This document shows positions 1 through 64,000 of a stretch of 64,000 nucleotides of DNA, piece by piece. This DNA is from Straminergon stramineum (taxonomy: Eukaryota > Streptophyta > Bryopsida > Hypnales > Calliergonaceae). The position numbers were made by a program, and so were the translations under genes. The stretch lies in NCBI GenBank assembly GCA_963920665.1, contig OY987265.1:15381001-15445000 (forward strand), read 5' to 3'. Positions within the stretch are counted from its first letter, which is position 1. Each line of letters opens with the position of its first letter. The notes under the pieces are model-generated. The model was not told the origin of the DNA and did no database searches. It worked only from the letters and a program-made list of their open reading frames with translations.

Positions 1-475
1 CTCTTGTTTTTATTTAGGAATGTTTTCACCCCATGAATAGTCATTCATTTCCAATTAATGAAAAATTAGTCCAAGTGTAGGTCTTTAAGCTTAGTCTATG
101 TAGACTATGTTTCTACTAGTAATCATTTAATCAACCAATGTCCATGATTTTTATGAGGATAAAGAGGAAGACACAAATGTTTCAATGGAAGCTCAATCAA
201 AAATGAGAAAAATGTAGGAAGAAGTATGGAAAAAAATTTGAAGGCATGTACAAAAGAGCAAGAGGAAGTACTAGGTTGCATCATGTAACCTTGCTGCATA
301 GATACACTATGCCCTCAAGGAGTCAAGGATCCTTTAATCTTTATTTCTTCTATCAAAAAATAGCTTTCTTTATGAAGAGATTATTCTATCCTTCATCTTT
401 TTATATTCTTTGGAAAAGATTATTTGAATGCCAGACTTGTATGTGAAGTAAATTTTATTCATTCTTATTGGTGGC
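1..475. other. Intergenic DNA, nothing recognised
   Basis: AT-rich sequence with no ORF that looks coding. I saw no match to the modules that recur in the rest of the window. Confidence 0.5.
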
Positions 476-942
476 TTAACCTCTAAGGTCCCAAAGCCTT
501 GTTTTCATCAAAAAAACACAAAAAAAAATTCATTTCTATTTCAACTTTTCATAAATGAATTCTATGAGTTATTTTTTCTAAAAGATGCTTTGATTCCATA
601 AAAAACAAGATTGTCCATAATTTTTTCAACTTACAATAGTTTAAATAGAATTAATCCAAGCTTCATATGTATACAAAAATATAATCTTTGAGAAAAAAAA
701 TTAAAAATTAAAAAAATCCAGCTTTTTGTGATTTTTTGGGTGCTACCCCTTGAACTACATTTTAGACTTAGAGTGACATAACTTTTGCTCCTAGGCAATG
801 ATTGAAATAAGAATTATATTTCTAGAAAGCTAATGTGATTTTCTATCTTTAAAAAAATTTAGAAAACCATGATAAGAATTGAGGCCATACAAGCCTATCC
901 TAAGTCTCAAGGACTTTGGGACTTAAGGACTTTAGGGGTCAA
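476..942. mobile_element. TTAA element, family D, internally deleted
   Basis: The left end is TTAA-CCTCTAAGGTCCCAAAGCC and the right end is GGACTTTAGGGG-TCAA, so the right flank is TTAA with one change. The interior resembles the second half of the family D copies at 17617-18540 and 45163-46086, for example the stretch around the repeated phrase AGTTATTTTTTC. At 467 bp it is about half their length. No coding sequence is visible. Assignment to the TTAA group rests on the termini and on homology with better copies. Confidence 0.6.
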
Positions 943-2450
943 TGCAAATGATTGAGGTTCCATGCACAATGTAAAAAATTATATATTATTAGCTCATAGA
1001 TAGTAATTGGAATATGTGTGGATTGAATCAATTTCTTTCAAGTTTCACTACCAACGAGTTGGTCTATCTAATGGCAAAATATAATTAGAACTCATAAACA
1101 TTGATGTTAACATAGGAATAAATTTATCAACCTTAGACCTGAGTAATGCTTGAAGGAAATAATAAATTTTCATTGGAAACAATACCTTCCTTGAAATGGT
1201 TTTATAATGCCATGTAAATACAAGTCCCTAGTTTCCAAAAATCTATCTATTGTCAATTTAAGGTACTTGGACATCACCTCTTATCTTAAACAACTAAGTT
1301 TTTAATCCCATTCAATAGTAATCCATCGTGTAATGCAATGAACAATATATTTATTTGATCCAACAAAGTCAACTACAAAAAAACTCATTCAAATCCGTTC
1401 ATTCCCATTCATCCTCTTTAGACTCATTCATAGCCATATCTTTTCACGGAACCACAAATATAAACATCATTCTTGTGTAGAGAAGTTTTAAAATTTCCAC
1501 AAGTTTTTCTAAAAATGCTCATCACTCATTGCTCAATGCTTTATGTTTGTTGCTCCTTGCTTATACTTTCGCAATGTTGCATCCTTAAATCCAATGATGG
1601 ATGAAGGACTATAATTTTTTCTCTTTCCTATCTTTAAGCCTTCCATTTAACAAAGCATAGTCTTCAATTTCTAAATTGTTCAGATTTTTGTAACTCACTA
1701 AGAGCCTCTTCGGAACCAAGGAGGCTCATAGATCCATATGTGCTTGTAAGAGTCTTCTCAAAACCAAGAAGGCGTTTAGGCCATCCTTACTCTTTATCAT
1801 CGTCTCCTAATGAGCCTCGTCGGAATCAAGTAAGCTTTTAGGGCCCCCTTGAAAATGTGGTATGTTAGATGATTTTACTACCCAATCAATTTGTAGGAGT
1901 GTTTAGAATGATTGTTTGGAAGGGTTTTGCCAATCCAAAGAAAATGCATGTGAGTTTGGGACTTCACCAATCTAATTCAAGCCATCCATACTTATGATTA
2001 TTGTCTCCCTAAAAGCCTCCTCGGAACCGAAGAGGTTCTTAAGACCCCCTATAGAAGGCCGATATGTATGCATTATAATGCGAACAATTTACATCACTTG
2101 TGTTGATATCAAATGAATGCGCCTTATCCGCCTTCAAATTAGATGTTTTATGATGTCATTGATTTCTTTTAATATAAAAATTCTAGGATATAATTTTTTT
2201 CATGCAACAACTTTCATCTACTTTCATTTGCCATCATCTTCATCCATCCAAAGCAATGGATGAAATAAGTGATCTACATCCAAATTTTTATTTTTTTCTA
2301 AAATTTCATTTCTAAATATAGAATTAATGATAATTATGAAATTTAAAAAATATAATAAAAAAAAGCTTACTACTCAAATGCAACCGCTCGTTGCTCCCCA
2401 CTCACACTTTATCAACCCTGCAAAGAATGGACCTATTGGTCCAATAATCC
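943..2450. other. Single-copy spacer with a small hairpin repeat cluster
   Basis: No gene is supported here. This stretch lies outside the recurring modules, apart from a cluster of four hairpin-like units between 1701 and 2050 that is listed separately. Confidence 0.5.
1701..2050. repeat. Four dispersed hairpin units, GAGCCTC-loop-GAGGCTC
   Basis: Four related units of about 30 bp lie near 1701, 1750, 1811 and 2011. The first is a perfect 7-bp stem, GAGCCTC (1702-1708) with GAGGCTC (1721-1727), around the loop TTCGGAACCAAG. The other three keep the loop core CGGAACC or a variant but have imperfect stems. The DNA before the third and fourth units is also related (CCATCCTTACT.. and CCATCCATACT..), so the real repeat may be about 200 bp. 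Confidence 0.55.
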
Positions 2451-2748
2451 AAGCATTTTGGTGGCTACCTTGGTCATAGGGGGTCAGATCCTTTAACAGT
2501 TAAGAAGGTTCAAGATCAATGATCCTTGACCATAATTCCATTTGATGAGTGTTTTGAAAGCCCAAGTTTAACATTCTAAAAGCACCTCTTTTGTTGCCTA
2601 AAGCTACAACTTGTTCTAATAAGCATGTGTTTATAACTAAACCCACCTAAACCATTATTTAATGAACCACATCTTTGTTAGCCTTAAATCGTCTACAAAT
2701 AGATATGAATATGCTATATCATTCTTTGACAATCATTAGGAAAATTCT

Positions 2749-2903
2749 GAATTCTAAACAAGGCTGCCAATTTTGCACCACAGGGGTGCAATTATAGAAA
2801 AAATAAAAAATATTTTAAAATTTGGAATCTGACATGACACTACTAGTGCCATATAAATGCCACATCAGATTGACTATTTTTTTTAATTTTTTTTAAATTG
2901 AAA

Positions 2904-2941
<38 letters not shown>

Positions 2942-3006
2942 TTTTATTTTCTGTACTTGCACCAGGGGTGCCAAAAATCTAATACTGGTAGCCTTGTTTA
3001 GAACTC
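2749..3006. mobile_element. MITE with about 26-bp terminal inverted repeats
   Basis: The left end GAATTCTAAACAAGGCTGCC pairs with the reverse complement of the right end, GAGTTCTAAACAAGGCTACC. The match continues for about 26 bp with roughly four differences. The flanks are AAAATTCT (2741-2748) and AAAATTTT (3007-3014), which fit a decayed 8-bp target duplication as made by hAT-type elements. The 258-bp interior is non-coding and contains a (TTA)n tract. The class call is tentative, because TIR length and duplication length depend on where the ends are drawn. Confidence 0.55.
2905..2940. repeat. (TTA)n microsatellite
   Basis: About twelve uninterrupted TTA units inside the MITE at 2749-3006. 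The poly-tyrosine ORF across this tract is an artefact of the repeat. Confidence 0.9.
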
Positions 3007-3455
3007 AAAATTTTCTTGATGAGTACCCAATTGCTTGCCAAGTGAAAATGAATTCCACACTTTGTAGAAAAATGGGTGATGTCTGTTGAGAAAATGGGAA
3101 TTGAAGATCGAGAACTTGTTCACATTGGGTGACTAATGCTATTAGGCTAATCAACTTTAGATGTTAGCAAATCCTAAGATTATCTTTGTTGGTGAACAAG
3201 ATTATCTTTGAGGGATTTTCTCATGTGTCATTGGAGATGTATTGTTCATTATTTTTAATGTGATCTCTTTCATTTGTATTCTTGTAAAAAATTGAAGGAT
3301 CATAATTATAATTTTCTCCTTATTTTTTTTCTTCTTCTGATATATTTTCTTTCTTCTTATCCATTTAATTTTTTAGTGATTTCTTGAGTAGATTCACTGG
3401 AGAATCTTTGAAGTGGCTAAAGGAATTTGGATGATTCTATCATGAAATGCATAAC

Positions 3456-4412
3456 TTAACCCCTAAAGGACCAAACATTGTTTTTTGGCAACATAGCGAT
3501 TTGAGGCAACTCACTACAAATGGAATGTTTAATTTTTTTCTTTGAAATTTTGACAAAAAAAAGTGCCCAAGGAATAGCTTTAAGGCTCAACAATTTTAAT
3601 TACTTTTGAATACATGGTTAAAAAGCTATTGTATGATATGTAGTTTTCATTACTCGGTGGGCAACTCAAGCAACAAAAAAAACTTCTTCTAAAATCACTT
3701 TTTTTTAAATAAAAATTTGAAATTGATTTTTTCTCTCTATATATATAAACATGGGAAGCTTTTAATCATTCAATTTTGATTTATGAGATGAAAGTTATAA
3801 AGAGTTTTAGTTGTAGATAGTTTGTATATAGTTATGGAATCTCTACTCTAAAATAAACTTTGAAGACCTTTATTTAACTCCATTTTCAATATTTTTGGAA
3901 AAAAATAAAAAATTTAAGTGTAGATTTTTTATTACGAAATTACAACCATTGGGATTGGCATTTTTCAATTCCGTAAATAAATTGTCAACAATTTCATATT
4001 TTGCATCATTCTCTACTTCTTTCTACTTACTAAGTTTTTCATATATGTTGTACAATTCCAAATGATCTAAATTTTTTCAAGAATGTAGACAACTTGCCTT
4101 GAAGAATGAATCCAAAGAGTTACAACCATTTTGGACATTATTTCATAATGATCTGACCTTGTGAAGTGCAACTGCCCGGGATTTTGTAAGGTCAAAAGAA
4201 ATCTTTTTGTCAATTTAAACGCTATTATCTTGCAATCTATACGGTGGAAATTTCTGAAATTTTTTTCACATCTTCTCAAACTAGCGTACTACAAGATCCT
4301 ATGGATACATGTGTCCAAAATTTTATTTTTTCTAAAATTTGGTACTTGTACTAGAAATGGCAGTTTTGGAGCGTTTTTGGTGAAAATATAGTCAAATACA
4401 TTTAGGGGTTAA
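3456..4412 (-). mobile_element. TTAA element, family A, reverse orientation
   Basis: The element is flanked by TTAA at 3456-3459 and 4409-4412. The left terminus is CCCCTAAAGGACCA and the right terminus reads inward as CCCCTAAATGTATTTGACT. Internally it is the reverse complement of the family A copy at 6392-7322. The tandem copy at about 18541-18565 has no insertion at the matching position (ATAAATTGTAATCC against ATAACTTAA...TTAAAATCC). The element is non-coding. Confidence 0.8.
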
Positions 4413-5160
4413 AATCCAACGTTTAGGAGTAGGGAAAATTTTTCCATTCAATGGCAATACTAAAATTACCAACAAATTTGAACCTAAATTGAAGAAGTTG
4501 AGGGTTTGAACTCATCATTAGCCATTTCTACCACTGATTAAAACAACAAACATCAACATACGTGATAAGAAGTTTTTATCTAGATACTTTGATATGTTGA
4601 TGATGAGAATGTTTGATATACTAGCATGAGAGATAAAAGTGTACCAAAACCACCCATTTTTTGAATGATTTGTAGCTTTAATTCAAAATGCTTGAACTAA
4701 AATAGAATACTTTGAAAATTGATAACAAATAATAATATCTTTCTAGAAACGTTGAATCCTATTCTTCTAATAAAAATTGTAATTTTTCCATATACCCATA
4801 GTGATGCTCTCTAAAAATAGAAAACCAACAAGCAATAGAAGGGGATCATGACCTTGAAAAAGCCTCACAATTGTTCAAACACCTACAATCCATTTGGTTT
4901 TGTACTTTGAAATTTCATGACAAAATGCAATCATAGTAATATAAATTCAATCCCAACCAATCTCTCCATAGCTCACCACATCCTATGTTGATGTGCTTAC
5001 ACTGAGGTAAAGAATATCCTCTCCTTATCAAATCATTTACCATTAGGATCTTGACTTAGACGATGGAGGAGATCAAAAATGGTCACAAGGAAACCAAATG
5101 AATTTAAAAAAAAAACTAACTAATGAAATCATTTACATACTAATGAAGTTGAGTACTACA
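4413..5160. repeat. Spacer module, unit 0 copy
   Basis: Homologous by eye to about 18590-20100, 23880-25400 and 51340-52800, with shared phrases such as GAAGAAGTTGAG.GTTTGAA and ATTCAAAATGCTTGAACT. It holds the empty TTAA (4678-4681) that corresponds to the filled site at 18827. No gene is seen. Confidence 0.7.
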
Positions 5161-6100
5161 AAAGAATCCGTTTCAATCACCACTTAGCAAAGACTCACTT
5201 GTAGAAGCCAACTTATGGCCTCTTTAAATGTATTGGTCATTGGAGAAACTTCACAGGGTGTGTGAAAATAGCAATTGCATTTTCATATGTATCCAGTGGG
5301 TGGAGATGGATACAATAAGAAACCCACATGTATTAGATTCTCTCAAGATTGACTAGTCTCCACTAATGAAGTTGTCCACCGATATATGGGTGAAACTTCA
5401 ACTCCTCCTTTCCCACTTGCCCACATAGACAAGACAAACAATTGAGCTTGTTTTGTCATATTGCTTGAATTAGCACAAAGCTTGCCCATGGGGATCACAT
5501 GGAAGTTGGCCTTTAGAGTAGGCCAAACCAAAGCTAATAAGGTAGAAGCACCCAAATGTAACACCAATTGTTTACGGACACCTAAAAAACAACCTAAATC
5601 CAAGCACTTGTGGACCCAAAGGAGACAAGTGGGGTTCTAAAGTAGACATGTAGGGTTCCAAGAAGTTGCCATTATTCCAAGAAGCAACCAATCACCCGCA
5701 CTCGATTCAAGTTTAGAGAGTGTTGCTTTTGGGTGTTTTTGTGCCCACTTTGGTGTTAGTCTAATGTCCACAGTAGGTGCATCTACGAAGTACTTTTCCA
5801 AAATTTGTATAATATTCATACAAGCTCAGAAAAATACGAAACCAATTTGGTTGGTTCCTAAACCATTTCCTGACACACACACATAATTTTTTCCTGTACA
5901 CACCCTCCATATCAACAAATCCAAAACAAGTGTCACATTTAGGTGCTTCTACCTTAACCCAGGGACCCAACAGAAGAACAGCTTCTTGGGTGATCAACAT
6001 GCCTTGGGCCAACCCAGAGCACCACAAATGATGGGATGAAGAAATTTCGAAAATCAAACCTGTTTCAGAGCCCAACAACATAAGTTATATAGCCAAACAA
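5161..6100 (-). pseudogene. Decayed copies of the small two-pass membrane-protein gene
   Basis: On the minus strand the start at 6081 reads MLLGSETGLIFEIS, which is identical to the start of the intact ORF at 26475-26666. Frame is then lost and the hydrophobic segments are broken. A second remnant near 5170-5210 keeps parts of the 3' end next to the conserved AAAGAATCCGTTTCAAT stretch. Between them lies sequence matching the remnants at 27304-27610 and 55217-55440. Nothing here could make the 63-65 aa product. Confidence 0.6.
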
Positions 6101-6150
6101 GTGGCCTCGAAATAAAAAAACAAAAAGTTGACATGTTGACATTGGTAGAA

Positions 6151-6354
6151 TCAGAGAAGGAACTTCAGGCTCATTGATGAATTTAGAAGCATGAACCAAG
6201 TGAGTTTAAAAAAAAAAAATTGCATACAATGTTTCAGCAATTGCACATCTTCATTGACAAACCTTCCTGCTCGCAGATGCACAATTATATATCCCAAGAA
6301 GCGTTGGTTGTCCAGGGGCTGATAATTAATGCCAATCACGTTGTTGGTTTCCAA
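6151..6354 (-). CDS. Conserved short ORF upstream of the membrane-protein module (uncertain)
   Basis: The 67-codon minus-strand ORF contains NNVIGINYQPLDNQ and FVNEDVQLLKH. The same frame is kept at 26769-26951 and 53939-54121, and a further trace lies near 55600-55720. It sits 5' of each membrane-protein copy. The start differs between copies and the last 20 residues here are unrelated to the others. It may be part of the leader of the neighbouring gene, or conserved only because the duplications are recent. I do not recognise a family. Confidence 0.25.
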   Translation of the reverse strand: METNNVIGINYQPLDNQRFLGYIIVHLRAGRFVNEDVQLLKHCMQFFFFKLTWFMLLNSSMSLKFLL

Positions 6355-6391
6355 ATGCTAGTTCAATTAATCATCCCTGCAATATGCTTCG

Positions 6392-7322
6392 TTAACCCCT
6401 GAAGTTCCATGACTATATTTTCATCGAAATTGCTCCAAAACTGCCATTTTTAGTACAAGTAACAAATTTTTGAATTTTTTTTTGACACATGTAACCATAG
6501 GATCTTGTTGTATGCTAACTTCATAATATCTGGTAAATTTTTAAAAAAAATTGACCACATGGATTGCAAGATATGAACTTTCAAATCCACATAAATCCTT
6601 TTTTAGGCCCCGTAAAAAACAGAGTAGTTGCACTTCACAAGCTCACTTTTCTATGAAAAAATGTCCAAAATGGTGGTGCTTCTTTGAATTATTTTTCCTA
6701 GACAAGTTGGTCACATACTTGAAAAATTTCAGATCATTTGGAATTATACAACATGTAGGAAAAAAATAGTAAGTAGACAATAGCAAAGAATGATTCAAAA
6801 TACTAAATTGTTGAGAATTTCATTATGAAATTGAAAAATGCCAATCCAATGGTTGCAATGTTGTAATAAATTATCTACATCCTATGATTTTATTTTGTTT
6901 TTAAAAAATTGAAAATTGAGTAAGATAAAGGATTGTAAAGTTTATTTTAGAGTAGAAAATCCTCAACCACTTGCAAACAATAAATCCTCATAACTTTTAA
7001 CTCATTGATCAAAATGGAATGATTTAAAGCTTTCCATATAGAGAGAGAGAACTCTAGAAAACCAATTTTGAATTTTTGTTTCTGAAAATAGTGATTTTTT
7101 CTAATCTTCCTGGACTGCCCATTTATTAAAAAAAAGTAACATATTAGGCCATAACTTTTGACTCATACATCCAAATGTCATGAAATTTAGTGCATATGAA
7201 AGATATTCCTCATCCCACCTTCTATTGAAATTTGGGCCAAAAGTATGGAAATTTCTAGTCATAATTACTTGCCCAAAATTGCTATGTAGCTGAAGTATGC
7301 ATGATGGTCCTTTAGGGGTTAA
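6392..7322 (+). mobile_element. TTAA element, family A, reference full-length copy (931 bp with both TTAA)
   Basis: TTAA occurs at 6392-6395 and 7319-7322. The element begins CCCCTGAAGTTCCATGACTA and ends GATGGTCCTTTAGGGG. Tandem copies at 26978-26981 and 54148-54151 have a single TTAA in the same context (TTTCGTTAATGCTATCAC and TTTCCTTAATGCTATCAT), so this is a clean insertion with a TTAA duplication. The interior carries no ORF. It is the type copy for the family A entries elsewhere in the window. Confidence 0.85.
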
Positions 7323-7971
7323 TACTTTATCTGATTAACATTGAGGTATTTAAGAAGACACAAAAACCATGAGGTCTTCAAATATTGATCCCCGTTACCA
7401 ACAACAACTCATCCATTTCAACACTTGTTTGTGCTTATTAGTGAGTGGTGCAATTAATCCCTGAATGCCGGGTTTGTGACCGTGGAAATCAGGCCTTTTG
7501 GAATTGTGTGACATCATCCACTTTAAAGAATTAAAAAATACTCATTGGGAGTCAAACTACTGTAGAAGATCTCTCCTTTCCAACCCTAATTCTGAAGATG
7601 AATAGTTGCAATTCTATCCTACATAGGAGAATTCCTTGACATTCCTTGAACAAAAAACGTTCACTACATCATTTAGGGATTAAGTAGGACTCAACTAAGT
7701 GCCTATGTCTTGTAGCTTGGAATGGGAATGGGATGTTTTACTGTCAACTATATTGCTAGACAACCTCCCACTACAAATATTGCATGAAGAACTCACACTT
7801 ACAAATCAAAATTTGGCTTCATTAGATTTGGTACTCATGCCCAAAGAGCCCTCCATGACTCTACACTGATCTCCCCTCGGCTACGTGTTGGTTAATTCAT
7901 CACAAAAGTAGTATGTAGCCAAATCTACTTGCTAAAGAAACTTATAGAGTAAATGAAATCATTGATGTACC
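7323..7971. repeat. Pre-kinase spacer module, unit 0
   Basis: Homologous to 29889-30301, 33223-33567 and 57267-57666, with shared phrases such as ATTTAAGAAGACACAAAAAC and ATGTCTTGTAGCTTGGAATG. It contains the small TTAA element at 7454-7683. No coding sequence is visible. Confidence 0.75.
7454..7683. mobile_element. Small TTAA element S1 (222 bp between its TTAA flanks)
   Basis: TTAA lies at 7454-7457 and 7680-7683. The termini are TCCCTGAATG on the left and, read inward, TCCCTAAATG on the right. Three tandem copies have one TTAA in the same context and no insertion: 30020-30023, 33354-33357 and 57398-57401 (GTGCAATTAAGTAGGACTC or close variants). This is one of the cleanest filled-versus-empty comparisons in the window. 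The element is non-coding. Confidence 0.85.
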
Positions 7972-9183
7972 TTAACCCCTAAAGGACCAAGTGTCCATTT
8001 CAAGTATGCAAGAAGTCTCAGGTAGGTACCTACACAACGGTGCTAGTATGTGAGCCCAAGAATGCGAGCTTGTGAGCATTGAGCCTACATTATAGGTACC
8101 TATAATATAGATACCCCACAATATAGAAGGTGTATGTATCATAAACACCTATAATATGGGTATCTGTAACATATATACCCTATAATCATAGATGGTTTCT
8201 ATGGTATATACACCTTTAACATAGGTGTATAGTATTATAGGCTCATAGGCTCACACTCCTATGCTCACATAATAGCAACCCTCGGTACCTACAATGCCAT
8301 TTTTGGTCAGATGTTCATGAAATTTGCACACAATGTGTAAATATGTACCTCCTTGGTGAAAAACTCATTTTTTATTCTAATTAGGTTTCCGAATCACAAG
8401 TTATGCCGTCATGAATTTTTTAGGCAGCTTGAACAATTTAGGAATCTTTTGCAAAAAAGCTCATCAACTTTTGAAATTTGGCATGTATATAACTAATACA
8501 ATATGACATAAAAGTTTCCAAAAGAAAATTTATTTTAGTCCTTGAATCACATTCTAAGAAGAATCAAACTTTGTAAGCTAGGTTGGGGCAATTTAAAAAA
8601 AATAAACATTTTCTTCTAACCTTAAGTCGTATTATCTTGCAATTTGTGAAATCAAAATTCTTGACATTTTTTCCACATATTCCTAATGTTTGTCTCTAAC
8701 TTTTCAAAATTGAGATTTCAAATAAAATATTTCCTCATTGCACAAGAAATCATCAAAAAATGACTAGTGTATTGCCAATTCACTGAATGTACTTGAATTG
8801 CAAGGTAATTTAGAGTAACCTAGACCCCATATTTGCTTCTAAATTTTTTTAGGGGTGACCCTAACATCATATACTGAAGAATGGTCAAAATTCTCATTTT
8901 TGTGTAGAGCAAACATTTCACTCCAAAAGGCATCAAAGTCTACTAACCTTGTTTTCGCAACAATGAAAAAAGTTTTTTTTCTTACTTCAAATGTTATAAT
9001 CTTTCAATTCATGTAGTCTCATGGGCTGAAATTTTTTCCCCTCTTAAATAAAATACATTACTTCAATTTCATTCAGTTGAAGTTTAAAAAAAAAGTTTCA
9101 CTTTTCATTTTGAATAGCAATAAAAAAAACGCAGTTTTTGACAATGTCTTCCTGAATACCCCCTCGTCCCTTTTAGTCGTTAA
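7972..9183 (+). mobile_element. TTAA element, family B, carrying a nested MITE
   Basis: Left flank and end are TTAA-CCCCTAAAGGACCAAGTG, and the right end is TTTTAGTCG-TTAA (9180-9183). It aligns along its length with 30302-31238, 34783-35713 and 57667-58627; the shared core includes TGACTAGTGTATTGCCAATT. About 250 bp of its 1212 bp is a later hAT-like insertion (8034-8284). No ORF is supported. Confidence 0.8.
8034..8284. mobile_element. hAT-like MITE nested in the family B element
   Basis: An 8-bp direct repeat GTACCTAC (8026-8033 and 8285-8292) flanks 251 bp. The inward termini are CAACGGTGCTAGTATGTGAGC and GAGGGTTGCTATTATGTGAGC, alike in about 18 of 22 positions and close to a CAGGGTTGC-type hAT end. 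Other family B copies (30302, 34783 and 57667) run straight through GGTAGGTACC without this block. The interior is a large imperfect palindrome of TATAGGTACC-like steps. Confidence 0.8.
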
Positions 9184-9396
9184 GATTGTGGCCAAACCAT
9201 GTAAGAACCCAAATTAAGCGCTGTATTGGACACAAAAATGTGTGCAGGGAACTTGTGCTTGGAGTCCGAGTCAGCTGGGAGGATCACGTATGTATGCTTG
9301 AATGATAAACAGATACAAAGCGGGCAGGACCATAAAGTCAAAAACTGATTGGTTCGAGGCAGTTTGAAAACTGCCCTTTGCAAGCAATTGCCACTG
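9184..9396. repeat. Start of the kinase module
   Basis: Homologous to 36479-36661, 58628-58846 and, more distantly, 21869-22045. Short ORFs here (for example 9180-9383, minus) are not kept in all copies, so I do not call a gene. Confidence 0.6.
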
Positions 9397-10310
9397 GTAA
9401 CCCCTAAAATTCTTTCATGTTTAGAGACCCAAAACTACTTCAAAACGCTCAACCCCAAAACAAGGTCAAAATCTTCATCAATATTTATTTATTTTTAAAT
9501 CCAACTATAGGATCCTTTGGTTAACTTGTTCGAAGGGAAATTATCCCAAAATTTTCAAGTGGATATCTCTACCAAAATCCAAGTTCAATGTGCTTGAACT
9601 TTAAAATGTAGGCTTTCCTAGCCCTTCCAAAAAGTGAAGTTTGGTCTTTCAACATTTTTAGAAAAAACATGTATGTCCTAAAACTTGTGTATTTTAACCA
9701 ATATCTTGGAAATTGGGTTGAAAACATATGTACATTTTTTTAACCAAAATCACTTTCATATTTATTCTTTTTAAATTGTAAAGTGAAAGGTGGTATTAAT
9801 TGAAAGATAAAAATAATATACTAATAACTTTTGGAAAAATTTGAGGATTGTTAATTCTAATGGCAAGAATGTTCTAATAAACAATCAATATCCTTGATTT
9901 TTATTTTCAATGAAAAATATTCAAAATTGAGAGAAAAAGATGACTTTACATGTTTTTTCTACCTTCATTGCCTGCAAAATTAAACTCCTCCTAACTTTGA
10001 CCTCACTATTTGGAATTGCATGGTTCAAATGTTTTTCAAAAATTATCAATCTGTAGAATCCCAAAAAATAATTAAGATTTTTTTACAATATATATTTTTT
10101 GCTACTTGATTGGAAATTGAAATTCAAAAAAATCCTTCTAACATTTGCAATATTTGTAGAATTTCATGTAACAAAGCCTCACAGGTGGATTATGATGAGT
10201 AGCATTCATTCTACCAAATTCATGCAAAATTTTCAAGTTGTGAAGTCAATAAATCTTGCCAAAGGTCTCAAAAAGCCCAAAGAGGGCTCCTTGGTCCTTT
10301 GAGGGGGTAA
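9397..10310. mobile_element. TTAA-group element, family F, old and shared by all kinase modules
   Basis: The ends are GTAA-CCCCTAAAATTCTTTC and GGTCCTTTGAGGGG-GTAA, matching the CCCCTAAA...TTTAGGGG terminal pattern with flank GTAA in place of TTAA. The same block lies at 36662-37599 and 58847-59778, and a version without a clear right end at about 22046-22840 and 49516-50250. It therefore predates the tandem duplication. No empty site is available, so transposon status is inferred from the ends only. Confidence 0.5.
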
Positions 10311-12545
10311 TGATAGAAGAAGCATTATCACCCACAACAAAACGAGTATCAACTTTTCTAGGAGTCTTCAAGCTAAACATAATATATTTTAGAAATAAAT
10401 TTAAGAATAACCCCTATCTAACTAACCAACAATATATGGTTGATCTAAATTTTCCGGATTGTATTAGACTGTTAGTGAGGGTAATTACATTCCTTTAACT
10501 ATTTTTAATATTCTTATAGGTAGTATTGAGGATTAACTATTGGAAGCTTTCTTTTTCATTGAAAATGATATTCATTTGATTTTTAAGAATTCCTCAAAGG
10601 TATATATATGTACCATTAGTGGAAGTGTAAAGCTCACCAATTCTACTTGATTTCTTGGCTATGAGCTAAGCTTTCCAAATTCACTCGATTTGAAATCTAA
10701 AAAATTGTACTTATCCATTTGCTTTCAAAATGGTCCCAATAAAAAGTGTAAATTATTTTCATGATTTTCACCATTGAAAATTTAAACATGAAAGTTTTGA
10801 TTTGGAGTTATTTGTGATTTCTACTTATAAAAAATTAGATTTCGACAATAGCAATGTGGATTGTGTATAAAGTTTGATAGCTCTTCATTTAAACTAAAGG
10901 TTTTGGGAAGTGCATTTAAGAATGCTAATACAATTTCTAGTTGTTCATATCACCAATAATCCCAAAAAACTCTTACATACCAATTTCTCAAACATTGTGA
11001 GTAGAAGCAACATATGAAAAAAAGGATACATACATTTCTCTCAATGTTATAATCTCGCGACTCCTATGCAAGTTCACACTCAAATTTAGTATGCATACTA
11101 AGAAGCAAGTTCTTTACTCATCTATATCGTTAGATAGATTACAAAACACAATTTCCTTCATTGGGATAAGCTTAAGCTCTTTTTTCATAGGAAAAACACA
11201 CTTGGAAAGTCTTACTAATTCAATAGGCACTCAAGGGTTCACAAACAATCCAAGCATTGAATAGTCCCATGAGGTATCTTGAGACCAACAAATTAAAATA
11301 AATCTTTCATAATGATCTTATTAGAAAGATATTGTTCCTTATTGTGGCCCAATTCAAGGCAACGGACACCACTCATTTAGGATTAGCACTAGTGCTCCAG
11401 CCAAGGAGGATTCACCCCCTCATAGCACCAACCAAGGATAAATGTAAAAAATTTCCCCCTTATTTTATGCCATAGTTTTTCCTATTTTTTTGCCTCCCAC
11501 AATTAATTTGGGGCCTCTTATTGTAGATATGAATTCAAAATTTCCAAAATTTATCACATATTGCAAGTAAAAAATTCCAACCTTTTTCCTAGGAATAAAC
11601 CATAGGGGCAATAAAGGGATCAATTGACCTTGGCTAGGAAATTCATTGTTTCTCACATTTGTCTTTATGTGGACACCCCCCTTGGAAACTTCAATGATGA
11701 TATGAATGAGAACTCCTTATTCTAACCATAATGGCCTATTTTACCTTAGTTATATTGACTTTGTTAAAATTTGCAGTTGCTTGTTTCTAAATTTTCTACA
11801 CTAAAATTAATTATTGGCGAACGAGGGTTATCTTTCGAGAATGCTATGTGCATGCTTGTCACTCTCACTTTAATTGCATTGTAAAATAGTGTATGGGTAG
11901 GCATAGGAAGATTTAACTCTAAGTTACAATCTAGACTTTGTATCATAAGGTATGAAATCATAGAGCCATGAAATATTGATCAAGATAATTGATCATATAT
12001 CAAGTCTCCACATTCATCTTTTGCTTTTATTGTTTATGGACCAAAGACAAGGCTTTGAATTGATAAACCCATCCTGGTAGTCATAAAATTATACAAAGTA
12101 GTATTTCTTCCAACAATTGAAAATGGGTCCATAGCAAATAAAAGATTTATGAAACAAAATCATAAAACTAAATGACATAATGTGAGAATTAAAACTCTTC
12201 AAATAGTAACTTAGGCTATTTGCCATCTATAATCAAGTTCTCCAATTGATTGCTTTAAGTTACTAATTCGAAATTCATAAACTACGAGAATACATATTGA
12301 AATCCTCTTCATAAGTTGAAACTTGCCTTCAAGAAAATTCCCGAACCTTCATAGCACTATGCAAGCATAGACATTATCTTATCTATTTGTACAATATACA
12401 AAATGGCCATGTACACAAGGCTTTCTTGCATTAAAAAATTGTGCAAGACCCTCTCAAAGGTACCATGATCCTTCAAATTCCAAAATAATACTTACAAACA
12501 CTACTCAAATACAATAAGTTTGTAAGGCAACTCTTCTCTTGATTT
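10311..12545. repeat. Kinase 3' flank, copy A
   Basis: This lies downstream of the kinase on the minus strand and is homologous to 37600-39722 and 59779-62047. A shorter version occurs without a kinase at 22840-23870 and 50290-51335. Recurrent phrases include TATTGTTTATGGACCAAAGA and AATTCATAAACTACGAGA. No long ORF is present. It may hold the kinase 3' UTR, but I cannot place a polyadenylation site. Confidence 0.7.
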
Positions 12546-13889
12546 CTATGCATACCAATATTTCCAAGGAGTTTCTTCAAGTAAATCCACTATCTCTACA
12601 AATGTAGGTCTAGCTGTGGGATTTGATTGCCAACACCTACACAACAAATTGCAAGCCCATTCTTCAACATGGTGAGGCACCTCTGGCCGCCCCCCTTGAA
12701 GAACAAGGTCATAGTCATTGGTACGATGACCTTCAAAAGGAAGTTTCCCTGTCAAAATCTCATAACACAACATCCCATAACTATAAACATCCGCTTCTTT
12801 TGTAAATAGATTTGGATTCTTGTTCACCACCTTATCTTTAACGGCTTGCAATATTTCTGGAGCCCTAAAGAAGCCAGTTCCAACAACTCCAATTGAACAC
12901 TCATAGTCAGCAACATAATAATCATAATCTTCTCCAATTGCAACCTCAACATTGGCTACATCATAATTGTAAACATACTTGTCCATCTTCTTGATGAGCC
13001 AACTTCATAACACATTTGATGCTTTGAGGTCCCTATGAACAATATTGAGATTGTGCAACTCAACCATCCCTCTTGCAATAATACACATGATCCGGATCTC
13101 TCTCATCCTTGAAAAGGGTCCAAAATCAATGCAAGTTCTTGCCTTCATGCGGCGATCAATGAGAGTCCGGAGGTCTTCGTTTTCCCTTGCTAAAAGAAAC
13201 GCAAACCGACCATCTGGCAATAAAGTTCCACATTGTACGTCACAAATGTATTTCGCAAGTTGAGATTCCCCACAATTTGTACGTTTCACAATCTCTTCAT
13301 AGTGCCGGAACATTCCTTTGGGCCATTGTTTCTGCAAATCTAGCAAAAAGGTCCCCTTCCAAAAGACCTTTAACACATACTTCACTCCACGTTCCTCATC
13401 GTTAGAAGTGAGCCTTGGGCTCTTCCAAGTGACATGGGTATGGTAGAGCTCTGCTTGCCCACCGGCCGCAAACTTCTCACCAACCTCAAACTTCCCATAA
13501 TCATTGATTCCACCATCACCAAATGTGCGAAAGAACTTACCCCAAGTGGGATGCTTTTGCAGAGACTCGAAGACTTTCACATTGCTCACCTCGGACTCCT
13601 CTTCGGCAAACTCAGAATGCTCAATAAGCTGGCTCCAATGCACCTTGGATCGCTCAATCGCATCCTCCACACTCGTGCCATCCCCACTCTCAGCCTTCCT
13701 CCTCGCACTGCTCATGGGCTCAGAGCATGCAGAAAAAAAAGTCGTCGAAGAAGAGGGGATTGCAGACTCCCTTGCAGATGCTAAGGCTGTCACATATGCT
13801 GAGTCGCTGGATGCACCCATACAGCAACCAGACTCCGACACACTTCTCTGATTCTCCAAACAGTGAGTGCACTCGCTTGGATCGGCCAT
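12546..13889 (-). pseudogene. TKL-type protein kinase, copy A, broken by one in-frame stop
   Basis: The reading frame spans 447 codons from MADPSECTHCLENQ to the end WKYWYA. It is interrupted once, by TGA at 13005-13007, directly after the catalytic loop HRDLKASNVL. Copy C has TGT (Cys) at this position, so one base change explains the stop; the six codons that follow are in frame. Upstream are the glycine-loop region FAAGGQAELY and the lysine motif VLKVF. Downstream are DYE in place of DFG, APE, and the subdomain IX and XI motifs DVYSYG and RPTF. A protein ending at the stop would lack the whole C-lobe and be inactive. Readthrough is possible but nothing in the sequence argues for it. The start is chosen because all three copies begin at the equivalent Met. 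Confidence 0.85.
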
Positions 13890-14750
13890 CTAGGAACAGT
13901 AAGCTTGTGATGGGGTTCGCTCGCTCTTCCTGCTCGCCCTGCACCCAACTGGTGAAGGCATTAGGGTTTCACATGAGGGGAGTTTCAAATAGCGATGTGC
14001 CTGGACACAACGGAACTGACCCACAATATGTAGGAAATTCATATCGTAGCGGAACCGACCGGTCTACTTTGCCGAATGGATGTTCTCGAAAACATCGAGC
14101 AGGAAAAGTCGGAATCCAAGCCTCCTGAAAAGCAAGAGCGTAGAGTCTACAGCTACGGGGGCACACTCCAGGGACGTACTCCTTCAAGCTCAAGCAAAGA
14201 ATCCACTCGGACATGCATCATGAGAAAATGCGCACAGACCGAAAAAGAACGAAACTGAGTTCACGAACTGAAAACTTTTGCAAAACGAAGAGGTAGAATA
14301 TTGTAGTGTACCGTCTATTTGTCGTCGTGAGCAGGTGCAGGCTCCTGGGCGACGTTGTTGTTGTATCCACGGGTGACGCTGGTGTTGCAAATCAAAGACC
14401 CCTCCTGGCTGGCGAACAACCGCGGATGCTTCTTGTGAACCTCCGTCCAACTCTCCCCTCAAGCTAAGCTTATCACAGCGCAGCAGCTACCATGAGGTCG
14501 GACAAGGGTTTTGCAAACTAGGCCAGAAGGCTGACTCCTTCACTCCACCGCGTGAGGCCCGCGAAGTTCGCATCGAAGATGTTGGTACAGTGCAGAGTGC
14601 GGACATTTCAGAAGCCTGGAGGTAAATGGTTACTGATAAAAATAAATAACGAGCTTCACGGTTTCAATCACAGTGTTGCATCGAAGGAGGAGAATCTAGG
14701 CTCATTGTTGACCCTTAAACAATGTCACGCTCATTATTTGTCGGACGGAT
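13890..14750. other. GC-rich 5' flank of kinase copy A
   Basis: This flank is clearly richer in G+C than its surroundings and is conserved at 41049-41990 and, up to the LTR insertion, at 63365-63722. It should contain the kinase promoter and 5' leader on the minus strand. Several short overlapping ORFs exist on both strands. One, plus strand 14076-14258, keeps its frame in all three copies and is listed separately. On the minus strand a frame reading WTEVHKKH...VAQEPAPAHDD (about 14330-14460) is shared with copy B. I cannot tell whether these are old exons or chance frames in a GC-rich promoter. Confidence 0.5.
14076..14258 (+). CDS. Conserved short ORF divergent from the kinase (uncertain)
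   Basis: The 60-codon plus-strand ORF starts MDVLENIEQEKSESKPPEKQ and ends TEKERN. It begins 187 bp from the kinase start and runs in the opposite direction. The same frame is kept in copy B (from 41238, with a 15-bp in-frame insertion) and copy C (from 63552, to a stop within TGCGCATAG). Between copies A and C the changes are about half synonymous, so selection on the peptide is not shown. It is hydrophilic, lysine- and serine-rich and has no domain that I recognise. It could equally be leader sequence of the kinase read on the wrong strand. Confidence 0.25.
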   Translation: MDVLENIEQEKSESKPPEKQERRVYSYGGTLQGRTPSSSSKESTRTCIMRKCAQTEKERN

Positions 14751-15360
14751 GACAGAGAATGATAGAGGTGCAACTACTCATCCTTGAAATTTTGTTACGA
14801 AAAAGGAAAGTCTTCTACAATAGTTTGACTTTCAATAAGTGCTTTTGCATTTTTTTGAAGCAGATGATTCACACAATATCCAAAGGGAGGATTTCCACAA
14901 TCACTACTTCATCCTCTAAGGGTTTAATTTTTATCAGCTATTTTCCTTTCATTTTCTTATATTGAACCAACTTTTCAAGTACTATGTCCATCTATTTTTT
15001 ATATTTTACTCTCAATAGAAATTTTATAAATATTATCACCAAATTTCTTTTTATATTTTCAAATTGCAATTGAGATTTTTCACAAATCCACTTGCTAATT
15101 GTGAACTAGCCACCAGTTTTTCAAATACTGATATGACTTGTTGTCATTCCTTTGGTCATTGGCACTAATCACTTTTGCAAAAGAAAAATGGAAATCGAAT
15201 AGCATATCAAAAGAAAAATTCACATGCATTTGGGTCAACCCACTTTTCAATAAAGACAAGGCACATGACAAGTGGCCAATTGAAAGCAAAAACATGTAAC
15301 TTCTCATTGTTGACCCTAGAGAAGACTCTTTGTGTGTATTTGGTTTTTATAGTAATTCTT
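14751..15360. repeat. Kinase far-upstream module, unit 1 (first part)
   Basis: Homologous to about 41991-42572, with shared phrases such as GAAAGTCTTCTACAATAGTT and CACAATATCCAAAGGGAGGA. No gene is seen. The start of the 42-kb copy (TTAACCCTTAAACGATG near 41928) and its counterpart near 14706 (TTGACCCTTAAACAATG) look like the end of another TTAA element whose far end I could not find. Confidence 0.6.
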
Positions 15361-16304
15361 TTAACTCCTAAATGTGTTTGACTATGTTTTCACCAAAAAT
15401 GTTCCAAAATTGCGATTTACAATACAAGTACCAAATTTGAGAAAAATAAATGATCAAACACATGTAATTAGAGCATCTTGTAGTACACTAGTTTGAGGAG
15501 ATGTGGAAAAGAATTCAGAAATTTCCACCGTGTAGATTCTAAGATATTCACGTTTGAATGGAAAAAAATCCTTTTTTTGGCCTTGCACAAAATGGGGCAT
15601 GAATACTTCACAAAGTCACAATGGTATGAAAAAATGTCCAAAATGGTGGTATTTCTCTGGATTCATTTTTCAAGGCAAGTTGGCTAATCGCTTGAAAAAT
15701 TCAAATCATTTGGAATTTTACAACATTATAAGAAAAAAATAGTAAGTAGAAAGAGGTAGAAAATTATTCAAAATGCTAAATTGTTAAGAATTTAGTCATG
15801 GAATTGAAAAATGCCAATCCCAATGGGTATAATGTGATAATAAACAATGGACATGGAATGTTTTTTTTTAATTTTTACAAAAAATTTGAAAATTGAGTTA
15901 AATAAAGGACTTCATGGTTTATCCTAGAATAGAGATCCCATAACTACCCACAAATTAAAACTCCTCATAACTTTCATCTCATTAATGAAAATGGAATTTA
16001 TTCAAAGTTTTCCATGTATATAGAAATCCAAATAACCAATTTCAAAATTTTATTTCTTAAAAAAGTGATTTATAAAGAAGTTTTTTGAGCCATATGGGCT
16101 ACTTGTCGAGCAATGAAAATGACATATCATACAATAACTTTGACCATGTAGTCAAGAGTTATGATGACTGATGGGATTGAAAGCTAATCCTCAAGCTCAT
16201 GTTTTGTGAAACTTTCAACAATATAAAATAAAAACACCATTTGTAGTGAGCTGCCCAAAATTACTACGTTGCCAATAAACACTGGTTTTACATTTAGGGA
16301 TTAA
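15361..16304 (+). mobile_element. TTAA element, family A
   Basis: TTAA lies at 15361-15364 and 16301-16304. The left end is CTCCTAAATGTGTTTGACTA and the right end TACATTTAGGGA. It is homologous along its length to 6392-7322 and is the duplicate of 42573-43494. Non-coding. Confidence 0.75.
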
Positions 16305-17616
16305 AAGGTATTTTCTACTAATAAATTTGATTGAATGTTTAAGTAAAAAAAAGGTATATTTAAAAGTTTCACAATTTCCTTCATTCAAGTGTGTAACTTT
16401 TACTTCAACATGTCCAAAATTTGTTGAAATAAAAATCTAATTTCTAAGTTAGTTATGGCAATTTTTGAAGTTTATGAGTACTTTTGAGAGCCTTTCTTGC
16501 TTCAATTGCATGTTTGAAATAGCCTATGGAAAAGCATATGAATAATGGCATTGCCTTTCCACAATTTCTCCAAATGCATAGTATTCTCAATCATTCTTGA
16601 GCACATTGGTATAAACGACGCATTTGGGATGGATAGCTTGCTTGGATTTCTAGTAGAGAATAGGTTGAATTCCCACAAGGGCTCGTGGTTGAATTCCCAC
16701 AAAAGTCATTGTGTTGTGGTTACCAACATTGATATTAACAATTGAAAAATTTGAGACATGTGATGGATACAAGGTGGTCACAATGACGGATTGAGGTAGA
16801 TCACCCTATAACCACCCAAATTTTCAATCTCGGTATGTTTTGCAATGTGTTTCTTGTTGCCTATATTTCGTTGAGATAAGATTAGTTGAATGGATTCAAA
16901 TACAAGTGGAATCATATTAACCCAATACAAATTGAAATTGATAAGAACTTTCAAACACATTTGGTACAAAAATATAAAACCATCCATAGGTTGGGAGCAT
17001 AACCATCTTGAAAAGGTTCAAAATTAATGATCCTCTACCATAATTCCATTTGATGAGTGTTTTCATAGGACAAGTTCAACATTCAAAAAGCACCTCTTTT
17101 ATTGCCTAAAGCTACAATTAGTTATGATAAGCATTTGTTCACAACTAAATCCACCTAAACAAATAATTATTGAACCCCATCTTTGTCAATCCTAAACCAT
17201 TCATAAATAAATACGAACCTAATATTATTCCTTGAGAATAGCACCCAATTGCCTTCCAAGAGAAAATGAGTCACCCAATTGCTTGCCAAGAAAGAATGAG
17301 TTACACACTTTGTGGAAATTGAAGACATTTGTTCAACAAATAGGAGGATTCAAATAGATGTCAAAATTGGGTAATTAACACTATAGGCTAATCTACCTTG
17401 GATGTCAAGGAAATTTCTCATGTGTCATTGGAAATGTGTTGTTTTTTATTTTTGTTGTGGTTTCTTTTATTTGAACTCTTGTAATAAGGTCAAAGGTTGA
17501 TAATTAAAATATTCTATATATTTTCATTCTTCTTATAAATTTAGTTTTCTTAGTTTCTTGAGTAGATTCTTTGGAGTGTCTAGGAAGGGGCTACACGGAT
17601 TTAAAAGATTCTATCA
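16305..17616. repeat. Kinase far-upstream module, unit 1 (second part)
   Basis: Homologous to 43495-45162, where it carries an extra MITE at 43555-43896, and in part to 2451-3455. The ORFs here are short and not conserved between copies. No gene is called. Confidence 0.7.
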
Positions 17617-18540
17617 TTAACCCACACAAGACCAAAGCCATTTTTTTTGCGTCAAAAACCACTCAAAATTTCCATTTTCGTTGCATAAATCCAAGAAAAT
17701 ATGAAAAATATATTTTTAGAATCTAACCATAGGGTCTAGTACTTTACTTGTTTGAGACCAAGTGGTAAGATTTTCCTGAAGTTTGACCATATAGATTGGA
17801 AGATATTAGCATTCAAAGTAGGAAAAAAAAGTTTTTTCAAACACTCACTTGCAAGTACAAATGACTTTGAATGCCTTTCGTTGAATTTTTTTGTATTGTA
17901 GACTTTGAATTTGAATTTGAATTTGTTCAAGAATTGAGTTGAAACTTTCGGAATTAAAAAAAAAAGAACCTTCATTTCTATTGTTTAAATAATTGTTAAG
18001 TGGAAGTAGGTCCAAGATTACAAGAAAAACTAAATTGTTACTAGGTCTAGGATGGGATTGAAACACAATAATCTCAATGGTGAGATTGTTCTAGCAAGAA
18101 AACTTAACCTGGTCAAACAATTTCTTTTAGAAAAATTGTGAAAATTGCATTCACAAATGAATCCTACAAGTTATTTTTTCAAGAAGATGCTCATATTGTC
18201 CTAAACAAAAGATTGTAAATTGAACTTTCACATCACTAATCGTAATGGAATGAATCAAAGCTTCACATGGAAATAAAATATAATCTTGAAGATGAAATAA
18301 ATTATTTTATTTCAAGTTTTTGTGGATTTATTTTTGTCCATGCCAAGTTGAAATTTGGGCTAATTGGGGTATAACTTTTGTTTCCAAGCATTGATTGAAA
18401 TACAAATTATATTACCATGAAGCTAATACGTTTTTCTATCTTATGGAAATGTATAATAAGTTTCACTAAAAATTGAGGTCATAAGAACTTGCTAAAATCC
18501 ATTTTGTCCCCCGAGGAGACAATGGTCCTTTAGAGGCTAA
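17617..18540 (+). mobile_element. TTAA element, family D
   Basis: The left flank is TTAA (17617-17620), followed by CCCACACAAGACCAAAGCCA. The right end is GGTCCTTTAGAGG-CTAA, so the right flank has one change. The duplicate lies at 45163-46086. In unit 0 (about 3436-3455) the flanks are joined as CTATCATGAAATGCATAA with no element. Non-coding. Confidence 0.7.
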
Positions 18541-18826
18541 ATGCATAAATTGTAATCCAAAGTTTATGAGTAGGAATTGTTTTTCCATTGGATGACAATA
18601 CTAAAAAGCCCTGGTAAATCAGGACATAAAATGAAGAAGATGAGTGTTTGAACCTATCATTGGCAAACATTTCTACCACCAATTAAAATGGCAAATATCA
18701 ACATATGTGATATTAAGAAGTTTTTTTTCAAGATATGTAAATATGTTGCTGATGAGAATTTCAAATGTAACAGTGAGAGAGATTATTATGTAACAAAATC
18801 ACTCCCTTTTTGAACAATTTGTAGCT
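18541..18826. repeat. Spacer inside the near-identical duplicated tract
   Basis: No gene. It belongs to a 1,110-bp stretch (18495-19604) that I read as identical to 46041-47150. Confidence 0.7.
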
Positions 18827-19734
18827 TTACCCCCTAAAGTACTTTGACTATGTCTTCACCCAAAATGTTCCAAAATTGTCATTTTTAGTACAAGTACCAA
18901 AGTTTAGAAATAAAATGCATTTTCAGACACATATAACCATAGGATCTTGTAGTATGCTAGTTTGAGAAGATGTGAAAAAAAGTTAGAAATTTCCACCTTG
19001 TGGATGCAAGGTATTAGCATTTGAATGGACAAAAATCCTTTTTTTGGCCCTACAAAAAATAAGGCAATTGCACTTCAAAAAATGTCCATGTTGTTGGTGC
19101 TTCTTTGGATCATTCTTCAAGACAAGTTGGCTACATGCTTTAGAATTTTCAGATTATTTGGAATTGTACAACATATAGGAAAAGAATAGTGAGTAGAAAG
19201 AAGTTGACAATGATTCAAAATACTAAATTGTTAAGAATTTAGTTATGGAATTGAAATATGCCAATTCCAATGGTGGCAATGTTGTAATAAACCATCTACA
19301 TTCTACAATTTTTTTTTCCAAAATATTGTAAATTGAGTTGAAGAAATGACTTCAAAGTTCATTTTAGAGTATAGGTTTCACAATTGCTTGCAAACTAGAA
19401 TTTCTTGTAACTTTCATCTCATTGATAAAAATGGAATGATTGAAAGCTTTCCAAATATATATATTTATATATTAATCTAGAAAAACAATTCCAAACATTT
19501 GTTTATAAGAAAAAGGATTTCTTTTGAATTGCCTATTTGAAGAAAAAACTACATATCATGCAATAGCTTTTTAACCATGTAGTCAAAAATTATGAAACTT
19601 TTTCGCCTTTTAAAGAAAAACCTTATTACTAATGTGCGTGAAAATTTCAAAGATAAAAAATAAAAATTCCATCAAAGTGAATTGCCTAAAATGAGTTTGT
19701 TACCAAAAATGTAGCCTTATCCTTTAGGGGTTAA
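18827..19734 (+). mobile_element. TTAA element, family A, with empty sites in three paralogous segments
   Basis: The left flank is TTAC (18827-18830, TTAA with one change) and the right flank TTAA (19731-19734). The ends are CCCCTAAAGTACTTTGACTA and TATCCTTTAGGGG. Empty sites are GTAGCTTTAATTCAAAATG at 4678-4681, and GTAGCTTAAATTCAAAA at 25012-25015 and 52415-52418. The duplicate copy lies at 46373-47281. Non-coding. Confidence 0.8.
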
Positions 19735-20554
19735 TTCAAAATGCTTGAACTAAAAATAGAGTACTTTGAAAATTGGGAACAAATAATAATATCTTTCTAG
19801 GAACATTGAATCCTATTCTTCTCATAAAAATTGAAATTTCTTTGGAATGGATACTCATAGTGATGTTCACTGAAAATAAAAATAAAAACAATAGAAGGAG
19901 AGCATGCCCTTTAAACTATCTCACAATCATTCAAACACCTACAATCTGTTCGGTTTTCTACTTTGAAATTTCATGATAAATGCATACGTAGTGATATAAA
20001 TTCAATCCTAACCGATCTCTTGACAACTCACTACATCCCATGTTAACATGCTTACACTCACGTAAAGAACATCCTTTCCTTAGCAATCATTTACTATCAG
20101 GATCCTCACTTAGACGATGGAGGAGCTCAAGAACATGAGTTGACAAAATCAAATTAATAAATGTAAATAACCTTACTATTGTATTTGGATAGTAGGTTTG
20201 GCTTCAATTTTTTTGAAAATGTCTAGAATTTTTCTTCTAATTTTGGAACCAAACAACCAAATCTACAAAAAAAATTGAAGAATGTTTGCTTGAAAGCCAA
20301 AGAATACAATGATAATCTAGGGAGTCATATAACAATTTGTCACTTACAATTTACCATCAAGACATTTCTTTGATGGGTACTTGAAGGAATTGCTTCAATG
20401 AAGCTTAGTAAGAGTGATAGTGAAAAGGTTGTTTTTATAATAAAATTCATTATCCTTCATGAATCCTCAAAGGATATGGGACAACTTGAAGATGAGAGCT
20501 TGACCACTCATTGATTGTTAAAATCTAGAAATTGTAATCAACATAGAACTTTAG
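19735..20554. repeat. Spacer module, unit 1
   Basis: The first part resembles 4683-5100 and 25016-25400 (ACTTTGAAAATT.G.AAC and TTTCATGA.AAATGCATA). The rest is shared only with about 47282-48013. No gene is seen. Confidence 0.6.
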
Positions 20555-20878
20555 ACCTCATTTTGGCATAGTAGAATAATTATTTTCAAAAACTTTTGAG
20601 CTTAGAAAAGTTAGAAAATCAAGTTCAATTTCATCTTTCAAAACCTATTTGATATTTCAAGCACATTATCAAAATTTATGAACAAAATTTAGAGAGAATG
20701 TTTGATAAGATCAAAGAAATTGTTCCTTCCAATCCTTCTTTGGATTTTGTCCAAAAGTTTTGATTGGAAGCTTAAAAAACTCAAATGGTTTTTTTGGAGA
20801 TTAAAGTTAACTTGATTTTCCAAATTTTTATAATTGATAGTTTTTTCAAAAAATTATTCTACTATGCCTAAATGAGGT
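20555..20878. mobile_element. MITE-like inverted-repeat element
   Basis: The left end ACCTCATTTTGGCATAGTAG matches the reverse complement of the right end, ACCTCATTTAGGCATAGTAG. The similarity continues with gaps for about 70 bp, to AAAATCAAGTT on both arms. Near the centre is a perfect 9-bp stem, CTTCCAATC/GATTGGAAG. The duplicate copy is at 48014-48336. No convincing target duplication is visible, so the class is unknown. Confidence 0.6.
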
Positions 20879-21089
20879 TTGAAATTATACTTTAAACAAA
20901 AGTCATGCTTTTAATTTAACTAGGAGGGGTTGAGTTCCTTCTAATCCTCAATTTGCATATCCCATATAGGTTGCTTGACCTCCTACCATCTTAATTGTAT
21001 AAAGATCTAGTCATCTCATGTTGTCCAACTCACATTTTCAATGGGATGTGAGACTCCTTGGAATATCAGAATGTTGCTTCATTTTGTTA
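20879..21089. other. Short spacer
   Basis: Nothing recognised. Shared with 48337-48548. Confidence 0.5.
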
Positions 21090-21866
21090 TTTTCACCATG
21101 TAGATTGCAAGATAGTACCATTTTAAGTGACCAAACCCTTTTTTTTGGCCGTGCAAAAAACTAGGCAGTTGTTCTTCACAAGCTCACATTTGTATGAAGA
21201 AATGTCCTAAATGGTGGTGGTTCTTTGGATTCATTCTTCAAGGCAAGTTGGCTACATGATTGAAAATTTTCAGCTCATCTAGAATTGTAAAACATATTCG
21301 AAAAGAATAGTAAGTAGATAGTAGTTGAGAAAGATTCAAAATATTAAATTGTTAAGAATTTAACTAAAGAATTGAAAAATGTCAATCCTGATGGTTGCTA
21401 TGTTGTAATAAACAATCTACATCCCATGATTTTGTTTTTTTTTCCAAAAATATTGAAAATTGAGGATGATAAAGGACTTGAAAGTTTATTTTAGGATACA
21501 AAATACATAACTACCCATAAACAAAAAATCCTCATAAATTTTTACTCATTCATCAAAAATGGAATGATTTAAAGCTTCCCAAGTACATATAACTCTAGAA
21601 AACCAATTTCAAATTTTTGTTTTGGAAAAAAGTGGTTTTTTAAAATTTGCCCAAACCGCCCATTTATGAAAAAAAAAATAACAAATTAGGCCTTAAGTTT
21701 TGACTCATATTTCGAAATATCATGAAATTTAGTGTTGATGAAAGATATTCCTTGTCCCCATCTTCTCTTAAAGTTTGGGCCAAATATTTGCAAATCTCTA
21801 GTCACATGTACATGCCCAAAATTGCTAAGTAGCAAAAAAAATGCATGTTGGTCCTTTAGGAGTTGA
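21090..21866 (+). mobile_element. TTAA element, family A, 5' truncated
   Basis: It begins inside family A at TTTCACCATGTAGATTGCAA and runs to the normal right end GGTCCTTTAGGAG-TTGA. Its duplicate at 48549-49326 ends in an intact TTAA. About 150 bp of the left end is missing. Non-coding. Confidence 0.7.
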
Positions 21867-23870
21867 CTTACCTTGAGATTGTGGTTGAACGATATGAGAA
21901 TCCAAATTAAGTGTTGTATTGGACACATAAATGTGTGCAGAGTGGGAGTCTGACTCCAGTGGGTGGAACATGTTTGTCTGAATGGTAAAGACTAGAACTT
22001 GTTGGTGTGGAAAATCTATTGGTTTGAGGCAGCAGTGCCCGTTGCAAGCAATTGCCACTAGTAACACCTAAATTTTTTTCATGTGAAGAGCCCCAAAACT
22101 ACTTCAAAATACTCATCCCCAAAGTAAGGACAAAATCAGCAGCAATATTTATTTATTTTTAAAATCCAACCATAGGATCTGATGATTAACTTGTTCAAGT
22201 ATATTGTTCCGAAAAAATTTAAAGTGAATATCCCCACCAATTGCAAGTTCAATTGGCCTAAACTTTCAAATGTAGGCTTTCTAGCCCTTTCAGAAAGTGA
22301 ATAGTTTTGTCTTCCAAAATCATTAGAAAATAACACATAATACTATGTCCTTTAATCCGTGCATTTTACTCAATATGTTAGAAAATGGGTTGAAAACACA
22401 TATAAAAAAATTGAATTGAAAATACTTTCACATTTAGTTTTTCTTTAAAAATAAAAAGTGAAAGGTTTTACTAAATGTAAGAGAAAACAAATATACTAAT
22501 AACTTTTGGAAGAATTTAAGAATTGTTAATCCAAATGGCGAGAATGTTCTTGAAAACAATTAATATTTTTTTTTAAATTTTTACTTGAAAATTTGAAAAT
22601 GGAGAGATGAAGACAATGTTACAGATTTTTTCTACCTTCATTGCTCCGCAAAATAAACCTTTTTAATACTTTTACCTCACTATTCAAAATAGAATGCTTC
22701 AATGTTTTTAGAGTATTTATAAATAATTAAGATTTTCTTAGAATATATTTTTTGTTGGTTGTTTTGTCATTGAAATTGGAAAAACTTGTCTAACTTTTGC
22801 AATATCTCTTAGAATAAAATGGAATAAAGCTTCACACATAGATTATGATGACTAGCATTTAGACTAAACTATTTATGCAAATTTAGTGTAGAAAGTAACC
22901 TTTTCAAGCTTCTTTGTTAAGAAATACTAGGATTGCTTTAGGCAAGTAGAACAACCATTATCAATTCTCTTTTTGTTGGTTTTGGGGTAGCCCAAAGACT
23001 CTTTTGGGCTATGATGGATAGCATACTTCAAATGTTCATAACAAATTCACACTTTATCAAAAAAACAGTGTAATTTTCATAGCCCTTGATGTTTCTCACA
23101 CTTATCTTTACATGGAAGAAAAATTAGAAACTATAACAATAGTACAAGAATAAACTCCTAATTCCAACCACAATGGACTATTTTACCTTAGTTAGATTGA
23201 TTTTGTTAAAAGTTACAATTGTTTGTATTCCAAATTTTCTATACTACAATTTATTATTCTTGAACTAGGGTTGCCTTTAGGGATAGGTATGTGTTTATTC
23301 TTCACTTTGGCTTCAAATGCATTGCATGTAGGAGAAGCATAGGAATAATAAACTTCACACTAAAGACTTTTGTCTTGTATAGGACAAACTCAAAGAGCCA
23401 ATAAAATATTCATCACGATAATTAAACTTGCCAATACTCCATAGTCATCTTTGGCTTCTATTGTTTATGGACCAAAGATGAGGCTTTCAAGTGAAAAATT
23501 GGCCATCCTAGTCATATAGTTATAGTATTACTCTCAACACTTTGAAATGGATTAACAATATACCAAAGAGGTTTAGAACTGTATAATAAAACCAAATGCC
23601 ATAATGTGACAACTAACTACTTGAAATTACACCCTTGGCTACCCTTAAACTACAATCACTAGAAGAAACCAGTGTTGTTTCATCTATTGAATAAAGTTAT
23701 CTAATTGACAACTTGACAATGGCTGTATTACTAATTCAAAACCTCTGAGCTACTAGAGTCCATGTCTAAATACTATTTACAAGTTGAAACTTGCTTTCAA
23801 GAAGATTATTGCACCTTCATTATACCACAAAAGCATGCACATTGTTTATACTCCTTGTTGTGACAATCCT
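21867..23870. repeat. Kinase-less remnant of the kinase 3' flank
   Basis: This matches, in order, the start of the kinase module (9184 onward), the family F block (9397) and the kinase 3' flank as far as about 12360, including TATTGTTTATGGACCAAAGA near 23461. Similarity stops near 23865, before the position where the kinase stop codon would lie. The 27-kb duplicate at 49327-51335 has the same structure, so the kinase was lost or never copied before that duplication. No coding sequence is present. Confidence 0.7.
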
Positions 23871-24009
23871 AAAATTACCAACAAATCTAGACATAAATTG
23901 AAGAAGTTGAATGTTTGAACCCATCAATCATTGGCCACTTCTCCCACCGATTAAAATGGCAAACATGAATACATGAGATAAATTTTTTCTATCAAGACAC
24001 ATAGATATG
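23871..24009. repeat. Spacer module start, unit 1
   Basis: Homologous to 4444-4600 and 18592-18740. No gene. Confidence 0.6.
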
Positions 24010-24939
24010 TTAACCCCCAAAATCCTATGACTATATTTTCACCGAAAGTGCTCAAAAATTATCTTTTTTAGTACCGAGTACCACATTCTTGAATTTTTTT
24101 TTGACACATATAACCATAGGATCTTGTATCATGCTGACTTGAGAACATGTGGTAAAAATTTCAGAAATTTCCACCTTGTAGATTGCAAGATATAAGCATT
24201 CAAATTCACTAAAATCATATTTTTGGCCTTGCAAAAAATAGTGCAGTTGCACTTCTCAAGCTCACTTTTGCATGAAAAAATGTCCAAAGTGGTGGTGCTT
24301 GTTTGAGTTCTTTTTCCTACACGAGTTGGACACATGCTTGAAAAATTTCAGATCATTTGAAATTGTCCAACATATAGGAAAAACATAGTAAGTAGACTAT
24401 ATAAGAGAATGATTCAAAATACGAAATTGTTAAGAATTTAATTATAGAATTGAAAAATGCCAACCCCAATGGTTGCAATGTTATAATCAACAATCTACAT
24501 CCTATGATTTAATTTTTTTCCAAAAATATTGAAAATTGAGAAAGATAAAGGACTTTAAATTTTATTTTAAAGTAGAGAATCCATAACTACCCCAAAACAA
24601 GAAATCCTCATAACTTTTGACTCATTGATCAAAACGGAATGATTTAAAACTTTCCACTTGTATATAACTCTAGAAAACCAATTTCAAATTTTTGTTTATG
24701 AAGAAAGTGTTTTTTTCCTAATCTGCCTAGATTTCCCAGTTACAAAAAAAAATAACATATTAGGCCAGAACTTTTGGCTCATACTTCCAAATGTTATAAA
24801 ATTTAGTGCATATAAAAGATATTCCTCGACTGCACCTTCTATTCAAATTTGGGCCAAAAATAGGGAAATCTCCAATCACACGTACCTACCCAAAATTGCT
24901 ATTTAGCTAGAATATGCATGATGGCCCTTTAGGGATTAA
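24010..24939 (+). mobile_element. TTAA element, family A, full length
   Basis: TTAA lies at 24010-24013 and 24936-24939. The ends are CCCCCAAAATCCTATGACTA and TGGCCCTTTAGGGA. Paralogous spacers at about 4597 and 18748 read ATATGTTGATGATGAGAAT or ATATGTTGCTGATGAGAAT without an insertion. The duplicate copy is at 51472-52342. Non-coding. Confidence 0.8.
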
Positions 24940-26474
24940 TGAGAATTTCAGATCTACCAATATGAGAGATATAAGTGTACCAAAACTGCCCATTTTTGGA
25001 AAATTTGTAGCTTAAATTCAAAACGCTTGAACAAAAAATAGAGTGCTTTGAAAATATTTAATAAATAATAATATCTTTCTCGAAACATTGAAATGTATTC
25101 ATTTGATAAAAATTGTAATTTCTTCATATACCGACAGTGATGCTCCCTCAAAATAGAAAACCAGCAATAGGAGGGGAGCATGACCTTAAAACTGTCTCAC
25201 AGTCGTTCAAACACGGACAATCCACTTGATTTTCTACTTTGAAATTTCATGACAAATGCATAAATAGTGATATAAATTCAATCCCAACCCCTCTCTCTAC
25301 ATCCTGTGTTGACATGCTTTCACTGACGTAAAGAATATCCTCTCCTTAGCAATCATTTACCATCAGACTTAGACAATGTAAGGTAGAAGGCTCAAGAATG
25401 GCACATCTAAGGAGAAAAACAGATGTGTAGAAGAAACTGGTTGTCCAATGATTTCTTAATGTTTTTGGTAGACAAAGAAATTGAAAAGAAACAAACTGCA
25501 ATTTAAATTGTAATTTTCTCAATTACAATGAATTAGATATGAATAGCCAAAGTGAAAAGTCTGTTGGTTGCTAATAATGATCATAGACTTAACCCCTGAG
25601 TGCCCACATCATGTTTACCAAAATCCAGACCCTTCTCAACTCATTCTAATCAAATTGTTAGCCAAAACAAAATCCTCACAAATTGACCATACTGATTGGT
25701 AGTGGAGACATGCCCAGAGGTGTGGGGGAAAGGACAAATGATTTTACTGTACTGTTGAAAAGATTATAATAGTCAAACATCGCAACCTTTCATTTTGGGG
25801 AGGCCATATTTGGGGTGCTGGGGTGCTCATGGGTTAAGCAGTAATGAATTATCATGTGCCTTTGAAAAGAGCAAATCGAGCCAGAAAATAGATGAAGTTG
25901 GTGCTCACTATGTTCAGGAAAGTTCCATAATGAGGGAATAGAGTGTCCTCAATCGAGGAAGAGAAATATGTATCCTAGAGGTTTTTTTCTAGCACCATGG
26001 AGCCAAAGTCCACTGTTGTGGCACAGTCACAGTGGTTAAATTTGGAGGGACCATCCTCCATTCTCTACATGCTATATTGCTATAGTGCAAAAGAAAAACA
26101 TTGATGTACCCTAAACTTTATATTTATCATTTCTTTCTTATTGTCATCTTGAATTCTGTGTTCACAATTAAATGATGCATTCATGCTTAGTGAATCACAT
26201 GTATTAGTAGTCCAAAAGCATTACTCACTGTCCTAAAACTACACACTTGCAGTAACATTTTCCTACCTCAAAAAATGGTGTCCATTTCAACAACCACATG
26301 CTCTGTTTATGAGCCACTCCTATGGTTGCTACAAAAATGCCCGCTCCATTTGAGAACCTTCTCCTATAGGACCTCAAAAACAGTCACAAGGAGACAGAAT
26401 CAAACTGAAAAATATAAATAAATAAATAAATAAATAAATAACTCATGAAGTGGAGTACTACAAAAGAATCCGTT
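24940..26474. repeat. Spacer module, unit 1, with a small TTAA insertion
   Basis: Homologous to 52343-53646. It contains element S2 (25589-25837) and an (AAAT)n tract at about 26415-26440. No gene is supported. Confidence 0.7.
25589..25837. mobile_element. Small TTAA element S2 (241 bp between its TTAA flanks)
   Basis: TTAA lies at 25589-25592 and 25834-25837. The termini are CCCCTGAGTGCCCA and, read inward from the right, CCCATGAGCACCCC, matching at 11 of 14 positions. The duplicate segment reads GATCATAGACTTAAGTAGTAATGA with a single TTAA at 53009-53012 and otherwise close flanks. The insertion therefore happened after the 27-kb duplication, or was removed precisely from the other copy. 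Non-coding. Confidence 0.9.
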
Positions 26475-26666
26475 TCAATGGCCACCAAGCAAAGGCTCAC
26501 TTGCAGGCTTCGAGTAGGCCAAACCAAAGCTGAGTACCCAGGGACCCAACCAGAAGAACAGCAGGGTGATCAACATGGGCCAACCAAGAGGCACCACAAA
26601 TGATGCAACGAGTAGCAAGACGCCGGAGATTTCGAAGATCAAACCTGTTTCAGAGCCCAACAACAT
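26475..26666 (-). CDS. Small two-pass membrane protein (63 aa), copy 2a
   Basis: The ORF starts MLLGSETGLIFEISG and ends EPLLGGH. Two hydrophobic segments are visible: about residues 14-29 (GVLLLVASFVVPLG) and 31-50 (MLITLLFFWLGPWVLSFGLA). They are joined by a tight W-P turn and followed by a short polar tail ending in a dileucine. No cleavable signal peptide is obvious. The copy at 53647-53844 is intact with only a few replacements and a 2-residue length change, whereas neighbouring copies at 5161-6100, 27304-27610 and 55217-55440 are broken. I do not recognise the family. The hydrophobic pattern and the selective survival of one copy per unit favour a real protein. Confidence 0.6.
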   Translation of the reverse strand: MLLGSETGLIFEISGVLLLVASFVVPLGWPMLITLLFFWLGPWVLSFGLAYSKPASEPLLGGH

Positions 26667-26768
26667 AAACTTATCTAGTCAAACAAGTGGCCTAGAAATT
26701 AAAAAAAGGAAAAGAAAAGTTGACATGTCGATATATCCGTAGAATCAGAGCAGGAATTTCAGGCTCTT

Positions 26769-26951
26769 TCATAAATATTTGTAGAAGCAAAAGCCCTGTG
26801 AGGGTTTGAATTGCATCCAATGTTTTAACAATTTCACATCTTCATTGACAAACCTGCTCGCAGATGCACAGTTATATCTCCAAAAGCATTGGTTGTCTGG
26901 GGGCTGATATTTAATGCCAATCACGTTGTTGGGTTGCAAATGCTGGTCCAA
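26769..26951 (-). CDS. Conserved short ORF upstream of membrane-protein copy 2a (uncertain)
   Basis: Sixty codons containing PNNVIGIKYQPPDNQ and SRFVNEDVKLLKHWM, ending CFYKYL. The paralogue at 53939-54121 is in frame throughout with mostly single replacements. It lies about 100 bp 5' of the membrane-protein ORF on the same strand, so it may be an upstream ORF or leader segment of that transcript. No domain is recognised. Confidence 0.3.
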   Translation of the reverse strand: MDQHLQPNNVIGIKYQPPDNQCFWRYNCASASRFVNEDVKLLKHWMQFKPSQGFCFYKYL

Positions 26952-26981
26952 TCATCCAGCAAAATGAATTTGTTTCGTTAA

Positions 26982-27303
26982 TGCTATCACTGATTAACAT
27001 TAACTAAAGGGAAGAGGACACAGAAACTGTTAGGTCTTCAATATTGATCCCGTCACCAACAGCAACTCATCCATTCCAACACTTGCTTGTACTTATCAGC
27101 AAGTGGTGCAAGTAGCACTCGGCTAAATGCCCATGTGGCTAGAGCTTGGAACAGAGATAGGGTTGTCCATCATCAACTTTGTCATCTTGGAAACTTCACA
27201 AGGGGGCTACAGGTGAAAATAAGAATTGCACTTTCATGTGGACCTCGTGGGTGGGGATGGATACAATAAGAAACTCACACATATTAGATTCTGTTGTGAT
27301 TGA
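26982..27303. repeat. Membrane-protein module spacer
   Basis: Homologous to about 54152-54440 and to the sequence near 5220-5340 (GTGGGTGGGGATGGATACAA). It directly follows the empty family A site TTAA at 26978-26981. No gene. Confidence 0.6.
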
Positions 27304-27610
27304 CTAGTCTCCACCAATGGAGTTGTCCACCAATATGGGTGAAAACTTCAACTCCTCCTTTCCCACTTGCCCACCCAGGCAAGAGAAACAGTTGAGCTTG
27401 TTTCGTCTTATTGCTTGGATTGAGCAAAAAGCTTGTCCACTGGGCTTACATGGAAGCTGGCCTTTACAGTAGGCCAAACCAAAGCTGATAACCCAGAGAT
27501 CCAACAAAAGAACAGCAATGAAGGTGATCAACATGGGCCAACCAAGAGCACCACAAATGATGCAAGGAGGAGATTTTGAAAATCAAACCTGTTTTAGAGC
27601 CCAACAACAT
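27304..27610 (-). pseudogene. Second, frameshifted copy of the membrane-protein gene (2b)
   Basis: On the minus strand it begins near 27605 as LLGSKTGLIFKIS. It then shifts frame and continues at 27534 as MLITFIAVLLLDLWVISFGLAYCK, which matches the second membrane segment of the intact ORF. The remaining 3' part (to 27304) is unrelated to the intact tail. The related remnants at 5161-6100 and 55217-55440 occupy the same place in their units. Confidence 0.6.
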
Positions 27611-27865
27611 ATAAAGTAGGAGCATTATAAACCGTGCATGTAAGGGCTGATTGCCTTTTGGGGGAAGCTAACGTCCTTGAAACAATGTTCAGTAAATTTT
27701 CGTAGGAAGAAGAAAAAAGGAATTGGCATCTAATCCAAGTTATTTCATATTTTTTGGAGCTTTGTGGAATTAGTTATGAATTTTTGAAGTTGAAACGCAA
27801 CGGGCATCAAAAGCAATCACTCCCTGAAATGTGTGCAGAGATGGTACATTGATGAAAGCATAATG
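27611..27865. mobile_element. Remnant of a PIF/Harbinger-like element hosting the Tc1 insertion
   Basis: The stretch TATAAACCGTGCATGTAAGG and the AT-rich DNA after it resemble one end of the elements at 54480-55216 and 35714-36468 (CGTTTAAGGG; ATTTTTTGGAG). It interrupts the module, which resumes near 29265 with TAGTCAAACAAGCGGCC. The right part, beyond the Tc1 element (29213-29264), is too short to match. The boundaries are approximate. Confidence 0.45.
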
Positions 27866-27867
27866 TA

Positions 27868-29210
27868 CAATACCCACCAACAAGTTTACCTTCAAACTTT
27901 CAAACTATGAGTAACATTGAAAATGAGGTGCAACTTTGATTGATCATATCTTCTACTTTAGACCTCCAAACTTCATGAAACTGCACCCAAAATGTTGAAA
28001 AACGAGTTTACTACATTTTGAGTGTCATTTAGATGCTAATTCAAGCCACGTGTCTAAGAAAAATTGAATTGCATCATCTACACTTAAAGTTGTATTTGTA
28101 GCTCCTACACTTTGATGGCAACATTGATGCTTCCTACGCCAACACAATTCAGATTTTTGTCAATTGGAGCTTCATATATGGAGATCCAACAACCTCTCAA
28201 TGCAAAACATGCTTTAGGGTAAAGCAATGTGGTAAATAGTAAATACATTGTGTGTGTGTTTTGGTAAGTGGGTATATCTCTAGAGACAAAATTAGATTGT
28301 ATGAGATTGTAGGTGTTCTTGATTGTAACAATCGACTTTAGTGGTGGTGTTGGTGTTGGTGGCTTTAGAGTTGTGGACATGAACACTAAACTACATGTGA
28401 CTAGAAGAATGTAATATGGATAAATGAATCTTTATTTGAAACTAGAAAAGATCAACACAAGTGAAGGTTTGATGAAAGTCATATAAATGTTTTTCTTTGG
28501 ATTGTTTAGCACTGTTTTTAGAATTAGTCATTCATTAGTGATGATATGGGTACATTCACCAATTTCAATAAGTGCCTCCTTGTTAGAATGCCATGTAATA
28601 GATGAAGAGGTAGAGACTTTGTTGTTGTAGTCTATGAAAGTCGATTGAGAGGCTTTTACTTTCTCCATAATCACTCTAAGACATTCATACTCATGCAAGA
28701 TGGTGCTCCAATGCATTGTAACAGGGAATTAAGTGATTGGAGGCAAGCACATGTCGTGAGAAAGCTTTCATGGCCAACAAACCCTCCTAACTTAAACCCC
28801 ATCAAAAACCTATGAATGATTGTGAAAGACATTGTCTAAAATGAGGTGCTACCACAAAACAAAGAAGAATCAATCAACACCATTGAACAGATATGGGAAG
28901 AGATGTCTCTAAAGATGATCGAAGTTGTCCTTGCTAGCATGCCTTACCATATGAAGGTTATAATCAAGCTAATGGTGGTAGCATTAGATGGTAGATAGTT
29001 TGTCAAAAAATGCTATATTGATAAATAATTTTGTAAGTTTTTTGTAAATTCTTGAGATATCAGTAAAGTAGACTTCATTATCCTTCCAAGGCACTTTGCG
29101 GTTTGTGAATTGGATCATTTTTTAGCATGTGGTGGCAATTTGAAATTGGAGGTTTGGACTCTGTTTCTGTAAATTGACTACTGTGAACGTAAACTTGTTG
29201 GTGGGTACTG
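27868..29210 (+). mobile_element. Tc1-type transposon, decayed but with both ends (1,343 bp)
   Basis: The ends are inverted repeats, CA(A/G)TACCCACCAACAAGTT extending to 27 bp with 25 matches. The outer ends begin CA and finish TACTG, and each side is flanked by TA (27866-27867 and 29211-29212). Inside on the plus strand is a broken transposase frame ending at 28998. It has FILMQDGAPMHC (28684-28719), then WPTNPPNLNPIKN (28771-28809), then an IWEEM...ASMPYHM tail. The Asp of QDGAP and the residue before N in PIKN are separated by 34 residues, which is DD34E spacing, but the Glu has become Lys. Stops occur at 28813 and 28837. Upstream traces such as VMIW (about 28538) are frame-shifted. It cannot encode an active enzyme. 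Confidence 0.85.
28540..28998 (+). pseudogene. Tc1-type DDE transposase, C-terminal half, defective
   Basis: This frame has in-frame stops at 28813-28815 and 28837-28839. The second catalytic Asp is present (codon 28699-28701) and the third acidic residue is replaced by Lys (codon 28804-28806). The signature WPxNxPxLNPI and the C-terminal SMP motif are typical of the Tc1 branch. Plant mariner-like enzymes normally have DD39D spacing. The N-terminal DNA-binding half is not recoverable by eye between 27900 and 28500. No function is expected. Confidence 0.8.
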
Positions 29211-29264
29211 TACCTCTGTATCATGTTCACTTTTAATGCCCAGTTGGAGTTTGAGTGTTCAACC

Positions 29265-29439
29265 TTATAGTCAAACAAGCGGCCTTGAAATAAAAAAACA
29301 AACAGTTGACATGTTGACATTGGTAGAAGCAGAGAAGGAACTTCAGGCTCATTGATAAATATAGAAGCATGAACCAAGTGAGTTTTTAAAAAAAAATTGC
29401 TTACAATGTTTCAACAATTTTACATAGTCATTGCACAAT
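29265..29439. repeat. Pre-kinase spacer module, unit 2 (start)
   Basis: Homologous to 6085-6250 and 55445-55600 (GTTGACATGTTGACATTGGT). No gene. Confidence 0.6.
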
Positions 29440-29888
29440 TTCTACATCCTAGTATTTTATTTTTTTCCAAAAATATTGAAAATGGAGTAAGATAAAGGAC
29501 TTTAAAATTTATTTTAGAGTAGAAAATCCTTAACCACCCGCAAACAAAAAATCCTCATAACGTTTGACTCATTCATCGAAATGGAATGATTTAAAGCTTT
29601 CCACATAAATATAACTCTAGAAAAGCATTTTTGAATTTTTTTTTCTTGAAAACAATGATTTTTTCTAATGTGCCCAGACTACCTACTTTCAAAAAAAAAG
29701 TAACATATTAGGCCATAACTTTTCACTTATATTTCCAAATGTCATGAACTTCAATGCAGATGAGAGATATTTCTCGTCCCCACCCTCTATTAAAATTTGG
29801 GCCAAAAGTATGGAAATCTCCAATCATACTTATCTAACCAAAGTTGCTATGTAGCAAAAAAAATGCATGCTAGTCCTTTAGGGATTTA
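29440..29888 (+). mobile_element. TTAA element, family A, 5' truncated
   Basis: It starts within family A at CTACATCCTAGTATTTTATT and ends TAGTCCTTTAGGGA-TTTA. About half the element is left. The following DNA is the normal module sequence (ATTAACATTAAGATATTTAA). Confidence 0.65.
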
Positions 29889-30301
29889 TACTTTACTTGA
29901 TTAACATTAAGATATTTAAGAAGACATGAAAACCGTGAGGTCTTCAAATATCGATCCCCATTACCAAAAAAAACTCATCCATTCCAATACTTGTTTGTGC
30001 TTATTAGTGAGTGGTGCAATTAAGGAGGACTCACCAAAATGCCTATGTCTTGTAGCTTGGAATGGAAATGGGGTGTCTTACCATCCACTATTGTGCTAGA
30101 CAACTTGACACTATGGATATTGCATGAGAAACTCACACATAAAGATAAAAATTTGGTCTCATCAGATTTGGGACTAGTTTGTATCCAAAGATCTCCCCCA
30201 AGCCACACACCTACATATTGGTTTAATCATCAGGAAAGTAGCATGTAGCCAATTCTATTTGCGAAAAAAACTTACAAAGCAAATGATTACATTGATGTAC
30301 C
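29889..30301. repeat. Pre-kinase spacer, unit 2 first copy
   Basis: Contains the empty S1 site TTAA at 30020-30023. Homologous to 7323-7971 and 57267-57666. No gene. Confidence 0.7.
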
Positions 30302-31238
30302 TTAACTTCTAAAGGACTAAGTGTTTGTTCCAAGTATGCAAGAAATTTCGGGTAGGTACCCATGAAGTTATTTTTGGTTAGATGTTCATGAAATTTGGAT
30401 AGATAGTGTCAACATGTGCTTCTTTGGTAAGAACTCATTATTTTCCGATCAAGTGCCCAGATCAAAATGAATACCGCCCTGAATTTTTTGGGCAACTCGG
30501 GCAATTTAGGAATCTTTTGCAAAAAAGATCATCAACATTTGAAATTTGGCATGTATATAACTAATACAATATGAAATAAAATTTTCCAAAAGAAAACATA
30601 TTTTAGTCCTTAAATCACATTCTAAGAGGAGTCAAACTTTGTAAGGTAGGTTTGGGTAGTTTCAAGAAAAAACATTTTCTTCTAACTTCAAGTTCTATTA
30701 TCTTGCAATTTGTGACATCAAAATGCTTGAAATGTTTTCCACATATTCCTAATGTTTGTCTCTAACTTTACACAGTTCAAATTTCCAAGTGCACAACAAA
30801 TCAACAAAAAATGACTAGTGTATTGCCAATTCACTTAATGTACTAGAATTGCAGGGTGATTGAGAGTAACTTTGACTCCATGTTTGCTTCTAAATTTTTT
30901 TCAGGGGTAAACCTAACATCATATGCTTATGAATGGTCCAATTTCTTGTTTTTGTGTAGAGCAAAAATTTTACTCCAAAAGGGACCAAAGTTTGTTGACC
31001 CGGTTTTGCAGGAATGAAAAAAAGATTTTTTCCTCACTTCAAATTCTTATAATCTTCCAATCCATGTAGTCAAATGGGCCGAAATTTTTTCCCCACTTAA
31101 ATAATATACAATACTTCAGTTTCATTCAGTTGAAGTTTCAAAAAAAAGGTTCAATTTTTCATTTTGAATAACATACAAACCCCCCACAGATTTTGACAAT
31201 GTCTCCCTGAATACCCCCCTCAGTCCTTCAGTGGTTGA
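30302..31238 (+). mobile_element. TTAA element, family B
   Basis: The left flank is TTAA (30302-30305), followed by CTTCTAAAGGACTAAGTG. The right end is TCAGTCCTTCAGTGG-TTGA. Without the nested hAT MITE it shows the native family B length of about 940 bp. Non-coding. Confidence 0.75.
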
Positions 31239-31442
31239 GATTATGGCCGAACCATATGAGAACCCAAATGAAGCACTGTGTTTGACATTAAAATGAGTGC
31301 TGTCTTTCGAGTGGATAATGAGAAAGCTGTACACAAGCATGGAAATCCAAAATCAATGAAAAACATATACACTTATCATTTTTTCAATTGAAGAAAAACC
31401 TTAAAAATTAATTACGAGTGACAATTAAGGGTACATCAACCC
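31239..31442. repeat. Broken start of a kinase module
   Basis: GATTATGGCCGAACCATATG and the following 40 bp match 58628 onward; similarity then stops near 31297. Unit 2 therefore contains a second, aborted start of a kinase module before the intact one at 36479. Confidence 0.55.
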
Positions 31443-32815
31443 TTTTTTTTTTAACCCTTTTTATAAAAAGAGCTTCAAATTTTTTATTCAAAACCTATGT
31501 GTGATCATACTCCACACTACAAATGTGAAGGAATCAATTCCAACCTTTGCAGGAAACCACACCAACACCAATCTGTTCAGCAATATTCAGAAAGAAACTA
31601 AAATCCTAAACTGTACCATATCATCAAACTAGGGCTCAAAAACAAATTCCCATAACTTAAGAAGAATTTCACAGCCAAGGTTTCAAAGCTCTTGTGCATT
31701 CCAAAGATTCAACTTCAATCTCTGTATGCATTGAAAATTGATTTTCATTTGGAATCCTTACTCTCAAGGTCCAAAACAAAGCTTCAGCGGCTAATGCTTC
31801 AGTAACAACTGGATCCCTAACATGCTTCAATCTTCTTCCATATTGTCGTCTTTCGTCTTTGATCAAAGTGCTGCAACAGGTTTCACCACCAGAAACACAT
31901 GTGAGATTTGCTCATTGAAAACAAGGAAGTTGTCCATCAAAATCAAAAGATCCAAACAACGCAAATGTGTTAGGAATGAGCAAGGCAGTGCCTATGAGGA
32001 ATATATTCTGATTTTAACAGCAACATAATCCCACGAGATCATGAAACCCTAAATTCCTGCACAATGGGATCACAATGGGACCTAAACTACTACACACTTC
32101 CTCATTCAAGAATTGCCGATCAAAAACCCTAAACTCCAACACAATGAAGTAAAGGGAATTTTTTTTGAAAATAAGACTAGAAGCAAAATGATTCTCACAA
32201 TTATGTGATTATCAGGTTTTTTCTCTGAAACTGAATCACTACAAGGACCCCCCTTAGTTAAATTCCTCATACTAGCATTGCCAATTCGAAAATCCTAAAC
32301 CCTAAGTCCTTGCATACTCCCCATGAAAGCAAAACTTCTCTCAACTTCCACTCTTGTGATTTCATAGGACTTCTTCGTGAAGTTTAGGATCCAAGTTGAA
32401 CAATAATGAGATCTGCACCATTTTCTCTCTTACTAAGATCACATTGGACTTCGGCCAAATGTGCTTGAGTTGGAAATCCTCACTCTAACCAGAGTGTTTG
32501 AGGTCCTACATACTAAACCCTAATCTTATGAATCATGGAGATCGTCCCTTAGAGAGGCATGATCAACGGCCACCATTTTTTTCCCTCAAAGTGAAGATCA
32601 ACGGCATTGCGGGGGGAGAAACTTTTTGAAATAGAAATCGATGGCAGGGGTGAGTGACAACTATCCTTTTTCTTACAATGTAGATGAACGGTTTGGGAGG
32701 AGGGTCAATTAAATTCCTCTTGAGATCAATGGCTGGCGATTTTTTGAGTCAAGGGGTAGACAAAGGCAGGGGAACCAAACCAGATCTCTCTATCCTGTAA
32801 TCATAGGAGATATCA
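31443..32815 (-). mobile_element. Retroelement fragment with an RNase H-like domain
   Basis: On the minus strand, FDFDGQL (about 31970) is followed by GGE, and then by the frame at 31669-31866 with VVTEALAAEALFWTLRV and IEVESLECTRALK. This order resembles the RNase H domain (NFDGA...AEALA...E-DS) found at the C-terminus of many plant LINEs and in related elements. A T-run at 31443-31452 would be a 3' poly(A) on this strand. The remaining DNA up to 32815 includes several AAACCCTAA boxes on the plus strand and no clear reverse transcriptase. The frame is interrupted, so this is a dead fragment. Its limits are approximate. Confidence 0.45.
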
Positions 32816-33222
32816 AGATAAAGGAGTTTAAAGTTTATTTTAGAGTAGAAAATCCTTACCCCCCTGCAAACAAAAAAATCCTCATAATTTTTGACTCATT
32901 GATCAAATTGGAATGATTTAAAGCTTTCTACACATATATAACTCTAGAAAACCAATTTTAAATTTTTATTTTTGAAGATAGTGATATTTTCTAATTTACC
33001 CAGACTACCCATTTAAAAAACAAAACAAAAAACATTAACATATCAAGCCATAACTTTTGACTCGTATTTCCAAATGTCATGAAATTTAGTGCATATGAAA
33101 GATATTCCTCTTCCCTAACTTCGACAAAAATTTGGGCCAAAAATATGGAAATCTCTAGTCATACTTACCTACCAAAAATTGCTATGTAACCAAAACACGC
33201 ATGATGGTCCTTTAGGGGTTAA
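32816..33222 (+). mobile_element. TTAA element, family A, 5' truncated
   Basis: It begins at AGATAAAGGAGTTTAAAGTT inside family A and ends GATGGTCCTTTAGGGG-TTAA (33219-33222). It preserves ACATTAACATATCAAGCC, the likely pre-insertion state of the site used by the nested element at 56513. Confidence 0.7.
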
Positions 33223-33567
33223 TACTTTAGCTAATTAACATTAAGGTATTTAAGAAGACACAAAAACCATGAGGTCTTTAAATATCAATCCTCGTCACCA
33301 ACAACAACTCATCAATTCCAATGCTTGTTTGTGCTTAGTAGTGAGTGATGCAATTAAGTAGGACTCACCTAAATGTCTATGTCTTGTAGCTTGGAATGGA
33401 AATGGGGTGTTTTACAATAAACAATATTGCTAGACTCTTACTACAAGCCACTACAGAGACTGCATGAGGAACTCACACATACAGATAAAAATTTAGCTTC
33501 ATCAAATTTGGTACTTGTGCACAAAGATCCCTCCATAACTTAGACCGATCTCCTCCTTACATGTTGG
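33223..33567. repeat. Pre-kinase spacer, unit 2 second copy
   Basis: A second copy of the same spacer within unit 2, homologous to 29889-30301. The empty S1 site TTAA is at 33354-33357. No gene. Confidence 0.7.
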
Positions 33568-34155
33568 ATAACCCCTAAACGCCACAGGGGACCAAAAGTG
33601 TCCTCATATAAGGTAAAACAGCCCATTGTGGTCAAATGACCCATAGCTGTCACCTAGGAAGTCACCCCATTGTGGGTTTTTTCAGACCCCATCATGGGTT
33701 TTATTAGTAAATGAGATTTGGACCACAATCAATGTCTTACGTGACAGTAATGGAGTGATTAGTGACTGCATTGAGAACTTCTAACTTTTTAGTGTAATTT
33801 CATTGTAGGAAGTGACTTTTTTCGGCCTTTCACATTAGAAATTATTGTGACTGCTTTAGGTGTAAGATGAGCATGATGGATACAAATTTTGTTGGTTCCG
33901 GGGTAGTCTACAGACTCTTATGGGCCATGATGGGCTGAACACTTCAAAAATTCATAGCAAATTCATACTTTGTCAAAAAAATATAATTTCAAATGCTCTC
34001 ACTGTTTCTCACACTTGTGTTTAAGTGGGAAAAAAATGAAAAAATTTCAGCAATGGCATGAGTATGAACTCCTAATTCTGACCGCAATGGGCTGTTTTAC
34101 CTTAGTTTCAAGTCCAATTCAAAGTGTTGTGACTTTTGCATTTGATGTCCGAATT
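33568..34155. mobile_element. Probable TTAA-group insertion, right end eroded
   Basis: The left flank is ATAA (TTAA in paralogues), followed by CCCCTAAACGCCACAGGGGA. Paralogues at about 7889, 30218 and 57601 read TTGGTTAATTCATC or close variants with no insertion. The interior shares sequence with 22900-23230 (GGGGTAG.C.ACAGACTCTT and TGGGC.ATGATGG). The right boundary, near GTCCGAATTCAAG, lacks TTAA. Non-coding. Confidence 0.5.
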
Positions 34156-34201
34156 CAAGAAAAGTAGCACATAACCAATTCTATTTGCAAAAAATCATTG
34201 A

Positions 34202-34786
34202 TTAACCCTTTAGTGACCATGGTTGATTTCGGAGGCAAGCGCAATTTTTTATACAATTTTAATAAAGTGAAATTTTGTGGCCGCTCTAAGGATGAAATCC
34301 TAGATCGGATTCTTTCCATTGGTTCTATAGGGTAGATACTTGAACCAAACAAAAAATGAAAGTGATCCATTGGTGCACATGCTTGTAAATAATCTTCAAA
34401 TATTGATATGTTGAAAACAATCTTTCAGCATTGGTGCTACATATGATCTGCCACAATTGGGCATAAATTTTAGTAAATGCTCCAAAAATCAATCAAAAAC
34501 CTTTGAGCTAATTCTTTCACACATATAAGTAGTCATCCCTTACATCAAAATATGTATTTCTTTATGATATTTCACTTGTGAAGGCTCGGGACATTTAAGT
34601 TTGGATAAGCATAGCTGATGCATTTTTGCATACACTCTCTTGAAATTAGTTTTGTATGGAGCATATGAAGATACTCTAATTGCGTTGTTCCCTAGGGGTT
34701 TTCGAAATCAAATGTTTTGTGAACAATAGCAAACAAAAAGTCCCAAAATCGACCAAAAATTGGTCAACTGGTCACTAAAGGGTTAA
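34202..34786. mobile_element. TTAA element, family C, symmetrical ends
   Basis: TTAA lies at 34202-34205 and 34783-34786. Both ends are CCCTTTAGTGACCA, a perfect 14-bp inverted repeat, with weaker similarity beyond it (GTTGA). The element is 577 bp between the TTAA flanks and non-coding. It abuts the family B element to its right, and the two share TTAA 34783-34786. Confidence 0.8.
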
Positions 34787-35713
34787 CCTCTAGAGGACCA
34801 ACTACTCGTTCTAAGTATGCAAGAAATCTCAGGTAGGTACCTACGAAGTTATTTTTGGTCAGATGTTTATGAAATTTGGACACAATGTGTAAACATGTAC
34901 CTCCTTGGTAAGAAACTCATTTTTTTCTGGTTAGGTCTCTGGATCAAAAGTTATACCACCCTAAATTTTTTGGGCAGCTCGGGCAATTTAGGAATCTTTT
35001 GCAAAAAAGCTCATCAACTTTTGAAATTTGGCAATTATATAACTAATACAATATGACATAAAATTTTCCACAAGAAAAAATATTTTAATCCTCAAATGAC
35101 ATTCTAAGAGGAGTCAAACTATGTTGGGGTAGTTTCAAGAAAAAACATTTTCTTCTAACTTCAAGTTCTATTATCTTGCAATTTGTGACATCAAAATGCT
35201 TGAAATGTTTTCCATATATTCCTAATGTTTGTCTCTAACTTTTCACAATGCAAATTTCAATTAAAAAATTTCCTCATTGCACAAGAAATCATCAAAAAAT
35301 GACTAGTGTATTGCCAATTCACTTAATGTACTTGAATTGCAAGGTGATTGAGAGTAACCTTGACTCTATATTTGCTTCTAAATTTTTTCAGGGGTGAACC
35401 TAACATCACATACTTACGAATGGTCAAAATTCTCATTTTTGTGTAGAGCAAAGATTTTACTCCAAAAGGGATCAAAGTCTACTAACCCTATTTCGCAAGA
35501 ATGAAAAAAAGTTTTTTTTCTCACTTCAATTGTTATAATATTTCAATCCATGCACTCAAATGGTCTGAAAATTTTTCCCCACATTGATAAAACACTTTAC
35601 TTTAGTTTCTTATGGTTGAAGTTTCAAAAAAAGTTTAAATTTTCATTTTAAATAACATACAAAACCCCCAAATTTTTGACAATATCTCCCTGAATACCAC
35701 CCTCAATCCTTTA
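34783..35713 (+). mobile_element. TTAA element, family B, interrupted at its right end
   Basis: It begins TTAA-CCTCTAGAGGACCAACTA and matches 30302-31238 to near its end, CCTCAATCCTTTA, where the element at 35714-36468 is inserted. The remainder, TTAGGGG-TTAAG, follows at 36469-36479. Non-coding. Confidence 0.75.
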
Positions 35714-36468
35714 TGATAATCTCCTCTAAATCCGCTCGTCTTCTGAAGACTGTCCCTAGCGAGGTTCTAAAATCGACATTAACAAGTTGTAAAATGCATA
35801 TGTGTAAAGCATTGAATGTTTTGTCAATGATGTTAGAGCGGTTTAAAATTTGTCAAACGTTCCTTTATACTTTGCTAGTGGATGGAATAAGAGCCAAGGT
35901 GAGTCCATTTCTCAAATGTTCACCTGTGTTCAAAAAAACTTTTCTCCCCCAACTTTGAATGCTAAAAATTTTCAATCTGTACGGTCAAACTTGATAAAAA
36001 TTTTACCACATGATCTCATACAAGTATAGTACAAGATCCTATAGATTTATTTTTTATTTTTTTTCTTTCTTGAAAGAACGCAACAAAAATGGCAATTTCA
36101 AGTGATTTTTGTCAAAAAAAATAGGCCTTGGTCCTTTAGGAGTTTATTATAGTAAAGCTTGCATTTTGGAACCCTGTCTATTACTTTCTACATGCTGTAA
36201 TGCTTGTTTTTGGTGAAGCCATGTCTTTTTTCAGACTACACATGTGCGAGTTTTGTAAGGCCTACGATCAAGAAATAGATACCTATGACAGAATTCTTTA
36301 AAAATTCATAAGTAATTCAAAAATGATCCGAAAAATATGAAACCACTTGGGTTAGATTCCACATCAATTTTTCTTTGAGTGAAAAATAAGGAAAAATATT
36401 TTCGTGCATCGAAGAACCATCGAAAAGGCCGACCAGCCCTTAAACGCACCGTTTATGGGCAGACTACC
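35714..36468. mobile_element. PIF/Harbinger-like non-autonomous element (755 bp)
   Basis: It is flanked by TTA (35711-35713 and 36469-36471), and its insertion splits the end of a family B element. The termini GATAATCTCCTC and, from the right, GGTAGTCTGCCC match at 8 of 12 positions. It is related in reverse orientation to 54480-55216, which shares GGCCTTACAAAACTCGCACA in close form. Half of it resembles family D TTAA material, with the end GGTCCTTTAGGAG near 36140, so it may be composite. No transposase is encoded. Confidence 0.6.
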
Positions 36469-36661
36469 TTAGGGGTTAAGATTATGGCGGAACCATATGA
36501 CAACCCAAAGCCAGAACTTGTGCTTGGAGTTCAACTCCGCTGGGAGGATCATGAATGTCTGCTTGAACGATAAACAGCTACAAAGCAGGCAGGACCATAA
36601 TGTCGAAAACTGATTGGTTCAAGGCAGTTTGAAAACTGCCCTTTGTAAGCAATTGCCACTG
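36469..36661. repeat. Start of kinase module B
   Basis: Homologous to 9170-9396 and 58615-58846. No gene. Confidence 0.6.
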
Positions 36662-37599
36662 GTACCTCCTAAAATTCTTTCATGTTTAGAGGTCCAAAAC
36701 TGCATCAACATGTTTGACCTCAAAACAAAGTCAAAATCTTCATCAATATATATTTATTTTAAAATCCAAACGTAGGATCCTTTGGTTAACTTGTTCAAAG
36801 GAAAATTATCCCCCAAATTTTAAAGTGAATATCTCTACCAAAATTCAAAGTTCAATGTGCCTAAACTTTAAAATGTAGGCTCTTCTAGCCCTTTTGAAAA
36901 GTGATGTCTTGTCTTTCAATATTTTTAGAAAATAACACATATGTCTTAAAACTTGTGTATTTTAACCAATATGTTGAAAATTGGGTTGAAAATAGATGTA
37001 AATTTTTCTTAACCCAAAACACTTTCATATTCATTCTTTTTAAAATTGTAAAGTGGAAGGTATTATTGATTGAAAGATAAAACTAATATACTAATAACTT
37101 TGGAAAGAATTTGAATATTGTTAATCTTCATGGCAAGAATGCTCTAATAAACAATGAATATCCTTGATTTTGATTTTGATATGAAAATATTCAAAATGGA
37201 GAGAAAAAGACCACTTTATATGTTTTCTCTACCTTCATTATGGGCAAAATAAATCTCCTCATAACTTTGACCTGACTATTTGGAATTGAATGGTTCAAAT
37301 GTTTTTGAAAAATTATCAATCTATAGAATCCCAAAAAATAATTAAGATTTTTTTACAATATATATTTTTTGCAACTTGATTGGACATTGAAATTCAAAAA
37401 AATTCCTTCTAACATTTGCAATATTTGTAGAATTTAATATCCTTTATTTGTACAATTTACAAAGCTTCACAGGTGGATTATGGTGAGTAGCATTCATTCT
37501 ACCCAATTCGTGTAAAATTTTGCAAGTTATGAAGTCAAGAAATCTTGCCGAAGTTCTCATAAAGCCCAAAGAGGGCTCCTTCATCCTTTGGAAGGGTAA
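36662..37599. mobile_element. TTAA-group element, family F, copy B
   Basis: The ends are GTAC-CTCCTAAAATTCTTTC and CATCCTTTGGAAGG-GTAA. It aligns with 9397-10310 along its length. Non-coding. Confidence 0.5.
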
Positions 37600-39722
37600 T
37601 GATAGAAGAAGCATTATCACCCACAATGAAAGGTATTAACTTTCCTAGGAGTCTTCAAACTAAACATAATATATTTTAGAAATAAAGTTAAGAATAACCC
37701 TATCTAACTAACTAACATTATATGGTTGATCAAAATTTTCCGGTTTGTGTTAGATTGTTAGTGAGGGTAGTTAAATTCCTTCGACTATTTTAAATATTAC
37801 AATGGGCAATATTAAAGATTAACTATTGGAAGCTTTCTTTTTCACTAAAAATGATATTCATTTGATTATTAAGGGTTCCTCAAAGGCATGTATGGACCAT
37901 TAGTGGAAGTGTAAAGCTTACCAATTCTACTTGATTTCTTGGCTATGAGCTAAGCTTGCCAATTTCACTTGATTTGAAATCTAAAAAATTGTACTTATCC
38001 ATTTGCTTTCAAAATGGTCCCAATAAAAAGTGTAAATCATTTTCATCATTTTCACCATTGAAAATTTAAACATGCAAGTGTTGATTTGGAGTTACTTGCG
38101 ATTTTTAATTATAAAAAAATTGCATTTCAACAATAGCAATGTGGATTGTATATAGAGTTTGGTAGCTCTTCATTTGAACTAAAGGTTTTGGGAAGTCCAT
38201 TTAAGAATGCTAATACAATTTTTAGTTGTTCATGTCACCAATAATCCAAAAAAACTCTTAGATGCCAATTTCTCAAACATTGTGGGCGAAAGCAACATAT
38301 GAAAAAAAGAATACATACATTTCTCTCAATGTTATAATCTCGCAACTCCTATGCAATTTCACACTCAAATTTAGTATGCATACTAACAAGCAAGTTCTTT
38401 AATCATCTATATGGTTAGATAGGATACAAAAAACAATTTGCTTCATTGGAATAAGCTTAGGTTCTTTATTCATAGGGAAAACACACTTGGAAAGTCTCAC
38501 TAATTTAGTAGGCACTCAGGGGCTCACAAACAATCCAAGCATCTAAAAATCCCATAAGGTATCTTGAGACAAACAAATTAAAATGCATCTTACCCATGAT
38601 CTTACCGGAAAGATATTGTTCCTTATTGTGGCCCAATTCAAAGCAACAAACACCATTAACTTTGGATTACTACTCGTGCTACAATCAAGGAGGATTTACC
38701 CCATTATAGCCCCAACCAAGGGTAAACATAAAAAATTTCTTCATATTTTATGCTAGAGTTTTTCCTATTTTTTTGCCTCCCATAATTAGTTTGCGGTTTT
38801 GTCTTTGTTCGGAAAACCCCCTTAAAAACTTCAATGATGATATGAAGGAAAACTCCTAATTCTAACCATATTGGCCTATTTTGCCTTAGTTATATTGACT
38901 TTGTTAAAATTGACAATAGCTTGTTTCCAAATTTTCTATACCCAAGTTAATTGTGGACGAATAAGGCTTGTCCTTAGGGAATGCTATGTCCAAGCTCATC
39001 ACTCTCACTTTAGTTGCATTGTAAAATAGCAGATATAGGGAAGCATAGGAAGATTTAACTCTAAGTTACAATCTAGAGTTTGTCTTATATGGGATGAAAA
39101 CATAGAGGCATTCAATATTGATCAAGATAATTAAACATCATATATCAATTCTCCACATTCATCTTTTGTTTTTATTGTTTATGGACCAAAGACAAGGCTT
39201 TGAATTGACAAACTAGTCATGGTAGTCATAAAATTATACAAAGTAGTATTTCCTCCAACAACTGAAAATGGGTCTAGAGTAAATAAAAGATTTATGAAAC
39301 AAAATCATAAAACTAAATGACAATATGTGAGAATTAAAACTCTTCAAATAGTAACTTAACCTAATTGCCAACTGTAATCAAGTTCTCCAATTAACTTCTT
39401 GATGATAATAGCTTTAAGTTACTAATTCGAAATTCATAAACTACGAGAGTACATGTTGAAATACTCTTAACAAGTTGAAACTTGCCTTCGAGAACATTCA
39501 TGAACCTTCATAACACCATTCAAGCATAGACATTGCCTAATCTATTTGTACAATACACAAAATGGCCATGTACACATAGCTTTCTTGCATTAAAATATTG
39601 TGAAAGACCCTCTCAAAGATATCATGATGCTTCAAATTCCAAATTTAGATTTGAAGACACTACTCACATACTAGTAGTTCAATAGCCAAATCTTCTCTTG
39701 ATTTCTATGCATTCCAATGTTT
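37600..39722. repeat. Kinase 3' flank, copy B
   Basis: Homologous to 10311-12545. It ends directly at the stop codon of kinase copy B. No further gene is seen. Confidence 0.7.
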
Positions 39723-41048
39723 TCAAGGAACTTCTTCAAGTAAATCCAATATCTCTACAAATGTAGGTCTAGCTACAGGATCCAATTGCCAACACCTACA
39801 CAACAAATTGCGACCCCATTCTTCAACATAGTGAGGCACCTCTGGCCGACTCCCTTGAAGAACAAGGTCATAGTCATTGGTTCGATGACCTTCGAAAGGA
39901 AGTTTCCCTGTCAAAATCTCATAGCACAACATCCCATAACTATATACATCTGCTTCTTTTGTAAAAAGAATTGGGTTCTTGTTCACCACCTTATCCTTGA
40001 GGGCTTGCAATATTTCCGGAGCCCTAAAGAAGCCAGTTCCAACAACTCCAATCGAGCACTCAAAGTCAGCAACAACGAAATCGTAATCATCTCCAATTAC
40101 AACCTCTAGATCGGCTACATTGATATCATAAACATACTTGTCCATCTTATCGTAGCCCCAAATGCATAATACATTTGATGCTTTGAGGTCCCTATGAACA
40201 ATATTGAGATTGTGCAACTCAACCATCCCTCTTGCAATAAGACGCATGATCCGGATCTCCATCTTCCTTAAAAAGGGTCCAAAATCAATGCAAGTTCGTG
40301 CCTTCATGCGGTGATCAATGAGAGTGCGGAGGTCTTCATTTTCCCTCACTAAAAGAAATGCAAACCGACCATCTAGCAATAAAGTCCCACATATAATCTC
40401 ACAAATGTATTTCAAGGGTAGAGATTCCCCACAATTTGTACGTTTCACCCTCTCTTCATAGTGCCGGAACATTCCCTCGGGCCATTGTTTCTGCAAATCT
40501 CGCAAGAAGGTCCCCTTCCGAAAGACCTTCAACACAAACTTCACTCCACGTTCCTCATCCTCAAAAGTTTGCCTTTGATCCTTCCAAGTGACATGGGCAT
40601 GGTAGAGCTCCGCTTGCCCACCCGCTGCAAACTTCTCACCAACCTCCAACTTCCCCCAATCATAGATTCCACCATCACCAAATGTGCGAAAGAACTCACC
40701 CCAAGTGAGATGCTTCTGCAGAGACTGGAACACTTTCACATTGCTCACCTCAGCCTCCTCGTTGGCATACTCAGAATGCTCAATAAGCTCACTCCAATGC
40801 ACCTTGGATCGCTCAATCGCATCCTCCACACTCGTGTCATCCTCACTCTCAGCCTTCCTCCTCTCACTGCTCATGGGCTCAGAGCATGCAGAAAAAAAAG
40901 TCGTCGAAGAAGAGGGGATTGCAGACACCCTTGCAGATGCTAACGCTCTCACATATGCTGAGTCGCTCGATGCACCCATATAGCAACCAGACTCCGACAC
41001 ACTTCTCTGATTCTCCACAGGGTGAGTGGGCTCGCTTGCATCGCCCAT
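39723..41048 (-). CDS. TKL-type protein kinase, copy B (441 aa)
   Basis: A probable Ser/Thr (TKL-like) protein kinase encoded in one exon. Residues 1-130 are a hydrophilic, serine-rich leader without a recognisable domain. The kinase domain spans about 133-437. The glycine loop is FAAGGQAELY (140-149), in which the first and third glycines are alanine. The ATP-binding lysine is K174 in FVLKVF. The catalytic loop HRDLKASN (285-292) is complete. DFG is replaced by DFE (328-330), and only twelve residues separate it from APE (343-345). DVYSYGM (367-373) and R427 complete the C-lobe. D287, K289 and N292 are present, so activity is plausible, but the altered magnesium motif makes it uncertain. There is no transmembrane segment, so a soluble protein is expected. 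TGA replaces a Trp codon six codons before the ancestral end (copy A ends WKYWYA). Confidence 0.85.
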   Translation of the reverse strand: MGDASEPTHPVENQRSVSESGCYMGASSDSAYVRALASARVSAIPSSSTTFFSACSEPMSSERRKAESEDDTSVEDAIERSKVHWSELIEHSEYANEEAEVSNVKVFQSLQKHLTWGEFFRTFGDGGIYDWGKLEVGEKFAAGGQAELYHAHVTWKDQRQTFEDEERGVKFVLKVFRKGTFLRDLQKQWPEGMFRHYEERVKRTNCGESLPLKYICEIICGTLLLDGRFAFLLVRENEDLRTLIDHRMKARTCIDFGPFLRKMEIRIMRLIARGMVELHNLNIVHRDLKASNVLCIWGYDKMDKYVYDINVADLEVVIGDDYDFVVADFECSIGVVGTGFFRAPEILQALKDKVVNKNPILFTKEADVYSYGMLCYEILTGKLPFEGHRTNDYDLVLQGSRPEVPHYVEEWGRNLLCRCWQLDPVARPTFVEILDLLEEVP

Positions 41049-41195
41049 CTAGGAACAATAAGCTTGTGATGGGGTTCACTCGCTCTTCCTGCTCGCCCTG
41101 CACCCAACTGGTGAAGGCATTAGGGTTTCACATTAGGGGAGTTTCAGACAGCGATGTGCCTGGACACGACGAAACTCACCCACAATATGCAGGAA

Positions 41196-41203
41196 ATTTA
41201 TAT
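41196..41203 (-). promoter_or_regulatory. Possible TATA box of kinase copy B
   Basis: ATATAAAT on the minus strand, about 150 bp upstream of the kinase start. The matching position is ATATGAAT in copy A and is further changed in copy C. Placement fits a leader of roughly 120 bp, but the evidence is only the motif and its distance. Confidence 0.25.
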
Positions 41204-41237
41204 CGTAGCGAAACCGACCGGTCTACTCTGCCGGATG

Positions 41238-41432
41238 GAAGTTCTCGAAAACAGGAAAACAGAGCAAATCGAGCAGGAAAAGTCGGAATCCAAGCCTCCA
41301 GAAAAACAAGAGCGTAGAGTCTACAGCTATGGGGGCACACTCCAGGAACGGACTCCTTCAAGCTCAAGCAAAGAATCCACTCGTACATGCATCGTGAGAA
41401 AATGCGCACAGACCGAAAAAGAACGAAACTGA
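41238..41432 (+). CDS. Conserved short ORF divergent from kinase copy B (uncertain)
   Basis: Starting at MEVLENRKTEQIEQEKSESK and ending TEKERN, this matches the frame at 14076-14258 with a 15-bp in-frame insertion. The frame is open further upstream to 41154, but that part is not shared with the other copies. No known domain. It could be leader or promoter sequence of the kinase. Confidence 0.25.
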   Translation, partial: EVLENRKTEQIEQEKSESKPPEKQERRVYSYGGTLQERTPSSSSKESTRTCIVRKCAQTEKERN

Positions 41433-41990
41433 GTTCACGAACTGAAAACTTTTGCAAGACGAAGAAGGAGAAGAGGCGAACCTGTGTACCGTATCACTGT
41501 CGTCGTGAGCAGGTGCAGGCTCCTGGGCGACGTTGCTGTTGTATCCACGGGTGACGCTGGCGTTGCAAATAAAAGGCCCCTCTTGGCTGGCGAGCAAGCG
41601 CAGATGCTTCTTGTGAACCTCCGTCCAACTCTCCCCCTCAAGTTAGCATATCACAGAGGAGCAGCTACCATAAGGTCGGACGAGGGTTTTGCAAATTCGG
41701 CCAGAAGGCTGACTCCTTCACTCCACCGCGTGAGGCCCTCGAAGTTCGCACCGAAGATGCTGGGACAGTGCAGAATGCAGACATTTCAGAAGCCTGGAGG
41801 TAATTGGTTACTGATAAAAATAAATAAAAAAAGGAAGAGAAAATACGTAGGAACTGAAATACGAGCTTCTTAGTTTCCATCACAGTGTTGCATCGAAGGA
41901 GGAGGATCTGGGGTTGGGGAGATTGTTAACCCTTAAACGATGTCACACCCATTGTCTGTCCCATGGACGACAGAGAATGATAGAAGTGCA

Positions 41991-42572
41991 ACTACTCATC
42001 CTTGAAATTTTGTTATGAAAAAGGAAAGTCTTCTACAATAGTTTGACTTTCAATAAGTGCTTTTGCATTTTTTTTAAGCTGATGATTCACACAATATCCA
42101 AAGGGAGGATTTCCACAATCACTACTTCATCCTCTAAAGGTTTATCATCTATTTTCCTTACGTTTTCCTATATTGAACCAACTTTTCAAGTATTGAGTTC
42201 ATCTATTTTTTCTATTTTACTCTCAATAGAAATTTTATAAATATTTTCACCAAATTTCTTTTCATGTTTTCAAATTGCAATTGAGATTTTTCACTATTCC
42301 ATTTGCTAATTGTGAACTAGCCACCGGTTTTTCCAAATACTGAGATGACTTGTGGTCATTCCTTTGGTTGTTGGCATTGATCACATTTACAATAGAAAAA
42401 TGGAAATGGAATAGCATATCAAAAGAAAAATTCACATGCATTTGGATCAACCCACTTTTCAATAAAGTCAAGGCACATTACAAGGGGCCAATTGAAAGCA
42501 AAAACATATAGCTTCTCATTGCTGACCCTAGAGAAGACTCTTTGTTTGCATCTGGGTTTTATAGTAATTCTT
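41991..42572. repeat. Kinase far-upstream module, unit 2 (first part)
   Basis: Duplicate of 14751-15360. No gene is seen. Confidence 0.65.
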
Positions 42573-43494
42573 TTAACTCCTAAATGTATTTGACTATGTT
42601 TTGACCAAAAATATTCCAAAATTGCCATTTCTAGTACAAGTACCAAAGTTTAGAAAAATAAATGATCAAATACATGTAATCAGAGGATCTTGTTGTACAC
42701 TAATTTGAGGAGATGTGGAAAAGAATTCAGAAATTTCCACCATGTAGATTCTAAGATATTAACATTTGAATGGACAAAAATCCTTTTTTTGGCCTTGCAA
42801 AAAATTGGGCAACAATACTTCACAAGGTCACATTTGTATGAAAAAAAGTCCAAAATGGTGGTGTTTCTCTGGATTCATTCTTCAAGGCGAGTTGGCTAAT
42901 GGCTTGAAAAATTCAGATCATTTGGAATTGTACAACATGTAGGAAAAAAATAGTAAGCAAAAAGAAGTAGAAAATGATTCAAATTGTTAAGATTTAGTCA
43001 TGGAATTAAAAAATGACAATCCCTATGGTTGTAATGTTGTAATAAACAATGAACTTCCATTTTTTTTTTCATCTTTACAAAAAATTTGAAAATTGAGTTA
43101 AATAAAATACTTCATAGTTTATCCTAGAGTAGAGATCCCATAACTACACGTAAATTAAAACTCTTTGTAACTTTCATATCAATAATCAAAATGGAATGAA
43201 TTCAAAGTTTTCCATGTATATAGAAATCTAGATAACCAATTTCAAAATTTTATTTCTTAAAAAAGTGATTTATAAAGAAGTTTTTTGAGTCATATGGGCT
43301 ACTCGTCGAATAATGAAAATGACATATCATACAATAACTTTCACCATTTGATGATGATTGATGGGATAGAAAGCTAATCCTCAGACTCATGGTGAGTGAA
43401 ACTTGCAACAAAATAAAATAAAAACACCATTTGTAGTGAGCTGGCCAAAATCACTATGTCTCTAATAAACACAGTTTTTACATTTAGGGGTTGA
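42573..43494 (+). mobile_element. TTAA element, family A (duplicate of 15361-16304)
   Basis: TTAA (42573-42576), then CTCCTAAATGTATTTGACTA. The right end is TACATTTAGGGG-TTGA. It was carried along in the 27-kb duplication. Non-coding. Confidence 0.75.
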
Positions 43495-45162
43495 AAGGTA
43501 TTTTCTACTGATAAATTTGATTGAATGTTTAAGTAACCAAAAAATATATTTAAGCATTAGATGAAATTTGAGGGCTCCAAGAGCAAGAAATTTATCTTGA
43601 GTTCCCAAGCTATGGGAACTTGCCAATGCAACAGTATGACGTGGCACAGTCACTACCTCATCAGAAAATAATATATTTTTGAAAATTTTTAATTATTTTC
43701 AAAAAAATATTTTTGTAATTAAATTTTAGGTTTATCAATACTTTTTAGAAATTTTGGGGAAATGTTTTAAAAAATATTTCCAAAAATTTGAAAATTTAGC
43801 CTATTATGGGCTGGTTCCCAGTTTCTAGCAACACAAGGAACAATGCAAGGAACAACCGTGAAACGCAATCTTCAAAGCCTCAAATCTCCCCTAATGAGTT
43901 TCACAATTTCCTTCATTCAAGTGTGTAACTTTTACTTCAACATGTCCAAAATTTGTTGAAAAACAAATCTAATTTCTCAATTAGCTATGGCAATTTTTGA
44001 AGTTTATGAATACTTTTGAGAGCCTTTCTTGCTTCAATTGCTTATTTGAAATAGCCTATGGAAAAGCATATGAATAATGGCATTGCCTTTCCACAATTTC
44101 TCCAAATGCATAGTATTCTAAATCATTCTTGAGCACATTGGTATAAACGACGCATTTGGGCTCGATAGCTTGTTTGGATTTATAGTAGAGGATAGGTTGA
44201 ATTCCCACATGGGCTGGTGGTTGAACTTCCACAAAAGTCATCGTGTTGTGGTTACTAACATTGATAGTAGCAATTGAACAATTTGAGACATATAATGGAT
44301 ACAAGGTGGTCACAATGACGGATTAAGGTAGATCACCCTATAAGCACACAAATTTCCAATTTGGGTATGTTTTGCAATGTGTTTCTTCTTGATTATATTT
44401 CGTTGAGATACAAATAGTTCAATGGACTCAAATACAAGAGGAATCATATTAATCCGAAACGAATTGAAATTGATAAGAACTTTCAAACATGTTTGGTACA
44501 AAAATATAAAACCATGCGTAGGTGGCGAGGATGACCATCTTGAAAAGGTTCAAAATCAATAATCCTCTACCAAAATTCCATTTGATGAATGTTTTGATAG
44601 CACAAGTTCAAGATTCAAAAAGCACCTTTTTTAGTGTCTAAAGCTACAATTAGTTCCGATAAGCATTTGTTCACAACTAAATTCACCTAAACTAATAATT
44701 AATGAATCACATTTTTATCAATCCTAAACCATTCATAAATAGATATGAACCTAATATTATTCCTTGACAATAGCACCCAATTGCTTGCCAAGAAAGAATG
44801 AGTGACACACTTTGTGGAAATTGAAGACATCTATTCAACAAATAGGAGGATTCAATAGATGTCAAAATAGGGTAATTAACAATATTAGGCTAATCTACCT
44901 TGAATGTTAGCAAATTCTAAGATAATCGCTAGTGGTAGCTAAGATGATCTTCAAGGAAATTTCTCATGTGTCATTGGAGATGTGTTTTACTTTATTTTTG
45001 TTGTGGTTTCATTTATTTGAACTCTTGTAAGAAGGTCAAAGGTTGATAACTAAAATATTCTATTTATTTTCATTCTCCTTATACATTTAGTTTTCTTAGT
45101 TTCTTGAGGAGATTCGTTGGAGTGTCTAGGAAGGGGATACATGGATTTGAAAGATTCTATCA
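43495..45162. repeat. Kinase far-upstream module, unit 2 (second part)
   Basis: Duplicate of 16305-17616 with one extra MITE (43555-43896). It contains no conserved ORF. Confidence 0.7.
43555..43896. mobile_element. MITE present only in the unit 2 copy (342 bp)
   Basis: The left end CATTAGATGAAATTTGAGG and the inverted right end CATTAGGGGAGATTTGAGG agree at 16 of 19 positions. The unit 1 paralogue near 16355 reads TATATTTAAAAGTTTCACAA straight through. The target duplication is unclear (AG on each side at most). The interior is AT-rich and non-coding. Confidence 0.65.
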
Positions 45163-46086
45163 TTAACCCCTACGAGACCAAGGCCATTTTTTTGTCAAGA
45201 ACCACTCAAAAAGGCCATTTTTGTTGTTTTCATCCAAGAAAACATGAAAAATATATTTTTAGAATCTAACTATAGGATCTTGTCCTTTACTTGTTTGAGA
45301 CGAAGTGGTAAAATTTTCATGAAGTTTGACTATATAGATTGGAAGATATTAGTATTCAATGTAGGAAAAAAAAGTTTTTTCAAACACTCGCTTGCAAGTT
45401 TAGATGACTTTGAATGCCTTTTGTTGAATTTTTTTGTACTATAGACTTTGAATATGAATTTTCTTTTGTTTGCGAATTGAGTTGAAACCTTAGGAATTAA
45501 AAAAAAAAAAAGATCCTTCATTTTTATTCTTTAAAAATTTGTTAAGTAGAAGTAGGTCCAAGATAACAAGAAAAACTAAATAGTTAATAGGATTAGGATT
45601 GGAATGAAACACAATAATCCCAAAGGCAAGATTGTTGTAGCAAGAAAACTTAACCTTGTCAAACAATTTCTTTTAAAAAAATTGTGAAAATTGCATTCAC
45701 AAATGAATCCTACAAGTGATCTTTTCAAGAAAATGCTCATATTGCCTAAAACACTAGATTGAAAATTTAATTTTCACATCACTAATCGAAATGGAATGAA
45801 TCAAAGCTTCACATGGAAACAAAATATAATCTTGAAGATGAAATAAATTATTTTATTTCAAGTTTTTGAGGATTTATTTTTGTCAATGCTAAGTTGAAAT
45901 TTGGGCTAATTGGGGTATAACTTTTGTTTCCAAGCATTGATTGAAATACAAATTATATTACCAGGAGGCTAATATGTTTTTCTATCTTATGAAAAGGAAT
46001 AATAAGTTTCACTAAAAATTGAGGTCATAGGAACTTGCTGAAATCCATTTTGTCCCCCGAGGAGACAATGGTCCTTTAGAGGCTAA
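45163..46086 (+). mobile_element. TTAA element, family D (duplicate of 17617-18540)
   Basis: TTAA (45163-45166), then CCCCTACGAGACCAAGGCCA. The right end is GGTCCTTTAGAGG-CTAA. This copy keeps the CCCC start that has partly decayed in unit 1. Non-coding. Confidence 0.75.
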
Positions 46087-47150
46087 ATGCATAAATTGTA
46101 ATCCAAAGTTTATGAGTAGGAATTGTTTTTCCATTGGATGACAATACTAAAAAGCCCTGGTAAATCAGGACATAAAATGAAGAAGATGAGTGTTTGAACC
46201 TATCATTGGCAAACATTTCTACCACCAATTAAAATGGCAAATATCAACATATGTGATATTAAGAAGTTTTTTTTCAAGATATGTAAATATGTTGCTGATG
46301 AGAATTTCAAATGTAACAGTGAGAGAGATTATTATGTAACAAAATCACTCCCTTTTTGAACAATTTGTAGCTTTACCCCCTAAAGTACTTTGACTATGTC
46401 TTCACCCAAAATGTTCCAAAATTGTCATTTTTAGTACAAGTACCAAAGTTTAGAAATAAAATGCATTTTCAGACACATATAACCATAGGATCTTGTAGTA
46501 TGCTAGTTTGAGAAGATGTGAAAAAAAGTTAGAAATTTCCACCTTGTGGATGCAAGGTATTAGCATTTGAATGGACAAAAATCCTTTTTTTGGCCCTACA
46601 AAAAATAAGGCAATTGCACTTCAAAAAATGTCCATGTTGTTGGTGCTTCTTTGGATCATTCTTCAAGACAAGTTGGCTACATGCTTTAGAATTTTCAGAT
46701 TATTTGGAATTGTACAACATATAGGAAAAGAATAGTGAGTAGAAAGAAGTTGACAATGATTCAAAATACTAAATTGTTAAGAATTTAGTTATGGAATTGA
46801 AATATGCCAATTCCAATGGTGGCAATGTTGTAATAAACCATCTACATTCTACAATTTTTTTTTCCAAAATATTGTAAATTGAGTTGAAGAAATGACTTCA
46901 AAGTTCATTTTAGAGTATAGGTTTCACAATTGCTTGCAAACTAGAATTTCTTGTAACTTTCATCTCATTGATAAAAATGGAATGATTGAAAGCTTTCCAA
47001 ATATATATATTTATATATTAATCTAGAAAAACAATTCCAAACATTTGTTTATAAGAAAAAGGATTTCTTTTGAATTGCCTATTTGAAGAAAAAACTACAT
47101 ATCATGCAATAGCTTTTTAACCATGTAGTCAAAAATTATGAAACTTTTTC
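46041..47150. repeat. 1,110-bp tract identical to 18495-19604
   Basis: Reading both copies side by side I found no mismatch or indel over this stretch (constant offset 27546). The bases just outside differ at several percent on the left and around 10 percent on the right. It spans the end of family D, a spacer and most of a family A element. Confidence 0.75.
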
Positions 47151-47281
47151 ACCTTTAAAAGAAAAACCTTATCACTAATGTACGTAAAAATTTCAAAACA
47201 TAAAAAATAAAAATTCCATCATAGTGAATTGCCCCAAATCACTTTGTTGCCAAAAATGTAACCTTGTCCTTTAGGGGTTAA
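46373..47281 (+). mobile_element. TTAA element, family A (duplicate of 18827-19734)
   Basis: The left flank is the same mutated TTAC as in unit 1. The right end is TTGTCCTTTAGGGG-TTAA (47278-47281). Non-coding. Confidence 0.8.
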
Positions 47282-48013
47282 TTCAAAATGCTTGAACTAA
47301 AAATAGCGTACTTTGAAAATTGGTAACAAATAATAATATCTTTCTAGGAACATTGAATCCTATTCTTCTCATAAAAATTGAAATTTCTTTGGAATGGATA
47401 CTCATAGTGATGTTCACTAAAAATAAAAATAAACAATAGAAGGAGAGCATGACCTTTACATTGCCTCACAATTGTTTGAACACCTACATTCTGTTCAATT
47501 TTCTTATTTGAAATTTCATGATAAATGCATATGTATTGATTTATATTCTATCCTAACCAATCTCTTGACAACTCACTACATCCCATGCTAACATGCTTAC
47601 ACTCACGTAAAGAACATCCTTTCCTTAGCAATCATTTACCATCAAGATCCTCACTTAGATGATGGAGGAGCTCAAATGTGCCGAATTTTTCTGCTAATTT
47701 TGGGACCAAACAACCAAATCTAGAAAAACAAATGTGAAGATTGTTTGACGGAAAGCCAAAGAATACATTGATAATCAACAGAATCATAGAACAATTTGTC
47801 ACTTATAATTTACCATCAAGACATTTCTTTAATGGGTACTTGAAGGAATTACTTCAATGAAGCTTAGTAAGAGTGATAGTGAAAAGGTTGTTTTTATAAT
47901 AAAATTCATTATCCTTCATGAATCCTCAAAGGATATGGGACAACTTGAAGATGAGAGCTTGACCACTCATTGATAGTTAAAATCTAGAAATTGTAATCAA
48001 CATAGAACTTTAG
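47282..48013. repeat. Spacer module, unit 2
   Basis: Duplicate of 19735-20554, with a deletion of about 70 bp near 47675 relative to unit 1. No gene. Confidence 0.6.
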
Positions 48014-48336
48014 ACCTCATTTTGGCATAGCAGAATAATTGTTTTCAAAAACTTTTGAGCTTAGAAAAGTTAGAAAATCAAGTTCAATTTCATCTTTCAA
48101 AACATGTTTGATATTTTAAGCACATTATCAAAATTTATGAACAAAATTTAGAGAGAATGTTTGATAATATCAAAGAAATTGTTCCTTCCAATCCTTATTT
48201 GGATTTTGTCCATAAGTTTTGATTGAAAGCTTAAAAATCTCAAATGGTTGTTTTGGAGATTAAAGTTAACTTGATTTCCCAACTTTTTCTAGTTGATAGT
48301 TTTTCCAAAAATTATTCTACTATGCCTAAATGAGGT
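48014..48336. mobile_element. MITE-like inverted-repeat element (duplicate of 20555-20878)
   Basis: The same ACCTCATTT-type ends as the unit 1 copy. Non-coding. Confidence 0.6.
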
Positions 48337-48548
48337 TTGAAATTCTATTTTAAACATAATTCATGCTTTTCACTTAATTAGGAGCATTTGAGTTCCTTCT
48401 AATCTTGAATTTACATACCCCAATTAGGTTGCTTGACTTCCTACCATCTTAATTGTATAAAGATCTAGTCATCTCATGTTGTCCAATTCACATTTTCGAA
48501 GGGATGTGAGACTCCTTGAAATATCAAAATGTTGGTTCATTTTGTTAT

Positions 48549-49326
48549 TTTCACCATGTAGATTGCAAGATAGTAGCATTTCAAGTGACAAAACCCTTTT
48601 TTTTGGCTATGCAAATAACTGGGCAATTGTTCTTCACAAGCTCACATTTGTATGAAGAAATGTCCTAAATGGTGGTGCTTCTTTGGATTCATTCTTCAAG
48701 GTAAGTTGGCTACATGATTGAAAATTTTCAGATCATTTGGATTTGTAATTGAACTGTAAAAGAATATTAAGTAGATAGTAGTCGAGAATGATTCAAAATA
48801 TTAAATTGTTAAGAATAAGAATTTAACTAAAGAATTGAAAAATGGCATTCCCAATGGTTGTTATGTTGTAATAAACAATCTACATCCTATGATTTTGTTT
48901 ATTTCCAAAAATATTGCAAATTGAAGAAGATAAAGGACTTGAAAGTTTATTTTAGAATACGGAATACATAACTACCCATAAACAAAAAATCCTCATAAAT
49001 TTTTACTCATTCATCAAAAATGGAATGATTTAAAGCTTCCCAAGTACATATAACTCTAGAAAACCAATTTCATATTTTTGTTTCGGAAAAAAGTGATTTT
49101 TAAAAATTTGCCCAAACCGCCCATTTATGAAAAAAAAATAACAAATTAGGCCTTAAGTTTTGACTCATATTTCGAAATATCATGAAATTTAGTGTTGATG
49201 AAAGATATTCCTTGTCCCCATCTTCTCTTAAAGTTTGGGCCAAATATCTGCAAATCTCTAGTCACATGTACCTGCCCAAAACTGCTAAGTAGCAAAAAAA
49301 ATGCATGTTGGTCCTTTAGGAGTTAA
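48549..49326 (+). mobile_element. TTAA element, family A, 5' truncated (duplicate of 21090-21866)
   Basis: The right end is GGTCCTTTAGGAG-TTAA (49323-49326). The truncation point is the same as in unit 1, so it predates the duplication. Confidence 0.7.
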
Positions 49327-51335
49327 CTTACCTTGAGATTGTGGTTGAATCATTTGAGAATCCAAATTAAGCACTCTATTGGACAAAAAAATGTATGCAA
49401 AGTGGGAGTCTGACTCCGTCGAGTGGAACATGTATGTCTAAATGGTAAAGACCACAACTTGTTGGTATTCAAAATCTATTGATTAGAGGCAACAGTGCTC
49501 TATGCAAGCAATTGCCACTAGTAACACCTAAAACTCTTTCATGTGTAGAGCCCCGAAACTACTTCAAAATACTCATCCCCAAAGTAAGGGCAAAATCATC
49601 AACAATATTTATTTATTTTTGAAATCCAACCAGAGGATCTTATGATTAACATGTTCAAGTATATTGTTCCAAAAATTTTAGAGCAAATATCCCCACCAAC
49701 TATAAGTTCAATTGGACTAAACTTTCAAATGTAGGCTTTTCTAGCCCTTCCAAAAAGTGAATAGTTTTGTCTTTCAACATCTTTAGAAAATAACACATAA
49801 TACAATGTCCTATAATCCGTGCATTTTAGTCAATATGTTGGAAAATGGATTGAAAAAACATATAAAAAAATGTAATTGAAAATTCTTTCATATTCATTTC
49901 TTCTCAAAAAATAAAAAGTGAAAGGTTTTACTAAATGTAAGAGAAAAAAAATATACTAATAACTTTTGGTAGAATTTCAGAATTGTTAATCCAAATGGTG
50001 AGAATGATCTAGAAATCAATTGATATTCTTTATTTCTTATTTTTACTTGAAAATTTGAATATGGAGAAATGAAGAGAATGTTACAGATTTTTTCTACCTT
50101 CATCACACTGCAAAATAAAGCTTTTTAATACTTTTGCCTCATCATTCAAAATAGAATGGTTCAATGTTTTTTGAGTAGTTGTCAATAATTAAGATTTTCT
50201 TAGAATACATTTTTTGTTGGTGGTTTTGACATTGAAATTGGAAAAACTTGTCTAACTTTTGCAATATTTCTTAGAATAAAATGGAACAAAGCTTCACACA
50301 TAGATTATGATGACTAGCATTTAGACTAAACTATTTATGCAAATTTAGTGTAGAAAGTAACCTTTTCAAGCTTCTTTGTTAAGAAATACTAGGATTGCTT
50401 TAGGCAAGTAGAACAACCATTATCAATTCTCTTTTTGTTGGTTTTGGAGTAGCCCAAAGACTCTTTTGGGCTATGATGGATAGCATACTTCAAATGTTCA
50501 TAACAAATTCACACTTTGTCAAAAAAACAGTGTAATTTTCATAGCCCTTGATGTTTCTCACACTTATCTTTATATGGAAGAAAATTTAGAAACTATAACA
50601 ATAGTACAAGAATAAACTCCTAATTCCAACCACAATGGACTATTTTACCTTAGTTAGATTGATTTTGTTAAAAGTTACAATTGTTTGTAATCTGAATTTT
50701 CTATATTACAATTTATTATTTTTGAACTAGGGTGGCCTTTAGGGATAGGTATGTGTTTATTCTTCACTTTGGCTTCAAATGCATTGCATGTAAGAGAAGC
50801 ATAAGAATAATAAACTTCACACTAAAGACTTTTGTCTTGTATAGGACAAACTCAAAGAGCCAATAAAATATTAATCACGATAATTAAACATGCCAATACT
50901 CCATAGTCATCTTTGGCTTCTATTGTTTATGGACCAAAGATGAGGCTTTCAAGTGAAAAATTGGCCATCCTAGTCATATAGTTATAGTATTTTTCTTAAT
51001 GCTTTGAAATGGATCCACAATATTCCAAAGAGGTTTAGAACTTTATAATAAAACCAAATGCCATAATGTGACAACTAACTACTTCAAATTGCACCCTTAG
51101 CTACCCTTAAACTACAATCACTAGAAGAAACCAGTGTTGTTTCATCTATTGAATAAAGTTATCTAATTGACAACTTGACAATGGCTGTATTACTAATTCA
51201 AAACCTCTGAGCTACTAGAGTCTATGTCTAAATACTAAATATAAGTTGAAACTTGCTTTCAAGAAGATTATTATACCTTCATTATACCACAAAAGCATGG
51301 ACACTGTTTATATTCCTTGTAGTGGCAATCCTAAA
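49327..51335. repeat. Kinase-less remnant of the kinase 3' flank, unit 2
   Basis: Duplicate of 21867-23870. It includes the family F-like block from about 49516 and the flank phrase TATTGTTTATGGACCAAAGA near 50922. No coding sequence. Confidence 0.7.
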
Positions 51336-51471
51336 AGTACAACCAAATCTAGACATAAATTGAAGAAGTTGAATGTTTGAACCTATCAATCATTGGCCAC
51401 TTCTACCACCGATTAAAATGGCAAACATCAATATATGTGATAAATTGTTTTTGTCAAGACACATAGATATG

Positions 51472-52342
51472 TTAACCTCTAAAGTCCTATGACTATATTT
51501 TCACCGAAAGTGCTCCAAAACTAACGTTTTTAGTACAAGTACCACATTTTTGAATTTTTTTGACACACATAACTATAGGATCTTGTATTATGTTGATTTG
51601 AGAACATGTCACTAAAATCATATTTTTGGCCTTGCAAAAAATAGTGCAGTTGCACTTCACAAGCTCACTTTTCTATAAAAAAATGTCCAAAGTGGTGGTG
51701 CTTGTTTGAGTTCTTTTTCCTACACAAGTTGGCCACATGCTTGAAAAATTTCAGATCATTTGGAATTATACAACCTATAGGAAAAACATAGTAATTAGAC
51801 AATAAAAGAGAATGATTCAAAATACTAAATTGTGAAGAATTTAATTATAGAATTGAAAAATGCTAACCCCAATGGTTGCAATGTTATAATAAACAATCTA
51901 CATCCTATGATTTTATTTGTTTCCAAAAATATTGAAAATGGAGGAAGATAAAGGACTTTAAAGTTTATTTTAAAGTAGAAAATCCATCACGACCACAAAA
52001 CAAGAAATCCTCATAACTTTTGACTCATTGATCAAAATGGAATGATTTAAAACTTTCCACTTGTATATAACTCTAGAAAACCAATTTCAAATTTTTGTTT
52101 CTACAAAAAGTGATTTTATTTTAATCTGCCCGGACTTCCCATTTACAAAAGAAAATAACATATTAGGCCATAACTTTTGACTCATATTTCCAAATGTTAT
52201 AAAATTTAGTACATATAAAAGATATTCCTTGTCCCCACCTTCTATTAAAATTTGGGCTAAAGATATGGTAATCTCCAATCACATGTACATACCCAAAAGT
52301 GCCATGTAGCCAAAATACACATGATGGTTCTTTAGGGGTTAA
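51472..52342 (+). mobile_element. TTAA element, family A, with a small internal deletion (duplicate of 24010-24939)
   Basis: TTAA lies at 51472-51475 and 52339-52342. About 60 bp near 51610 is missing relative to unit 1 (the TTTCAGAAATTTCC stretch). The ends are CTCTAAAGTCCTATGACTA and TTCTTTAGGGG. Confidence 0.8.
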
Positions 52343-53646
52343 TAAGAATTTCTGATATATCAGTATGAGAGATATAAGTGTACCAAAACTGCCCATTTTT
52401 GGAAAATCTGTAGCTTAAATTCAAAATGCTTGAACTAAAAATAGAGGGCTTTGAAAATTTGTAATAAATAGTAATATCTTTCGTGAAATATTGAATCATA
52501 TTCATTTGATAAAAATTGTAATTTCTGCATATACCCACAGTGATGCTCGCTCAAAATAGAAAACCAGCAATAGCAGGGGAGCATGACCTTAAAACTGCCT
52601 CACAATCATTCAAACACCTACAATCCACTTGATTTTCTATTTTGAAATTTCATGACAAATGCACAAATAGCGATATAAATTCAATCCCAACCGGTCTCTC
52701 TAGATCCTGTGTTGACATGCTTTCACTGACATAAAGAATATCCTCTCCTTAGCAATCATTTACCATCAGGATCCTGAGTTCCTGACTTAGACAATGTAAG
52801 GTAGAAGGCTCAAGAATGGCACATCTAAGGAGAAAAATAGATGTGTAGAAGAAACTGGTTGTCCAATGATTTCCAATTTTTTTTTGGTAGACAGAGAAAT
52901 TGAAAAAGAAACAAACTGCAATTTAAATTGTAATTTTCTGAATTAGAATGAATTAGATATGAATAGCCAAAGTGAAAAGTCTGATGGTTGCTAATAATGA
53001 TCATAGACTTAAGTAGTAATGAATTATCATGTGCCTTTGAAAAGGGCAAATCGGTCCAGAAAATAGATGAAGTGGGTGCTCACTATGTTCAGGAAAGTTC
53101 CATAATGAGGGAATAGAGTGTCCTAAATCCAGCAAGAGAAATATGTATCTTAGAGGTTTTTTTCTGGGACCATGGAGCCAAAGTCTAGTGTTGTGGCATA
53201 GTCATAGTGGTTTAAATTTGGAAGGACCATCCTCCATTCTTTGCATGCTGTATTGCTATAGTGCAAAAGAAAAACATTGATGTACCCTAAACTTTATATT
53301 TATCATTTCTTTCTTATTGTCATCTTGAATTCTGTGTTCACAATTAAATGATGCATTCATGATTAATGAATCACATGTATTGGTAGTACAAAAGCACTGT
53401 TCACTGCCCTAAAATCACACACTTGTAGTAACATTTTCCTACCTCAAAAAATGGTGTCCATTTCAACAACCACATGCTCTGTATATGAGCCACTCCTATA
53501 GTTGCTTAAAAAATGCCCCGTCCAATTAAGGACCTTCTCCTATAGGAGCTCAAAAACAGTCACAAGGAAACAGAATCAAATTGAAAAATATAAACAAAAG
53601 AATAAATAAATTACTCATGAAGTGGAGTATTACAAAAGAATCCGTT
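52343..53646. repeat. Spacer module, unit 2, with the empty S2 site
   Basis: Duplicate of 24940-26474. A single TTAA at 53009-53012 marks the unoccupied S2 site. No gene. Confidence 0.75.
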
Positions 53647-53844
53647 TCAATGGCCACCAAGCAAAGGCTCACTTGGAGGAGCCGACTTCGAGTAGGCAAA
53701 ACCAAAGCCGAGTACCCAGGGACCCAACCAGAAGAACAACAGGGTGATCAACATGGGCCAACTGAGAGGCACCACAAATGATGCGACAAAGAGCAAGACG
53801 CCCGAGATTTCAAAGATCAAACCTGTTTCAGAGCCCAACATCAT
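53647..53844 (-). CDS. Small two-pass membrane protein (65 aa), copy 3a
   Basis: MMLGSETGLIFEISG begins the ORF and EPLLGGH ends it, as in 26475-26666. The two hydrophobic segments are unchanged in pattern (about residues 14-29 and 31-50). The tail has two extra residues (SAPPSE against PASE), an in-frame difference. The 27-kb duplicate thus kept an open frame while the nearby partner copy at 55217-55440 did not. Function and family are unknown; a membrane location follows from hydrophobicity only. Confidence 0.6.
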   Translation of the reverse strand: MMLGSETGLIFEISGVLLFVASFVVPLSWPMLITLLFFWLGPWVLGFGFAYSKSAPPSEPLLGGH

Positions 53845-53938
53845 AAACTTATATAGTTAAACAAGTGGCCTAGAAATAAATAAATAAAGTTGACATGTTG
53901 ATATATCCATAGAATCAGAGCAGGAACTTCAGGCTTGT

Positions 53939-54121
53939 TCATAAATATTTGTAGAAGCAAAAGCCCAGTGAAGGGTTTAATTGCATCCAATGTTTCAGCA
54001 ATTTCACATCTTCATTGACAAACCTGCTCGCAGATGCACAACAATATCCCTCAAAGCATTGGTTGTCCGTGGGCTGATATTTAATGCCAATCACGTTGTT
54101 GGGTTCCAAACCCTGGTCCAA
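53939..54121 (-). CDS. Conserved short ORF upstream of membrane-protein copy 3a (uncertain)
   Basis: Sixty codons, starting MDQGLEPNNVIGIKYQPTDN and ending CFYKYL. In frame with 26769-26951 over its full length. Its status is the same as for that copy: possible upstream ORF or leader. Confidence 0.3.
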   Translation of the reverse strand: MDQGLEPNNVIGIKYQPTDNQCFEGYCCASASRFVNEDVKLLKHWMQLNPSLGFCFYKYL

Positions 54122-54479
54122 TCATCCAGCCAAATGAATCTGTTTCCTTAATGCTATCATTGATTAACATTAGCAAAAGGGAAGAGGACACAAAAACTGT
54201 TAGGTCTTCAATACTGATCCTGTTACCAACAGCAACTCATCCATTCCAACACTTGCTTGTACTTATCAGCAAGTGGAAATGCCCATGTGGGTAGAGCTTG
54301 GAATGGAGATAGGGTTGTCCATCGTCAACTCTGTCATTGGGGAAATAGCAATTGCATTTTCATGCGGATCAGTGGGTGGAGATAGATACAATAAGAAACC
54401 CACACATATTAGATTCTCTCAAGATTGACTAGTCTCCACCAATACAGTTGTCCACCAACATGGGTGAAACTTCAACTCT
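54122..54479. repeat. Membrane-protein module spacer, unit 3
   Basis: Carries the empty family A site TTAA at 54148-54151. Homologous to 26952-27350. No gene. Confidence 0.6.
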
Positions 54480-55216
54480 GGTAGTCTGCTCTTAAGCGCC
54501 CGTTTAAGGGTTGGTTGGCCCTTGTGATGGTTCATCGATGCAAAAAATTATTTTTCCTTATTATTTAGTTGAAGAAAAAATGATGTGGACTCTAACCAAA
54601 GTGATTTTGTATTTTTTGGAGTATTTTTGAATTATTTATGAATTTCTAAAGAATTTTGTCATAGGTACCTATTTCTTGATCGTAGGCCTTACAAAACCCA
54701 CACATGCGTAGTCACCAAAAACAAGCACTGCAACATGTAGAAAGTAAAAGACAAGGTTCAAAAATGCGACCTTTACTAAACTAAACTCCTAAAGGGCCAA
54801 GGTTTATTTTTTGACAAAAACCACTTGAAATTGCCATTTCTGCTACGTTCATTCATTCAAGAAAAAAATTAAATTAAAACATCTAACTATAGGATCTTGT
54901 ATTATACTTGTATGAGATCATGTGATAAATTTTTTTTATCAAGTTTGACCTTAGAGATTGAAAAATATTAGCATTCAAAGTTGAGGGGGAAAAGTTTTTT
55001 TGAATACAAGTAAAAATCTCAGAAATGGAACCACCTTGGTTCTTATTCGATCCACTAGGAAAATATAAAGGACCATTTGACAAATGTTAAATGGCTCTGA
55101 CATCATTGACAAAACATTCAATGCTTTACACATCCATTTTTCAACCTGTTCATGTCCATTTCAGACCCTGACTAGGGACAGTCTCAAGAACACGGGCGAA
55201 ATTTGAGCAGACTACC
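54480..55216. mobile_element. PIF/Harbinger-like non-autonomous element (737 bp)
   Basis: The ends are a perfect 12-bp inverted repeat, GGTAGTCTGCTC, followed at a similar distance on both sides by CGCCCGT. Paralogues (for example 27340-27362) read TTCAACTCCTCCTTTCCC without the block, so it is an insertion into the module. The duplication at this site is not clear. The related element at 35714-36468 has TTA on both sides. The middle contains family D-like TTAA material (CTCCTAAAGGGCCAAGG). No transposase. Confidence 0.65.
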
Positions 55217-55440
55217 ATCCTCCTTTCCCACTTGACAAACAGTTGAGCTTGTTTCGTCTTATTGCTTGAGCTTGCCCACTGGGCTCACACTGAAGCTGGC
55301 CCTTAGAGTAGGCCAAACCAAAGCTGATGACCCAACAGAAGAACAGCAATGAAGGTGATCAACATGCCTTGGGCCAACTGAGAGCACCACAACTGATGCA
55401 ATGAAGAGATTTCGAAATCTGTTTCAGAGCCCAACAACAT
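55217..55440 (-). pseudogene. Decayed second copy of the membrane-protein gene (3b)
   Basis: GTTGTTGGGCTCTGAAAC on the minus strand near 55435 is the start region of the membrane-protein gene. The following frame is broken by small deletions. It occupies the same place as 27304-27610 and part of 5161-6100. Confidence 0.55.
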
Positions 55441-55744
55441 AACTTAGATAGTCAAACAAGTGGCTTCGGAATTAAAAAATGAAAAAGTTGACATGTTGAC
55501 ATTGGTAGAATCAGAGAAGGAACTTCAGGCTCATTGATGAATATAGAAGCATGAACCAAATGAGTTTTAAAAAAACTATTGCCTACAATGTTTCAGCAAT
55601 TCCACATCCTCATGGACAAACCTGCTTGCAGATGCACAGTTATATGGGAAGAAGCCTTGGTTGTCCAGGGGCTGATAATTAATGCCAATCAAGTTGTTGG
55701 GTTCTAAATGCTGGTGCAATTAATCATCTCACCAATATGCTTCC
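55441..55744. repeat. Pre-kinase spacer, unit 3 (start)
   Basis: Homologous to 6101-6391 and 29265-29439. It has a degraded form of the conserved short ORF (CASASRFVHEDVELLKH on the minus strand). Confidence 0.6.
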
Positions 55745-57266
55745 TTAACCCTGAAGTTCCATGACTATGTTTTCATCAAAAACGCTCCAAAACTACCATT
55801 TTTAGTACAAGTACCAAATGTTTGAAACAAAATTTTTTTTTGACACATGTAAGTGTAGGATCTTGTAGTATTTTGACTTGAAAACATGTGGTAAAAATTT
55901 CAGAAATTTCCACCATGTAAGTTGCAAGGTATCAACTTTTGAATTCGCATAAATCTTTTTTTGGGCCTTGCAAAAAATAGGGCAATTGCACTTCACAAGC
56001 TCACTTTTGTATGAAAAAATGTCCAAAACGGTAGTGCTTATTTGGGTTCTTTTTTCTAAATAAGTTAGTCACATGCTTGAAAATTTTCAAATCATTTGAA
56101 ATTGTACCACATATAGGAAAAAGATAATAAGTAGATAGTAGTAGAGAATGATTCAAAATACTAAATTGTTGAGAATTTAATTATGGAATTGAAAAATGTC
56201 AATCCAATGGTTGCAATGTTGTAATAAAAAAATCTACATCCTATGACTTTGTTTTTTTCCAAAAATATTGAAAACATAGTAAGATAAAGGAGTTTAAAGT
56301 TTATTTTAGAGTAGAAAATCCTTAACTGCCCACAAACAAAAAAATCCTCATAACTTTTGACTCATTGATCAAAATGGAATGATTTAAAGCTTTTCACATA
56401 TATATATATATATACCTCTAGTAAATCAATTTTGAATATTTGTTTTTAAAAACAATGATTTTTTCTAATCTGCCTACACTATCAATTTACAAAAAAAGCC
56501 CATTAACCCCTACAGAACCAAGGCACATTTCACGCAGAAATTGTCAAAAACTGCCACTTTTTAGGGCAGCAAGAAAAAAATGATAAAGAAAAGCAGTTTT
56601 TTCAAAACTCAATCGTACAAACTTGTACTAAACTTCTTTGGAAATGTGTGAAAAAAAATTTAGAAACTTTGACCGCATAGATTGAAGGATTATAACATTT
56701 GAGGTAAGGTAAAAAAGGCTTTTTCCAACCTTGCATGACAAGGCCTGCAAACTTTAACTCCTTCTAGAATGAGATTCTTACACTAAACATGGTTATTTTT
56801 TTTGGACATTTGCATCTTGTATCATGTAAGCTACACACACACCAAATTTGAAAATCATAGGAAGAGTTTTGCACATGCTGCCCGAGCTGCCCGCAAAGTT
56901 TAGGGCTGCATAACTATTGATCCGGGCACCTGATCGGAAAAAAAATTATATTTTCAAGAAGGGGGTACATAGTTACACATTATATCCCAATTTCATGAAC
57001 ATCCGACCCAAAATGACTTTGTAGGAACCTACCCAACATTTCTTGCGTACATTGAATGGACACTTAGTCCTTTAGGGGTTAACATATTAGGCCATAACTT
57101 TTGACTCGTATTTCCAAATGTCATGAAATTTAGTGCATATGAAAGATATTCCTCTTCCCCACCTTCTCTTAAAATTTGGGCCAAAAGCAAGGAAATCTCT
57201 AGTCATACTTACCTACCCAAAATTGTTGTGTAGCCCAAAAACACATGATGGTCCTTTAGGGGTTAA
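55745..57266 (+). mobile_element. TTAA element, family A, host of a nested TTAA element
   Basis: The outer TTAA is at 55745-55748 and 57263-57266. The outer ends are CCCTGAAGTTCCATGACTA and GATGGTCCTTTAGGGG. With the 566-bp nested insertion and its duplicated TTAA removed, the length returns to about 956 bp, close to other family A copies. It carries an (AT)n tract near 56398-56414. Confidence 0.85.
56513..57082 (-). mobile_element. TTAA element, short family B form, nested in family A
   Basis: TTAA lies at 56513-56516 and 57079-57082. The ends are CCCCTACAGAACCAAGGC and TTAGTCCTTTAGGGG. In reverse orientation it follows the family B start (GGACTAAGTGTCCATT). The host sequence resumes at CATATTAGGCCATAACTTTT, which in intact family A copies follows TAA directly. 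This is a TTAA element that landed in an older TTAA element at TTAA. Confidence 0.85.
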
Positions 57267-57666
57267 TATTTTACCTGATTAACATTAATGTATTTAAGAA
57301 GACACAAAAACCATGAGGTCTTCAAATATCAATCCCCGTTACCAACAACAACTCATCAATTCCAACACTTGTTTGTGCTTAGCAATGAGTGGTGCAATTA
57401 AGTAGGACTCGCCTAAATGTCTATGTCTTGTAGCTTGGAATGGAAATCGGGTCATCTACCATCAACTATAGTACTAGACAACTTCCCACTACAAATATTG
57501 CATGAGGATCTTACACATAAAGATAAAAATTTGGCTTCACCAAATTTGGTACTTGTGTACAAAAATCCCTCCACGACTCTAGATTAATTTCTCCCCTACA
57601 TGTTGGTTAAATCATCATGAAAGTAGCACACAACCAATTCTATTTGCAAAAAATCATTGATATACC
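57267..57666. repeat. Pre-kinase spacer, unit 3
   Basis: The empty S1 site TTAA is at 57398-57401. Homologous to 7323-7971. No gene. Confidence 0.7.
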
Positions 57667-58627
57667 CTAACCCCCAAAGGACCAACTGTCTGTTCCAAGC
57701 GTGGTTTCAAGTATGCAAGAAATCTCGGGTAGGTACCTATGAAGTCATCTTTGGTCAAACGTTCATGAAATTTGGACACAATGCGTAAACATATACCTCC
57801 TTGGTAAGAAACTCATTTTCTTTGGATCGGGTCCCCGGATCAAAGGTAATACTGCCCTAAATGTTTTGGGCAGCTCGGGCAATTTAGGAATCTTTTACAA
57901 GAAAGGTCATCAACTTTTGAAATTTGGCATGTATATAACTAATACAATATGACATAAAATTTTCCAAAAGAAAACATATTTCAATCCTCAAATCACATTC
58001 TAAGAGGAGTCAAACTAGGTTGGGGTAGTTTCAAGAAAAACATGTTCTCCTAACTTTATGTCCTATTATCTTGCAATTTGTGTCGTCAAAATTCTTGAAT
58101 TTTTTTTCACATATTCCTAATGTTCGTCTCTAACTTTTCACAGTTCAAATTTCTAATAAAAAATTTCCTCATTGCACAAGAAATCAACAAAAAATGACTA
58201 GTGTATTGCCAATTCACTTAATGTATTTGAATTGCAGGATGATTGAGACTAACCTAGTCTCCATATTTGCTTCTAAATTTTTTCAGGAGTAAACCTAACA
58301 TCATATACTTGTGAATGGTCAAAGTTCTCGTTTTTGTGTAGAGCAAACATTTTACTCCAAAAGGGACCAAAGTCTGCTCACCCGGTTTTGCACGAATGAA
58401 AAGAAGATTTTTTTCTCACTTCAAATTGTTATAATCTTCCAATCCACACACTCAAATGGGCCGAAATTTTTTCCCCCCACTTAAATAAAGTAGAATACTT
58501 CAGTTTCATTCAGTTGAAGTTTCAGAAAAAAGTTTGAATTTTTCATTTTGAATAACATTCAAAAAACCCAGCAGTTTCTGACAATGTCTCCCTGAATACC
58601 CCCCTCGGTCCTTTAATTAGTGGTTGA
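57667..58627 (+). mobile_element. TTAA element, family B
   Basis: The left flank is CTAA, followed by CCCCCAAAGGACCAACTG. The right end is TCGGTCCTTTAATTAGTGG-TTGA. Both flanks are one change from TTAA. Non-coding and collinear with 30302-31238. Confidence 0.75.
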
Positions 58628-58846
58628 GATTATGGCCGAACCATATGAGAACCCAAATGAAGCGCTGGGTTTGACATTAAAATGAGTGCAGGGAACTTGA
58701 ACTTGGAGTCGGACTCCATAGGGAGGACCACGTAACTATATATGTTGGAATGATAAACACATACAAAGTGGGCAGGACCCCAATGTCGAAAAGACTGATT
58801 GGATCGAGGCAGTTTGAAAACTGCCCTTTGCAAGCAATTGCCAATG
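58628..58846. repeat. Start of kinase module C
   Basis: Homologous to 9184-9396 and 36479-36661. No gene. Confidence 0.6.
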
Positions 58847-59778
58847 CTAATCCCTAAAATTCTTAAAATTCTTTATGTTCAGAGGTCCAGAACTACTTCA
58901 AAATGCTCCACCCCAAAACAAGGTTAAACTTTTCAACCACTATATATTTATTTTAAAATCAAACTGTAGGATCCTTTGGTTACCTTGTTCAAAGGAAAAT
59001 TATCCCAAAATTTGAGATTGAATATCCTTGCCCAAATCCAAGTTCAATGTGCCTAAACTTTGAAATGTAGGCTTTTCTAGCCCTTCCAAAAAGTGAAGTT
59101 TGGTCTTTCAACAGTTTTAGAAAAAAATATGTATGCCCTAAAACTTGTGTATTTTAACCAATATGTTGGAAATTGCATTGAAAACATTTGTACATTTTTT
59201 TTAACCAAAACCACTTTCATATTCATTTCTTTGAAATTGTAAAGTGGAAGGTGTTATTGATTGAAAGATAAAACTAATATACTAATAACTTTCGGAAGAA
59301 TTTGAGGATTATTAATCCTAATGGCAAGAATGTTCCATTAAACAATTAATATCCTTGATTTTGATTTGAAAATATTCAAAATAGAAGAAGAAGAATTTAT
59401 ATGTTTTCTCTACCTTCATTGTGTGCAAAATAAAACTCCTCATAACTTTGACCTCACTATTTGGAATTGCATGGTTCAAATGTTTTGGAAAAATGATCAA
59501 TCTATAGAATTCCAAAAAATAATTAAGAATTTTTAACAACATATATTTTTTGCTTCTTGATTGAACATTGAAATTCAAAAAAATCCTTCTAACATTTGCA
59601 ATATTTGTAGAGTTTAATATCCTTTATTTGTACAATTTACAAAGCTTCATAGGTGGATTATGGTGAGTAGCATTCACTCTACCCAATTCATGCAAAATTT
59701 TCAAGTTATGAAGTCAATAAATCCTACCAAAGTTCTCAAAAACCCCAAAGAGGGCTCTTTGGTCCTTTATGGGGGTAA
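58847..59778. mobile_element. TTAA-group element, family F, copy C
   Basis: The ends are CTAA-TCCCTAAAATTC and GGTCCTTTATGGGG-GTAA. Collinear with 9397-10310. Non-coding. Confidence 0.5.
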
Positions 59779-62047
59779 TGATAGAAGAAGCATTATCACC
59801 CACAACAAAAGGTATCAACTTTTCTTGGAGTCTTCAAGCTAAACATAATATATTTTAGAAATAAAGTTAAGAATAACCCCTATCTAACTAACCAACAATA
59901 TATGGTTGATCAAAATTTTCCGGCTTGTATTAGTGAGTTTAGTTAAATTTCTTTGACCAATTTAAATATTATAATAGGCAATATTCAAGATTACCTAGTA
60001 GAAGCTTTTTTTCTTTCATTGCAAATGATATTCATTTGATTTTTAAGAATTCCTCAAAGGCATGTATGTACCATTAGTGGAAGTGTAAAGCTTACCAATT
60101 CTACTTGATTTCTTGGCTATCAACAAAGCTTGCCAATTTCACTTGATTTGAAATCTAAAAAATCGTATTTATCCATTTGCTTTGAAAATAGTCCCAATAA
60201 AATGTGTAAAGTATTTTCATAATTTTCACCTGTGAAAATTTAAACATGCAAGTGTTGATTTGGAGTTATTTGCGATTCCTACTTATAAAAAAATTGCATT
60301 TCAACAATAGCAATGTGGGTTGAATATAGAGTTTGATAGCTCTTCATTTGAATTAAAGGTTTTTGGAAGTGCATTTAAGAATGCTAATACAATTTCTAGT
60401 TGTTCATATCACCAATAATCCAAAAAAACTCTTATATGCCAATTTCTCAAACATTGTGGGTAGAAGCAACCTATGAAAAAAAGGATACAAACATTTCTCT
60501 CAATATTATAATCTCACAACTCCTATGCAATTTCACATTCAAATTTAGTATGCATACTAATAAGCAAGTTCTTTCATCATCTATATGGTTAGATAGGTTA
60601 CAAAAAACAATTTGCTTCATTGGGATAAGCTTAATTTCTTTTTTCATAGAAAAAACACACTTGGAAAGTCTTACTAATTTAGTAGGCACTTAGGAGCTCA
60701 CAAACAATGCAAGCATCTAAAAGTCCCATAAGGTATCTTGAGACCAACCAATTAAAATAAATCTTACCCATAATTGCATTGGAAAACAAATTGTTCCTTA
60801 TTGTCGCCCAATTTAAAGCAACGGACACCACGAACTTAGGATTAGCACTAGTTCTACAATCAAGGAGGATTCACACCATTATAGACCCAGCTAAGGGTAA
60901 ACATAAAAATTTTCCCCTTATTTTAAACCAAAGTTTTTCCTATTTTTTTGCCTCCCACAATTAATTTGGGGCCTCTTATTGTAGATATGAATTCGGAATT
61001 TCCAAAATTTATCATGTATTGTAAGTAAAAAATTCCAACCTTTTCCCTAGGAAAAAACCATGGGGACAATGAAGGGATCAATTCACCTTGGCTAGGGAAT
61101 TCATTGTTACTCACATTTGTCTTTGTTTGGAAAACCCCCTTAAAAACTTCAATGATGATATGAAGGAAAACTCCTAATTCTAACCATATTGGCCTATTTT
61201 ACCTTAGTTATATTGACTTTGTTAAAATTGACAAATGCTTGGTTCCAAATTTTCTATACCAAAGTTAATTATTCACGAACAAGAGTTGTCCTTAGGGATT
61301 ACTATGTGCATGCTCCTCACTCTCACTTCAGTTGCATTGTAAAACAGCCTATAGGGAAGTAGAGGAAGATTTAACTCTAAGTTACAATCTAGAATTTGTC
61401 TCATATGGGATGAAAACATAGAGCCATTCAATATTGATCAAGATAATTAAACATCATATATCAAGTCTCCACATTCATCTTTTGTTTTTATTGTTTATGG
61501 ACCAAAGACAAGGCTTCGAAGTAACAAACTAGTTATGGTAGTCATAAAATTATACAAAGTAGTATTTCCTCCAACAACTGAAAATGGGTCCATAGCAAAT
61601 AAAAGATTTATGAAACAAAATCATAAAACTAAATGACACACTGTGAGAATTAAAACTCTTCAAATAGTAACTTAACCTAATTGCCAACAATAATCAAGTT
61701 CTTCAATTGACTACTTGACGACAATAGCTTCAAGTTACTAATTCGAAATTCATAAACTACGAGAGTACATGTTGAAATACTCTTAACAATTTGAAACTTG
61801 CCTTTAAGAACATTTCCAAACCTTCATAACACCATGCAAGCATAGACACTCCCTAATCTATTTGTACAATATTCAAAATGGCCATGAACACAAGGCTTTC
61901 TTGCATTCAAAAATTGTACAAGACCCTCTCAAAGGTACCATGATCCTTCAAATTCCATATTTAGATTTGAAGAGACTACTCACATACTACTAGTTCACAA
62001 GGCAACTCTTCTCTTGATTTCTATGCATTCCAATGTTTTCAAGCAAC
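59779..62047. repeat. Kinase 3' flank, copy C
   Basis: Homologous to 10311-12545 and 37600-39722. It ends at the stop codon of kinase copy C. No other gene is seen. Confidence 0.7.
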
Positions 62048-63364
62048 TTATAAAAGCAAATCCAATATCTCTACAAATGTAGGTCTAGTTGCAGGATTTG
62101 ATTGCCAACACCTACACAACAAATTACGAGCCCATTTTTCAACATGGTGAGGCACCTCCGGCTGACCCCCTTGAAGAACAAGGTCATAGTCATTGGTGCG
62201 ATGACCTTCAAAAGGAAGTTTCCCTGTCAAGATCTCATAACACAACATCCCATAACTATAAACATCTACTTCTTTTGTAAATAGATTTGGGTTCTTGTTC
62301 ACCACCTTATCTTTGAGGGCTTGCAATATTTCAGGAGCCCTAAAGAAGCCAGTTCCAACAACTCCAATTGAGCACTCATAGTCAGCAACATAATAATCGT
62401 GATCTTCTCCAATTGCAACCTCAACATTGGCTACACTGAAATCATAAACATACTTGTCCATATTCTTGTATCCCTGACTACATAACACATTTGATGCTTT
62501 GAGGTCCCTATGAACAATATTGAGATTGTGCAAGTCAACCATCCCTCTTGCAATAATACACATGATCCGGATCGCACTCTTCCTTGAAAACGGTCCAAAA
62601 TCAATGCAAGTTCTTGCCTTCATGCAACGATCAATGAGAGTGCGGAGGTCTTCATTTTCCCTTACTAAAAGAAACGAAAACTGACCATCTGGCAATAGAG
62701 TCCCACACATGATGTCACAAATGTATTTCGGAGGTTGAGATTCCCCTGACTTTGTACGTTTCACAATCTCTTCATATCTCTGGAACATTCCTTCGGGCCA
62801 TTGTTTCTGCAAATTTCGCAAAAAGGTCCCCTTCCAAAAGACCTTTAACACATACTTCACTCCATGTTCCTCATCGTTAGAAGTGAGCCTTGGGCTCTTC
62901 CAAGTGACATGGGTATGGTAGAGCTCTACTTGCCCGCCCGCCGCAAACTTCTCACCAACCTCCAATTTCCCATAATCATTGATTCCACCATCACCAAATG
63001 TGCGAAAGAACTTACCCCAAGTGGGATGCTTTTGCAGAGACTCGAAGACTTTCACATTGCTCACCCCGGCCTTCTCTTTGGCAAACGCAGAATGCTCAAT
63101 AAGCTGGCTCCAATGCACCTTCGATCGCTCAATCGCATCCTCCACACAAGTGTCATCCCCACTCTCAGCTTTCCTCCTCTCACTGCTCAAGGGCTCAGAG
63201 CATGCAGAAAAAAAAGCCGTCCAGGAAGAGGGGATCACAGACTCCCTTGCAGATGCTAACGCTCTCACATATGCCAAGTTGCTGGATGCACCCATACAGC
63301 AACCAGACTCCGACACACTTCTCTGATTCTCCAAAGGGTGAGCGGACTCGTTGGGATCGGCCAT
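62048..63364 (-). CDS. TKL-type protein kinase, copy C (438 aa)
   Basis: A single-exon kinase like the copy at 39723-41048, starting MADPNESAHPLENQ. The glycine loop is FAAGGQVELY, the lysine motif VLKVF and the catalytic loop HRDLKASN. The magnesium motif reads DYE (VADYECS) in place of DFG, and GTGFFRAPEIL gives the same very short activation segment. The C-lobe motifs DVYSYGM and the RPTF arginine are present. The protein ends LDLLL because TTA-TAA stands where the other copies have two Glu codons. This removes about nine residues beyond the kinase core, so the fold should be complete. A copia-type LTR begins 359 bp upstream of the start codon and may affect its promoter. I consider it potentially functional. 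Confidence 0.85.
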   Translation of the reverse strand: MADPNESAHPLENQRSVSESGCCMGASSNLAYVRALASARESVIPSSWTAFFSACSEPLSSERRKAESGDDTCVEDAIERSKVHWSQLIEHSAFAKEKAGVSNVKVFESLQKHPTWGKFFRTFGDGGINDYGKLEVGEKFAAGGQVELYHTHVTWKSPRLTSNDEEHGVKYVLKVFWKGTFLRNLQKQWPEGMFQRYEEIVKRTKSGESQPPKYICDIMCGTLLPDGQFSFLLVRENEDLRTLIDRCMKARTCIDFGPFSRKSAIRIMCIIARGMVDLHNLNIVHRDLKASNVLCSQGYKNMDKYVYDFSVANVEVAIGEDHDYYVADYECSIGVVGTGFFRAPEILQALKDKVVNKNPNLFTKEVDVYSYGMLCYEILTGKLPFEGHRTNDYDLVLQGGQPEVPHHVEKWARNLLCRCWQSNPATRPTFVEILDLLL

Positions 63365-63722
63365 CTAGGAACAGTAAGCTTGTGATGGGGTTCGCTCACT
63401 CTTCCTGCTCGCCCTGCACTCAACTGGTGAAGGCATTAGGGTTTCACATTAGGGGAGTTTTAAACAACGATGTGCCTGGACACAACAAAACCGACCCGCA
63501 ATATATAGGAAATTCATTTTGAAGCAAAAACGGCCAATTTACACTGCCGAATGGATGTTCTCGAAAACATCGAGCAGGAAAAGTCGGAATCCAAGCCTCC
63601 TGAAAAACAAGAGTGTAGAGTCTACAACTACGGGGGCACACTCCAGGGACGGACTCCTTCAAGCTCAAGCAAAGAATCCACTCGGACATGCATTGTGAGA
63701 AAATGCGCATAGACCGAAAAAG
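63365..63722. other. GC-rich 5' flank of kinase copy C, cut by an LTR insertion
   Basis: Homologous to 13890-14236. The short plus-strand ORF shared with the other copies starts at 63552 (MDVLENIEQEKSESKPPEKQ) and stops at TAG near 63711. Homology ends at CCGAAAAAG, where the LTR starts. Confidence 0.55.
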
Positions 63723-63917
63723 TGTTGGGAAACAGAGTGTTGCAATCTTACAACACTGTTGATCTATTCACAATAAGATAAGCAACCAGGGATTAGCCCT
63801 TGGCTTTATACAAGGCAGGTTAAGCTAAGTCTAACCTGTCAGTTTGACTAAGATGAATATCGTTACAGGAGCCAGTAACACGTAGATGAAACCCTAACTC
63901 CTTGTTTGTTTCCAACA
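63723..63917 (-). mobile_element. Copia-type LTR (195 bp), reverse orientation
   Basis: The block begins TGTTGGGAAACAGAG and ends TTGTTTCCAACA, so both ends carry the TGTTGG...CCAACA inverted pair of Ty1/copia LTRs. On the minus strand it is preceded by TTGAGGGGGGG, a polypurine tract just before the LTR, so this is a 3' LTR and the element body extends to the right beyond the window. The flank AAAAG (63718-63722) would be the 5-bp target duplication; its partner is outside the window. Confidence 0.75.
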
Positions 63918-64000
63918 CCCCCCCTCAATCGAGAGATTGTTCTGTAACGCGCGTTCTGAGATTGAGTCTGGTTGGTGTCTTGAGTGCGTGAGACTGTTAT
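63918..64000 (-). mobile_element. 3' end of the copia-type element body, including the polypurine tract
   Basis: The C-run starting at 63918 is a polypurine tract on the minus strand. The following 70 bp are too short to show a domain. It continues past the window edge. Confidence 0.6.

Follow-up and report, generated by a model that had tools for sequence, protein, structure and literature searches.

What are the many short blocks that fill a 64,000-base stretch of the genome of the moss Straminergon stramineum (contig OY987265.1, positions 15,381,001 to 15,445,000; here called the window), and which enzyme could move them? The blocks begin with CCCC, end with GGGG and are mostly flanked by TTAA. 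The piggyBac superfamily is widely used as a genome-engineering tool, and most of what is known about it in nature comes from animals. An earlier note, made from the letters of the window, had assigned the blocks to this superfamily, and the assignment is now supported by the flanks of the ends across the genome and by the presence of the piggyBac transposase domain (PF13843) in elements with the same ends. We hold with high confidence that the blocks are non-autonomous transposons of the piggyBac superfamily, predicted to be moved in trans by the transposases of full-length elements of 4.5-7.5 kb located in the same genome. The ends, the TTAA target, the element-free relatives at four loci and PF13843 inside elements with matching ends are all observed directly.

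Terminal motif and target site

Within the window, TTAACCCCTAAAGGACCA is matched 23 times at up to three mismatches, compared with 0.09 matches expected, and none of 100 shuffles reached that number. The earlier note had counted more than twenty blocks with a shared terminal pattern; the pattern is real, but the matches represent ends and not blocks. The ends contain a telomere-like heptamer, CCCTAAA, which is the plant telomere repeat. In the genome as a whole (326 Mb in 59 contigs), 5844 copies of the exact 14-base end CCCCTAAAGGACCA were counted, of which 5013 (86%) are preceded by TTAA, against 1.2% expected from the base composition of the window. The reversed patterns gave no match genome-wide. 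Enrichment of TTAA at genome-wide copies was one of the checks that the earlier note had proposed for the superfamily. All five exact motifs of the window are likewise preceded by TTAA. Among 41 exact ends from 40 distinct places (L001-L024), the 25-base flanks include one shared pair only, L013/L015.

Short elements of the window

Families A-F were each sought with one seed, and matches were taken up to an E-value of 1e-4. Together they cover 21,973 of the 64,000 bases, a share of 34% that agrees with the earlier estimate of about a third and that applies to the window and not to the genome, since exact motifs are denser in the window (78 per Mb) than genome-wide (18 per Mb). The window is built largely of segmental duplications (17405-25592 resembles 44951-53012, 8284-14247 resembles 57732-63722, and 9249-16363 resembles 36514-43553), and many of its copies are therefore not independent insertions. 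The duplicated segments also carry a protein-kinase gene three times, at 12546-13889 (-), 39723-41048 (-) and 62048-63364 (-), the first copy being broken into two frames. The best named relatives of the kinase at 62048-63364 are proteins of Ceratodon purpureus, with 49% identity over the whole length, which by itself makes a moss host likely, and closer matches carry no organism label; its Ceratodon relatives make up a large family, and a search of plasmids returned distant bacterial kinases.

The copies are given here with their strand and the evidence by which they were recognized, and those of A and B were in addition compared with the full-length element PB061 described below. Family A includes a 949-bp element with TTAA on both sides at 3460-4408 (+; ends, made of two end pieces of PB061) and copies at 15366-16300 (-; family match, compared at the PB061 junction), 18831-19730 (-; flanks), 42578-43490 (-; family match) and 46377-47277 (-; a segmental duplicate of the copy at 18831-19730). 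Family B includes a 923-bp element at 6396-7318 (-; flanks, PB061 alignment), a copy at 24014-24935 (-; ends) with its duplicate at 51476-52338 (-; ends), and a copy at 55748-57262 (-; duplication map) that is interrupted by a C element. Truncated B copies lie at 21088-21862 and 48546-49322 and, stopping before the deletion junction, at 29433-29884 and 32813-33218 (all -; family match). Family C is represented by the nested 572-bp element at 56507-57078 (+; flanks, ends match PB059), with TTAA on both sides. Family D has a 929-bp element at 30306-31234 (+; ends match PB059) and copies recognized by family match at 7976-9169 (+), of which the stretch 8035-8281 does not align to D, 34787-35711 (+) and 57671-58614 (+). 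Family E has a 916-bp element at 17621-18536 (+; ends, family match), its duplicate at 45167-46082 (+; one end matches PB062), and fragments with an E-type end at 35917-36142 (-) and 54786-55006 (+), both recognized by ends and family match. The 906-bp F element at 9401-10306 (+; ends, family match) has GTAA on both sides and is 75% identical to L009, a relative elsewhere in the genome that combines exact ends with TTAA at either side; further F copies, all by family match, are at 22067-22883, 36667-37591, 49527-50346 and 58864-59774 (all +). Small forms were defined by TTAA on both sides, a CCC...GGG structure with no more than 3 mismatches in 10 end positions and a length of 60-320 bp. A 241-bp element with TTAA on both sides and divergent CCC ends was found at 25593-25833 (no strand; element-free duplicate), and the 222-bp form listed in the earlier note was not found in the window.

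The families had been described as unrelated in their interiors, a view that their alignment contradicts: A aligns with B in opposite orientation at 75% identity over 711 bp and has a deletion junction in common with it, and C aligns with D at 69% identity over 337 bp. Families A, B, D, E and F, together with L009, L012-L014, L016, L018 and L019, have a near-equal length of about 900-950 bp despite their different sequences. Folding of a typical B element gave no unusual score (z 0.17), and an Rfam search found nothing at the gathering threshold. Two further elements, elsewhere in the genome, carry exact ends and lie between two TTAA sites. The 735-bp element at 305-1039 of L010 (G000:C1:1550096-1550830) is a single long imperfect hairpin with two arms of about 350 bp and a folding z-score of -63 against 20 shuffles, and the two halves of the 71-bp element at 305-375 of L017 (G000:C1:4842203-4842273) are largely complementary.

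Insertions with element-free relatives

For 18 candidate elements, the flanks were joined and the window was searched for the same sequence lacking the element. Four independent insertions have an element-free relative carrying a single TTAA: the B element at 6396-7318, the A element at 18831-19730, the C element at 56507-57078 and the 241-bp element at 25593-25833. In particular, the B element has two such relatives (26837-27114 and 54007-54276), both with TTAA, and the 241-bp element is missing from a duplicate segment near 53009. The A element and its duplicate at 46377-47277 have one relative that reads TTAA (4537-4823) and a second that reads TAAA (24939-25159). The C element is absent from seven B copies, and the five read at the site have TTAA in one case, GTAA in two and ATAA in two. 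The relatives of the B element at 24014-24935 and its duplicate at 51476-52338 read GTTGATGATGAG or GTTGCTGATGAG, with no clean TTAA. The earlier claim of TTAA as the target at several independent loci thus stands for the four insertions but not for this last B element.

Full-length elements with a transposase

The genome contains at least 118 matches to PF13843 (DDE_Tnp_1_7), all above the curated cut-off and with a best E-value of 7.8e-79; the number is a lower bound because 116 of 473 candidates were scored. In fourteen of these matches the aligned part is free of stops. None of the 118 falls within the 64-kb window, as the earlier note had observed of transposases, and 0 of 14 control genomes have a match. 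A TTAA-CCCC end was visible within 1.5 kb of flank at 7 of 30 transposase loci only, and nine loci were therefore read further outward, with the boundaries of the elements located by means of the end motif. All nine, taken from the at least 118 matches, are bounded by TTAA and CCCCTAA-type ends and carry CCCC on both ends, as is characteristic of the 5'-CCC (YY) termini of the superfamily. The piggyBac transposases with matching ends that the earlier note had proposed to look for in the same genome are therefore present, with PF13843 in each of the nine loci.

Comparison between copies gives a second view of the boundaries. L055, L056, L057 and L060 are 96.9-98.5% identical to each other over 6.3-6.5 kb, and in the three compared at their edges the homology ends at TTAA or at most 8 bases away; their ends, CCCCTAAAGGACCAGACTGCGTTTTTTGGC and CCCCTAAAGTTCCTTCACTATGATTTCACT, are similar to those of A and B. 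Of the DDE domains of the four young copies, those of L027, L029 and L030 are free of stops and that of L026 contains one. The homology between L058/L045 (4657 bp) and L059/L049 (4459 bp) extends to within one base of their right TTAA, and L059 has a D-type left end. L061 is a 7470-bp element with A/B-type ends, L062 a 6037-bp element with E-type ends and L063 a 6405-bp element with the variant end CCCCTAAGCGCCCC; the boundaries of these three come from the motif alone, with no sister copy as an independent boundary, and the homology of L061 to B and of L062 to E reaches the terminal base.

Some candidates were discarded. L020, with exact ends 3.4 kb apart, contains no open frame of 90 aa; L021, with exact ends 6.4 kb apart, consists of A-type elements flanking an apparent host gene. 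Neither is regarded as an autonomous element. L029, considered as a transposase lineage apart from L026, was placed by alignment and tree in the same family.

The transposase

An open frame of 918 aa, at 3147-5900 of L057, matches PF13843 with an E-value of 5.7e-78 and, among solved structures, piggyBat (7.2e-25) and Trichoplusia ni piggyBac (2.4e-20). Counting along the alignment to 6x67, aspartates of this frame align to D268, D346 and D447 of T. ni piggyBac, the residues that PMC2533014 gives as required for excision. The D-D-D triad is present in 29 of 30 transposase copies, and the remaining one, L040, has D-N-D and is the transposase of PB061, the full element that A and B match best. 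A C-terminal cysteine-rich domain is a mark of the superfamily; the 918-aa frame has a Cys/His-rich tail, but Pfam matched PF13843 only. The N-terminal part of the frame is long and acidic and contains, at about residues 210-300, a Q-, E- and G-rich tandem repeat whose length varies among the four young copies. Just outside the element, at 8285-9652 (-) of L057, a further open frame of 455 aa shows a RING-finger-like arrangement of Cys and His and is probably a host gene.

A database search returned 49 relatives of the transposase. Five have an organism name and are all from animals (27-32% identity), while the closest, at 71% identity and below, carry no organism label; no named plant protein is among the 49, although the database contains Ceratodon proteins. 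A branch with 99/95 support separates the five named animal proteins from all 30 moss copies and 21 unlabelled relatives in a tree of 77 sequences whose root serves display only, and the moss copies are intermingled with the unlabelled relatives.

Alternative readings

TTAA is not exclusive to piggyBac. Sola3 uses it, and a superfamily of this kind might have produced the blocks. Kolobok elements also duplicate TTAA, as stated in PMC9587614, which gives their termini as 5'-RR, in contrast with the 5'-CC of the moss elements. A piggyBac-type transposase with PF13843 is what the full-length elements with matching ends contain, and we regard an origin from Kolobok or Sola3 as very improbable. A similarly slight chance is given to a target of TA or TTA, as for mariner-type or PIF/Harbinger-type elements, with the neighbouring T and A merely preferred. 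The GTAA on both sides of one F copy and the GTAA or ATAA of some C-free relatives would fit such a target. However, exactly TTAA stands before 86% of the 5844 ends, the partner enzyme belongs to PF13843, and GTAA, CTAA and TAAA variants are on record for piggyBac elements themselves (PMC10813416).

The repeats of the window might instead have arisen mainly by tandem and segmental duplication, with few true insertions. The abundance of duplicated segments and the excess of exact motifs in the window speak for this possibility; against it are the element-free relatives of four insertions, the 5844 exact motifs found genome-wide, and the single shared flank pair among 40 distinct places. The varied flanks refute duplication as a full account, which we consider the least probable of the alternatives, and duplication stands as a partial account of the density of the window. 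The preferred reading remains that of piggyBac-superfamily elements inserted at TTAA.

Origin of the short elements

The make-up of families A and B is that of a single transposase element, PB061 (the element of L061), reduced to its two ends. Indeed, positions 1-290 of the B element at 6396-7318 correspond to 1-303 of PB061 (75%), and positions 308-923 to 6857-7470 (79%). Eleven of the 13 A/B copies span this junction, and the other two are truncated before it. Nine copies join PB061 301-303 to 6853-6867, and two mutual duplicates join 258 to 6857. About 6.5 kb of the 7.5-kb PB061 are missing in A and B, which have both ends joined and no transposase gene, as is proper to non-autonomous deletion derivatives. 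On the simplest reading, a central deletion of about 6.5 kb would have arisen in one founder, which would then have multiplied and diverged into A and B.

The other families match different full elements. D has 88 and 442 bp in common with PB059, one at each end; C has 209 and 227 bp in common with the two ends of PB059; and E has 183 bp in common with PB062, at one end only. By these matches, C and D appear related to a second element type (PB058/PB059) and E to a third (PB062), from which they may have arisen likewise. None of the full elements read matches the middle parts of D and E, and none is a partner for F. The transposase would cut and paste full and short elements alike at TTAA, and the family has probably been active recently.

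Comparison with known systems and significance

Short piggyBac-derived elements (MITEs) are reportedly known in animals, with examples in corals and the mPok elements of Pokey. The moss elements resemble them in being short, in lacking a transposase and in having ends in common with piggyBac-type elements; they differ in their common size of about 900 bp, next to the 71-bp form of L017 and the 241-bp form of the window, and in that, for A and B, a parent with its deletion junction can be named. The full-length elements have the TTAA target, 5'-CCC ends, PF13843 and D-D-D triad of the superfamily (T. ni piggyBac, piggyBat, PGBD4-like), and are unlike named animal piggyBac in their moss host, their low identity, their size of 4.5-7.5 kb, the 918-aa frame and the well-supported branch in the tree.

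The earlier note had considered piggyBac unfamiliar in land plants, a point that needs correction, as occurrence in plants is already in print. PiggyBac-like elements are reported from fungi, plants and metazoans (PMC8086355, citing Bouallegue 2017) and from insects, fungi and plants (PMC10813416), a repeat table of a fern gives 1230 PiggyBac copies with 0.12 Mb (PMC6890710), and one of a grass gives a single 75-bp piece (PMC8319324). Among the matches listed for moss, bryophyte, Physcomitrium, Ceratodon and Marchantia literature, a coverage that leaves out most subscription journals, there is no description of native moss piggyBac elements. What is notable here is therefore the host, the number of elements and the path that can be seen to lead from full elements to short ones.

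Taken together, we lean towards the view that mosses have an old and diverse piggyBac branch of their own that still yields young full-length copies, with deletion derivatives in thousands of copies, and that piggyBac thereby ranks among the principal DNA transposons in a land-plant genome. By extension, the data suggest that library-based repeat annotation of moss genomes may miss a sizeable fraction of DNA transposons. This moss, with its many transposases, its young copies whose frames are open and its derived ends in the thousands, would offer a native plant system for studying the requirements of piggyBac ends, and also for following silencing and the way short elements arise from full ones.
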